A stretch of DNA of 64,000 nucleotides from Ascidia mentula (taxonomy: Eukaryota > Chordata > Ascidiacea > Phlebobranchia > Ascidiidae), in contig OX387201.1 of assembly GCA_947561715.1 (NCBI GenBank), positions 15,080,001 to 15,144,000 on the forward strand, written 5' to 3'. Below the pieces are notes generated by a model. The model had not been told where the DNA came from. It made no database searches and worked only from the letters and a program-made list of their open reading frames with translations. Both the position numbers and the translations under genes were made by a program. This document shows, piece by piece, positions 1 through 64,000 of this stretch. How positions within the stretch are numbered: the first letter of the stretch is position 1; every line of letters begins with the position of its first letter.

Positions 1-1500
1 CATCAAAGTTTGTATTTTCATTATTTCTCTTCACCTTGTTTCAACAAAAAAGAAGTAACAATTGTTGCCATACCGCCAATAATTGTGAGATTTGTTTTTA
101 TTACTGGGCGTTTTTAGGCATGTTTAATTTTCATTAACTTTTGTCCCAAAAAATGCAGTTGAGTACAAGCGTTTTTAGTCAACGGCATTTCGCTTCTGTT
201 CTCAAATCACGACTATAGAAAGGTCATGCTGAATTTTTTGTCAAATTATGGCATTATTTCATCGCATTCCTTTTCAGTCGTCCTTATTTTTTGGTTTCAA
301 GGTTCGCTTGCATTGCAGCAAAGACATTGCGGCCAAGCTGGATCAGCCACATTCCCTGATAAGCCGGAGCAAGATCTAAAAGATTAGGCTCCCATATTCG
401 GTTTCACGTCGTTAGTAATCCTGCCTAGCGTCAAGAATGAACAAAACGTCATTTGTTTGTAGGAGGAAAACCACAGATAATGATGCACCTGATGTCAAAG
501 TGATCATTGCAATAGACTTTTGCGCCACGAACCACTTCGCAAATATTTGTGTTTTTGTGCAATTGTGTGCAAACGATACAGATCGAATTTAATCACGGTA
601 TAACAACTTTCCAATACCTTGCGCGGTAAAACGCTGTGTAAACTTCATATGCGTTTTTTTTTGGTCACAGGATTTAACTAAAAATTTGTTTCTGAAGTTA
701 AGCAGTTTTTTCACCACACCGGGATTTGAACCCTGTTTTTTTGAATTTTTATTGAAAAATGAACGATAAATGGCGAAGAAAAGAAGAAAGGCAACATTCT
801 TACAGGCGAGAAATCCGCACAGATATTTCCAAATATTTCCAATTGCATATCAGCGCACGGCGATAGTGCAGTGACACCTTGTGGCAAGTATCGAAGACAA
901 AGACCACACAAACAAACGAAATTCAATATTTGGACAATTTATGGATAGGATCACAATTGTTCACACTTTGTACATTTATTGTGAAGCACTTTATTGAGCA
1001 AGGTATTTACATACTTCGGCCAATTAGTTTTTATAAAAGATCGCTGGAAAATGTATTTTGACTAAATTTTGTTATGCGTGCGATATAAATGTTTCAAGAG
1101 GCGAAGTTAAATTTATGTTAAAACGTTGCAATGGTACCGAGGACATGAAAAAGTAGCAACCGCTAACGTAAAGTTTGATTTGGGACTGTTGCCCAAAATG
1201 CTATATTGCAAATTTGAGAAAATTCTGTAAAGCATGACATGGATCTGTTGATGGGTGTTGTATTCTACGAATGGCATAAACATTTGTGATATGGTTGAAA
1301 GATTAAACCTTGTAAATTACTGCTTGAATATTTTGATATTAGCATAATAACATGCATCAATGATAGGTTATTTTCAAAATATCAAAAAAATTCGTTTTCA
1401 TCTTGAGGATTCTTTTTAAGAATTTCTTGTAACTAACCGGCCGACCCATCAGTTTTGATTTGGCATACCTCACAACAAACATGACGCGTTTCACAACAAA
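1..1500. other. Intergenic, nothing recognised
   Basis: AT-rich sequence with no open frame I can tie to a family. A tRNA B-box-like string (read on the minus strand) lies near 713-733, but no tRNA cloverleaf can be drawn around it. I see no exon with convincing splice sites and protein-like composition. Confidence 0.5.
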
Positions 1501-1502
1501 TT

Positions 1503-1855
1503 TGCCTATGTCGTTTAGAATTTTATTTGCGACCGAAAACGCATGTTTGACTCTATGGTGGCTAAGGATCGGCGAAATTAACTCAAATTGACAGTTGCCC
1601 GCCTGCAATTTGAACATTTTCATAACAAGCGACTTGAAATTATGCACACAAATATTAGATGCCAGTAAACAAATGAACAATAAAAACCAAATTGGCGCAT
1701 GTCCTTTAGTTTTTTATTCGCGAACGAAAACGCATGTTTGAGACTATGGTGGCTAAGGTTCTGCGGAAATAATTGATTTTGAGAGTTGACCGCCTGCGAT
1801 GGTGCTCGAAGAATTTTTGACATTTTTATATCAAGTGACTTTGAACTTTACACAC
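1503..1855. repeat. Two-copy ~190-bp tandem repeat
   Basis: A segment starting near 1505 recurs, diverged, from about 1697. Both copies share a core reading GAAAACGCATGTTTGA followed by CTATGGTGGCTAAGG, then a CCGCCTGC block and a tail ending in CACACAAATA. The short minus-strand open frames here are by-products of the repeat. I see no coding role. Confidence 0.6.
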
Positions 1856-1912
1856 AAATAACAGATTCTGTTTCCACTATGAACAACATATTTGTGTCGG
1901 ACTAATGGTATT

Positions 1913-2145
1913 ACAACACAGTGATTAACGGATCAACGGCATTTGTAGTCGAATTTTGTTTCACAAACAAATTTTGTTTCCCACTATGTACAACACAGTG
2001 ATTAACGGATTAAATACATTTATAAACGAATTTTGTTTGTAAAACAAATTTTGTTTCCCATTATATACAACACAGTGATTAACGGATCAAAGGCATTTGT
2101 AATCGAATTTTGTTTCGAAAACAAATTTTAATTCATGCTATGTTA
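1913..2145. repeat. 77-bp tandem repeat, three copies
   Basis: Units begin at 1913, 1990 and 2067, each opening with ACAACACAGTGATTAACGGA and closing with an ATTTTGTTTC-rich stretch. The third unit ends in a diverged tail. Spacing is exactly 77 bp twice. It is a small minisatellite next to the 190-bp repeat. Confidence 0.7.
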
Positions 2146-2149
2146 ATTC

Positions 2150-3640
2150 ATGCTATGTTGCAACTTTTTGCATTTTTGAATAGATAATATCAGTTATCAC
2201 AGTATATATAGACGTAAGTTATACTTACTGAGGCGTTTCAACTTTAAATTAAGAAACGTTTTGCTTCAACATATGCCCTACTCAAACATATTTCGCACAG
2301 CGTTTGTTTCGTGTGATAGTGGATGAAAATCTAGTTTGTTTTGGATTAATTCGTATGACATGTTCCAACAGATTAGTTTGATCAATTAATTGTTAAAGAT
2401 TTCTGATTTAGGAACAATCCTTAACCCCGGCCCCATTATCTCACGTTTGGACCAACATTGTCCAATTTATCCGATAGTGTTGATTTAAATAGCTCATTTG
2501 ACACCTGTATAACCTAGCATTTTTATTGCATAATATGTTACAGCACGTTTGCGTAACGCTTCTAATTTTAAGTATGGCCCTCTACCCCCATCATGTGGCC
2601 AGTCGTCGTCAAGAATTTTGTTCCCCAAATTCGATTACAAAATTCGTTTACAAAATTTCAATTTTGTTTCCCACCATTACAAAGGTCAACGCCGCATCGC
2701 TGGGTATGGGCATTTTCGACCACCACATATCCCCTTTACATGGTTGCCTTTACAATTTATACAAACCTCATCACGGCTGATGAGTTCATAGGAAAAGGTA
2801 AGACCAGGCATGAGCCTCGTTTTTTTCAGTAAGAATATTGCAGCAAAGGAATCACTGAAGACAATGTCTTCCACCGCAGCGAATGCAATCGCTCGCTCTG
2901 CACAGGTTGACTGTTGCTAATTTATCCATTTGAGGGCCCACTCAGCCTTCTTGCGAACACTTCTTGCGAACACTCTTGCGAGCATAGTTTCGATCGCCTT
3001 GGACAGGTACTTCCTGTAACCTTGAACAGGTAATTCCTTTTTAGATAAAAGGTTGACGATTGATGTTAGGCTTACAAAACTATGGTGGTGTTGCAGAACA
3101 TGCCAACATAACAAAATGCCTATTAGGAATTCACAAAACAGAGCAACATTCATTGAAAAATTATCATATTGTTAATGTGAAATATGTAAACTAAATACCT
3201 CTCTTGACTGTCTCGTGCATAAGTATTGATCAAAAGAGAGTACATCTCGGAATGAATATTCTCAATTGCAATTTGGAAGCCATAGAAAAATCTGGCTTCA
3301 GTCACTTGTATTTCTTGAGAAAAACGTTCGACCTAATTGTAACAATTCATTTTACCAAACCATACAAGCTTGTTGAAAGTTGTTTGTAAGATTTGAGTAA
3401 CTTACGAGATTCTCATCAACTATCCGGCAGAGAATTTTGCACCTCTTCCACTGTTCAAAAGGAAGCCTCTGCTTTTCTTGTACATTCTCCATATGTCATG
3501 ATATTGACAAGGAAAAATGACAAATCGTCGTGCGTTGTCACGAAGCAATGGCCCAATATCCCTGTCGCTCTACAAAACAATAAACAATATCTAAATTGTA
3601 GTTATGTTTTAAGTCCGTTTAGTTTTTACTACAGCATGAG
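2150..3640. other. Intergenic, no supported gene
   Basis: Several 60-87-codon frames on both strands overlap one another around 2526-2874 and 2917-3656. None has a family motif, a consistent splice partner or a protein-like bias. I found nothing assignable. Confidence 0.4.
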
Positions 3641-4140
3641 ATTTACAAAAAAATGAACGGACACAAAAATGATATTCGGCACAACAACTACGAGAAACCG
3701 GTAGGAGCTCATTTCAACGAGCCTGGCCACAGTGTTGAAGACTTGAGGGTCATGGTGCTATAGAAGGTTAAGAGAAGAACGAGACTAGCGAGAGAGTCGG
3801 CAGAACAACGCCACATCGAAAAATTTGACTCCATCAACCACGGTCTCAATAGAGACTGGGGCTTTATGAGTCATTATACGCACTAAGATGCCACGGGCAC
3901 TCAGTGACCAACAATGATCACCTCTTCGTGCGTTTTTCCTTTTTTTCTTTCTTGTTTTTAGCGCTGTTACCGCATTTTATTTGACACGTTATTTGCTGCA
4001 CCTGAAGAAGCGAGATCAATCTCGCGAAAGCTCGTGCTATTAAAATAGTTTCATAGTCAGTCTCTTATAAAAGCAGTGCACAAGCAAGCATATAGTCATA
4101 GATCAGAGACTGACACGACAAATTGAAGAAATTGAACGTT
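3640..4140 (+). mobile_element. Penelope-like retroelement 3' remnant (GIY-YIG end)
   Basis: From about 3653 to 3886 the + strand encodes the C-terminal part of a GIY-YIG endonuclease of the kind fused to Penelope-like reverse transcriptases. The recognisable pieces are NGHKNDIR, then PVGAHFN, PGHS and DLRVMVL, and a terminal GLNRDWG. The reading frame is broken and no reverse transcriptase is present, so this is a dead 3' fragment. The non-coding tail contains a T-rich stretch (3940-3960), a hammerhead-like motif (3998-4037) and the phrase CATAGATCAGAGACTGACAC (4098-4117). Pieces of the same tail recur inside host introns at 6.43-6.61 kb and 20.87-21.19 kb. Confidence 0.7.
3998..4037 (+). 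ncRNA. Hammerhead-ribozyme-like motif
   Basis: Core CTGAAGA lies at 4002-4008. Helix II is a perfect 6-bp stem, GCGAGA (4010-4015) with TCTCGC (4020-4025), closed by TCAA. GAAA follows at 4026-4029, then a self-complementary AGCT (4029-4032) that would serve as a dimeric helix III, and C4033 as the expected cleavage residue. Helix I is GCAC (3998-4001) with GTGC (4034-4037). One extra A (4009) sits between core and helix II, so activity is uncertain. Hammerhead motifs are known from Penelope-like elements, which fits the flanking remnant. Confidence 0.55.
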
Positions 4141-4885
4141 AATATTGTATGGCAGAATTATCATATATTTATTTCAACTCTCAACATGTGCGTGTTTTTT
4201 GCCCTTAAATTGAACCGTAGCAGTTATTATAAGGTTTCTAATTTCCATGGAAAATAGGCAGGGCCGCCTATTTATGAAACCAGTATGCGCAGATATCGTT
4301 TTCACAACCTTTCGCAACCCAATAACAAGACAGGTTTCACACTCGGGTTAGTAGAAATATACGGACCAAGGTAGGGACATAGGAGTGAGATGGTGAAACA
4401 CATCCTGTTGTGTTGCTGGGAATGTGGAGATGTTTTGTGTTCGTTCTTCAACACGGAGGTAAAAACACGGCGTGACCTCACCGTTTGGAGTTAAAAGGTT
4501 GGCATTAGATGTGAATAAATGTGTTCAACAGGTTGGCCGTTGGTACCAGGTGGTGTTAGCACATAAATATATTTATTGGAACAAAGAGTGTAATTTCGTA
4601 TATAAATCAGTGATTCTCAGCTACTTAGACGTAAGAATCATAAGCAAAGCTTCAAGTTTGTAAGAAGTCGCATAAAAACGACACAAGTTGTCAAGAAATG
4701 ACTTGAAGAGAAAAACAAACCAACAGAACGCAGCAAAATTACACAAGTAGCTGTTGAGAATCAACTGCTTTAAATCATTTAAAAAAAACAGTTTCCTGTG
4801 CATTTTAGTAGTAAATTTAATGTCTCTGTAACAGGTATTAATATTTGCTAAAATATAATAAACATGCGTTGCAGGATATTGTTTA
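4141..4885. other. Intergenic / upstream of the adhesion GPCR
   Basis: No gene recognised. The interval should contain the promoter and 5' UTR of the GPCR starting near 4.9 kb, but I cannot point to a convincing TATA box or initiator. Confidence 0.35.
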
Positions 4886-4919
4886 AATGTGTAAGTTCAT
4901 CAGTGGAACCGGGGGGGAA

Positions 4920-7900
4920 ATGACGCAACTTTGGATTTTTTTTCCATTATTTTTGTTCACTTTACCTCCTGCTTGTTCGGAAAGTAAGTTTTTGTTTCAA
5001 AAACATTTATTTTTGGCGTTTGAATATGTTGATGATTTATTTGAAGGAATACAAATTGAAGCAGAATTTAACAAGGTCGAAATTTATCCACCAATCCGAT
5101 GTGGGGAAACGATTAACGTACAGAGTACGTATCTATGCTCACCAATGAAAACACAAATATCTCATATTTCAACTTGATTTATTTGCAGATAACACGTTGA
5201 ATGCAATCAACATTACATACAACCCTGATAACCGTGATATCCGTAAGTATTCAAAACATTACTTGTGAAACATTTATTTGTATTTCGATTATTTCCAAAC
5301 GAGAAACACAAACAAACCTACAGCATTCGTTAAACTCATTATGGAAACTTCTACTTATTAAACTCAATAATTGATCTATGACGTCATAATATTGTCACAT
5401 TATTACGAAATATGACAACAGAACGTCACAGTGACGTAACTTGTGCTTTTCATGCAGAGTATTGTCAATACACATTTCACGAGGGAAAATGTTACAACGC
5501 AAGTCAATACAAAATTGCTGCTAAAAACGGTAAGCACTTGTTTATTAGAGGTGGTTTGTATGCATTTTGTTTCCACTTTTTCGTATGAATAAGAAAACGA
5601 AACGCGTTCCATCTTTTTTTCAAACTAAAGTTTTCAAGGAGTTTTAAAGTTTTATAGAGGGAAAGAAGCTTTTTCAGAAATTTCAGTTGTTTACCGACAT
5701 TTTGGAAAGCTCCCACTTAATTCCCCACAACAAAAAACTTTGCAGATACTTCACTTGAAAAACACTGCTATATTAAGCACATCGATGAATGGAATGAAAT
5801 CTCCAAGAATCTCTACCAAAAGTTCAAGATCACGAGAAAAAGTAAAATCTAAGTTCACTTTTCAAATGTGTAATGATAAAATATTATTTCAACATTCGTT
5901 TTTTAACCCAGGGAAAGATAACAAGGTGGCGAAGTTTGAGGTTCTCCGATGCATTGAACAAGGTAATATATAAATGTATTCTCTATGAGTAATAAGAAAA
6001 TAATATTGTTCACAAATAAACAAACAAATACTAAGTAAGGTTTCATAATAAACTGTACTATTTACAGTAGGAAATCAGGAATACGCCATTACAACAGAAA
6101 AGACGAACCATGGTAATAAATACTTTAACTCGACTTGTACCAAAACTTAGGTTTTCTGCTGACTTATTGTATCTAACATAACAAAAACAAGTTTGCGTTT
6201 AAGGGTCTATATGTGTACTTTGTAATAAACTTTGTTTACAGAATGGTGTTACAACTACTCAACCGGAAAATGCTACGACTTCAACATGATTAAAGTTGCA
6301 GGTAATTTATAAACTTCCATTAGAACCCTTGCATGTAAACGGTGCCACGTGGGCCAAGCACATAGTGTTTACACAATTAATGAAGTTGCTTCCAAACGTG
6401 TAACATTGTATATGTGCAATATTTAATTTCTTCAATGCGCCGTGTCAGTCTCTGGTCTATACCTATAGCACTTGCTGGTGCACTGTCTCCATTTGCACGA
6501 GCTTTCGCGACTTTCACAATAAAATGCTTTAACGGCGCTGTTTTTAGCGAGAGAAAGCTCATGCTAATATAAATGTTTAACAGTCTCTTATGAAAACAGT
6601 GCACCAGCAAGTACTATGTGCAATCCTGTTCTGTTACATTACATGCTCTTTTTCTTGTATAATGTATTGTCAACGTTACTCTGGTAACGGCAAAACACTT
6701 CTTCACAGGAAATTGTACTTTGAAGAATTTGGACGAATTGAATCAGTTTCCGTGTTCCAGATTCACCGGTAATATTTTGTTGTTTTAATCAAGTCTTCTT
6801 TAAATGTTTCGCGACGTCTTTGTATTGAATAAAATTTCCGCGTCCTTTTGCGTTAAACAGTCGCCCATTCTTTGTTCTATTCAAATGTAATTTTGATGAA
6901 TCGAGTAAAACGCTTAACAGACCTAACAGAGTGACCCAGCATACATGTCTGTAGTTGTAGTCAGTTAAATATTACCGATAAATATTGTGTACCAACTATA
7001 CTGCTGTAATGTTGGAAATACACCTGTAAGTTTTCACTTGGTACAAACAAGTTTATGCCATAGTTTGTTGCAACAATCATCCCTTCCTTTTTACATACAG
7101 TATCAAAAAACGACGACAACCACATATTTGAGCTATCACCTTGCTTTGCCGACGACACCACAGGTAACGTTTAAACCAGCATTAAATAATCGGTGTTCCG
7201 GATAATCAGAAATCCTTAACAATGATTGTTTTTACCTCAAAGTGGAAATGCAACGACATTGTGCCAACGCAAGTGCCGTGATTCAGTTTAAAGGTAACGT
7301 GAAAGGTAAGAAACTAATATAACAGAAATTGTTGATTCCTTATCTTGAAGTGGGATGCAGTCCGATAAAAATATTCAGGTTTCTTTGATCAAAGTTTATC
7401 CACCACCACACAGCCGGACTGTGTGATTTCTCATTACTATGTTTTATTTATTGCAGATCACGCAATGTGTACTGTTTTCTACGCGACGAGTGAAAATTGC
7501 TCACATATTCAAGGTTAGGAAGTAACGACCTTTAATTCTGTTCGAGGCAAAATAAACAAACGTTCAATCATTCCATTAAATAAACAGATAAAGGATTTGA
7601 TTGTTTATTTTAAACTTAACAAGTTTACTAAAAACTTAATTTAATCGCGTTCTGTGGCGAATCTCGCGAAAAAATCAGCAGTTCAGCAACAAAGAACTTA
7701 CTTGCTCTAAACTTAGTGCAAAACACAAAACATATTTGCTTGCTTGTTGATAAAAACAAATTATCATTGTGCTGATTTACAGCATCCAGTCGCCAATCGG
7801 GAAAATATTGCAAACTTCATAAAAAGCTAAAAGGTTTGTTGCAAATTTCGGTAACTTACATAGCCAAAATTGTTATGTGACAACCTTGCAAAGCTTCTGT

Positions 7901-10367
7901 TAACATCAAAACGCATCATCTTACGTTCTTAATTCAATCGACCAACTAAACACAAGATAATTTTTTCTTAAATACTTGCGTTGAACGCATGCACTAAATG
8001 TACACATTAAGTCCCACAACATATTTTGCTTATTTTGTAGATTGCACAAAAAGTTATGGTCGTTGGTATCATTTTCCACAAACCGAAAACTGTTCCGACT
8101 TCTCATCTCGACTACAAACTTGTGTCAAGAATTCACCTGCAGTTGCTTCAAAAAACTCCCAGGATGGTGTGAAGATAGCACAAATACCAATATGACTTCA
8201 AATGTGGGAAAGCAATACTGGAGAGTGTGTCAAGGTAACAAGAGTACAACTGCCAAAAATATTGATAACAAACACCAACCGTTATACAAAAATAATCGCT
8301 TTCTGTTTTTTTTAACTTCATCCTTATGTGACGTCAGATGGAAATAACATTGCAATTCGGGTTCGTTTCTGCCCCACGTCAACCACGACCACAATCTCAG
8401 TACCAACTACCGATGCTGCGAGTTTTTCCGAACCAACCACTTCTAATCTGGAACCAACATCTAACCACCACCAATCAATGGCAACCACCAACCAACCATC
8501 AGAAACTACCCGTCTAGTTGACACAACATTAGTCAATACAACAATGGTAACAGATGGCACCACCCTCAAGCCAGGTAACAATTGTACATCACTATCAGAC
8601 ATAAGACCCGCAATTAAGCGACGTGATTATTTTCAGACCTGGTGATGGAAGCGAGTAATTTCAACCCTCAACATGCCAATGACGTAAATAATATTGAAAA
8701 TCTGATCAAACGTATTGCACTGTCTGGTCTTCCGCCAAACGAAACCATCCACGGTCATTTGTACGTTAAACGGGTTCAAATTGAAGAAGGGCAGAAGCAA
8801 TTCACCACCATGCAAGAACTTGGGTCAGCGCTCATCCAATTTACATTACAGACAGACGGGTCGGCTCAAATCGTAGCTTCTGCGTTTGTTTTCAACATAA
8901 ACTACTCACAAGTGCTTTATGGATCATCTCCCAACCGTGATTCTCTCATCAACACCGAATACATTGTTCCTAAAAATTCCACCTTCGTTGTTATTATTGG
9001 GGTAAAGGTCAACAAACCCAATAGCAAAACCACTAATGATGATGAACTTCAGGGCAATGCAAGCTACACATTATCTTCTCCTTTACAAGAAACCACCTGC
9101 AGGAAAATCAACGAGGAGAACGACAAGAAGAAAATCAACAAGATGGCGCCACTTTGTCTCTTCTTCGACCGAATGAAAAAGAAATATTCGGATCGTGGTT
9201 GCTCCACATTCAAGGATGCAGGAACTGGGAAGGTCACGTGCAAATGCAACCACCTCACCATGTTCACCGTCCTCCTGGCCGTCAAAACTACAACTATTCC
9301 AAAGCATTTGAAGGTACGAATTGTGTTCCCAACATGCCATGCAGATTGCACCAACCCTGAGTAATATTTCTGTTCTTTGTGTTTCCAGATCACCACTTAC
9401 GTCACAGAATCTGTATCCATTGTCTTCCTGGTCATCACCATAGCAACGCTGCATCGTAACCGACGCAGAGGTGACAGAGTTCCTGTTCAAATAAACTTGG
9501 CGGTGGCTCTCCTTCTTCTTCACGTGATCGATTTGTCACATGATCTCTTTACCATGCATGATCAGTCATGCATGGTGGGCACTGCAGTCAACCATATTTT
9601 CTTGCTTTGCAGTGGTAAGTGTTTGGCCCAACTAACAAGATACCTCATTTAAACCTAATCAATGTGCTGGTGTTCATTAGGAATGTGGTTTCTGATCGAG
9701 GGAATACGACTCTTCATGGCTACCTCCAATCCAATCAACTTCCAAGCATAGGATTCAAAAGATCGACTCAAGTACTTTATGATGTTCGGGTGGCTTCTTC
9801 CCGTCTTGATTGTGGGAATATCCGCACCCGTGGGATTCCACTTCGGCGTCTACATGAAACCACAGCCTTATTACGAGGCGTGCCACCAATATCAAAACAA
9901 CACTTCACCAATTCCCAAGTACGAAAGATGCTGGTTGGCTCCCGACACTCCGGTTTTCTACACTTCCGTCATCACTCCTCTTGCTCTCGTCCTTCTCATC
10001 AACCTCCTCATCATTGGGAAAACATCGTTTGTTTCTTTAACCTCCCGAAGGATGCGGAACAGAGAAGATGTCGCCGATCAGGAAGATGCAATGAGAGCTG
10101 CAAAGACGTTCATTTTCCTCTTCTTGCTGCTCGGTGGAACCTGGAGCTTGGCATTCTTCACTGGTGAGTTACGAATTTCCCAGTGTATCTTTATTAGTGT
10201 TAAAAAATCCTTGCTGTGTTTCAGGAATCGGAAACGAAATCTCGAACGAGGTTTTCATGTACATTCACAGCTTGGTGAACGGGATGCAAGGATTTGTCAT
10301 CTTTCTCATCTATTGCGTCATGGATGACGTCATCCGCTCGACGATCCTACCGTGTAGTAGGGCATGA
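4920..10367 (+). CDS. Adhesion G-protein-coupled receptor (family B2), possibly disrupted
   Basis: Multi-exon gene. Coding exons I can place: 4920-4983 (hydrophobic signal peptide starting MTQLWIFF; an upstream in-frame ATG lies at 4887), 5189-5242, 5458-5529, 5746-5841, 5912-5962, 6068-6112, 6242-6301, 6709-6768, 7101-7163, 7243-7305, 7457-7513, 7783-7833, 8041-~8241, 8338-8574 (Ser/Thr-rich stalk), 8637-9313 (GAIN domain with a GPS ending C-x-C-NHLTMF, predicted autoproteolysis between L and T), 9389-9614 (TM1-2), 9681-10163 (TM3-6) and 10225-10367 (TM7, QGFVIFLIYCV, stop). Ectodomain introns are consistently phase 1. Such receptors sit at the plasma membrane and couple adhesion to G proteins via a tethered agonist. 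Oddities: an in-frame TAG at 9749-9751 in the TM3-TM4 loop, and a frame change inside the 8041-8241 exon. Either the allele is broken or the sequence has errors. AATAAA signals lie at 10867 and 10880. Confidence 0.8.
6425..6612. mobile_element. Penelope-like element tail fragment in GPCR intron
   Basis: An intronic piece between the exons at 6242-6301 and 6709-6768 shares the CGAGCTTTCGCG and CAGTCTCTGGTCTAT phrases (in inverted sense) with the tail of the 3.64-4.14 kb remnant, and has a second GAGAAAGCTCATGC copy at about 6550. It is a short non-coding fragment. Confidence 0.5.
8637..9313 (+). other. GAIN domain and GPS cleavage motif exon
   Basis: This single 677-nt exon of the adhesion GPCR begins in phase 1 and ends in phase 0, encoding about 225 residues. 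The GPS has the expected four cysteines (CLFFDR, GCSTF, CKCNH) and the HL|T cleavage tripeptide near 9258-9266. The next exon begins directly with TM1 (ITTYVTESVSIVFLV). This domain pair defines the family assignment. Confidence 0.85.
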
Positions 10368-12720
10368 ACAGCTAAGGACATGTTCGATGAACTTTAAATT
10401 GCAAATATTCTCTCGTAATTTGTAAATCCGCGAAACCTTGTTATTGGCACAAGTGCAAGTGTTCAATAATTTACCGCAGTGTTTGTGTTACAAACAATAT
10501 CACGCTTTGTTCTTTATTCCCTGCAAATATAAAACTTTCCAGTCAACATTCGGTTGCAAATGTTAGCATTGTTTTGATCAAAGTAATACAGCTTTACCAA
10601 AACAAAATCCCCATGTCGGGTTCACATATTTAACAATTTAGTGATAATGCCATCCAACACTTTTACTTTTATATCGTTTATATTTTGTTTCTATGGTTTG
10701 GGCACTTAATATTTTATGATCTCTATGCTTTAGTATTTAAATTCCTGCCTGTATAAAAACCGTGCTGTGCAATTTTAATCGAAATTTCGCTGATTCTTTC
10801 GCTGTATTTGATTTTTCGTACCTGTAATAATTTTATAATTTTACGCAAATACAGCAAACGTTTGTGAATAAAACCGTTAAATAAAATCCCAGTTGGGGTA
10901 GGTGGAAGTTATCCTGTACAATTAGGGGAGAAAGATATGGGAGGATATAACTTTTATCGCTTAATGTCTAACATGGTGTATCACATATAGGTGTGGCCTT
11001 TGAAGACTAAATTTACCGCCTGTTCCAACATAATATTTTGCAAAATAGTTATAAAAGCAATGAGTGATTATAAAATACAAACCAGAACTAAATTGTATTA
11101 AACTTAAAAACACTGCAGCGATGCAAAGAAATAATGTTAAAATAAGGTTTTGCCCCCAAGGAGTAAATTAACCTCTGCTTGGAGCCGCTGGTGTTAGAGA
11201 TCTGTTTGTGAGGTTGTGACTGGAGGTTGAGAATCATTCGGTCAATTGCTTGAATAGTTCGTTATATATTCATTAGAAAGAGGGATATGCGAGAACCGGT
11301 TTTTGATTTCGAAAAGGAAATGTTTAGAGATCATCACGCTTTTAAGTGACTAAAATGCAATTCTCTTTTTTCAACCATGTTATTGCCGCCATTGAACTTG
11401 AATTGTCATTTTAATTAACCCATCTAATGTTGCCAGAGATTTATATCGTTAAACCCCGGAACAAGAAATCATACTACAATGACGCATCTTGTTGTTGACT
11501 AATGTAAAGGTGACAACCATGTATTGGACAAAGTAAGGTCGTTGTGAAGTGAGTTTGTGAGCTATAGATCGGCAGAAGAGCTAAAAGCTTGCTATAATAT
11601 AATGGAAATAATATTTCAAACATTTCTTGTGTTTTCCACTTAAAGGATGAGCAACCGCCCCCTCTTCCTTATTCCCTGAGTAAAATACATTACTTGTTAT
11701 AAGCTTGAATACTGCAATACAACGCAGTTACAATCCGAATAAAAAATAACCCTATTGCTAGTTCGATACAATGAGGAATTTCGTTACAAGGTTAACTGGT
11801 TCGTGCAGCTACACCTCTTTCACTGTTACCAAACGTTGCAGGTAATAAACGGATTACTGATCGCAAGGGGTCGCTATAACACAACGCCTATACATTACAG
11901 GGCAAGCAGTAATCGAAAATGAAACTGCGTTTTTGGTTGAGTTCACATCGACCTAGACCTACAAATACGCACTCTTGCTTTTTAATGATAGTCGGCATTC
12001 GGATCCACACCAAGATGTCAAACTGTTCGTGATTTGTGCCCACGATAACCTGGGTTAATATCCCGGTGTGGTGTAAAAAGCTTTTCAGTTCTAATGCTGC
12101 TTATACTAAAAATTTTGGAATTTATATACGTTTAACTATTTACGATAAGGGAAAAACCCAGAGAATAACAATGCCCTGGATGTTACGTCAGCTGTGTTTT
12201 TGTGTTTTAAGCGATGGAAAGTTTAAGTGGGTGGAGAATACTACGCGGAAGACTTGACCATCTGCATAGCAGAGCTCGGTTTATCCAAGTTCGTACAAAT
12301 CTGAAGGATACAAATGCATAACATCAAAAATTTACTGCAAAACATATTTGCATTCCATTATTTTACCAAATGCTTTAACGCAATACATTTTTTTAAATGA
12401 TGGATTTCATTACAAGCTTAACTGGTTTAAAAAACGTATTCGGATATTTCGTTTAATGTCATAGATCAGAGACAAAATGTTAGGCATGAAACAAAGTATT
12501 CGGACATTCAGGATAATCGCCTAATCCGGATAAATTTATCGAACAAATCGGTAACCGGATTAACCGAGTTCTACCGTAGTTAGAATGACAACAACTGTAT
12601 CTAATTTACCACAATATGTGGTGGCGATCAAATCAACCACTTGGCTTGTACAACGGGCCGGGGATCTCCCGTCTCTCTCAATCGATTCGTGACGAGGATA
12701 CGGAGGTCGGTCCTTCTAAA
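10368..12720. other. Intergenic, no supported gene
   Basis: After the GPCR polyadenylation signals I see only AT-rich sequence. Short frames such as 12036-12257 have no motif or splice partner. A CATAGATCAGAGAC phrase at about 12460 matches the Penelope-like tail, suggesting more retroelement dust. Confidence 0.4.
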
Positions 12721-12724
12721 ATAT

Positions 12725-13053
12725 GCTCGTGCAACTATGTGCGACTATGTGCAACTATGTGCGACTATGTGCAACTATGTGCAACTATGTGCAACTATGT
12801 GGAGCTATGTGCAACTATGTGGAGCTATGTGGAGCTATGTGCAACTGTGTGTCGCTATGTGCAACTATGTGGAGCAATGTGCAACTACGTGAAGCTAGGT
12901 GCAACAATGTGGAGCTATGTGGAGCTATGTGCAACTATGTGGAGCTATATGCAACTATGTGGAGCTATGTGCAACTATGTGGAGCTATGTGGAGCTATGT
13001 GCAACTATGTGAAGCTATGTGTCGCTATGTGCAACTATGTGAAGCTATGTGTC
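12725..13053 (+). repeat. 10-bp satellite array (about 33 units)
   Basis: The array is built from decamers of the form TATGTGCAAC, with variants in which CAAC is replaced by GGAGC, GAAGC, GTCGC or GCGAC. Because 10 is not a multiple of 3, each frame cycles through the same decapeptide-like pattern (Cys-Asn-Tyr-Val type). Few stops occur in any + frame, giving three overlapping long open frames that should not be taken as genes. Variant units are interspersed rather than blocked, suggesting repeated unequal exchange. Confidence 0.9.
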
Positions 13054-13059
13054 ATAGGT

Positions 13060-15260
13060 CATCAAGGCCCGCAAGGCTTAGACGCCCAAAACAAGAAATA
13101 AAATTGAATACTGCATGTTAAATCTTGCTTTTACTCTATAAGTCACTACCTTTTACATTTGGGATTTGTAGATTTTGTTTTTCACTGAACACTGAAATTG
13201 GAATTATTGCTTTTAAATACCCTGTATACAAGAAGACAGTTTTAAACAGTTGTCCGCCCCCCGAACGTGATCCTTACTCACATGTGTGTGGCGCTTGGTA
13301 AAAAGTGTTTGGCGACCCCTGTTTTATGCAATGTAGACCAAGTTATTTTAAAAATAAAGGTGTGTTTTGACACGGACTAATTTGATATTGTAATTGTTAC
13401 AGGTTGAATGCTTTTGCTGTGGTCGTGGGCTTTTCAATGCGACGCTCTAATATGAAATGGCTAGAACCCAGTTTGAAAGCTTCTCCGCCGCTTTGACTCA
13501 AGTTTAAACGGTTGCTATCCATGTTTGTCGGTCAGGAAAATGTTATTCCGTCTTGGCCCTATGTCAATCGAACACATCCATATTCGACACGTCAGCTATA
13601 CACTTTTGTTTAATAAATAAACTCTTTTTCAGTTCTGGAAACCAGCGTGGGCTACAACGCAGTTTAACAACAATGGTTTTGCAGTGGAAAATTAAAGCAA
13701 GCGTACCACTCGCTGACCTCGACGTGATTGAGAGAACAATTAACAATGCCGCTCCCGCTCACAGGGTCGTAAAACAGCACATTACTCGGCTCAACACTCT
13801 GATGTTGCACTTGGCTCAACTTAACCTCATCCTATTGCGGATTAAGCTTTGTGAGGATTTATCCTCTTTCATCCTCATCCTCTAATTACCCGTTGAGCAA
13901 GTGGTGTGAGCATCACTACTGAGGTGCCGATCAGCCTGTTACTGTTTCGAATTATTTGTGTAGTAGTTGTTGGTGCATGTATATCTAGCTCTAGGTTTCT
14001 TTTACCAACCTGTATTTCATTTTATTATGATTGGTTGTACTTTTAGGTAACAAACATTATATACGCACCATTCGTACCATGCACAGCAGCACATCAGGCA
14101 TTCTTTTGGCTTGTGCTAGTTCTCCATGTGGATCTCGGATCGTTAAGACGGTTTTGTTCGGGTGAAAGTATGAAATATATTGAAAGACGTTTTTGATTTT
14201 GCTATTTAAATTATCAGCCAAGTAAGACTTTTAACACCATGTGCATCCCAAAACTCGCAACATAAAACAATAAATTAACTGTTGAGTTGTGTGGCGGAAA
14301 TCTGTACACAGTCACATAGTTGTGAATATCTTGCTGGAATGGGAACCCATACATTATAGGCAGTAAGGTTGCAATAATTCAAGTTGACAAATCACTCATT
14401 GTGTCATCTGCCAACTTGAAACAATCTTAAGCTGAAATGCCATGTCCTTTGATTGTAAGCTCTGAATAGGAAGGTAACAGTATATACGGAGACATGCTAC
14501 TTTGGTCTCCCCAATAGGGCATATCACTAAACCGTTTGTATAAATATAGAAATGTTAACGTATGTATAAATTAACGATTATATAGTGATTCACAGCAGAA
14601 CTTATCTTTTATAGTTCGTACAGTACTAAAGGTATATTTAAACCGATCAGATTGCAGAGATCCTGGTTTGGTGTTCCGTTTTACACATCTGCGCTGAATT
14701 TCTTGCAATCTGTTACCGTAAGGGGGCGCGAAAGAGAGTGGGTGCATTCCTTTAAAAGCCAGTGGACATTCAGACGTGGGTTCAGTTTCAACAATGGGAC
14801 AATTTAATGATTGCAATCCGGATTGTTGATGTCCATCGGGATTGAAGGCCTCTTGGACCTCAGAATATATACAAAAAGAAAACAAGCGATTCACTACTTT
14901 AAACTTTTGCATGTATCTTTTGTAATTTCTCATTGCAAATAATTGAAACACTTTGTCACAAGGAGCAACTATTTCCCTTAGAACAATACCACGTGCTTTA
15001 TTTCCCTTAGAACTACATTACAAAGTTATAACATGGTCACCAGCAAGGTATTCATCGTCGAGGCAATCGTGTCCAAACCAAATTAAAATCGCTGCAGTTG
15101 TAGATATAAACAAGCTAATAAAGTTTCTAACTAACTTTTTGAACGCAACATACAATAACTGTAAAAACACATACTTTTAACATTCGACTGCCAAACAGAC
15201 ATTGGACCCTTTCATAATATCATGGGTGACTGCACACGAAAATCGCGCTTGCCAAAATCG
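13060..15260. other. Intergenic; one unassigned minus-strand frame
   Basis: Nothing recognised. The minus-strand frame at 14571-14951 (126 codons) has a protein-like middle section (PLAFKGMHPLSFAPPYGNRL) but no family match that I know. The + frame at 13553-13885 lacks splice support. Neither is called as a gene. Confidence 0.35.
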
Positions 15261-15340
15261 CGGAGGAAATAAAAGGCTTCGGCGTTGTAAAGTATTTCTC
15301 GTGCAGTCAATCAATTGTGCTACAGAGTGAGGTGGGCAGA

Positions 15341-18300
15341 ATGAAAATGGGTTACTTACTTCTGTTGGTAGCTTTACTTTTCGGGCTGGCTGATGTGGCA
15401 ATGTGTATCAGGGGTAAGTTGAAATAATTCATAGTAAAGCTTTTTTCAAGAAATTAACTCTTTACATTCTTATCTGGTATTTCTTTGTTGAATTTATATG
15501 AAAAAATGCAAAATCTTTTAATTTTCCTTGCTAAAAAAACATTACAATCAAGTAGATTAATTCTATTGTTTTGCAACAGCGTACAAGCATTTGCATTAGG
15601 ATTTATTTTGCTTTTAGGTAAAACTTGGGTTGGAGGCGCAAGACAGGTGGGCCCAAACCCCCATCCAAACCCCAAAAATGTAAGAGTGGTTTACAGCCGA
15701 TGTTACTCGGGGCTTGCAAACAGGGTTGTTCTCTCAGTAAAGAGTGGACGAAGATATTCCGACACTTTTAATGCTACTTTACTCAATATTTACTCATGGG
15801 GTTTTCGTGCACAAGTTAGAAGAACGGATGCTGCAAGAAATGATTGGGGTCAGTCTCGAGTATACCTGAGATGGTTGGCAAATTTCGGTAAGTAAAAGTT
15901 AATTTCATGTTAGTTTTGTATATAAAAGCTTGTGAAAGTATGTGCAGACTCATGTGCGATTTTTATTATTAAGTTGGGTTTCCTAAAACGTGTGTGCCTA
16001 CGTACCAGCAATAACCTTACATTAAACGTTAAACGGAGACTGAAACAATATTATGCACAATCCTGAATGTTCTATCCTACAGGAACACCAAACTTCACAG
16101 AGAATCCCTGTTACAATGGTGGTTCTTGCACGAACAGTAAACGAGGAAGACGCTGTGATTGTGCCCCTCAATTTGCAGGATTGCTTTGTGAAAGACGTAA
16201 GAACATATATGAAAAATCAGTTGTACTTGAATAATTTTTCAGCATTGAAAAAATTTGAAAAAAATTGCTTTACCTAATTTTTTGTGCTTTTATCGAAATG
16301 TTTGGGTAGGTTTGGTCCACTGCAACCCAAATCCTTGTTACCTGGGAAACTGTACTGAACTGGCAGACGGTTACTCGTGCGCTTGCCCCGAAGGCCGACT
16401 GGGCATAAACTGCACTGACTGTAAATGCTGTTGCTTTTTTTGTTTTATCTCAATACTCCATAATGTGTTAAATCCAATTCAAATATACTTATTTGGTTTT
16501 ATTCAACTCGGCAAACATGGAAACTTTGTTAACATTTTATTCAGCTTTTACTGTTGGGGAAATCGATCCCATGTTTGATGATTTGTTTGGGAAAAGCCTT
16601 CGAAACAATGTCACCTATCTCACTTGCAAAAGCGAACCTGCCTACAATGTTGAACTCTCAGCAAGAAATAACACGTGGGGAAACGTGAGAGTGAAACTGA
16701 GCAACATATTTCAATCGGGATTCAGTTTGGAAGTGTGGAAATCTGATAACAAAGAAACAAAGAAAGAAGCCGACCCAACTGTCATATACTGGAAAGCATT
16801 TTTTCGTAAGCGTTTATACATCCAAGAATTATTTCGAAATACATATTTATGACAATGACGTAACTTTTATATGCGTTTTTATTTTTAACGATTTTTTACC
16901 GTAACTTATATCAATCATGACCTGGCTCTTTCAGATTCGGTCCACATCAATTACAACCCCTGTCAAAACGGCGGTACTTGTCAAAACATGGTAAACGGAA
17001 GTGTCTGCGATTGCCCTTTCCTTACCACAGGAAGATTTTGTGAAACAAGTACGTATAATTCTCACGGTTAACAGAATACTCATATTACGTGATGATACTT
17101 ATCAATAATTACATTTCGATCGTATGTTTACAAACATATGTTAAGTTGTATTAAATCATTTATATGCTCTGTTGTTTTCTTTAGACCTTTTTCGAATAAC
17201 CGTTTTTATGGACAAATTATATTTTTAGACATAACGTATTGTTATTGGGAACCTTGCGGAAATGGAGGTACTTGTATTCCAACTCCAACCGCCTACACAT
17301 GTGAATGTCCGCTATATTTCAGTGGAGATAGATGTTACGACAGTACGTTTACACTTAATTTCCTTTACAAATGATTTGGTTCAAGGCACACTCGTTAACT
17401 ATGCGTTAAATCTTCCATAGACCAAAGATGATGCATGTAATTTTGGCTGAATTTAAGGCTTTTGCAATGAGCAATAACAAATTGTTATGTCCCCGTATAG
17501 CGAAATAACCTGCATCTGATACACAAGCCAACTTGCGTGTTAACTATTGTGTCTCATTACAATTACGTTCCTTACAAGTAATTGCAAAATTATCGCAGGG
17601 GCGGAAGTTTACTCCATTGCGCGATTAGCAATGTACAACATGAGATGGGCACCGAATGGCAGAATAGCGGACATTGCTTACCATAGATGTTATACTGGAA
17701 TCGCTTCATACATCAATGTAACAGCAACCGGCGCATCTTATTCTGAACAACTATTTAACGCCACAGTCACGGAAATTTATACCTGGGGATTCAGTGCCTA
17801 TATACAAAGGGTTGACCAGAGCACAAACAAGTGGTGGCAAGATGTCAATTTGCGCTACTGGGCAGTATTTGGTGAGTGGAATGTGACTGTTGAGTCACTT
17901 AAGGTTAAAAAAAAATAAGTTTGCGGTCACAAGTTTGCGGTCACACATGCTAAGAAAGTTTTAGGTCGTTTGAACGAAACGAGCATAAAGGCTGAAAACT
18001 ATCAATTGTCAATAAAGTATACTGAAATATTTTTTACCAGAAAGCGGAGAGTTTGAAGAAAATCCATGTAAAAACGCCTCTAGATGCACAAACGCTGTTG
18101 AGGAGGGAAGGAAATGTCGCTGCAATCCAGGCTATGGGGGAGAATTTTGCGACGAAGGTGATTTTCCACAAATGTAATAAATAACAAATATTGAAGGCAT
18201 TTCCCACACACCGTGTTTTTCAAAAGAACTTCAATCTAAAGTTAACTTTTGGTGATTGCAGTGTTAAATCATTGTTATCCGCATCCATGCCACAGTGGAA

Positions 18301-21300
18301 AGTGCATCGAATTGGAACAAGACTACGAATGCAGTTGTCCAGAAGGAAATAGTGGTCGCAATTGTGAGATTGGTAAGCCAAAATCACTTTGATGTGGCAT
18401 TTGAGGTTTCAGTAGTAATTACTACCAATTGGGCGAGCTATTGGTTATCGACGACCGTTGATAAGGAAAACATGTTTCATGTGGTACTGTTGGTGATTTG
18501 CACCGAACGGTTATTACCTTTATTGCTAAATATGGCATTTAACTGCATAAAATCTAGTGAAAAGTAGATTGGGTACGAAAACAGATACATCTATATTCCC
18601 TTGCACTTTTTTCCTTATCTCACCTACTATAGGTTCGTTACTACACTGTAGTTCACAGTGTGAGCTTGAGGTGATAGCGTAAAGAAAAGACTCTCAGTCG
18701 CAAGGGTTTTTTTTGTGTTCATTTTATTGCTTTTTTTTACTACTACTGCGTAATTTTTGTAGAAACTGACGATGCTTACTTAAGCGAAATCGATTCTTTA
18801 CAATAAAATCTGCTGACTTCAATCCGAGGCTTGTTGCTTCATTATATATATTCCCTTGCACTAATTACTGTATTGAACATATTTGATGCAGTGACCAAAA
18901 TCAGTGGCAGGATTTCAGTCGGCGAACACCAAAATCCGTTGTACGAGAAAATCGTTGAAGTCGTATATGACCGCTGTAGAAATGGAACTGCATCGAAGAT
19001 TAAAACGGCCACCGAAGGCCAGCCAAGATTTCCTGCCAGATTTGCCACAACTGTTGTCGAGATATTTCCGTGGGGATTCCGCGGCCGAGTTAGGAGAATT
19101 GACCGCGTTCAGAATAGTTGGACTCAAAACCCAACTCTTACTTGGACAGCTTTTTATGGTAGGAACTATTTTTTCATTGGGACTACGTGGCATTGAATAT
19201 ATAACAAAAATCTGACGACATAATAAAAAAAAACTCGTCTGCCCTAACCACGGTAGCAAACGCCAAGTTTTGTAGTTGAAACGTATGTAGCGTCAATATT
19301 AATGTCATAAATCCATTTTCTTAGGTTTGTCACTGCTGTTATAGAGAGGGTGATATTGCGTGTATTCTGTATTCACCACAAAGTTTATTACCGTCTTTGA
19401 CCCACAGATGCCCCCGAAATGTTGGAAACCCCGTGCTTTAACGCGACGTCTTGCAGAAACACAGCTGCAGGGCGCCAATGCCGATGTTCTGAAGGGTATG
19501 GAGGGGAATTTTGTCAAACACGTCAGTTCGATCGAATATTTCAATATTTATAGTAGTGGACGGGAAGTTGTTAAAAATATTGTTAACAACCTCATTGCCG
19601 TGTTTCGTAGCTGACCTGGACAAAGTCCAACCTATATAAACCACATTGGTAATTCTGTGCAATTCTGCAGTCTGAGAAAAGGCATTTTGCAATGACCGCA
19701 TGATTAACAACTCTTGAATACTCTGTGAATTGCTGAAACGATTGTGTAAGATAATTGTCTCAAAAACATGGACTTTTTCTGGTTAAATTTGGCTGTTTTC
19801 CGCTATGCTGGCCCATAGTTTGTTCAGCGGCCTTGGGAAGGGGAATTGAAAGAAAAAGTTAACATCCCTTTTATCTACTTCATTATTTTACTGATATAAA
19901 ATGTTCTTTCGTTATGCTTCGTCATTACACTAATTTTAGGTGCGTTACTGCAAACATACGTATACGTATACGCTTTATGACAACAAATCATACTTGTGTT
20001 TTAGCCCTCAGATACTGCCAAAATCATAATTTGTGCGGCTATGATGCGTGTGTTGAATTGGACGATGGATACAAATGTCTATGCCCGGATGGTTTTGCTG
20101 GCGTCAATTGCAGCTACAGTAAGTCGGTTGTTTTGAAAGTGTTCAACGCATTTAACGTTTTTATGTAAATGGCTGATAGTACACGGTATACGCTTTATCA
20201 GATGCAAACGTTACCAACCGATCATTGTTTATCGTTTCAGGTTTTGTACATCAAATTTTATTGATTATATATTTGTAGTAATATTTCGATGCTAAAGGTG
20301 TTTTGTTTGCCACTTGGTGCCACAAAATGATTTGACTGTTCTTGTGAGCCTCAAGCCAGGAATTTAGGAACCATTGCATTAGTTGACAAGATACTAGAAA
20401 ATGTTTATCCAGTCTGTACTATATTTTTTGTGTCAGTTATGAGGTAGAGGTGCACTAAAATACCATTCTTTTTTATACAGTCAGGAATAAATCCATTAGG
20501 CAAATACTTTTCCAAAGTCCCATTGACGTTCAATTTAATATTTTTTTGACAGGAATATCTCAAGGAGAAAATTATTTTGTCTTCCATCCAAGTGGAGGCA
20601 TCAGCATAAACAAGACCATCAGTTACCCCAGGTGCATGATGGAAAATGCGACACGAATTGAAGTGACCTTACAAGATGAGGTCAAAGGTTTATTTGAGTA
20701 CAAAGTTGTTGGAATCCACCAATGGGGATTCGTGGTAAACCTGGTGAAGCGAAACAATTATGTAAATTCCTTCAACATGGTCATTTACTGGAAAGCTTAT
20801 TTTGGTGAGATCATTCTAAAATTATATGTTGGTTTCTTTTTAAAGATTGAGTTTTGTATCTTGTAAGTCTGCAGTACGCCGTATCAGTCTCTGGTCTATA
20901 ACGTCTGTAGTTGCTGGTGCACTTTTTGTGACCTGACTGATTGCTATATCTTAATGGAGACTGGGGCTCTATGAGTCACTACATGACCTGTGTTGATCAC
21001 CTCTCCGTGCGTTTTTTCTTTCTTTTTTTTAGCGCCGTTACCACATTGCTTATCTCACCATTTGCAGCACGTATAAAAAAAACGTATAAAACTTGTTTGG
21101 AACCAGCTTTCGCGAGACACTCCTCTTTCAATCAAGTAAGCTTTTAAGCAATCAGTCAAGTCACAGAAAGTGCACAAGAACCTACGAAAGTAAAATGTTT
21201 TCACCAACGATAGTGCCATGTACAGTAACCGCTAGAATTTACAGGAAAAGTCCAGTTTCACGCTAATCCATGTTTAAATGATGGACGATGCACCAATTCG

Positions 21301-24300
21301 GCGGAAGGAATATATTGCGTCTGCGCGCAGAGGTACTCAGGAGCCCGTTGTGAAATATGTGAGTAAATTGTTTTACAGTACAATTCGAAATGAACTGCAT
21401 TACAAAGCGAACTTAACATGAATATTCCTATTTCGCTTACTTAATTTAAATCGAGCTTGCTTTGACGAAACCTTTATGACCATAAATAAAACGATATCGC
21501 AATGTAAGCCGCTTTCCACTTCACCTTTTCAATAAAGAAAAAAACGTTCAACTCTGGGTGGACCACAACAACAAAAAAAGATAATTGTTAACTCCGCATA
21601 TGGGTGGGTTTAACCCCACCACTAATGACAAAAAAATCAATGGATATAATTTTCAGTTAAGCCATTTTGCGCCTCAAGCCCCTGTCAACACAACGGAACT
21701 TGCAGTGAAACACGTCATGGACCACAATGTACCTGCACGCAAGAGTACCAAGGCAGCTACTGCACAGAACGTACGAAGAAACTTGTACCTGACGAAAGCA
21801 ATTGATTTTGGAAAAAATTAATTTAGAAAATTTGTCTGTTAGATATTGAAGTATTAAGAACATTTTTGTTTGTTTGTTTTAGGACTATTTGTAATTCTTT
21901 CACTAAAAGTCATGCGCCCTTTTCCTTTAACTCTTATAGATACAGTGTACGTTCCAATGCATATTAATTTACCGACTGAAAATTGTAGTTCCTTTTTATA
22001 GATTTTGCCATAACTTGCAAGGCGGTATCTGTATAAGTCCGCGTTGTGTAACACCTCTTGTACTTTTGTTGTGCGCATCGCTTATTATTAACTATATTTT
22101 CAGGTCCTACGTATCAAAGAAGTCAAAGAATTCCGTCGCTTTACGTTTACGAACCTCCGTATCGGGTGGTAATTAACGTGTCTTACCAGGAGTGTTTGAA
22201 CGGTAAAGCACGGGAAGTGAGAATCGTATCGATCGAAAACTACCGAGCGCGGTGGGATACAACATTTGTTTCAAAAGTCCTTTCCATTCACCCATGGGGA
22301 TTTCAGCTAGAAATTAACAAAACTAGGCAGTTATATGGCGATATGGGGATTTTTGAAATCTACATACGATACATGGCGATTATGGGTAAGTGTTTTACTC
22401 GACTTCTTGTGCAGTCGATTGAATCTTTTTCTCACCCCCTTCTAAAGTACATAAATAAGCTTCGCTTGGTTAAGTAAAACACTTTTAAGCCTACGCAATT
22501 CCCAGCAACACCAACACTGTGAGACCGAAAATCATTGTGTTAAAGCACAAAATACAAGTTTACGTATTTCTTGCAAGCTGTATAAAAATAAGCTACTAAG
22601 GCAAAGATTTGTTTATGCATAAGAAAATTATATGTTTATCTTATTGTTTATTATTTGTGCCCTTCACAGTGAAAATATACAAAGAAATTATGTTCAGCAA
22701 AACCCGTTGCTAAAACGTGTCACATCACGATTTCTATCTACTGCAACATTTCATTTGTAACCGCTTGAGATATGGCGGCACGATTGTAATAAAAACCCTA
22801 AAAACTTAAAGGATATATTAAAATACCATGTTTGTATTGAAACCACTCTTTTTCTTTAAGACAACGTGCGTTACCGATATACTTTTTGTGGACGCCACAG
22901 CTACTCTTGCGCAAACAACGCTGAGGTTCGAAATAAATGCCATTGCCACCGTGGTTGGGTTGGAGAAAGGTGTGAAAAAGGTACATCGACCTTATAAATA
23001 CCCAGTAGTTATATAATCTGCAACTGCAGTAATTTAACACTTTATATTTTTAAAATGAAGCTATTACTCTACTATTGGAGTAGCATACGTTTGTAACACC
23101 ATAGAGCCATATCCAGATTTAGCAATCTTTTATAGGCTTAACGTATATTTGCATAGCTTGGAAAAAGTGATTCCTAGGACTCATCATGATGATGCCGTGT
23201 AGTCGAAACTTTTATATTCTAAGAAACAGTATCTTGGCTGGATGATTTAGCAGCAATCTATGCCAGTCCTGGGAATCACTTTTAGCAAGAATTTCAGTGC
23301 TTTCATTCCAAAACCAACTCAAGTTGTCAGTAGGAGATCTATGCTTTTTATAAACATTGATATTTGCAGAGGTTGTGTACTGTTATCCAAACCCATGCAA
23401 TGGTGGAGTGTGCTCAGAAGATGAAAGCGGTTATAATTGCGCATGCCCAGACGGAGCGACCGGACGCAATTGCTCAATCGGTAAGATGTTCACCTTTTGC
23501 CCCTTGTACAGTTTCCGTTCAAGCAGAACCCTTTAAAACAGCGGCACTGATCGGCAAAAGCTGAGCTTTTACCAACTTGGTTAAAGTTTTATTCTGCAAG
23601 TTGGTACTGTTTTTAGGTTACGCGACTGGACAAAACAGTCTTAACATCAGCACTTGGGAGTCGGAGTCATTAAACATGAGTGTGACATACGATTCTTGCA
23701 AAATTGAAAATGCTACCCATGTGGAATTATCCATTGATGGCGAAGTGTCTTCTTTGGTGCAAGTGAAACTTCAGAAAATATTTAATTGGGGTTTTGTAGT
23801 CATTTTATCAAAACGGACTGCTGTGAAAATAAACTGGAGTTTAATACCGATTCGACTCGAATGGAAAGCCCGCTTTGGTAAGATTTAGTTGTACCTCGAT
23901 GGATGGATGTGAATCAATACGACACAGAGTGTTTTTTGTAACAACTCAGTAACATTAATGGTGTTTTCCGCACCCAAGTCACTTTGTTTCTTGCAGGCAA
24001 TATGCATACCGGTGGTAGTTTTTGAGTAAAAAATCATTCGTAATATTCCCTTTCTGCATTACTAGTAAAATCCTGATTGTTGAACATGTTTGTTAGCGGT
24101 AAATGTTTAGCAATATCTGTTGCTAGCAATTCTGTAAAGAAATAAAGATAGATGTGGTTTGTCGTTAATCAGTTTACAATTCCGACACATATTTTTTAGT
24201 CTGCAAAGAACGGAGGTTAGTTTCTGCAAGCGTACATACCGTTAAACCGTATTCTTAATTTTCCCGCAGAGTCATTATATTTTGAAAACAACTGCAATAA

Positions 24301-27168
24301 CCAAGGAGTATGTATAAATACTGAAAATGGGACTGCATGTACATGTCAAGGACGTTACACTGGAAAATACTGCGAGACAGGTCAATTAGTCCCTATCCCA
24401 TTGTGTTTTTTTTTGTAGTTTTTGTCTTCTCGTGGTGTAATTTGAACGGCACATTTGTTATTAGTTCTCCCATATTGTCAAGGCAAGCCTTGTTTGAACA
24501 ACGCAGTATGTGAGGACCTGTCTTATGGATATAAATGTTACTGTGCCCCGGGATTTGGTGGGGATAACTGTGAATATGGTATGTATGTGTTTGCGTTTCA
24601 AACAAAACCCCTGTTAATAGCGTTACATACTTTTTGTCACGATTTTCAGTTCAAAAAGTAATCCATTCAAAATAATTTGCACACCGTTCTAATACAGTTA
24701 TTAAAATGTTTTCATTTCCACTAAATAAATCGACCCCGGACTTTGATAGCTTAAAATTAAAAATGATTCTTTTTGCATTTTCTCGGTATATTTTTATTTG
24801 CATATTTATTATATAGCTCAAATCAATTAACCTAAAATACTTTTTAATTAAGGTAACTAAGTCATATCGTTTTATTGTAAGGTGTCCACAGTGAAATATT
24901 GCTGCTTCCGGTAGAAATGGATAGAACTTACACATACAAGTATGTCGTGTTCAATTCCTGTTACGTCGAAGAACCAATCCGTGTAGATTTGGAAGTGTTG
25001 AACCTGGGGAATTATCACCAGTATTTTGCCCCAAGAGTTTATGAAAAGTACCGAAACGGCTTTCGTTTTGGTGTTTACAGAAATTATTACCGACATGTCG
25101 TTCAAACCATAACTGAGTATCGAATCCGCTACTCGGCAATTTTTGGTAAGTACACCGTTATCCTATTGCATGATTGCCAATTGTGGATCGTATTTCCTTC
25201 TGCAGAAAAGTTGATTAGGTTTGTGATCAAATATAAAACCGTTCGTGACTAAAAACCAAAATTTGTTCGTATTTAAGAATAGTCCTTACATCTTTCATAG
25301 CCTTTACCTTTGTGCATCTCGCACTTACAAGTAATTTAATTAAGATTTCATCAGTGCAAATGTGTATCGCAGCGTCGACAAACTTTACCGACAATCCCTG
25401 CAAAAACAATGCTGAATGCACTGTTACAAACAAGGATGACTTTTTCTGCAACTGTACTAAACCATTCCGTGGTCAACTTTGCCAAAAGAGTAAGTTTTTC
25501 TCCTCTTTGAAACGGTTGATCACTTTTTTAGCAATTAATTTTGTCCAGAGATAACTAAATGCTCATCACGACCGTGCCGAAACGGTGGTACATGCAACGA
25601 CACGGAAATAGGTTACAGGTGCACGTGCAAAGATGGTTATAAAGGATCGCATTGTGCACGAGGTAAATGGATTAGTATATAGAAAATACAATATTTGTAT
25701 TTATGTGATAGTGTGTCGCGAAATCATGTTCACATCACAAACAAGTGAAACCAAACATGTTTCGGCTCATTTTAGTTTGCCATGAGTTCTTGCAAATAGG
25801 TTGATTAGTCACCAAATATCGACAACGCATTATAACACACCAATTAGCATGATAAGTTATACACCACTGCCGATTACAGTTCATTAAACTAAAAATAAAT
25901 TGCGTTTAATTGCATTAAAAACAAATTATTATTTCAAAATATTTTAATTTTTGGCAAAAAGTGTTGTAAGGTTTGGGATTGTCAACAGGAAGCGTCTAAT
26001 AACATGTGAAATAACATTTCCACGTTGCGACGCACGCGTCTCTAAAAATGGGTATTAACGTAAATAAAAGTCAACGCCAATCACCGTAAAAAATTTTTTT
26101 AAATTTAAGATGTTTTGAAAAAATATAAGCATTGTGAAAAAAATTTTCAAACCTGTTTTTACGTTATTGATATTTACAAACTGTGTAATAGCTTGAAAAT
26201 AACGCGTCTCATCATTTTTTCTTAAGTTCGATTTACCGGAAATTATTCATTGGAAGTAAAATCGGGTCGGGTTGCCTCAACAACAGTTAATGTTGTTTAC
26301 GACGACTGCCATAACCGATTGGCGAAGGAGATCAGGGCGGAAGCTTTCATCAACAAATCTGCCAACTTGTTTTTAAATGTGGAAAATGTTCAAGTCCAAC
26401 CGTGGGGATTCACCGCTACTGTTCGACGAAAAGATGGCCGAAGTAGTTGGGGCACATACAGGATATATATAAAATACAATGCATGGTTTGGTGAGTATTT
26501 TGTTTTTGCGGAGGTCCTCAATTGATCAATTTTTAGGCAAGATTTGTTGGCACTTGCGCGGAATAGTATTTCTAAAAAAAAATTGAGGGAAAAACATCTA
26601 GAAATGAAATATGCGTCTATCACAACAACATGTCCGCACTTATTTTATTTGAACTGATTTTCACATTTAAAAACTGCTCTTGGTATTACTAGACGATAGA
26701 AGTACCCAGGGTGAGATGTGCTATAATGGTGGAAGATGTGAAAACGTATTAAATGGACCCATCTGCCATTGTAAACCTGGATTTATAGGAAGACAGTGCA
26801 AAAAAGGTAAATAACCAAACACAATAAATCAAATTCTCACCAAAATTTAAACCCATGTTTGTTAAATTACAATTGTGCACTTTAGTTGACCATTGCCTAA
26901 GCAATCCATGTTACAACGGTGGAAAATGTCAAAATGATGAAAAAACTGGATTTACATGTGAATGTCTTGATGGATTTGTTGGAGTCAAATGTTCTGTTGG
27001 TTAGTTTTTTACTGAAGGAATCACATCAACGATGTCGTAAATCGTTCTGTTCCAAACGCACATTGTCTCACAAGGTTGTATTTTTTTACAGATGTAGCTG
27101 CTTTGAAAAAATCATCATATTCCTCTGACACGATTGACGTCGACAAATCGAAAGATATGCTTTATTAA
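15341..27168 (+). CDS. Gene A: secreted nine-repeat WGF-domain/EGF protein (~1531 aa)
   Basis: The model has 29 coding exons. Exon 1 (15341-15413) encodes the signal peptide starting [15 protein letters not shown]. Then come nine identical three-exon units (one WGF exon of 252-282 nt, a 5-Cys EGF exon, a 6-Cys EGF exon), and a last exon (27092-27168) with a 25-residue acidic/Ser tail ending DKSKDMLY. Every intron is phase 1 and every internal exon is a multiple of three, so the 4596-nt reading frame closes without a break. There is no transmembrane segment or GPI signal, so the product should be secreted or matrix-bound, and it carries many N-x-S/T sites. The WGF domain is not one I recognise; EGF repeats usually act as calcium-binding or spacer modules. 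AATAAA lies at 27280-27285, 112 nt after the stop. Function is unknown; an extracellular ligand or recognition protein is plausible. Confidence 0.9.
15618..18372 (+). other. Gene A modules 1-3 (exons 2-10)
   Basis: WGF1 15618-15887, EGFa 16083-16196, EGFb 16310-16420. WGF2 16545-16805, EGFa 16935-17048, EGFb 17229-17342. WGF3 17599-17871, EGFa 18041-18157, EGFb 18262-18372. WGF1 is the best match to the consensus ([24 protein letters not shown]). WGF2 is a divergent type: the Trp of the signature is replaced (QSGF) and the C-terminal part reads VIYWKAFFR. Its EGFb ([15 protein letters not shown]) is of the same subtype as those following the divergent domains of gene B. Confidence 0.9.
18892..21770 (+). 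other. Gene A modules 4-5 (exons 11-16)
   Basis: WGF4 18892-19158, EGFa 19408-19521, EGFb 20005-20118. WGF5 20553-20804, EGFa 21245-21358, EGFb 21657-21770. WGF4 is canonical ([22 protein letters not shown]). WGF5 is shorter (84 residues), has HQWGFVVNL and is closest to WGF7. The intron after WGF5 contains a Penelope-like tail fragment. Confidence 0.9.
20870..21190 (+). mobile_element. Penelope-like element tail fragment in gene A intron
   Basis: A stretch reading GGAGACTGGGGCTCTATGAG, then the ATCACCTCTCCGTGCG phrase, a T-run and AGCGCCGTTACC, is collinear with 3845-4000 in the remnant at 3.64-4.14 kb. It lies wholly within the intron between 20804 and 21245 and is broken. Confidence 0.6.
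22104..26999 (+). other. Gene A modules 6-9 (exons 17-28)
   Basis: WGF6 22104-22385, EGFa 22861-22980, EGFb 23370-23480. WGF7 23617-23877, EGFa 24270-24380, EGFb 24465-24578. WGF8 24882-25145, EGFa 25373-25489, EGFb 25549-25662. WGF9 26227-26490, EGFa 26693-26806, EGFb 26886-26999. WGF8 is divergent (RNGF in place of xWGF). Everything from 23,373 onward is present again from 51,882, so the duplication breakpoint lies inside the EGFb exon of module 6. Confidence 0.9.
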
Positions 27169-27279
27169 CACGACTTCGAGCGTTTGCTATCCACACTCAA
27201 TGTATAAAACCGATTAGTGTATTTCGTATGATTTGTGTGTCCGTTGTCTGTCACATGTACATTGAGCCAGTTTTACTTG

Positions 27280-27285
27280 AATAAA
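27280..27285 (+). terminator. Gene A polyadenylation signal
   Basis: An AATAAA hexamer lies 112 nt downstream of the stop codon; the same hexamer is preserved in the duplicated copy at 55780-55785. No other candidate lies closer. Confidence 0.5.
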
Positions 27286-27424
27286 TAGTAATGCATTTCA
27301 CGTTTCGCGAAAAAAATTGTCGAAACACTATTTTGGTTAGGTACACATCTCACGGATTTACACATAATTTTAAGAAGAAAAAGACTGGCCCATACTGTTG
27401 TTAAGATTGTCATGTTTAAAAGAA

Positions 27425-27456
27425 GACGTTTCGGCAAAAACTTATGCCATCATCAG
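27425..27456 (-). ncRNA. Hammerhead-like motif, Penelope type
   Basis: Read on the minus strand: CTGATGA (27456 down to 27450), a GGCA/TGCC stem II with an internal loop, then GAAACGTC (27432 down to 27425), whose self-complementary ACGT would form a dimeric helix III with cleavage after the C. One extra nucleotide sits between the core and stem II. The same phrase occurs at 48.5 kb and, through the segmental duplication, at 55925-55956. Confidence 0.45.
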
Positions 27457-27585
27457 TTTGAATGACGCGGTTGGTGTAGCTTCATCATCATAAGGAGCGG
27501 ACCTGACGAACGTCACAGATAAGGCTCGCGCGGGTGGTGACGTCATGTTGTTATCGGCCACACACCACTTGAGGGCGCAGTATGC

Positions 27586-27669
27586 GACGCAAACCGCAAA
27601 AGTACACAGTAAACAGCATGTTTCTTTTGTGTTTTATGCCGTTTATTGTGTACTTTTCCGTTTTGCGTC
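27586..27669. repeat. 29-bp inverted repeat with 26-bp loop
   Basis: The arm 27586-27614 (starting GACGCAAACCGCAAAAGTAC) is complementary, with few mismatches, to 27641-27669. The duplicated copy at 56086-56169 has a more decayed right arm. It may be the end of a small non-autonomous element; no open frame is present. Confidence 0.6.
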
Positions 27670-27784
27670 TTCTTAGCTCTATTTCTTAGTCTTTTTTGTC
27701 GCGCAATCGCAGCAATTATCTTTTTGTTTGTGCCGCGACTATGATATCGCCCTATGTTTTTGCAACTGTTTCCACAAATAATCA

Positions 27785-27880
27785 GAGATCATGGTTTTCG
27801 GTCTAACAGATCACAAAGTGATCTCACAGATCTTGGCTTTTGGTCTCATAGATCATAACATCAGTCCACCAGACCAAACT
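27785..27880. repeat. Short direct repeat of AGATC-rich unit
   Basis: Two diverged units of about 48 bp, beginning AGATCATGGTTTTCGGTCT and AGATCTTGGCTTTTGGTCT, follow each other around a GATCACAAAGTGATC palindrome. This is low-complexity regulatory-looking sequence or transposon debris; no function is assigned. Confidence 0.4.
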
Positions 27881-28429
27881 TAGTCCAAAAACAGAGACCA
27901 TCGGTGACGCGACCTACAGCCAACATAATGTCAGAAAAAGTAAGTTGCTACGTCGTAAGGCGGCCGAGTAACCCGCTTTCATACTTTTGTCAACTAACAT
28001 CCCTCTGGTCAGAACGAGACTCCTCGTGACAGTCTTGATGTTGGGTTTCGCAGAGATACAATTTCATCAAAACCTTCCGACAAAACATTTCTTCGCGCCC
28101 CTTCAAGTACTTTATTACACGACATGCTTTGCAAAACATTAGCAATAGACACCCACGCAACATGTAACAACTTGAAACAACCTCCGGACATAGCGGTACG
28201 TCTGTACTTGCCCGGTGCGATAGCCAGCAAAATCAGCATTATATTTAGGACGGGGATGTTAAACTAGGATTTTGATCATCAGAAAGGAAATTACTTTTGT
28301 GATGCTGTTGTAGTTTCTAAAAAGGTTATTGGTGCCATGAATACAATTGCATTATTTCGGTAAGAACGGATTTGTGCATACAACAGTATATCTTGGAAAT
28401 ATCAACTTAAATAGCGCATACAAATAAAT

Positions 28430-29225
28430 TTAAAAATGCTGTTTCAACTGTTCTCTTGTTATTGCATAAGCTGCTGTAATGTCGCGAAAAGTCGCGAACA
28501 GTTTAAACATAATTTTTTGGACTGGTGTTAAATATCGTGAAGCTAAAGTCGAATTTGGGGTTGTCTTGCCAAAATGGCGCAAATGGTGGGAACAGCGTGG
28601 AAGATGGCATATTGTATTGTTCATCAGAATACACAGGAATATTCTGGGAAATACGTGAGTTCAATTATTCAATTTATATCATGACATTTTTGAATATTGC
28701 TTTAATTGCTTTTAAACAACGGTAAGAACAAATACAGATAATTCTTCTCTACCAATTTCATTTTTGCCTTCGTCAAATGTATTGGAAGAAGATGTAAAGC
28801 ATAATTTACTGAACTCTACGCTCCTATTTTTAGGACTTGTTCATTGTCTTTCTAACCCATGCCATAGAGGTGAATGTATTGAACAGACAGGTGGTTATGA
28901 ATGCATAATTGCCCGAATGGCTGGAAAGGAAAAAACGACATCCGTAAGAACGTGCAACATATTTTGCAGTTCCAGGTCTTTATGCTTCTTTATATTACAT
29001 TCGTAAAACGATTTTTTTTAATGAAATTTTTTTTAAGTTTTGCGGTAACCATGTCCGTCCTGACTGCGGGTTGGCTCCTTTACAATATATTTAATGAGTT
29101 TTTCTTCCAGAGGGGCCATGGATACAAGGTACTGTGTAGGGTCTCACAGATATTCGTCCGAACCTGGCAAAGAGATAGTTTTGAGTTACGATCGTTGCTA
29201 TAGCGGGGTTGCTAATGACGTCACG
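28430..29225 (+). pseudogene. Decayed WGF/EGF gene fragment
   Basis: Three former exons lie in order: a 5-Cys-EGF-like exon (~28540-28654, with degraded cysteines), a 6-Cys EGF exon (28834-28943, one base short of the family's 111 nt and out of frame) and the first ~110 nt of a WGF exon (29111-29225) that stops short of the WGF signature. At nucleotide level the closest relative in the window is not the adjacent gene A but exons 12-14 of gene B (43802 to 43243), in opposite orientation; introns between the exons also match. It is a relic of an inverted paralogue and is repeated at 56.9-57.7 kb. Confidence 0.8.
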
Positions 29226-30080
29226 TTAGTTGATAATGGTCAAGTGTGGTGATTATATTACAATATATCACTATGTAACCACAAAAGCAGAATTTGTTCT
29301 TGAAAACTCAGCAAGATCCGTGTTAATAAATTACCGTTTTTGTAGTTGATATCCCTTTTAACTTTGTTTACCAGAGCAAAATCTGCCTCAATAGAAAATC
29401 AGAATTTGGTATCGAAGGAACACTTCTTTTTTTGACATATTTTTTTTTCTTTTTAAAGGTCCAAAATATCTCCGTTGTCAAAACTGAGAAACTTGCTATA
29501 CCCAAGTTGATGAAAGAGTTATATGTACAGATGGACCGTGCATTTGATGGGAATAAATCGGATGGTTATCAACAACCCTGCGCCAAACTTAATGCAAACA
29601 CATTTGAAATGATAGATATACTAAAATCAACCGTTTGCACCAAAACATTCGTTCAAGACGATGTCTGATTTTCGTGTTGGTTTCTATTCAACAATAATAA
29701 ACACAACATAATGTTTTCAACATATTCAACAACCATGTTATGTAATTGTTTGCTTTTTCCACGTTTCCACAAAAGTATGGACATTGCTGATGGCTGCTTC
29801 AAAATTTAACTTTTCTATTAGAAATTTGTCGCAAGTGTGTAACGTTTGTGAAGGTTAAGTAGATAATTAGGAAGCCAAAACACACCGGGTGGTTTCATAT
29901 AAATATGTCATTCTATGTAGGCTTATATAGCAAACAATGATTCGTCAAAACAAAGGGCGCAACTAGAGCCATGAAAATTGATTGATTGATTTAACAGTCA
30001 CTGTATATACATATATGTACAAACATTCGACCAAAAGTTATTCTGGAAAACACCAAATATTACAAAGGGAGTCAACGGGC
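29226..30080. other. Intergenic; one doubtful exon-like frame
   Basis: The + frame at 29460-29668 follows a polypyrimidine/AG (TTTTTAAAG) and ends in a stop, resembling a terminal exon. The duplicated copy has a 4-nt insertion early in this frame that destroys it, so coding status is doubtful. The rest is AT-rich with the 3' flank of the minus-strand receptor. Confidence 0.35.
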
Positions 30081-30084
30081 TTGC

Positions 30085-33000
30085 TTAGGTGTTGTTTGCC
30101 GGGGGATTTTCGATCTCTTCCAACAACATGTCCGAATTGCGTTTAGATGTTGCGTTGCGTTTAGACGAACCGCTTCCGGAGGTAACAAACTTATCCGACG
30201 TCTTCCTGCTGATATATCGTTTGGTCTCGTCAAACCTATCAGCGATAATATTGGAGTAAAGTATCGGGTTTAGGGCGCTGTTTATTGGCAGAAGGATGCA
30301 GGCGCTTGCCACGTATGCTTCTGTGGGCATCTTGACACCTGCCAAGCTCAAATAACCCATGATACAAACTGGAATCCAGCAGCAAAAATCAGTTGCGATA
30401 AGTCGGAATATTCTCCTCTGTAACCTTGTACTGGTGTTCGAACTCTTTGAGTTTTTCATACGGTTGCTCGCCTTATAAATGTAGCAGTAAACGGCAAAGA
30501 TGTAGAAGAACATTAGAAAATTGATGGTGATAATAAGGGCTGAATATTCCCAGCCTCGTTCGTCACTCGTTGCAAACAGACGAGGCAAACACACACTTGT
30601 TTCACCGTAATAACCGAATTCGCCGCGTATCGAGTTGGGAAATGCATCGGAGACAATGTGTTTTGCTTCCGACCATCTTAAAACGACCTTGTTTGAGATA
30701 TTGCTGGCGAGTTGTAGCATTGTCTCTACATTTATATCCTGAGAACCAAAGAAGTAATTGGAAAACCATACGGTTGTTTGAAAATACTCAATTTTGAACT
30801 TGATCAGTGGAAGTACTGCTATGATCACAGCAAAACCCCATGCCAGAAACGTTGTGAGGATGGCTACGGTTTTAAATTCGATTTGGCGTCCAAGCATAGG
30901 ATTGTGAACCGTAGATAACCTGAATGTTGTCATTGCGGTCATGACAAAAGCGGACGCCTCGCAGGACGTAATAGCCAGGGCGCCCAGACTCGAACAGATC
31001 CAACTGGTTCTCCAGACGCGGTCGTGAATGCAGTACGAGCCTTTGAAGGAAACCCCAACCGACACTACGCTTAAGAGATATACACCCATAAGAAAATCAG
31101 CAACGGAGAGGTTGAGAATGAACATGTTGTTGCATTTTGTTATGGTATTCATAGAATTTGCCTGGTACAAGATTTTTGCTGTTGTCAGGAAAACTGCAGA
31201 GTTTCCAATAATTGCCAACATGCCCATAATCCAGAAAAATGCTCTAAAAACTAAACTGGCAATCATTTCGTATCGGTTTGAAAATGTTGTAAGACATTCG
31301 TCGCTGCCATCCTGACAGTTTGTGATGCCATTCTCCACAAACTTTATATCGATGGAATATACATTGCCCGAGAAGCATTTAAATCGTGTACTGCGGCAGA
31401 GCTGAACGGCCTCGTCACTTCCATCATTGCAGTCAAAAACTCCATCACAAACTAAACCAGAAGAGATATTTTGTTTTCGGTTCGCGCATTCCATCCATTT
31501 CCCTTTGCACAGAGTAGTTGCCTCATCTGATTCGTCGTCGCAATCCACAAAACCGTCGCAAACCCTTGACAGTGCGATGTTAACGTTATTGATGTTATGA
31601 ATGCAGTAAAATCGTGAAGCGTTGCAGTATTGTTCTCCTTGCAGTGCGCATTGTGGGCTGATACCATCGATCCCGAACGTTTTTTCGACCACCCCATTGC
31701 AAAAACGAACTTTGGTGTCGATTTTGGACCGTTGCCACAGGGTCTTAATGCTTCGTACACACGAAGTTTGACAAAAGGCTGGTGGATTGGGACAATCACT
31801 ACATTCGTCCTCGAACAATTTACACTCTGGATTTCCGTCGCATTTTCTTACCATTTCGAAGCCATTCCATGTCAGGCACTGCATAAATTTATCTGCAGTT
31901 TTGCTGCAACTACAGTATTTAGTGTTATAACCAGTGCAGTCTACTTTTGGGTTGCACAAGGCCTCTGTCATGTTCACACAGCTCGCATTGCATCGTATCT
32001 GTCCGGTGGGACATGAGCCACGTATTTCGTTGCAAATTGTCATATTTTTGCAAAAGCATTCGTCCGACAAATCGTAACAGTCAGCAATGCCATCGCAAAC
32101 CTGACTTGGCGAAATCATTAAACGGCGGTCCAGGCACTGAAAGCATCTGAATTCACCTTCGACGAAACATAAATCCGATCGGTCGGCACAGTTTGGCAAG
32201 GAGTCGTAAAGATTCGCTTGCGGCAAACTACAGACAGATTTCCTGGTCGTGCCAGAGCAGCGAAATCCAAATCTTTCGCACCGTTCGTCGCTGTCATCGT
32301 TGCAGGATGATCCGACCGCACTGTTATCATCGCAGAAGTATTTGTTATCAATAAAATTTCCGTCTTGACATTGAAAGAGTTCTTTGCGTTGTTTGCCCAT
32401 ACCAGTGATATACCTTTTACCACTGACGCAAACTTCTTCATCAGGCGAGCATCGGTAGTTGTATAATGTGCTGATTAAAATTCCTTTTCCAGTGACGTTG
32501 TAATAAGATTGTGACTGATCACAATTAAACACAGTGACTTCATTTCCACACCAAGCTGGTGTCACCTTGCAGGAATGGTGAAGGGATTCCAGTTGAGTGC
32601 AGTTAAGCTCATCTGTCCAGTCCCCACAGTCGTTGACGCCGTTGCAAACTTTTTCATGATTGATACATCCACTCAAAGGGCACTTGTTGCTATAGCAACC
32701 GCATTGGAATTTGGCACACGTACAGTTCATCTCGTCCTCCGCTTGCGGACAATCCTGACTCCCGTCGCATCTCCGTTTCATGTCGATGCATCCTTTGATA
32801 CTTCCACAGCCGCCAGGTTGTTTGTAGCAATTGCAAGCAAACTGGTTCGCTTTGCACGTGCAGTTTCTTTCGTCACTCCAATCACCGCATTCTGATTTTC
32901 CGCTACATTTGAAATGAAATCCCCATGGTAAACAGCCTGGAGATTTCGTGCAATTGAGAGTGGAATAACAATCACACTCAAAATAACCTTCGCCGCAACT

Positions 33001-33832
33001 GCAGTTTCTTTCATCCGACCAATCGCGACAATCGTTGTAGCCATCGCAGACTTTTTTATCTGGAACACAACCCTCGCAATTCCTCTGTCCCAAACAGTCA
33101 CATTTGAAGTATTTTTCTGGGCAACTGCCTGCCGGTTCATCACTTCTGTCGAAGCAATCGTCCTTTCCGTCATTTACCGAACTATTCGGTACACACGGCG
33201 TAGTGCATCCATCGTTCACCTTTCCGTAACATGCGCACATCGTTTGGTTTTTTAAACAGGGATTCGGACAGTTTTTTTCATCACTCCAATCGCTGCAACT
33301 TGGTCTCTGGTCACATCTATATGACCAACAATTTGCTTAATTTTACTTGCTTATGGATTGAATATATATGAAGATGTAAAATAATATGCTTGTGACATTA
33401 TTGGCACAGGAATATTTGTGGCTACAGAATGTTTGCAATTAAACACCACGCTAAGTTCAAAAGCCAAAGAAAAACAACAAACGAACTGTGGCAGAAATAA
33501 AAATACATTTGGTAAAAGCAGTTGATATTTTACAGAAAGTTAGTATTTCTATGTTTTGTTGTTGCTAACGTACCTGTCGGACTCTTTGTAAAATGTTGGG
33601 TATCCTGATATGCAGCCGGTGGATGTGTTTGCGCAGTCGCAGTAAAAATCGCCTGGTTTCTTCGTGGGTAGTTCATCACTCCAATCGCCGCACTGGTTGA
33701 ATTTGTCGAATTTCCAGGCCATTGGAATGCACCCTGATCCCCAAGTGCAGTTGCTTTCTTTTCGACACGCACAGGCGAACATTGCCTCGGGACACACACA
33801 ATCAATGTTGTCGAATGGTCCTGTGCACTTCC
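30085..33832 (-). CDS. LDLa-repeat rhodopsin-class GPCR, copy 1
   Basis: Two exons are visible: 33574-33832 (acceptor TTCAG, phase 1 start) and the long final exon 30085-33316, spliced in phase 2. Earlier exons, including the signal peptide, lie upstream and were not found. The ectodomain has about a dozen LDL-receptor class A-like units, each ending in an acidic C-x-D-x-SDE type box (DWSDERNC, DESDEATTLC, NDGSDEAVQLC). Counting from the ATG at 33240, residues ~660-1000 form seven helices: TM1 has GNS, TM2 NLSVADF, TM7 NPILY. The DRY position reads TFRL, keeping Arg but lacking the acid. Extracellular loop 2 is long (~75 residues). Architecture recalls LDLa/LRR receptors such as snail GRL101 and relaxin receptors, but no leucine-rich repeats are seen. 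It should be a plasma-membrane receptor for a peptide or protein ligand; the ligand is unknown. Confidence 0.88.
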
Positions 33833-35394
33833 CTGAAGTAAAGATTGCCATTTTAGTTATGTGTATAGCATTTATTCGTGCGCCGTTATTGCAATTATTA
33901 TTGACTAATACAAATAACTTGACAATCGGTGTAAAGTTTTGTTTCTACAAATTTATTTGGAAATTTGCTCGTTGCTTATCACCCACGCCAAGTCGGTCGA
34001 TTTTTGTTTGGTTTATTTTATTTAAATATTGTTAGCAAACTTTCTTACTTTGCGTACTATTTTCTGAAATCGTGTGTTGCGCAGTAGACCAGCTCCAGAT
34101 AAGAATCACACAAAAGAGCTTTGGGCAGTTTGAGGAAATCATTTTCTAAGAAATAAAAAGTGTATCTGTTGAAACAGGATTGGTTTCAAATTATAGAAAT
34201 ATTTGACGATGAAAATATACAATCTTCGTGGAGGTGCTGCCTTTTATATCCGCGCTCAAAGTAGACATCTTTTGTATTTAGTTTTTTTAAGAAAGATGAC
34301 GATGTAGTGCATTTCAAACTAATTCTGCAAATGACGCGTAAACCGTCACAACAATTTTTTCGGAAACATTTAAATAACGGGGCACTAAAAATCATGTTCA
34401 TTTTGCTGTCCATATCTTATAGACCTACGAGATACAACTCGGTGTGGAATTCCACATTTTCAAACAAAAAGAATTTAAAGCTTACCTTGAAGAATACTTT
34501 TTAAACAAGAAATGTGATTCCTGAACAACTTGAAACAGTATAATGTCCAACATATAGTAAAATCATGAAATAAATTTAAACACGTGTTTTATACATAAAG
34601 TCATACCGCTAATACGTATTTAATATTGTTGGGCATGCAACAAGCTAATATTAACATTTATCACGTTAGAAACGCAAAATTCATATACTATGTGAAAACA
34701 ATAAACAGTATTTTGTTACAACGGAAACTGCAGATTAAATGCGCTTATAGACCTTCATGTTTAAGCTGATCATAACAGTCTGGATGACTCTCACAAGGTA
34801 TACCTTCCCTCAATTTATACATTTAATCTATATCCGTTGTGGGTATGGCGCGTCATGTGCCCCGTGTGGTTAAATCCAAAATAAGACAGCACAGCGTCGT
34901 ATTTCACCACTCACCAAGCAATTCACCGACTCATATATCCCATTTTTATTTTAACCAAAGCGCACTGAGAATCATTAGTAAAGAAAAGCGCAGGTAAAAT
35001 CTGTTTTTCACGTGCGGCGAATCTGTCCAAATACGATGCATGCGGAAACGCTGTGGGAACAAATCCGATAAAAGCGACACAAGTCGTGCAAACATACTTT
35101 TTCTGTGCTGTCGGTAAGGACGCTGTGAAGTGCGTGGACTATCGTAAATAAACAATGCCAAATTCACATGTGAAAAATAACAATAGTGTATGCAGTGTCC
35201 CCACAAAATATGAAAAATCTACAGTTTGCCTTCTAGCAAACACTTTAGTTGGTTTCAAACATGTTTTTTTCTTGTGGTTATATTCACGACAAGCCATTCA
35301 AGTCTGATAGCTTACAATCAACCACACGCAAACGCACTGGTGTGTAATACAACACATGTGGGACGGCTGTTTCTGGGTGGGATCAACATCTTAA

Positions 35395-37150
35395 AGTATC
35401 GCATTGTCTTTCACCACAACCTATGTAGCCAAGCGGTTGACATATATTCAGCTATCATTGCTTCGTCATGTGTTACTGAGGAAAGCACACCGCAATCATG
35501 TAAATTGAACCGTTGAAGTGTCATGGCCTGAAAGCGCTGACATTAAATAAGAATCTAGTGTAGCCGAAATTGTGTAATGAGATCTCTTGAACTATTGACA
35601 TGTTCGAACTGAAATATCTCGACATTAAATAGGTCACCCATTATGAACTCTCGTTGTTTCAATACCAGTTGTTGAGAATTTTGGTCTCTACAAATTAGTT
35701 TAAGTGAAAGCGATTATTTTACCAGAAGTAAAACCAGCAAGTCGTTATAAAATTTTTACAGTCCAGCAGCATAAAATGCGGTGAAAACAAGACAAAATCT
35801 TTTCCCAAAATTTGCGCTTTCTAACGAGCGATGCAGTTGCTTCATTTATCTAAAATTAGTCACTTTATCTCTGATGAAAAAATAAAATCTGCATAACTGA
35901 ATATAGCCACAGGAGTAAGCTTTGTGTTCTATTACACAGTAACAATTAACAGCACTGCTCTGCGGGGAACAGGTCTCAAATCAACGACAGTGAACACATA
36001 AGCCTTGCGAACCAACCAGTGCGATCAGCAACGTAATATGTCCCCTACGTAACTTGACGTTAAAGTGAATTTAATTTGTATTTGCAATATTTGCAATGTA
36101 GGTTTGTTGCAAGTTCGTAATCTGGAAAACATTCTTTCCTGCCAACGTTTAGTTGACAATTTCAACATCCATACTGTCTTCTTGTCGAACTGTAAGTTCA
36201 TAATGACTTTTTATTTGTTGTGTAATTCATAATGACTTATTATTTGTACATAAATTACAAATTAAAGCATTATGTTATTCTTGTGGGGACTGAAATATTT
36301 TTGAATACCGAAGTGGATTCTGCGCACACCAGAAACGCTCTAGAACCACAAACGTATACGTTTAGCGAGTATAGTTATTGCAATGAAATCAGTTTTATTT
36401 AGTTATTCCAGACAAATGTAAAAATTTAAATTCCCACTCTTTATTTCTTGGTAATTCTCACATTGATTCTCACTTATTTTGCACAACTCGTAAACTTTTA
36501 CGCTCGCTAACCCCTTGCGTTTATCACACACTTTGTAACATGGTACGTCTATAGTCAAATATGTATTTTGTGTGATGTTGGTGTACTGTTGCGACCCATA
36601 AAATTCGATGTGTGAACACAAGTTTGGGAAGGTCAGGTCTACACTTAACAACTCCATTGATAGAGAAATATCCCTCGAGATTAATAAAAATATGATCTAC
36701 TTTAACATGTTTTACTCCGTATTCTTGTTCCATACATTGGAACTGTCACGATAGATTAACTGTCATGATAGCAACAGAGTGTATTCCCAAAAACATAATG
36801 AGTGGTTTTGTCGCAGGTCAAATCAACCACACAAAATCACGCATTAAAACACACTATTTGTGCTTCAGATCTTCAGTTGCGGGTTCAATAAAAACACACG
36901 GACCCACATCTTGAAAGATCAGATTTGGGTCATTCAACGAAGTCATGTGTCTAAACGGTTGTCACGTATTCAGCTGTCGTTGGTTCGTCAGATTTTACCG
37001 AGAAAAGCACATGGCAACCACGCAAAGATAACGCAAAAGTGTCATGACCTGACAGCGCTGACGTTAAATGGGAATGCTTTTGGCCTCAATTCTGTAATTA
37101 CATATCTATTGAACTTTAGACCCATTCAAACTGAAATGTCGCGATATTTA
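35395..37150. repeat. Pair of diverged interspersed repeats
   Basis: The stretch at ~35425-35640 and the stretch at ~36940-37145 share a diverged string of phrases in the same order: an AAGCGGTTGACATATTCAGCT-like phrase, GAGGAAAGCACA, GTGTCATGGCCTGA, AGCGCTGAC and GAACT-to-GAAATRTC. This is an unclassified interspersed repeat. The first copy overlaps the + frame at 35226-35516, which argues against that frame being a gene. Confidence 0.45.
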
Positions 37151-38754
37151 TCATATATATATTTTCCTCCGATATATGAAAGCACAGACCACGATAGTAC
37201 AATGTTTCCATGACAACAAAATATTATCAGCAGCAAGCGACTATTTCTTCAACAGAACGATAAAAACTAGCAAGTCGGCCCTAATTGGTAAAGCGCCTCA
37301 GCATATAAATATAACAAGCCTTGCTCACAATTGTGTTGATGAAAACAGCATAGTTTCTTAATTGAATACGATTAAATGGTGCCAACTACAGACTACACTG
37401 GTGAACACATTGTTTGCCTGCCCCCGCGAAACTACGCCAACAACAACTACCATTTATTTGTTGATGTCGGAACCAATCCAAAGACAGGAAACATACGAGC
37501 CATGCAAACTGACCACTCAATTGCTTCATTCGTTCCAAGCTTCAGGCATACCAGGAATTAGATGCGATTAATAAGCGAAGTAGGGTACTTAACTTATCGT
37601 TACACTGAATTGTGTTTTTGTCGTGATGTCGTAATCAATAAAATGCCGTTTACTTAACGTAATTTCTTGCAACTATGCAACTACGACTTGGCGAAAGCCT
37701 AAAAAATGTTGTAAGGTTTAAAGGTTGCCAAAAAGCGCCGCACCGCATAGACCAAAGCACAGCGTTTTTTTTAAGAAAGCTTTACGGCACATATAGGTTC
37801 AGGCTTCAACATGTAAGTCAACAGTGACTTAAAATTGTAAGTTTTGACAGTTTTTGTGATATAGACTTACAACAAAAGCCACCTTTTAGGTCTTTTTGTT
37901 GTTAAATTCTCCCTGTTTCTGGGGATTATGTTCCATTTTACTATTTTAGGATATTTTTCTCCAAGGTGCAGTTTACCAGGGATCCTTTTTTTAACTACAC
38001 AGAAAAGCGTGGCTCCGCAACCTGGTGTCGTAAAAATGTTTACAAAACACATGTGATATTCACGAACTGTGCGACCGGCCTTAAACAAGAGTTACCCAAG
38101 ACGAGAACACTTGGCACGAAAATTCAACAGGGACAGGCAAGATCACATATTAGTCTGTGAGAGCTACGGGTCACATCGTTAACAGCTCGCTAAAATTACA
38201 TAATAACCTTTTCGCAATGAAATGCGAATCTATCATGCTATCCACTACACAATACTTCTTTAAAATTGTGTTTGCCATCATAATCTTACACTAATGCTCC
38301 TACGAACCAGCTAGACCTGGCTTAGATCTAATTTGGTAACCAAATGGTCAGCCAATATATCGATTGAACGTTGAATGATTGTTTACTGATCATAAAACTA
38401 AACACCTGGTCTCAAATCGTTCTGCCTCAATGAATTTACCACCGCAAAATATGCCGATTTTTTGTGCTCATTTATTACATGTAAGTTTTTTATGACAAAG
38501 TGACAGTTCAATTATATTCAATTATCAATCATAAATTCTTTGTATTTTTAACATGGATGATTGCTATCATGTTTTACAAGGAAATCAGTGTTAGCATGGC
38601 AGAAATTAAATTGCTCAAATTTTATAAAAATATTTTGCATTTAAGCAAGCTTTTCGGTTCAACTTGCGGTTACTGTTGGGTTACACCAAGTAGTTTGATA
38701 CACCATGGTTAATGGCGGTTGTATATTCACCACAAAGTGGAAGTCTTGCAGGCT

Positions 38755-38850
38755 ATTTAGCAGACAAGATCGTTGTAAGTAACACCATAGCTACACTGAT
38801 AAGACCTGTTAGGTCGAAACAGTGGCCCTGACTGAAGCTCACAATAAAAA
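38755..38850 (+). other. Stem-loop resembling a decayed hammerhead
   Basis: CTGATAA (38798-38804 by eye) is followed by a perfect 5-bp stem GACCT/AGGTC and GAAACAG, flanked by a CACTG/CAGTG pairing. The usual core G is A, so it would be inactive. It may be another Penelope-like tail. Confidence 0.3.
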
Positions 38851-39029
38851 AAAAACGTTGTTGGCGCTATTGCTTATACAATATTCCATTTGCAGCATTG
38901 CCGTTGGCATAAAGGACCAAAGTAAAAATTCCAGCACTGCTTATGGAAAATTTATCGTTCAGCTGCCGTATGGCTGCTGCAAAATTTAAGTTAAAAACGA
39001 CACTGATAGGCAACCACTTGATTGGAAGT

Positions 39030-39035
39030 TTTATT
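39030..39035 (-). terminator. Gene B polyadenylation signal
   Basis: AATAAA on the minus strand, 58 nt beyond the gene B stop codon (39093-39095). This is the only canonical hexamer in the first 100 nt downstream. Confidence 0.5.
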
Positions 39036-39092
39036 AACAAAATGTACAGTCCAGATTACAGAATTATAGTTGATATTGTAATATGGGTATCT

Positions 39093-42000
39093 TTACACAA
39101 TTTGCGTTTCGCACAGGGCTCCAGTAAACCCGTCCGCACATCCACAAACTCTTCCATCAACTTGATTGTAGCAAGTTCCTCCATTTTGACAAGCAGGTAG
39201 AAACTTTTCGGCACCTAAAAAATATCAAACATCACCATAGGCAGTAGTTTTAGTTACCGAAGAACATTTGATATCGCGTTGACGCTGGTTTGTCGTTTTT
39301 ATACCTATTTTGTTTGTATTGTTTTATTTATTATTACATTAATAAACCATTTATACAACTGCAGTGTAGTCCCAACATCACATTTATTAGCGATGTTTTG
39401 ATAGTTCATTACGAAAAGTGGATGAAAAATAACTTTTCGAGAGGCCACTTATAAAGTTGCAGGTTATTTACACATGTTGTAGCCTTTTCTTAATTACCAA
39501 AAGTAACAAATACCTAAACAAATCATATCTTCGACAAATTATAACCAAAAAGTACGCACTGAAGTGTGCCGTCCAATATAACTTCACTGTGGTTTGTCCC
39601 CAACCAGATTTCGTGATATCAGTGCGTTTTACTGCAGCCCGGAAGCCCCAAGGAAGCACTTCAAGGACAACTGCACTGAAAGTGTCGCTGTATCTGCTCG
39701 AACCTCTCGCAGACACGCTCACGTTTGTTGCCACCGAGCTCATGCATCTGCTGTATGCCACATCGATGGATTTAGAGTAAGGGGGAACACGTGTGAGGGA
39801 TCCGATCCTTTTTCTTCCATTTGTTCTGATAACTGGAGAATGTACAAATGTTTTCATGTTATTGTTTGTGATTGTAAAATATATATGTACAACAAAATAT
39901 GAGATCACATGTTTTTGGCGATTTTCTGCGATAAATTGAATTAAACAATTTTTGTATGTGGAGGCATTGTTTTGATTTTTTATATAATTTCTTAACGAAA
40001 CAATAAGTCGAAACTGTTGCCCTGTGTATGCAGCTCAAATAAAAGTATTGTTTTCCTTCAATTAAAGACAAATTTTAGGTCCATTGCTTCAACACTATGT
40101 GTTTGCAAAAGTTGTAGAAGCATTAGAGGCACTACAACTCAACCTATGTTATAAACCTTCCTAATTGGTGATATTTGATATGGTAACTTGCCTATTTCGC
40201 AGTTTTTTCCAACTCTGTCTTCGTTACATGTACAGTTATAACCGCTATCATATTCTGTACAAGAACTGCCACTTTGGCATGGGTTTGGGTAACAATGTAC
40301 CATTGCTGTAAAAAACATATAGTTTTAAATACAAAAGATATTTATTAATTCAGACTGAAAGAATCTGTATCATTAGGACATATTTATCTAGGAAATTCTT
40401 GAGTGAAATTATCTTTCGAAAATTTTCGTGACAAAAAATGAGAGGCAGCATATGGTAAAGTAATCGTACCTGCTTCGCAAAATTCCCCCTTAAATCCTGG
40501 ACGGCAATGACACTGTCTTCCATCAGCTGTGTTTGTGCATCCAGTTGCATATATACATGGGTCGCGAAGGTAAGCGCGCGTTTCTAAAACAGACAGTAGG
40601 AAAGATCAGTTGTGGTTGAGCTTAATGATTATTACGATTATTTTACTTGCATATGCCGAAGGCAAAGTATCATTTGTAAATAAAACTACTTTCGGAAGGA
40701 ACGTAGAACAATAGCAAGGTACAATACAGTAGAAAAAAACTGTACTGTATAGTTATGCCATATCTTCTATGTGATTTTAAGTTGCCCTACTTATGAATGC
40801 TAGTGTCCGCAATCACTTGGATGTAAAATATTTACCAAATATGGCTCTGTATCGCATGTAGATGGTTTGGTCCCATCCTTCTCCGGGACGATCAGTCCTT
40901 TGTACGAGCGCTCGGAATCCCCAAGGATATATATCGAGAATTGTGTGGTTGAAAGTATCGGAATAAGCTGTTGAGCCGGCAACAGTTGCGTTGACCACAT
41001 ATGCAACACCAGTGTAACAACGGTCATAAACAACGGTGACGATTTTTCCGTATGGTGGCCCAGTGACAACTGGTAACGAAGGTATGTGCTCCAACTTTCG
41101 AATGGCTGGTTCTGATCAAAACATAATTTGTCACAAATTGTGCAGTGATTCCTATTACATTTTTTTGTATTTGACGCAGAAATTTACCGCCACGTATACT
41201 ACATTATTTCGGGTTTGTGATGCAATGCTTTTTTCAAAATTTTGTTTCCACTTTTTGCAACAAATAGTATTAGTCATAATAATTTTAAGCTCTTACTAAA
41301 TGCTGAATCACGCTATGAATAAATATATACTTCAATAGAGTCTGGATTACTTACCAACGTGGCATCTGTCTCCTGTGTAGGGTTCTGGACAATTACACCT
41401 GAAGTAGCTGTAAGAGGGTACACAAGTTCCACCGTTCATACAAGGTGACGACGCGCAATGGGTTTGTCCTAAAAATGCGTGAAAAACACTTAATTTTAAA
41501 TTAAAACTATTCGGAGGCGGTTTTACGTACGAGTTTCGCAATATCGACCAGTTGTACGGATTCGACAATCGCAAATACTTCCATTCACAGCGTTAAGGCA
41601 AAACCCTCCGTTCTGACACGGGTTGAAAGAAAAGTTCACAGAATCTAAAACCAAATAGTTAAAAATAACCATTGTTCTGTTCGCGTAGAATGCAAGAGAA
41701 AGGAATTCTGCAAACGAAAATTGCCTTAAATATAGGAAATTTTCTACAGAAACATCAAGCAACCGTGGCTATATAGGAAATGCAGCTAATCACATTCCCG
41801 TGCAATTATCGTTGGAATGTTTACAGGGTGCACACTTCATTAAAGCATACGATGTTGCCTCAGACATATTATGGTAATTGATCACAGGTAACTTGTATTG
41901 TGCTTTTTTGAAAAAATGCCAAGGCGTTTACTTGTTCCTGAACTTACTGAAATAAGATTCCACATTAAGGGTAACTGCCTCATAGAGTGGATTTGTTCCT

Positions 42001-43243
42001 GTGTTCTTTCTCCAAACTTTCACTTTGAAGCCCCAGCTGTAAGCTTCGTACACATTCACTCCGGCGTTTTGACCGTAACCACTCACACCCGTAGCATTTA
42101 CTTCGTAAGGAGCTTCCCTCATGCAGGAGTTGTAGAGAATTACTGCGGTTGTGCTCGATGCAGTTGTGTTTTCAAACGTAACGGGCGTGCGGTAAACATG
42201 GTAACCTGTGCAAATTGTTTGAGATTGATTTGTGCTGTTACTTTGCTGGAAAATAAATGTAAATAAAAACTAAATTCCTTAATGCCACCACGCAAGGAAT
42301 CCAAACAGAAATTAAACAACAATGGAAAGTTGCATATAATGAAACGTGGTCAAATCCTAACGCACAAAATCAAGTGCTATAGATGTTGCAAAGGTGACTT
42401 CAATATTTCTGCAAAATGCTTCTTAAACTACGAAAAAAGTAAATCCGACAATTGTTACCTTTGTCACAGTTCTTTCCCCCAGTTTGCCCTGGACAGGAAC
42501 ATTGGTAATCGTTTTCAAGTTCGGTGCAACTTCCTCCGTTACATGGGTTAGGATAGCAGTGAATCAAAGCTGATCAAGAATATTATTTATTACCAGCTAG
42601 AGAAAAAGTTGCAAAAAATTTTTTCGAAACGTTTTGAAAGTATTGCAGGCATTTTATAAATTTACTATATTGCAATTTTGTAGTGCTTTCATATACAGTA
42701 ATCGAAATATTATCATCACAAATTAATTGACCATCCTTACTATACGCAATGTATTAGCTGACTTACGAGTTTTGCAGAACTCTCCGACAAACCGTTCAGT
42801 ACAGTGACAGGTTTGTCCGTCCTCACTATTGGTGCAAAGTGCTCCATTTAAACAAGGGTTGCTTTCATAATCGTACGAATCTGAACACATAAAGTTGTCG
42901 TTTTAATATTTAAGTGGCAAAATAATCTATCCATTATAAGTTACAAAAAGACAAAATCAATAAACATTCTTACCAAAATAAGCCGTCCATTGCATTTCTA
43001 CATCACTTTGTCCCCAATTAGTTTCGTGGCTCCTTCGTACCATGGATCGAAATCCCCAAGCAAATATTTCGAGGATTTCCACTTCGAAAGTATCGGAGTA
43101 TCTTGAAGCGCCACTAGCGGTCGCTGTGACCTCATTAGCAACCCCGCTATAGCAACGATCGTAACTCACAACTATCTCTTTGCCAGGTTCGGACGAATAT
43201 CTGTGAGACCCTACCCGTGCAGTACCTTGTATCCATGGCCCCT
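39093..43243 (-). other. Gene B modules 5-8
   Basis: In coding order: WGF5 43243-42974, EGFa 42880-42767, EGFb 42569-42459. WGF6 42205-41948, EGFa 41644-41531, EGFb 41468-41355. WGF7 41111-40836, EGFa 40583-40470, EGFb 40305-40192 (GC donor). WGF8 39832-39560, terminal EGFa 39214-39093. Module 6 repeats the divergent type of module 2 (SWGFKVKVWRKN), and module 7 repeats the type of module 3 (starts EPA, as EPG in module 3). The second half is therefore a duplicate of the first at module level. Confidence 0.9.
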
Positions 43244-46200
43244 CTGGAAGAAAATAATATTGGAAAGGAACCAACCCGCAGTCAGGAGAGACATGGTTAC
43301 CGCAAAAAAATATGTTCATATTCAAAAGTATTTTGTTTTGGTTTTCAATATAATGAAGCAAAGATATGAAGAATAATAAAACTTGTCACAAGTTCTTACG
43401 GATATCGCAAGTTTTTCCTTTCCAGCCTTTCGGGCAATTGCATTCATAACCACCCGCCTGTTCAATACATTCACCTCTCTGGCATGGGTTAGAAAGACAA
43501 TGAACAAGTCCTAAAAATAGGCGCGTAAATTTAAGTAAATTATGCTTAACATCTTCAGGCAATACATTTAACGAAGTCAACGTAAACGAAAATTTCAATT
43601 GGTTGAGAAAAATGATCTGTTTTATACTAAACCGTTAATAAAATGCAAGCAGTGTTTGAAATTTCATGACGTATTAATTCGAACTCACGTATTTCACAAA
43701 ATCTTCCTGTGTACTCCGGTGAACAATCGCAAATACGTCCTTCCATGCTGTTGCGACAAGTTGCACCATTTTGGCAAGACAACTCCAAACTCGACTTTAA
43801 GTCTGTGGCATGAAGGTTTTTCGCTTAGCTTCACGATATTCTAACACCAGTCCAAACAAATATAATTGAAATTCTAAACAACATTTCTTACCAAAGACAG
43901 CTGTCCAGGATAGCTGAACCCGACTTTGACCCCAACCTTCTCTAGGTCTGTCGGTTCTTCGCACCACGGCGGTAAAACCCCAAGGTTGGTTGTCGGTGAC
44001 GGTGGCGCTGAAAGTATCGCTGTATAGGCTCTCACCGGCCGCTGAAACTTCCACCCTGCTGATATTTTTGTCCTGACATTCATCGTAAACAACTTTGATG
44101 ATTTTTGAATAGGGTTCCACTCTTTCCTGACTCCCCACTCGCACCGATCCACTCATGCTTATGACTGTAAAATGATTTAGTACGTATCTTAAATGACGAC
44201 TGATACACATTGGGAAAACTATTGAGCCAAATCGCCTCTATGCTAACAAAGCAGAATTCATTTTTAATTGAATAAGGAGATTGTGTAAAAAGCGCTCCAT
44301 AAAAGATTTCATTATGTTTATCTGCTATTTCATGAGCCAATGTACAATTCATTGCACAACCCATGTGAAACTCTTATCTGGTTTCTTGCTTACCTGTCTC
44401 GCAATGCTTGCCCGTCCTATTATTTGGACATGAGCAGTTGTATCCGTTTACATATTCCGTACAAACGCCAGTGTTACAGGGATTGGGAAAACAGTAAACC
44501 ATCGCTGAAAAATAAATTTTTGTGTTAACCGCAACATGCCATTGTGAAATTGTTTGAAAGCCTATTTTTTTCCAACCTGGAGTGTAAGTTTGTTTAGTAT
44601 TTTCCTACTTAAGGCCTAGAGCTCCAATTGGAAACAATTTGTGAAATTGCTCACCAAGTTCGCAAAACTCTCCTTTGTAGCCTGGATCACAGTGACAAAC
44701 TCTTCCAGATTCGGCATTGTTTGTACAACTTGAAGAATGTAAACACGGACTTTGTTTAAATGCCTGCGTTTCTAAACATAAACCTCTATGTTTGTTAAAG
44801 TAACGATACAGTGGTATTTCATGTACATGATTCAGATTTACAAGGGAAATCAACTTTTAAAACGTTCAAATTTACGTGGGTAATATGTAACTTACCAAAA
44901 AGTATCGTGTATTTGAGATAAAGGGTCTGCCCCCATCCTTCACGACTATCAGTTCTCTGAATGAGTCCACGAAATCCCCAAGGGTATATTCCGAGCGTGG
45001 TGTAGTTGAATGTATCGAGATATAAACCTGATTTTACCACTGTGGCATTGACTGATAAAGCAAGACCACTCAGGCAGGTACCATAGACAATTTCAACCGC
45101 TTTTCCGTATGTGGGCGGTCTTGCTCTTCGCAGGCTTCCGACATAATAACGTGAACGCATTCCGGGTTCTGAAAAAAGACCAAAGCGGCAGGTTGAGTCA
45201 GACAAGCGACCATGGTTAATAAACTAAGCAGGGCACATGAATACGTGCACACAGTTGTACATCTGTACAGTTTGTTTATGTCGTGTACAATCGGTCTGCT
45301 TTCCATCAAAATTAATGTAATGCAGACTTCACTGCTGGTAGGCGTTATTCTCTTAGCGCTGGAGTAGTAAGCTAGTCTTGTTTGTATTCATAACGTATTC
45401 TTTGTTCTTTTTGCCATAGAGTCAAACAGATTATGTGTGGTTTTGTTTGGTAGCGAGATTTTTGATCAAATATGCTGTTGATTGGTGTGTTATGTCTATA
45501 AAACAACGTTACCAAGTTCACATCTATCACCATCCCATCTTTCTGGACAAATGCATCGGAAAAAGTCATTTTCAGGAATACAAGTTCCTCCGTGCATGCA
45601 TGGCGATGACGCACAATGCGTAATTTCTTCAAATACAAGAAAATGACATAAAACGAACAACTATTAACGATCCTTACATAAAAATGTCAAAGTGCCACAC
45701 AAAAACAAAACCAACCCGACATTCCATGGCAATAATTAGTTCTACAAATTTTTGTTGGTGTATATATTTGTTATAGTTCGTAGTTTAATCGAGGATTTAC
45801 TGATTATACATTTGGCGCCCACACACTTCTCTGTATTGGAATAATGCATGAGAAATAAAAAATTGCTTACGTGTTTCGCAGTATCTTCCTGTCGTTCGAA
45901 CTGGACAAACACAGATTGATCCGTTTGCAGTGTTTTCACAAGTTCCACCGTTTTGGCAAAGACTGCCTGGTGGGTTGAGTTCGTCTGCGTACAAAACATG
46001 TTTATCATGCGGTAAGTCGCAGACATGATATATAACAGAAATATTAAACGCTGAGTTATGCAACGCACTGCCTTTCACCGTTTATTGTCAAAGCTATGTC
46101 ACATATTAGGTAAACTACAAATTTTGGATTGTGTTGTACACATATCGTCTTACCGTATACTGCAATCCATTCAACTATCGCAGTTTCAAAACCAGGATTT

Positions 46201-47768
46201 GTTCCCAGATCATTCAATCTCCAAAATTTGGCTCTAAATCCCCAGCTGAAAACTTCCAACGCCTTTCCACCGACGTCACGTGACACATTTGATTTGACAG
46301 CGAGTCGAACTTCGGATGGCGAAACACTTTTGCACTCCGTGTACAGAATAGTTTTCGTCATGCTGTTTGTGCCCTCTTCGAATGCAACACTTAACACACC
46401 GTCGTAATACGCTGCAGGAAACAATACAAAGAATTAAGTGTTTCCTTTTTGTTTGAAATGAAAACATTTTGAGACTGATTAGAGTAAGTTATGTTGTTTT
46501 TTTGCTTAATTTCAAGCCATGAGCAACTGAGAATAACACTTGCCATTGCCGCACTTTTTCCCTGTTCTTCCAGGCCGACATGTACACTTGAAATCATCTG
46601 TAAGTTCTGTGCATTCGTCGTAATTGCAGGGGTTCGGGTAACAATATACGTAACCTGAAATGCTTTGTAGGTTAACCAGCAGACATAGGTAATCTATACA
46701 ATACAGTGCTTTGTGCGTGTGTTTCATTACGGAAAGAAAAGTATTTTTGTTATACACCTTGCTGATCCTGTTTTAAAGCTATTAGTTTGTGTGTATGTTA
46801 TTACGTGAAGAACAGGTCAGAATCTTCGTTCTTTGGTTAATGCAGACATTATGCACTATTGCCACATGCCGAATTTACTCGAATGCAAACGAGTTGCAAA
46901 GAAACTTCCCGAGCTCTTTGATGACTTCCTATTACAAATACTTCACCGTACTGTGTTGGCAGTATTTCCCGTAGTTCTCTTGATTGCATGAGCAAGTCCT
47001 TCCATTCTCGCTGTTGTCGCATCTGGCTTCATTTTGACACGGATTATTATAGAATTCGGGAGTTTCTGTTGAAGAATGTGCTCGTTACATTTCTAGAATG
47101 TAATAAGTTTGCTCTGATGAAAAAGATCAAAATTTCCGCTTACAATATTATTGGACAAGTACATGCAATGACTTTTACCTCCGACATACTTATGCTGAAA
47201 CGAATTTGATACCAAGTTGTTTTATGAGCATTACAGGCAAAGACGTTATGCAATATTTTACCGTAGAAAGCTTTCCAGTTCATATTTACTCCTCTTTGTC
47301 CCCAATCATTTCTCTGTGCATCCGTACGCTGAATAACAGCACGGAATCCCCACGGTTGTATCTCAATTATTGCTGCAATAAAAGTGTCCGGCCATCTTGA
47401 TTTCCCGGTAACAACAGCAGTTATGTTTTTTGCTTCGCCAGTGTAGCATCGGTTGTACACAACAGTAATATTCTTGACGTCGCCACGCCGATTACTGCCA
47501 ACGTTTGTCCTGCCGTTGTGATAATTCACGCCTAAAAATGCATTGAACAAGTGTAAATATTAAATTGCTCTTTTTTTGAATTACAGTGTGTCGTTGTCAA
47601 AATATTTAATGATTAATGTGAAATGGTCGCAGCCAATCGAGGTAACAATTTGGTACGAATAACTGAAAATATCGACTGTTCACTTTGATTCTTACAAAAC
47701 TTACCATTTTGAGTTACAGCCACTTGCAAAAATGCAGAAGCAATAATCAGAACTCCAATCATTGCCAT
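39093..47768 (-). CDS. Gene B: secreted eight-repeat WGF-domain/EGF protein (~1307 aa)
   Basis: The model has 24 coding exons, convergent with gene A. Exon 1 (47705-47768) encodes the signal peptide starting MAMIGVLIIASAFLQVAV. Seven full WGF-EGFa-EGFb units follow, then an eighth WGF plus a single 5-Cys EGF that ends the protein (CETQIV, stop at 39093-39095). All introns are phase 1; 3924 coding nt close in one frame. Two introns use GC donors (after 46544 and after 40192). There is no transmembrane helix or lipid-anchor signal. Ending on an EGFa keeps the cysteine balance: the last WGF has one Cys and the last EGF has five. A TATA-like TATAAAA lies at 47833-47839 on this strand. Paralogue of gene A; same unknown extracellular role. 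Confidence 0.9.
43400..47531 (-). other. Gene B modules 1-4
   Basis: In coding order: WGF1 47531-47262, EGFa 47065-46952, EGFb 46654-46544 (GC donor). WGF2 46411-46154, EGFa 45984-45871, EGFb 45626-45513. WGF3 45168-44896, EGFa 44771-44655, EGFb 44504-44394. WGF4 44164-43892, EGFa 43802-43689, EGFb 43510-43400. WGF2 is the divergent type (SWGFRAKFWR, no WGQ). WGF1, 3 and 4 carry PWGF and W-G-Q. EGFb of module 2 has the CASSPCMHGGTC form, matching module 6. Confidence 0.9.
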
Positions 47769-47832
47769 AATCTGATTTGTTTCGGCTTCGTTTCGTGTTC
47801 GGCACTGTGAGTTGTCTCGCCCATTTGCAATG

Positions 47833-47839
47833 TTTTATA
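47833..47839 (-). promoter_or_regulatory. TATA-like box upstream of gene B
   Basis: TATAAAA on the minus strand, 65-71 nt before the ATG at 47768, which leaves room for a short 5' leader. Nothing equally clear precedes gene A, where only an AATAAAAGG lies near 15268. Confidence 0.35.
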
Positions 47840-48450
47840 CTTTGCTTGTCCGTTACGCACGAATGGTGCAAGACTGCATTTTTTCATTATTTGAAAACTT
47901 CTTTTCCCTCACGTATCTTGCGCAACGCTGAAATGCGTGGGCTGCTGGTCACATTACAACAGATCGTGCAATGGTAAAGTTCAAACAAAGTTCGCCCGAC
48001 TTTGTGTATGGATTCCTCATTTCATTTGATTTCCAATATAATTTGCTATTTATATGCAATTGTGTTTATCTGAATAATTCAATTCAATTTACAACACCAA
48101 TTACTTTTCGACCCTATATACAGCAGATTCTCATATCTGATAATATATTTTTTATACCTGTAACGCTTGTTTGTTTTGTTTCGATTGTTTTTGTTTCAAA
48201 CAATTTCCTAAACCAAGCAGAACTGTTAACGTGGTGCCAAACATTCAGCGCACGCATTTCACAGACATGCTGTCATGATGCCCTGAGGTTGTATCGAGCT
48301 TGTACATTTACCGACTGCGTGGGTGTCTATTGCTAATGTTGAGCACACACGTTTTGTAATAACGTACTTCAGAAGTTCGGCGAAATCTGGATTTTTTAAA
48401 TTTCAACAACAAACAGAAACCCAGGAACACAACTCACGGGTTTTCTCATA
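47840..48450. other. Intergenic upstream of gene B
   Basis: AT-rich. The + frame at 47971-48336 lacks motif or splice support. This should hold the gene B promoter; no other feature is seen. Confidence 0.35.
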
Positions 48451-48454
48451 ATTC

Positions 48455-48650
48455 TGAGTATAAAGGGAATCAAACATGACTATTAACACTGTCATGTTTG
48501 AAAGAAGACGTTTCGGCACTTATGCCATCACAAAATTATGCTACACCAATCGCGTCATTCAAACTGATGATTGCATAAGTTTTTGCCGAAACGTCTTCTT
48601 TTAAAACATGACAGTGTTAACAGCAATATGGGCCAGTCTCTTTATACTCA
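48455..48650. repeat. Inverted-repeat element with hammerhead-like arms
   Basis: Outer arms TGAGTATAAAG (48455-48465) and CTTTATACTCA (48640-48650) enclose a longer imperfect palindrome. Both inner arms contain the GCCGAAACGTCTTC phrase in opposite senses. The + strand arm has CTGATGA at 48564-48570 and GAAACGTC at 48588-48595. It is a snap-back Penelope-like terminal structure or a derived MITE-like element. No protein is encoded. Confidence 0.65.
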
Positions 48651-48809
48651 AAACAGAAACCCGGTAAAGCAAATGTGCACATGTTTAGCCCGAAAACGAG
48701 GCAGATTTGTCACAATTTCATTCTACGTACACAAGTTTTTCGGTTTTGTTTCAAGTAGGTTAACTACTCACAGTAGTATATCAATATGTTAACTTTATTC
48801 CACAAGACT

Positions 48810-49059
48810 ATAATAATGTATTAAAATCCAAACACAGCGATCTTCAGACAGCTCAGATCGATTTATTTAGAGAAAAATATATTTCGCCTAAAAACGGCAT
48901 CATCAGTTTCTCCATTTACCAAAAATTACGCAAAAGATATATGGCTTACACAAATGGAGAAACTGATGATGCCGTTTTTAGGCGAAATATATTTTTCTCT
49001 AAATAAATCGATCTGAGCTGTCTGAAGATCGCTGTGTTTGGATTTTAATACATTATTAT
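48810..49059. repeat. Perfect 108-bp inverted repeat
   Basis: Positions 48810-48917 and 48952-49059 are exact reverse complements over 108 bp by direct comparison, separated by a 34-bp loop. Each arm holds a hammerhead-like core (on the + strand CTGATGA 48963-48969, a GCC/GGC stem, GAAATATA 48984-48991, with GAGAAA/TTTCTC as helix I). The 14-bp direct repeat ATTCCACAAGACTA flanks the segment at 48797-48810 and 49132-49145, as a target-site duplication would. A perfect palindrome of this size implies very recent formation. Confidence 0.85.
48957..48999 (+). ncRNA. Hammerhead-like motif in hairpin arm
   Basis: Helix I GAGAAA (48957-48962) pairs with TTTCTC (48994-48999). The core is CTGATGA, stem II is a 3-bp GCC/GGC with a T-rich loop, and GAAATATA follows with a self-complementary ATAT. 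There is an extra nucleotide before stem II, as in the other copies. An identical motif lies on the minus strand of the opposite arm. Confidence 0.4.
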
Positions 49060-49145
49060 TGATACGGTGTGCGATCGACAGCCTGCCAGGGGCCTTTGGT
49101 TTTTTTGATCCAGATTTGATTTACTAATCACATTCCACAAGACTA

Positions 49146-49890
49146 ATTTTTTTTGCGGCTGCGTAACGCGATTGACTTAGAATGTGTTCTAAATTGATCA
49201 AAAAAAGACTGACAGGTAACCAACGTTGTATCAAAGCGCTCAATTATGAGCAACAGTGCACGGGGTAGCGTCAGAGCAAGATGTTACAAGCATATATCAA
49301 CGGCCAGTTGCGCAAATTTGACGTAGAAAAATATGTCACATATCTTATACGTTGTTAATTTACTGCAATTGTCACAAATTCACGCGGGTAAATATTGTAA
49401 ATTAAAACTGATTTCAAAACATGCAAAATTTCACTTGAACAAAACCGTCCGGCAAATTTATGATACATACAAGTGAAAGACATTTACTACACAAATATTG
49501 CGAAACACGCTAGTTAGCTTTATACTTGGGAAGGGCGCTTAGTAATCCAGAACGTATATTTACTGAAGCCAATCTTATTACTTGATCGTCAATTGCGTCT
49601 AGCGAATTTGATGATTTCGTCACAGCGGTTATGTCTGTTGCCTATAGCTACCCTTGCAATTTTTCTCGACGGTGCTGGGGCAATAAGTCGCATTAAAGGT
49701 CGACTGACCTGCTGGCTATTACCACTAAATTGTTTGTCCACTTATTCACTTGGCTGAGAGGTGGACAGGAGGTTTAATTCGAATAATTGTTTATTTAGAA
49801 AATAGAATGCAAATAAACGATTAAATTTTGAATAGAATAAAATCAAATGGGTCAAATAGATTAAAAACGAAATAGACTGGTGAAAAACGA
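49146..49890. other. Intergenic, nothing recognised
   Basis: No open frame of note; AT-rich, between the hairpin element and the transposase remnant. I looked for a terminal inverted repeat of the transposon here and could not find a convincing one. Confidence 0.4.
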
Positions 49891-50191
49891 CGAAAGCGTT
49901 ACCGTATAGAACAGGCAGTTACATGAAATGCGACACTGAAAGAGAAAGGCAGTGGTCCCCTAAATACCATGAACATTTGAGTCTCTAGCCCAGTATTTTT
50001 CAACCTTTTTGAGCCACGGAACACTATTTTTATCAAAATAATCTTGCGGAACACCAAATTGTTGGAAATACTGCGCGGCATTGTACTTAACCAGCAACAG
50101 GCTCGCGCAATTACATTCTTATCATTACAAAACGAATCTTTTTTTTTCACAACAATGAAACATTCAAACTGATGATAGTGGATAATTACTT

Positions 50192-51881
50192 TCATAAAAA
50201 CGATTTTCGCAGTTCTTTTCCGTGCCGACCTAAATCCCCCAACAACAAACTGTTCCACAGCGCAATTTTCGGAAGATAGTTGTCACAAAACTTTGATATT
50301 ATTTTTGGACAGAAGAACGCATTGGTTGGGTTGGAATCCGATGACGAAAAACCAGATTTCGCTGCAATAATTACCTTTTTGAAATGCTGTGAAAATCGGT
50401 TTTCATTGCAACTTGGTTGAAACGAGTCTTGTTCGTCTTCTTCTTCTTGACCTGTTTCAGACCACGTGGCGCAATATTCCATTGTTTCTTTGTTTATTTT
50501 TTTACTTAAAATGTCCCAACTGGATTGAGCTATTTGGTGTTCATTTTCGCAAAAAACCCGCGTTGCGTGAAACAAAATGTCGCCGATTTCTTCCATACTG
50601 TTGGCGGCCACCAACAATGCCATGATATACATAGATTCCATGCACCTTTTTTTATTTAATCCACAAAGTTGTTTAAAATTTTTCATTATATGACTCGTGC
50701 ATAAATGAAGAAACGGTTTTTCGTTTAATTGTCTGTTGGTAGCCGCCCCAGATACAATAGAATAACACCTATCAGCGTACGATTCGAAATCTTCTATCAT
50801 ATATTCCGTTAACAAAGCGCGAATTATGGCCATGGAACCATCGCAAATAATAAGTTTTACCCTTGTTTTTCCAGCAAATTTTTTTTCATCACTTTTAAAC
50901 GTTTTCAAAAAATGAGAAATCGATGTAACGTTATGCCTATTGGTGACATATGTCGCAACAGCTAAAGGTGCGGTGCCTTTGGTGGGATTTCTTACTACAA
51001 TTTCATAGGCGTAGAAATGCGAATGATTTTTTTGTTTTTTACAACGCTTTCGGTGGCATCAATATACATTATGTCGACCTTTGGTGAAATTTGTGTTGTA
51101 AATCAACAAACACCAATCGGCGAGTTTCGAGTCAAAACTGGAAAGTGTTGATAAAACCTCAGTTATTTTTCTGATTTGTACATTGGGCATGCTCCTACCT
51201 TTCTTTTGCAAAGGGACATTACAAGCTGTTGCGCTGTCAACGGGTGCGTTACAAGACATTTCTTTTATAATTTTAACAGGTGTATTAGAGGACGTTTCTT
51301 CCTTAATTTTAACAGGGGTATCAGAAGCGGATGCGTCAAGTGACCAATCACATAATGCGTTTCCCGTAGAAACATCCTAACCTTCAACAAAACTGCTTGA
51401 TGAAGCACAAAGGTTGTCAACATTAGCAAGGGCTTCAGTTATTTTTACAATGTTCTTTACCCAAAAGCGTTTTAGTCGCTTCGCTTGTTCATTAATTTTC
51501 GGCTTAGATAGTTTACCTTTAAAATAGGTTTTTGTCAGTTGTCTCCATGCGGAGACAGAATGGGGGACGAACAAAAGGTATTTGCTTAAAGCTTCAACAA
51601 ACAATTTTGTTGTTATTTCACCTGAAGCACATCGTGGTATGTCACAAGTGCTTTGGACTCTTCGCTGTACGTTGCTGCTTCGTGTTTTAGGTACCGTGGG
51701 GCCTTTAGAATAGTGAGTAGTTATATTAAGATGTTAATTTTTTTTTATTTTGTCTTACCTGCACACGACTTGGTTTGTGCTGTCGGATACGCTCAGAGCG
51801 CAGTGATGTGTTATCATTGCAAAGTTCATATTGGCTGGAAACATGTTCCGAGGAATAACAGTGAAAGCACCACTTTGTAGC
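50192..51881 (-). pseudogene. Broken DNA-transposon transposase (possibly MULE-type)
   Basis: A discontinuous minus-strand frame. The 5'-most visible part (51880-51759) is Cys/His-rich (CFHC, EH, C, H) and ends at a GTAAG donor; a plausible acceptor leads to 51702. The frame continues to an in-frame TAG at 51377-51379, resumes to about 51060, changes frame across 51060-51020, and then runs open as a 238-codon stretch (50908-50192). Two catalytic-type Asp contexts are visible: IMYIDATE near 51050 and LIICDGSMA near 50845, followed by a C-x-SHIMKNFK segment. The D-D spacing and sequence recall MULE-like DDE transposases, but I am unsure of the superfamily. The N-terminus runs into the duplication junction at 51881/51882. 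Confidence 0.6.
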
Positions 51882-54800
51882 TTGTGTACTGTTATCCAAA
51901 CCCATGCAATGGTGGAAGGTGCTCAGAAGATGAAAGCGGTTATAATTGCGCATGCCCAGACAGAGCGACCGGACGCAATTGCTCAATCGGTAAGATGTTC
52001 ACCTTTTGCCCCTTGTACAGTTTCCGTTCAAGCAGAACTCTTTAAAACAGCGGCACTGATGGGCAAAAGCTGAGCTTTTACCAACTTGGTTAAAGTTTTA
52101 TTCTGCAAGTTGGTACTGTTTTTAGGTTACGCGACTGGACAAAAAAGTCTTAACATCAGCACTTGGGAGTCGGAGTCATTAAACATGAGTGTGACATACG
52201 ATTCTTGCAAAATTGAAAATGCTACCCATGTGGAATTATCCATTGATGGCGAAGTGTCCTCTTTGGTGCAAGTGAAACTTCAGAAAATATTTAATTGGGG
52301 TTTTGTAGTCATTTTATCAAAACGGACTGCTGTGAAAATAAACTGGAGTTTAATACCGATTCGACTCGAATGGAAAGCTCGCTTTGGTAAGATTTAGTTG
52401 TACCTCGATGGATGTGAATCAATACGGGACAGAGTGTTTTTTGTAACAACTCAGTAACATTGATGGTGTTTTCCGCACCCAAGTCACTTTGTTTCTTGCA
52501 GGCAATATGCATACCGGTGGTAGTTTTTGAGTAAAAAATCATTCGTAATATTCCCTTTCTGCATCACTAGCAAAATCCTGATTGTTGAACATGTTTGTTA
52601 GCGGTAAATGTTTAGCAATATCTGTTGCTAGCAATTCTGTAAAGAAATAAAGATAGATGTGGTTTGTCGTTAATCAGTTTACAATTCCGACACATATTTT
52701 TTAGTCTGCAAAGAACGGAGGTTAGTTTCTGCAAGCGTACATACCGTTAAACCGTATCCTTAATTTTCCCGCAGAGTCATTATATTTTGAAAACAACTGC
52801 AATAACCAAGGAGTATGTATAAATACTGAAAATGGGACTGCATGTACATGTCAAGGACGTTACACTGGAAAATACTGCGAGACAGGTCAATTAGTCCCTA
52901 TCCCATTGTGTTTTTTTTTGTAGTTTTTGTCTTCTCGTGGTGTAATTTGAACGGCACATTTGTTATTAGTTCTCCCATATTGTCAAGGCAAGCCTTGTTT
53001 GAACAACGCAGTATGTGAGGACCTGTCTCATGGATATAAATGTTACTGTGCCCCGGGATTTGGTGGGGATAACTGTGAATATGGTATGTATGTGTTTGCG
53101 TTTCAAACAAAACCCCTGTTAATAGCGTTACATACTTTTTGTCACGATTTTCAGTTCAAAAAGTAATCCATTCAAAATAATTTGCACACCGTTCTAATAC
53201 AGTTATTAAAATGTTTTCATTTCCACTAAATAAATCGACCCCGGATTTTGATAGCTTAAAATTAAAAATGATTCTTTTTGCATTTTCTCGGTATATATTT
53301 ATTTGCATATTTATTATATAGCTCAAATCAATTAACCTAAAATACTTTTTAATTAAGGTAACTAAGTCATATCGTTTTATTGTAAGGTGTCCACAGTGAA
53401 ATATTGCTGCTTCCGGTAGAAATGGATAGAACTTACACATACAAGTATGTCGTGTTCAATTCCTGTTACCTCGAAGAACCAATCCGTGTAGATTTGGAGG
53501 TGTTGAACCTGGGGAATTATCACCACTATTTTTCCTCAAGGGTTTATCAAAAGTACCGAAACGGCTTTCATCTGGGTGTTTACAGAAATTATTACCGACC
53601 TGTCGTTCAAACCATAACTGAGTATCGAATCCGCTACTCGGCAATTTTTGGTAAATAAACCGTTATCCTACTGCATGATTGCCAATTTTGGATCGTATTT
53701 CCTTCTAGAGAAAACTTGATTAGGTTTGTGATCAAATGGAAAACCGTTCGTGACTGAAAATCAAAATTTTGCTCCTATTTAAGAATAGTCTTTACATCTT
53801 TCATAGCATTTACCTTTGTGCAGCTCGCACTTACAAGTAATGTAGTTAAGATTTCATCAGTGCAAATGTGTATCGCAGCGTCGACAAACTTTACCGACAA
53901 TCCCTGCAAAAACAATGCTGAATGCACTGTTACAAACAGGGATGACTTTTTCTGCAACTGTACTAAACCATTCCGTGGTCAACTTTGCCAAAAGAGTAAG
54001 TTTTTCTGCACTTTGAAACGGTTGCTCACTTTTTCAGCAATTAATTTTGTCCAGAGATAATTAAATGCTCATCACGACCGTGCCGAAACGGTGGTACATG
54101 CAACGACACGGAAATAGGTTACAGGTGCACGTGCAAAGATGGTTATAAAGGATCGCATTGTGCACGAGGTAAATGGGTTGGTATAGAAAATACAATATTT
54201 GTATTTATGTGATAGTGTGTCGCGAAATCATGTTAACATCACAAATAAGTGAAACCAAACATGTTTCGGTTCATTTTAATTTGCCATGAGTTCTTGCAAA
54301 TAGGTTGATTAGTCACCAAATATCGACAACGCATTATAACACACCAATTAGCATGATAAGTTATACACCACTGTCAATTAAAGTTCATTAAACTTTAAAA
54401 AAAATTGCATTTAATTGCATTAAAAACAAATGAATGTTTTAAATTTTTCAAGTGTTTAAGGTTCGGATTTGTCAACAGGGAGCGTCTAATAACCTGTGAA
54501 TTAACATTTCTACGTTGCGATTCACGCGTCTCTAAAAATGGGTATTAACGTAAATAAAGGTCAACGACAATCACCGTAAAAAAATTTAAAATTTGGGATG
54601 TTTTGAAAAAATATAAGCATTGTAAAAAAAAATTTTTAAACCTGTTTTTACGTTATTGATATTTACAAACTGTGTAAAAGCTTAAAAATAACGCGTCTGG
54701 TCATTTTTTTCTTTAGTTCGGTTTACCGGAAATTATTCATTGGAAATAAAATCGGGTCGGGTTGCCTCAACAACAGTTAATGTTGTTTACGACGACTGCC

Positions 54801-55666
54801 ATAACCGATTGGCGAAGGAGATCCAGGCGGAAGCTTTCATCAACAAATCTGCCAACTTGTTTTTAAATGTGGAAAATGTTCAAGTCCAACCGTGGGGATT
54901 CACCGCTACTGTTCGACGAAAAGATGGCCGAAGTAGTTGGGGCACATACAGGATATATATCAATTACATTGCATGGTTTAGTGAGTATTTTGTTTTTGCG
55001 GAGGTCCTTAATTGATCAATTTTTAGGCAAGATTTATTGGCACTTGCGCGGAATAGTATTTAAAAAAAAATTTGATGGAAAAACGTCTAGAAATGAAATA
55101 TGCGTCTATCACAACAACATATCCGCACTTATTTTATTTGAACTAATTTTCACATTTAAACAACTGCTCTTGGTATTACTAGACGATAGAGGTACCCAGA
55201 GTGAGATGTGCTATAATGGTGGAAGATGTGAAAACGTATTGAACGGACCCATCTGCCATTGTAAACCTGGATTTATAGGAAGACAGTGCAAAAAAGGTAA
55301 ATGGCCAAACACAGTAAATCAAATTCTCACCAAAATTTAAACCCATGTTTGTTAAATTGCTACAAGCTAATTGTGTACTTTAGTTGACCATTGCCTGAGC
55401 AATCCATGTTACAACGGTGGAAAATGTCAAAATGATGAAAAAACTGGATTTACATGTGAATGTCTTGATGGATTTGTTGGAGTCAAATGTTCTGTTGGTT
55501 AGTTTTTTACTGAAGGAATCACATCAACGATGTCTTAAATCGTTCTGTTCCAAACGCACATTGTCTCACAAGGTTGTATTTTTTTACAGATGTAGCTGCT
55601 TTGAAAAAATCATCATATTCCTCTGACACGATTGACGTCGACAAATCGAAAGATATGCTTTATTAA
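51882..55666 (+). pseudogene. 5'-truncated duplicate of gene A (modules 7-9 and tail)
   Basis: The copy starts within the EGFb exon of module 6 (remnant to 51989; an in-frame stop lies just upstream of the junction and no in-phase acceptor is present). Complete exons follow: WGF7 52126-52386, EGFa 52775-52885, EGFb 52970-53083, WGF8 53387-53650, EGFa 53879-53995, EGFb 54055-54168, WGF9 54717-54980, EGFa 55183-55296, EGFb 55384-55497, tail 55590-55666. All lengths and phases match gene A, but there is no signal peptide exon. It could be expressed only if a new promoter and start were captured. The last base of WGF9 before its donor is A instead of G. Of 18 changed residues in the intact exons, 14 are in WGF domains. 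Confidence 0.8.
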
Positions 55667-55779
55667 CACGACTTCGAGCGTTTGCTATCCACACTCAATG
55701 TATAAAACCGATTAGTGTATTTCGTATGATTTGTGTGTCCGTTGTCTGTCACATGTACATTGAGCTCCAGTTCTACTTG

Positions 55780-55785
55780 AATAAA
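55780..55785 (+). terminator. Polyadenylation signal of the truncated gene A copy
   Basis: AATAAA preserved at the position equivalent to 27280-27285. Confidence 0.4.
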
Positions 55786-55924
55786 TAGCAATGCATTTCA
55801 CGTTTCGCGAAAAAAATTGTCGAAACACTATTTTGGTTAGGTACACATCTGACGGATTTACACATAATTTTAAGAAGAAAAAGACTGGCCCATACTGTTG
55901 TTAACATTGTCATGTTTAAAAGAA

Positions 55925-55956
55925 GACGTTTCGGCAAAAACTTATGCCATCATCAG
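55925..55956 (-). ncRNA. Hammerhead-like motif (duplicate)
   Basis: Copy of the motif at 27425-27456 with an unchanged core; it is here because of the segmental duplication. Confidence 0.4.
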
Positions 55957-56085
55957 TTTGAATGACGCGGTTGGTGTAGCTCCATCATTATAAGGAGCGG
56001 ACCTGACGAACGTCACAGATAAGGCTCGCGCGGGTGGTGACGTCATGTTGTTATCGGCCACACACCACTTGAGGGCGCAGTATGC

Positions 56086-56169
56086 GACGCAAACCGCAAA
56101 AATACACAATAAACAGCATGTTTCTTTTGTGTTTTATGCCTTTTTTTGTGTACTTTTCCGTTTTGCGTC
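56086..56169. repeat. Inverted repeat (duplicate, decayed right arm)
   Basis: Copy of the 27586-27669 inverted repeat. The right arm has a T-run in place of the paired bases, so the stem is weaker than in the first copy. Confidence 0.5.
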
Positions 56170-56929
56170 TTCTTAGCTCTATTTCTTAGTATTCTTTGTC
56201 TCGCAATCGCAGCAATTATCTTTTTGTTTGTGCCGCGACTATGATATCGCCCTATATATTTGCGACTCTTTCCACAAATAATCAGAGATCATGGTTTTCG
56301 GTCTAACAGATCACAAAGTGATCTCACAGATCTTGGCTTTTGGTCTCATAGATCATAACATCAGTCCACCAGACCAAACTTAGTCCAAAAAAACAGAGAC
56401 CATCGGTGACGTGACCTACAGCCAACATAATGTCAGAAAAAGTAAGTTGCTACGTCGTAAGGCGGCCGAGTAACCCGCTTTCATACTTTTGTCAACTAAC
56501 ATCCCTCTGGTCAGAACGAGACTCCTCGTGACAGTCTTGATGTTGGGTTTCGCAGAGATACAATTTCATCAAAACCTTCCGACAAAACATTTCTTCGCGC
56601 CCCTTCAAGTACTTTATTACACGACATGCTTTGCAAAACATTAGCAATAGACACCCACGCAACATGTAACAACTTGAAACAACCTCCGGACATAGCGGTA
56701 CGTCTGTACTTGCCCGGTGCGATAGCCAGCAAAATCAGCATTATATTTAGGACGGGGATGTTAAACTAGGATTTTGATCATCAGAAAGGAAATTACTTTT
56801 GTGATGCTGTTGTAGTTTCTAAAAAGGTTATTGGTGCCATGAATACAATTGCATTATTTCGGTAAGAACGGATTTGTGCATACAACAGTATATCTTGGAA
56901 ATATCAACTTAAATAGCGCATACAAATAA

Positions 56930-57727
56930 ATTTAAAAATGCTGTTTCAACTGTTCTCTTGTTATTGCATAAGCTGCTGTAATGTCGCGAAAAGTCGCGAA
57001 CAGTTTAAACATAATTTTTTGGACTGGTGTTAATATCGTGAAGCTAAAGTCGAATTTGGGGTTGTCTTGCCAAAATGGCGCAAATGGTTGGAACAGCGTG
57101 GAAGATGGCATATTGTATTGTTCATCAGAATACACAGGAATATTCTGGGAAATACGTGAGTTCAATTATTTAATTAATATCATGACATTTTTGAATATTG
57201 CTTTAATTGCTTTCAAACAACGGTAAGAACAAATACAGATAATTCTTCTCTACCAATTTCATTTTTGCCTTCGTCAAATGTATTGGAAGAAGATGTAAAG
57301 CATAATTTACTGAACTCTACGCTCCTATTTTTAGGACTTGTTCATTGTCTTTCTAACCCATGCCATAGAGGTGAATGTATTGAACAGACAGGTGGTTATG
57401 AATGCATAATTGCCCGAATGGCTGGAAAGGAAAAAACGACATCCGTAAGAACGTGCAACATATTTTGCAGTTCCAGGTCTTTATGCTTCTTTATATTACA
57501 TTCGTAAAACGATTTTTTTTAATGAAATTGTTTTTAAGTTTTGCGGTAACCATGTCCGTCCTGACTGCGGGTTGGCTCCTTTACAATATATTTAATGAGT
57601 TTTTCTTCCAGAGGGGCCATGGATACAAGGTACTGGGTAGGGTCTCACAGATATTCGTCCGAACCTGGCAAAGAGATAGTTTTGAGTTACGATCGTCGCT
57701 ATAGCGGGGTTGCTAATGACGTCACGT
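56930..57727 (+). pseudogene. Decayed WGF/EGF gene fragment (duplicate)
   Basis: Second copy of the relic at 28430-29225: same three former exons, same frame damage, a few further substitutions and a 1-bp deletion near 57032. It was already broken before the duplication. Confidence 0.75.
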
Positions 57728-58587
57728 TAGTTGATAATGGTCAAGTGTGGTGATTATATTACAATATATCACTATGTAACCACAAAAGCAGAATTTGTTC
57801 TTGAAAACTCAGCAAGATCCGTGTTAATAAATTGCCGTTTTTGTAGTTGATATCACGTTTAACTTTGTTTACCAGAGTAAAATCTGCCTCAATGGAAAAT
57901 CAGAATTTGGTATCGAAGGAACACTTCTTTTTTTGACATATTTTTTTTTCTTTTTAAAGGTCCAAAATATCTCCATCGTTTGTCAAAACTGAGAAACTTG
58001 CTATACCCAAGTTGATGAAAGAGTTATATGTACAGATGGACCGTGCATTTGATGGGAATAAATCGGATGGTAATCAACAACCCTGCGCCAAACTTAATGC
58101 AAACACATTTGAAATGGTACATATACTAAAATCAACCGTTTGCACCAAAACATTCGTTCAAGACGATGTCTGATTTTCGTGTTGGTTTCTATTCAACAAT
58201 AATAAACACAACATAATGTTTTCAACATATTCAACAACCATGTTATGCAATTGTTTGCTTTTTCCACGTTTCCACAAAAGTATGGATATTGCTGATGGCT
58301 GCTTTAAAATTTAACTTTTCTATTAGAAATTGGTCGCAAGTGTGTAACGTTTGTGAAGGTTAAGTAGATAATTAGGAAGCCAAAACACACCGGGTGGTTT
58401 CATATAAATATGTCATTCTATGTAGGCTTATAGCAAACAATGATTCGTCAAAACAAAGGGCGCAACTAGAGCCATGAAAATTGATTGATTGATTTAACAG
58501 TCACTGTATATACATATATGTACAAACATTCGACCAAAAGTTATTCTGGAAAACACAAAATATTACAAAGGGAGTCAACGGGCTTGC

Positions 58588-61500
58588 TTAGGTGTTGTTT
58601 GCCGGGGGATTTTCGATTTCTTCCAACAACATGTCCGAATTGCGTTTAGATGTTGCGTTGCGTTTAGACGAACCGCTTCCGGAGGTAACAAACTTATCCG
58701 ACGTCTTCCTGCTGATATATCGTTTGGTCTCGTCAAACCTATCAGCGATAATATTGGAGTAAAGTATCGGGTTTAGGGCGCTGTTTATTGGCAGAAGGAT
58801 GCAGGCGCTTGCCACGTATGCTTCTGTGGGCATCTTGACACCTGCCAAGCTCAAATAACCCATGATACAAACTGGAATCCAGCAGCAAAAATCAGTTGCG
58901 ATAAGTCGGAATATTCTCCTCTGTAACCTTGTACTGGTGTTCGAACTCTTTGAGTTTTTCATACGGTTGCTCGCCTTATAAATGTAGCAGTAAACGGCAA
59001 AGATGTAGAAGAACATTAGAAAATTGATGGTGATAATAAGGGCTGAATATTCCCAGCCTCGTTCGTCACTCGTTGCAAACAGACGAGGCAAACATACACT
59101 TGTTTCACCGTAATAACCGAATTCGCCGCGTATCGAGTTGGGAAATGCATCGGAGACAATGTGTTTTGCTTCCGACCATCTTAAAACGACCTTGTTTGAG
59201 ATATTGCTGGCGAGTTGTAGCATTGTCTCTACATTTATATCCTGAGAACCAAAGAAGTAATTGGAAAACCATACGGTTGTTTGAAAGTACTCAATTTTGA
59301 ACTTGATCAGTGGTAGTACTGCTATGATCACAGCAAAACCCCATGCCAGAAACGTTGTGAGGATGGCTACGGTTTTAGATTCGATTTGGCGTCCAAGCAT
59401 AGGATTGTGAACCGTAGATAACCTGAATGTTGTCATTGCGGTCATGACAAAAGCCGACGCCTCGCAGGACGTAATAGCCAGGGCGCCCAGACTCGAACAG
59501 CTCCAACTGGTTCTCCAGACGCGGTCGTGAATGCAGTACGAGCCTTTGAAGGAAACCCCAACCGACACTACGCTTAAGAGATATACACCCATAAGAAAAT
59601 CAGCAACGGAGAGGTTGAGAATGAACATGTTGTTGCATTTTGTTATGGTATTCATAGAATTTGCCTGGTACAAGATTTTTGCTGTTGTCAGGAAAACTGC
59701 AGAGTTTCCAATAATTGCCAACATGCCCATAATCCAGAAAAATGCTCTAAAAACTAAACTGGCAATCATTTCGTATCGGTTTGAAAATGTTGTAAGACAT
59801 TCGTCGCTGCCATCCTGACAGTTTGTGATGCCATTCTCCACAAACTTTATATCGATGGAATATACATTGCCCGAGAAGCATTTAAATCGTCTACTGCGGC
59901 AGAGCTGAACGGCCTCGTCACTTCCATCATTGCAGTCAAAAACTCCATCACAAACTAAACCAGAAGAGATATTTTGTTTTCGATTCGCGCATTCCATCCA
60001 TTTCCCTTTGCACAGAGTAGTTGCCTCATCTGATTCGTCGTCGCAATCCACAAAACCGTCGCAAACCCTTGACAGTGCGATGTTAACGTTATTGATGTTA
60101 TGAATGCAGTAAAATCGTGAAGCGTTGCAGTATTGTTCTCCTTGCAGTGCGCATTGTGGGCTGATACCATCGATCCCGAACGTTTTTTCGATCACCCCAT
60201 TGCAAAAACGAACTTTGGTGTCGATTTTGGACCGTTGCCACAGGGTCTTAATGCTTCGTACACACGAAGTTTGACAAAAGGCTGGTGGATTGGGACAATC
60301 ACTACATTCGTCCTCGAACAATTTACACTCTGGATTTCCGTCGCATTTTCTTACCATTTCGAAGCCATTCCATGTCAGGCACTGCATAAATTTATCTGCA
60401 GTTTTGCTGCAACTACAGTATTTAGTGTTATAACCAGTGCAGTCTACTTTTGGGTTGCACAAGGCCTCTGTCATGTTCACACAGCTCGCATTGCATCGTA
60501 TCTGTCCGGTGGGACATGAGCCACGTATTTCGTTGCAAATTGTCATATTTTTGCAAAAGCATTCGTCCGACAAATCGTAACAGTCAGCAATGCCATCGCA
60601 AACCTGACTTGGCGAAATCATTAAACGGCGGTCCAGGCACTGAAAGCATCTGAATTCACCTTCGACGAAACATAAATCCGATCGGTCGGCACAGTTTGGC
60701 AAGGAGTCGTAAAGATTCGCTTGCGGCAAACTACAGACAGATTTCCTGGTCGTGCCAGAGCAGCGAAATCCAAATCTTTCGCACCGTTCGTCGCTGTCAT
60801 CGTTGCAGGATGATCCGACCGCACTGTTATCATCGCAGAAGTATTTGTTATCAATAAAATTTCCGTCTTGACATTGAAAGAGTTCTTTGCGTTGTTTGCC
60901 CATACCAGTGATATACCTTTTACCACTGACGCAAACTTCTTCATCAGGCGAGCATCGGTAGTTGTATAATGTGCTGATTAAAATACCTTTTCCAGTGACG
61001 TTGTAATAAGATTGTGACTGATCACAATTAAACACAGTGACTTCATTTCCACACCAAGCTGGTGTCGCCTTGCAGGAATGGTGAAGGGATTCCAGTTGAG
61101 TGCAGTTAAGCTCATCTGTCCAGTCCCCACAGTCGTTGACGCCGTTGCAAACTTTTTCATGATTGATACATCCACTCAAAGGGCACTTGTTGCTATAGCA
61201 ACCGCATTGGAATTTGGCACACGTACAGTTCATCTCGTCCTCCGCTTGCGGACAATCCTGACTCCCGTCGCATCTCCGTTTCATGTCGATGCATCCTTTG
61301 ATACTTCCACAGCCGCCAGGTTGTTTGTAGCAATTGCAAGCAAACTCGTTCGCTTTGCACGTGCAGTTTCTTTCGTCACTCCAATCACCGCATTCTGATT
61401 TTCCGCTACATTTGAAAAGAAATCCCCATGGTAAACAGCCTGGAGATTTCGTGCAATTGAGAGTGGAATAACAATCACACTCAAAATAACCTTCGCCGCA

Positions 61501-62330
61501 ACTGCAGTTTCTTTCATCCGACCAATCGCGACAATCGTTGTAGCCATCGCAGACTTTTTTATCTGGAACACAACCCTCGCAATTCCTCTGTCCCAAACAG
61601 TCACATTTGAAGTATTTTTCTGGGCAACTGCCTGCCGGTTCATCACTTCTGTCGAAGCAATCGTCCTTTCCGTCATTTACCCAACTATTCGGTACACACG
61701 GCGTAGTGCATCCGTCGTTCACCTTTCCGTAACATGCGCACATCGTTTGGTTTTTTGAACAGGGATTCGGACAGTTTTTTTCATCACTCCAATCGCTGCA
61801 ACTTGGTCTCTGGTCACATCTATATGACCAACAATTTGCTTAATTTTACTTGCTTATGGATTGAGTATATATAAAGATGTAAAATAATATGCTTGTGACA
61901 TTATTGGCACAGGAATATTTGTGGCTACAGAATGTTTGCAATTAAACACCACGCTAAGTTCAAAAGCCAAAGAAAAACAACAAACGTGGCAGAAATAAAA
62001 ATACATTTGGTAAAAGCAGTTGATATTTTACAGAAAGTTAGTATTTCTATGTTTTGTTGTTGCTAACGTACCTGTCGGACTCTTTGTAAAATGTTGGGTA
62101 TCCTGATATGCAGCCGGTGGATGTGTTTGCGCAGTCGCAGTAAAAATCGCCTGGTTTCTTCGTGGGTAGTTCATCACTCCAATCGCCGCACTGGTTGAAT
62201 TTGTCGAATTTCCAGGCCATTGGAATGCACCCTGATCCCCAAGTGCAGTTGCTTTCTTTTCGACACGCACAGGCGAACATTGCCTCGGGACACACACAAT
62301 CAATGTTGTCGAATGGTCCTGTGCACTTCC
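58588..62330 (-). CDS. LDLa-repeat rhodopsin-class GPCR, copy 2
   Basis: Exons 62072-62330 and 58588-61819, with the same phases as copy 1. The 1051-codon frame from the ATG at 61743 is fully open. Comparing with copy 1, I count eight amino-acid differences: six in the LDLa ectodomain (S to W, H to L, Q to E, V to A, V to I, T to R) and two in the 7TM part (I to S before TM3, F to S in the second intracellular loop). No disruption is seen, so both receptors could be functional. The preserved long frame in both copies suggests either very recent duplication or constraint. As in copy 1, the 5' exons were not found, and part of the upstream flank is cut off by the window end. Confidence 0.87.
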
Positions 62331-64000
62331 CTGAAGTAAAGATTGCCATTTTGGTTATGTGTATAGCATTTATTCGTGCGCCGTTATTGCAATTATTATT
62401 GACAAATACAAATAACCTGACAATGGGTGTAAAGTTTTGTTTCTACAAATTTATTTGGAAATTTGCTCGTTGCTTATCACCCACGCCAAGTCGGTCGATT
62501 TTTGTTTGGTTTATTTTATTTAAATATTGTTAGCAAACTTTCTTACTTTGCGTACTATTTTCTGAAATCGTGTGTTGCGCAGTAGACCAGCTCCAGATAA
62601 GAATCACACAAAAGAGCTTTGGGCAGTTTGAGGAAATCATTTTCTAAGAAATAAAAAGTGTATCTGTTGAAACAGGATTGGTTTCAAATTATAGAAATAT
62701 TTGACGATGAAAATATACAATCTTCGTGGAGGTGCTGCCTTTTATATCCGCGCTCAAAGTAGACATCTTTTGTATTTAGTTTTTTTAAGAAGGATGACGA
62801 TATAGTGCATTTCAAACTAATTCTGCAAATGATGCGTAAACCGTCACAACAATTTTTTCGGAAACATTTAAATAACGGGGCACTAAAAATCATGTTCATT
62901 TTGCTGTCCATATCTTATAGGCCTACGAGATACAACTCGGTGTGGAATTCCACATTTTCAAACAAAAAGAATTTAAAGCTTACCTTGAAGAATACTTTTT
63001 AAACAAGAAATGTGATTCCTGAACAACTTGAAACAGTATAATGTCCAAGATATAGTAAAATCATGAAATAAATTTACACACGTGTTTTATACATAAAGTC
63101 ATACCGCTAATACGTATTTAATATTGTTGGGCATGCAACAAGCTAATATTAACATTTATCACGTTAGAAACGCAAAATTCATATACTATGTGAAAACAAT
63201 AAACAGTATTTTGTTACAACGGAAACTGCAGATTAAATGCGCTTATATACCTTCATGTTTAAGCTGATCATAACAGTCTGGATGACTCTCACAAGGTATA
63301 CCTTCCCTCAATTTATACATTTAATCTATATCCGTTGTGGGTATGGCGCGTCATGTGCCCCGTGTGGTTAAATCCAAAATAAGACAGCACAGCGTCGTAT
63401 TTCACCACTCACCAAGCAATTCACCGACTCATATATCCCATTTTTATTTTAACCAAAGCGCACTGAGAATCATTAGTAAAGAAAAGCGCAGGTAAAATCT
63501 GTTTTTCACGTGCGGCGAATCTGTCCAAATCCGATAAAAGCGACACAAGTCGTGCAAACATACTTTTTCTGTGCTGTCGGTAAGGACGCTGTGAAGTGCG
63601 TGGACTATCGTAAATAAACAATGCCAAATTCACATGTGAAAAATAACAATAGTGTATGCAGTGTCCCCACAAAATATGAAAAATCTACAGTATGCCTTCT
63701 AGCAAACACTTTAGTTGGTTTCAAACATGTTTTTTTCTTGTGGTTATATTCACGACAAGCCATTCAAGTCTGATAGCTTACAATCAACCACACGCAAACG
63801 CACTGGTGTGTAATACAACACACGTGGGACGGCTGTTTCTGGGTGGGATCAACATCTTAAAGTATCGCATTGTCTTTCACCACAACCTATGTAGCCAAGA
63901 GGTTGACATATATTCAGCTATCATTGCTTCGTCATGTGTTACTGAGGAAAGCACACCGCAATCATGTAAATTGAACCGTTGAAGTGTCATGGCCTGAAAG
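62331..64000. other. Upstream flank of GPCR copy 2
   Basis: Collinear with 33833-35534 with scattered substitutions and one deletion of about 35 bp near 63530 relative to the first copy. No gene recognised. Confidence 0.5.

Follow-up and report, generated by a model that had tools for sequence, protein, structure and literature searches.

The 64,000-nucleotide window analysed here belongs to the genome of Ascidia mentula, identifiable as ascidian by its mitochondrial code, and carries gene A, with nine units on the plus strand, and gene B, with eight units on the minus strand, both consisting of a signal peptide followed by a repeated trio of exons that encode a WGF domain, a first EGF (EGFa) and a second EGF (EGFb). 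Gene A opens with a signal-peptide exon of 24 residues (15341..15413, +), and its WGF, EGFa and EGFb exons lie, in this order and all on the plus strand, at 15618..15887, 16083..16196 and 16310..16420 (A1); 16545..16805, 16935..17048 and 17229..17342 (A2); 17599..17871, 18041..18157 and 18262..18372 (A3); 18892..19158, 19408..19521 and 20005..20118 (A4); 20553..20804, 21236..21358 and 21657..21770 (A5, the true EGFa acceptor being possibly slightly downstream); 22104..22385, 22861..22980 and 23370..23480 (A6); 23617..23877, 24270..24380 and 24465..24578 (A7, the EGFb start being computed from the exon length); 24915..25145, 25373..25489 and 25549..25662 (A8, with an alternative WGF acceptor at 24882); and 26227..26490, 26693..26806 and 26886..26999 (A9). 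The last exon (27092..27168, +), read by eye, encodes a short tail and the stop.

Regarding gene B, a candidate signal-peptide exon (MAMIGVLIIASAFLQVAVTQN) is located at 47705..47768 (-), and the corresponding exons, all on the minus strand, are found at 47262..47531, 46952..47065 and 46538..46655 (B1, with approximate EGFb ends); 46154..46411, 45871..45984 and 45513..45626 (B2); 44896..45168, 44655..44771 and 44394..44504 (B3); 43892..44164, 43689..43802 and 43400..43510 (B4); 42974..43243, 42767..42880 and 42459..42569 (B5); 41948..42205, 41531..41644 and 41355..41468 (B6); and 40836..41111, 40470..40583 and 40189..40305 (B7, with an alternative WGF acceptor at 41105 and approximate EGFb ends). 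The gene ends in B8, which has a WGF exon (39560..39832) and an EGFa in the terminal exon (39093..39214, ending in GALCETQIV and the stop, read by eye) and is devoid of EGFb. If the intron between the B5 WGF and EGFa exons is read through, 31 residues with two cysteines are added. No membrane segment was seen when the last exons of both genes were inspected by eye. The predicted products of the two genes are secreted and carry nine (gene A) and eight (gene B) WGF-EGFa modules in a row.

With the boundaries of the 17 WGF exons set by phase-1 splice acceptors, each WGF domain holds exactly one cysteine, in agreement with the preliminary description; a second cysteine considered in B6 was dropped, its position preceding the splice acceptor. 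The GF signature is present in all 17 domains and the complete WGF in 15, the exceptions being A2 (SGF) and A8 (NGF), while the Y-x-x-C context, formerly ascribed to every domain, holds in 16 and gives way to F-N-S-C in A8. EGF-like domains contain six cysteines, paired 1-3, 2-4 and 5-6. In the 17 units, EGFa has five and lacks Cys1: 15 of these counts came straight from the exon scan, that of B8 was made by hand from the terminal exon and that of A8 depends on the choice of acceptor. Indeed, one A8 acceptor leads to five cysteines and the acceptor preferred by the exon scan (25355) to a sixth, located 12 residues ahead of Cys2 and off the Cys1 position. A partial copy of gene A at 51.9-55.5 kb, beyond the span of the two genes, has the same cysteine pattern and the same A8-type ambiguity. 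EGFb has a six-cysteine reading in each of the 16 units that possess one, as earlier claimed; 13 of these readings were obtained straight from the exon scan, and three units were individually read, namely A7 (the scan picked a shorter exon with five cysteines and an alternative acceptor gives six), B7 (missed by the scan) and B1 (six in the domain, a seventh appearing solely with a far upstream acceptor). A scan with the Pfam EGF profile (PF00008, cut-off 21.5 bits), which covered the two A1 exons, gave 26.7 bits for EGFa and 24.1 bits for EGFb. EGFa is EGF-like by its Pfam-level score in A1 and by the retention of Cys2 to Cys6, and departs from this family by the loss of Cys1.

The proposal that the lone WGF cysteine compensates for the missing EGFa cysteine stands, and it is strengthened by the pairing of both features among paralogs, since the WGF family is far larger than genes A and B. 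After removal of one duplicate row, 51 distinct WGF domains were counted at the genome loci examined; 40 of them precede a five-cysteine EGF, and Cys1 is the absent residue in 39 of these EGFs. The combination of a single-cysteine WGF and a Cys1-less EGF recurs in clusters on C69 and C71, and within the window both features persist among WGF domains down to 15-18% identity. From these sequences, the EGF behind each WGF would have lost Cys1 of its Cys1-Cys3 bond, and the lone WGF cysteine, predicted to sit in the loop that follows strand 2, is most likely the partner of the EGFa Cys3 left unpaired; such a bond would make WGF-EGFa one rigid module, with EGFb as a spacer. We infer the disulfide, its partner and the rigidity alike. 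A reading in which neither cysteine is bonded, the missing Cys1 being a relic copied with the repeats, appears highly improbable: the units are all paralogs, so that the pattern is inherited rather than the product of many independent events, but free thiols of secreted repeats would be expected to drift, which is at odds with the persistence of both features at low identity and in the C69 and C71 clusters.

The paralogs also include departures from this pattern. Two WGF domains with two cysteines are followed by a five-cysteine EGF, an odd sum that breaks the even count and requires a partner elsewhere; for two further two-cysteine WGF domains, and for five distinct single-cysteine ones on C73/C2, the scan found no EGF behind them. 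The odd sums would suit a scheme in which both the WGF cysteine and the unpaired cysteine of EGFa form bonds to another chain, giving disulfide-linked oligomers without an internal staple, and H-type lectins, to which WGF is compared below, are indeed oligomeric, HPA being described as a hexamer and discoidin II as a trimer in PMC5712786. This inter-chain bonding nevertheless seems rather improbable, as it leaves unexplained why, in 39 distinct cases, the loss of Cys1 is tied to a WGF cysteine directly ahead, and why EGFb of the same chain retains its six cysteines. In the C52/C67 paralogs L036, L037 and L046, a three-cysteine WGF precedes a five-cysteine EGF in which the distance from the exon start and a seven-residue spacing suggest that Cys1 is kept and Cys3 lost. 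This apparent cysteine swap was set aside as a proof, the assignment being ambiguous since a seven-residue spacing also separates Cys2 from Cys3 in A6.

With an input restricted to the 17 WGF domains of the window, AlphaFold2 models were obtained for B4 WGF (pLDDT 93.1) and A7 WGF (pLDDT 90.3), which are 26% identical to each other. Both are predicted to be six-stranded antiparallel beta-sandwiches, and the five-strand fold first envisaged is thus not borne out. This predicted topology is that of H-type lectins (PF09458), a family further characterised by GalNAc/Gal binding and assembly into oligomers. In Foldseek searches of the PDB, the first three matches of A7 are HPA structures (2ccv, 2ce6 and 2cgy; probability 1.00, TM by query 0.61-0.63), and for B4 the Helix aspersa agglutinin (4q56) takes third place, with HPA in places six to eight (probability 0.99-1.00). 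The E-values to the Helix agglutinins are 0.009-0.14, and no match of the three Foldseek searches had an E-value under 0.001. Discoidins match less well (probability at most 0.30 for B4 and 0.87-0.89 for A7). The B4 list also contains the R1 pyocin fibre and the LKA1 and phi297 tailspikes; moreover, among the 50 matches listed from the viral library, 12 bear tail fiber or tail-fiber names, two are minor tail proteins and two are named H-type lectin domain. In PMC6116203 and PMC5701251, pyocin and LKA1 domains are likened to HPA or discoidins. R pyocin fibres and phage tailspikes end in receptor-binding domains (6cxb, 6cl5, 4ru4, 4ru5 and 4mtm) of the fold class predicted for both WGF models; these are phage or pyocin fibre parts devoid of EGF, and their likeness to WGF is one of predicted fold. 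By its predicted fold, WGF would resemble the H-type lectins of snails and slime moulds and be a very divergent domain rather than a new fold. Judging from the strand order, Cys28 would lie at the end of the domain that also carries the WGF turn and the C-terminus, where EGFa attaches.

At the sequence level, nothing significant was found for WGF in Pfam, PHROGs or the PDB. The Pfam H_lectin model (PF09458) reported none of the 17 window domains and none of 10 divergent paralogs in a scan with a limit of E 10, in which filters remove most matches above about 0.1. A search for H-type lectins in the animal's own genome returned none, control genomes likewise giving no match, and a search for more of them in plasmids, phages, viral and genome contigs was equally negative. 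When WGF was aligned with five H-type lectins by hhalign, the score was weak, being reached by 2/200 and 3/200 column shuffles; the reversed-profile control gave 13.8 versus 15.7 with the 17-domain WGF profile, and scored higher than the true alignment, 15.2 versus 14.7, with the 52-domain profile. HPA alone against the WGF profile gave a score equalled by 3/2,000 HPA shuffles, a weak support from sequence, while SLL-2 and the discoidins did not clearly beat their shuffles, and BLASTP of one three-cysteine WGF paralog against HPA gave no match. The five reference lectins have nine residues in common without exception (F37, P45, V47, D55, R63, G75, F76, W83 and V88 in HPA numbering). Of these, G75-F76 is kept in WGF and a Trp aligns near W83; no Arg aligns with Arg63, and Pro45 is present in three of the 17 window domains (A8, B2 and B6) and in L032, L036, L037 and L041. 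WGF aligns with the H-type lectins (Helix pomatia and Helix aspersa agglutinins, SLL-2 and the C-terminal domain of discoidins I and II) at the GF turn, the strand-2 I/V-x-F/Y and the final W-x-A, and differs from them by the silence of the Pfam model, the loss of the shared Arg, a longer loop ahead of the last strand, a single cysteine apparently used outside the domain and the tandem array with EGF.

The absence of any sequence family match, the low profile-profile scores, which the reversed control equalled for one of the two WGF profiles, and the Foldseek E-values would all be expected if WGF had a fold of its own that merely resembles the H-type lectin sandwich, with no homology and no relevance of sugar binding. 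We regard this as unlikely, given that two divergent models rank the Helix agglutinins at or near the top with high probability, that GF and W-x-A stay in register in the alignments and that so few shuffles reach the HPA score. The preliminary description had recognised no known family and had named a clear match to a known domain as grounds against it. WGF indeed remains undescribed by sequence profile (Pfam, PHROGs and PDB) and does not by predicted fold, where it resembles H-type lectins. The stated ground therefore applies in part: the match is clear by Foldseek probability and is not by E-value or by the Pfam model.

Altogether, we consider it probable that WGF has the H-type-lectin fold, as a very divergent relative of the Helix agglutinins, the discoidin C-terminal domains and SLL-2, that its cysteine bonds EGFa Cys3 to form a rigid module and that EGFb serves as a spacer, with nine and eight modules per secreted chain. 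The products of genes A and B are most likely multivalent secreted lectin-like proteins, for which a putative multivalent glycan- or matrix-binding role in defence, the tunic or the egg coat can be guessed. In the literature searched, where sources were available in part, we found no H-type lectin in tunicates or ascidians and no example of an inter-domain disulfide between a lectin and an EGF; PMC10794152 states that the protein it describes lacks inter-domain disulfides. Secreted C-type lectins of rotifers that carry a single EGF (PMC8878817) likewise join a lectin-type domain to a neighbouring EGF, but with another lectin fold and the EGF in front, and the available passage makes no mention of a missing EGF cysteine. 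If true, the proposed reading would add to the proteins with an H-type lectin fold a multigene family of chordates that profile libraries miss, and provide a clear case of two domains joined through the sharing of one EGF bond. It is conceivable, although doubtful, that these genes belong to a large, tandem-expanded set of ascidian secreted recognition proteins, in which an H-type-lectin fold supplying half of the first EGF disulfide forms a rigid lectin-EGF brick that recurs many times within a chain; the C69 cluster would then be a chordate lectin repertoire directed at microbes or self.

Finally, the B4-B6 region exists in nine copies that are nearly identical, and a comparison among them by variable-codon pN/pS gave no sign of positive selection: the ratio amounts to 0.26 for the B4 WGF exon, 0.52 for the B5 WGF exon and 0.12-0.41 for the EGF exons of B4 and B5. 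Values for B6 (1.39 and 1.57) were set aside because of frame-shifted or misaligned rows. One of the nine copies has a disrupted B5 EGFb.

Gene A (15341-27168, forward strand) comprises a signal-peptide exon, nine WGF-EGFa-EGFb units (A1-A9) and a short tail with a stop, and gene B (47768-39093, reverse strand) a candidate signal-peptide exon, seven full units and a final WGF-EGFa (B8) closing in a stop. By eye, without a predictor, no membrane segment was seen in the terminal exons of either gene. WGF and EGF exons are phase 1 at either side, which makes shuffling and repetition of units possible. The cysteine pattern given in the preliminary description was largely retrieved: each WGF exon encodes a single cysteine (17/17), with GF in all 17 and WGF in 15/17, although the Y-x-x-C context holds for 16 of the 17 exons, one having FxxC. 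Our reading gives an EGFa devoid of the first EGF cysteine in 17/17 units (15 by exon scan, A8 depending on the acceptor chosen and B8 by hand), as illustrated in the exon scan by TPNFTENPC in an EGFa versus LVHCNPNPC in an EGFb, and six cysteines in EGFb in all 16 units having one (13 by exon scan, A7 and B1 acceptor-dependent and B7 from a separate reading).

Regarding the WGF fold, a five-strand beta structure had been proposed, and AlphaFold2 predicts six strands instead. The B4 domain, modeled with the 17 window domains as input alignment (pLDDT 93.1, pTM 0.81), has strands at 2-7, 18-24, 33-41, 50-58, 61-68 and 82-89, and A7, sharing 26% identity with B4 (pLDDT 90.3, pTM 0.78), has the same six plus a short helix. 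In Foldseek searches of the PDB, the top A7 matches are Helix pomatia agglutinin (HPA; 2ccv, 2ce6 and 2cgy; probability 1.00, E 0.009-0.012), followed by the R1 pyocin fibre, Helix aspersa agglutinin (HAA) and the H-type lectin SLL-2. For B4, the order is R1 pyocin fibre, phi297 tailspike, HAA (E 0.054), LKA1 tailspike and HPA, with SLL-2 at probability 0.84. Discoidins rank lower (probability at most 0.30 for B4, 0.87-0.89 for A7), and no Foldseek match has an E below 0.001. Among the 50 listed matches to predicted viral proteins, 12 are named tail fiber, two are described as minor tail proteins, two carry an H-type lectin domain annotation and many are without an informative name. In excerpts of the respective reports, the R1 pyocin domain is likened to the AP22 fibre, HPA and discoidin II (PMC6116203), and the LKA1 domain is said to resemble discoidins, with a counterpart in HPA (PMC5701251).

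At the sequence level, the absence of a known family stands, sequence searches of Pfam, PHROGs and the PDB being empty or at chance level, but the predicted fold matches H-type lectins. Comparison of WGF with HPA, HAA, SLL-2 and discoidins I/II by hhalign gave P ~0.03, the score being reached by 2/200 column shuffles with the 17-domain profile and 3/200 with a 52-domain profile; the reversed control scored lower than the true comparison with the former (13.8 vs 15.7) and higher with the latter (15.2 vs 14.7). Using 2,000 shuffles, of which 1,761-1,841 were reported at all, the HPA score was reached by three with either profile and the HAA score by six or three depending on the profile, results which count as one observation since HPA and HAA are 96% identical. 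The SLL-2 score was reached by 144 or 108 of the 2,000 shuffles and those of discoidins by 488-859. A BLASTP search of the L037 paralog domain against HPA gave no match. When WGF domains and H-type lectins are aligned together, GF lines up, as do the strand-2 aromatic and the W-x-A at the end, and the closest H-type appearance is that of paralogs on contigs C52/C67 and at 15.5 Mb of C69 (SGSVNVGDN, FCQIPS, YKLPP). As this evidence for sequence kinship is thin and mixed, we name WGF by its fold, as an H-type-lectin-fold domain, and keep it out of Pfam PF09458. According to the consulted parts of the literature, H-type lectins are on record from snails, bivalve transcripts, bdelloid rotifers and a Toxoplasma microneme protein (PMC5549309, PMC8878817, PMC9218915). 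Searches conducted mostly outside subscription journals found no H-type lectin from a tunicate or ascidian and no protein with a lectin-EGF inter-domain disulfide.

A search of the 195.8 Mb genome with the B5 domain gave at least 150 matches (E up to 1), some of them fragments, a lower bound as 150 of 204 candidates were scored; 128 lie on C69 and 22 on C2, C52, C67, C71 and C73. Across loci L001-L048 and the window, 132 near-complete matches were collected, yielding 52 rows distinct at <85% identity, or truly 51 once L025 at 2 is removed, which is a fragment of the exon already entered as L039 at 4439. In the exon scan, a five-cysteine EGF follows a one-cysteine WGF in 37/51 distinct domains, a two-cysteine WGF in 2/51 and a three-cysteine WGF in 1/51. 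Six cysteines were counted in the next EGF of two domains, A8 (acceptor choice) and L036, where the scan passed over a five-cysteine EGF visible in a separate reading, and ten in that of L038, a CA-repeat artefact. The scan found no next EGF for 8/51: B8 (terminal exon), L042 at 9544 (close to where its locus ends), the second L031 domain (its five-cysteine EGF being visible in a separate reading), L040 and four C73 domains. Among the 40 five-cysteine EGFs following WGF, 39 lack Cys1 and have the spacing typical of Cys2-Cys3, whereas L037 is ambiguous. All copies being paralogs, these counts tell how far the pattern is retained under divergence and are not tallies of independent events.

Some paralogs depart from this pattern. 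Behind five distinct one-cysteine domains on C73/C2 (L033, L034, L035, L038 and L047) no EGF was found; two of these C73 loci contain cysteine-rich stretches with sub-threshold likeness to DUF7495. On C52/C67, L036:4888, L037:3217 and L046:1946 have three cysteines in WGF and more EGF repeats behind, the first with five cysteines of ambiguous assignment. L040:1855 and L041:1856, at 15.5 Mb of C69, form a two-cysteine subfamily (CYKLPPLC / CYKIPPEC), and the five-cysteine EGF behind the L041 domain leaves one odd cysteine.

EGF disulfides pair 1-3, 2-4 and 5-6, and loss of Cys1 hence orphans exactly Cys3. A putative disulfide between the WGF cysteine and EGFa Cys3 is the simplest and most likely account. 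Judging from the alternating strand direction and the B4 model, the Cys28 loop, the WGF turn and the C-terminus would lie at one end of the sandwich, where the chain would exit to EGFa, with Cys3 about 15-17 residues further. In the resulting protein, rigid lectin-EGF bricks would follow one another in a row, joined by EGFb, and the repetition of units points to multivalent binding. That the ligand is a glycan is a guess, since WGF does not keep the arginine common to the five reference lectins.

Regarding the surrounding sequence, an 11.7 kb block is present twice, at 23370-35037 and 51879-63535, with 98% identity. As gene A's 3' units fall within it, a third, partial WGF-EGF gene lies at 51.9-55.5 kb. 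The block also carries an intronless 1051-aa ORF (30085-33240 and 58588-61743, both on the reverse strand), whose first copy, when scanned, showed seven stretches of LDL-receptor class A repeats and then a rhodopsin-type 7TM domain. Behind gene A, 28544-29224 is an inverted, decayed partial copy of gene B 43126-43799 (B4 EGF to B5 WGF exons). The window also holds an adhesion-GPCR-like gene with a GPS motif and a secretin-type 7TM (8642-10370, forward strand) and a short tandem array (12728-13051) with self-matches offset in 20-base steps. Finally, in the mitochondrial COI frame (locus L049), AGA/AGG codons stand for glycine 18 times, including twice ahead of the likely protein start; this assignment, NCBI table 13, marks ascidian tunicates.
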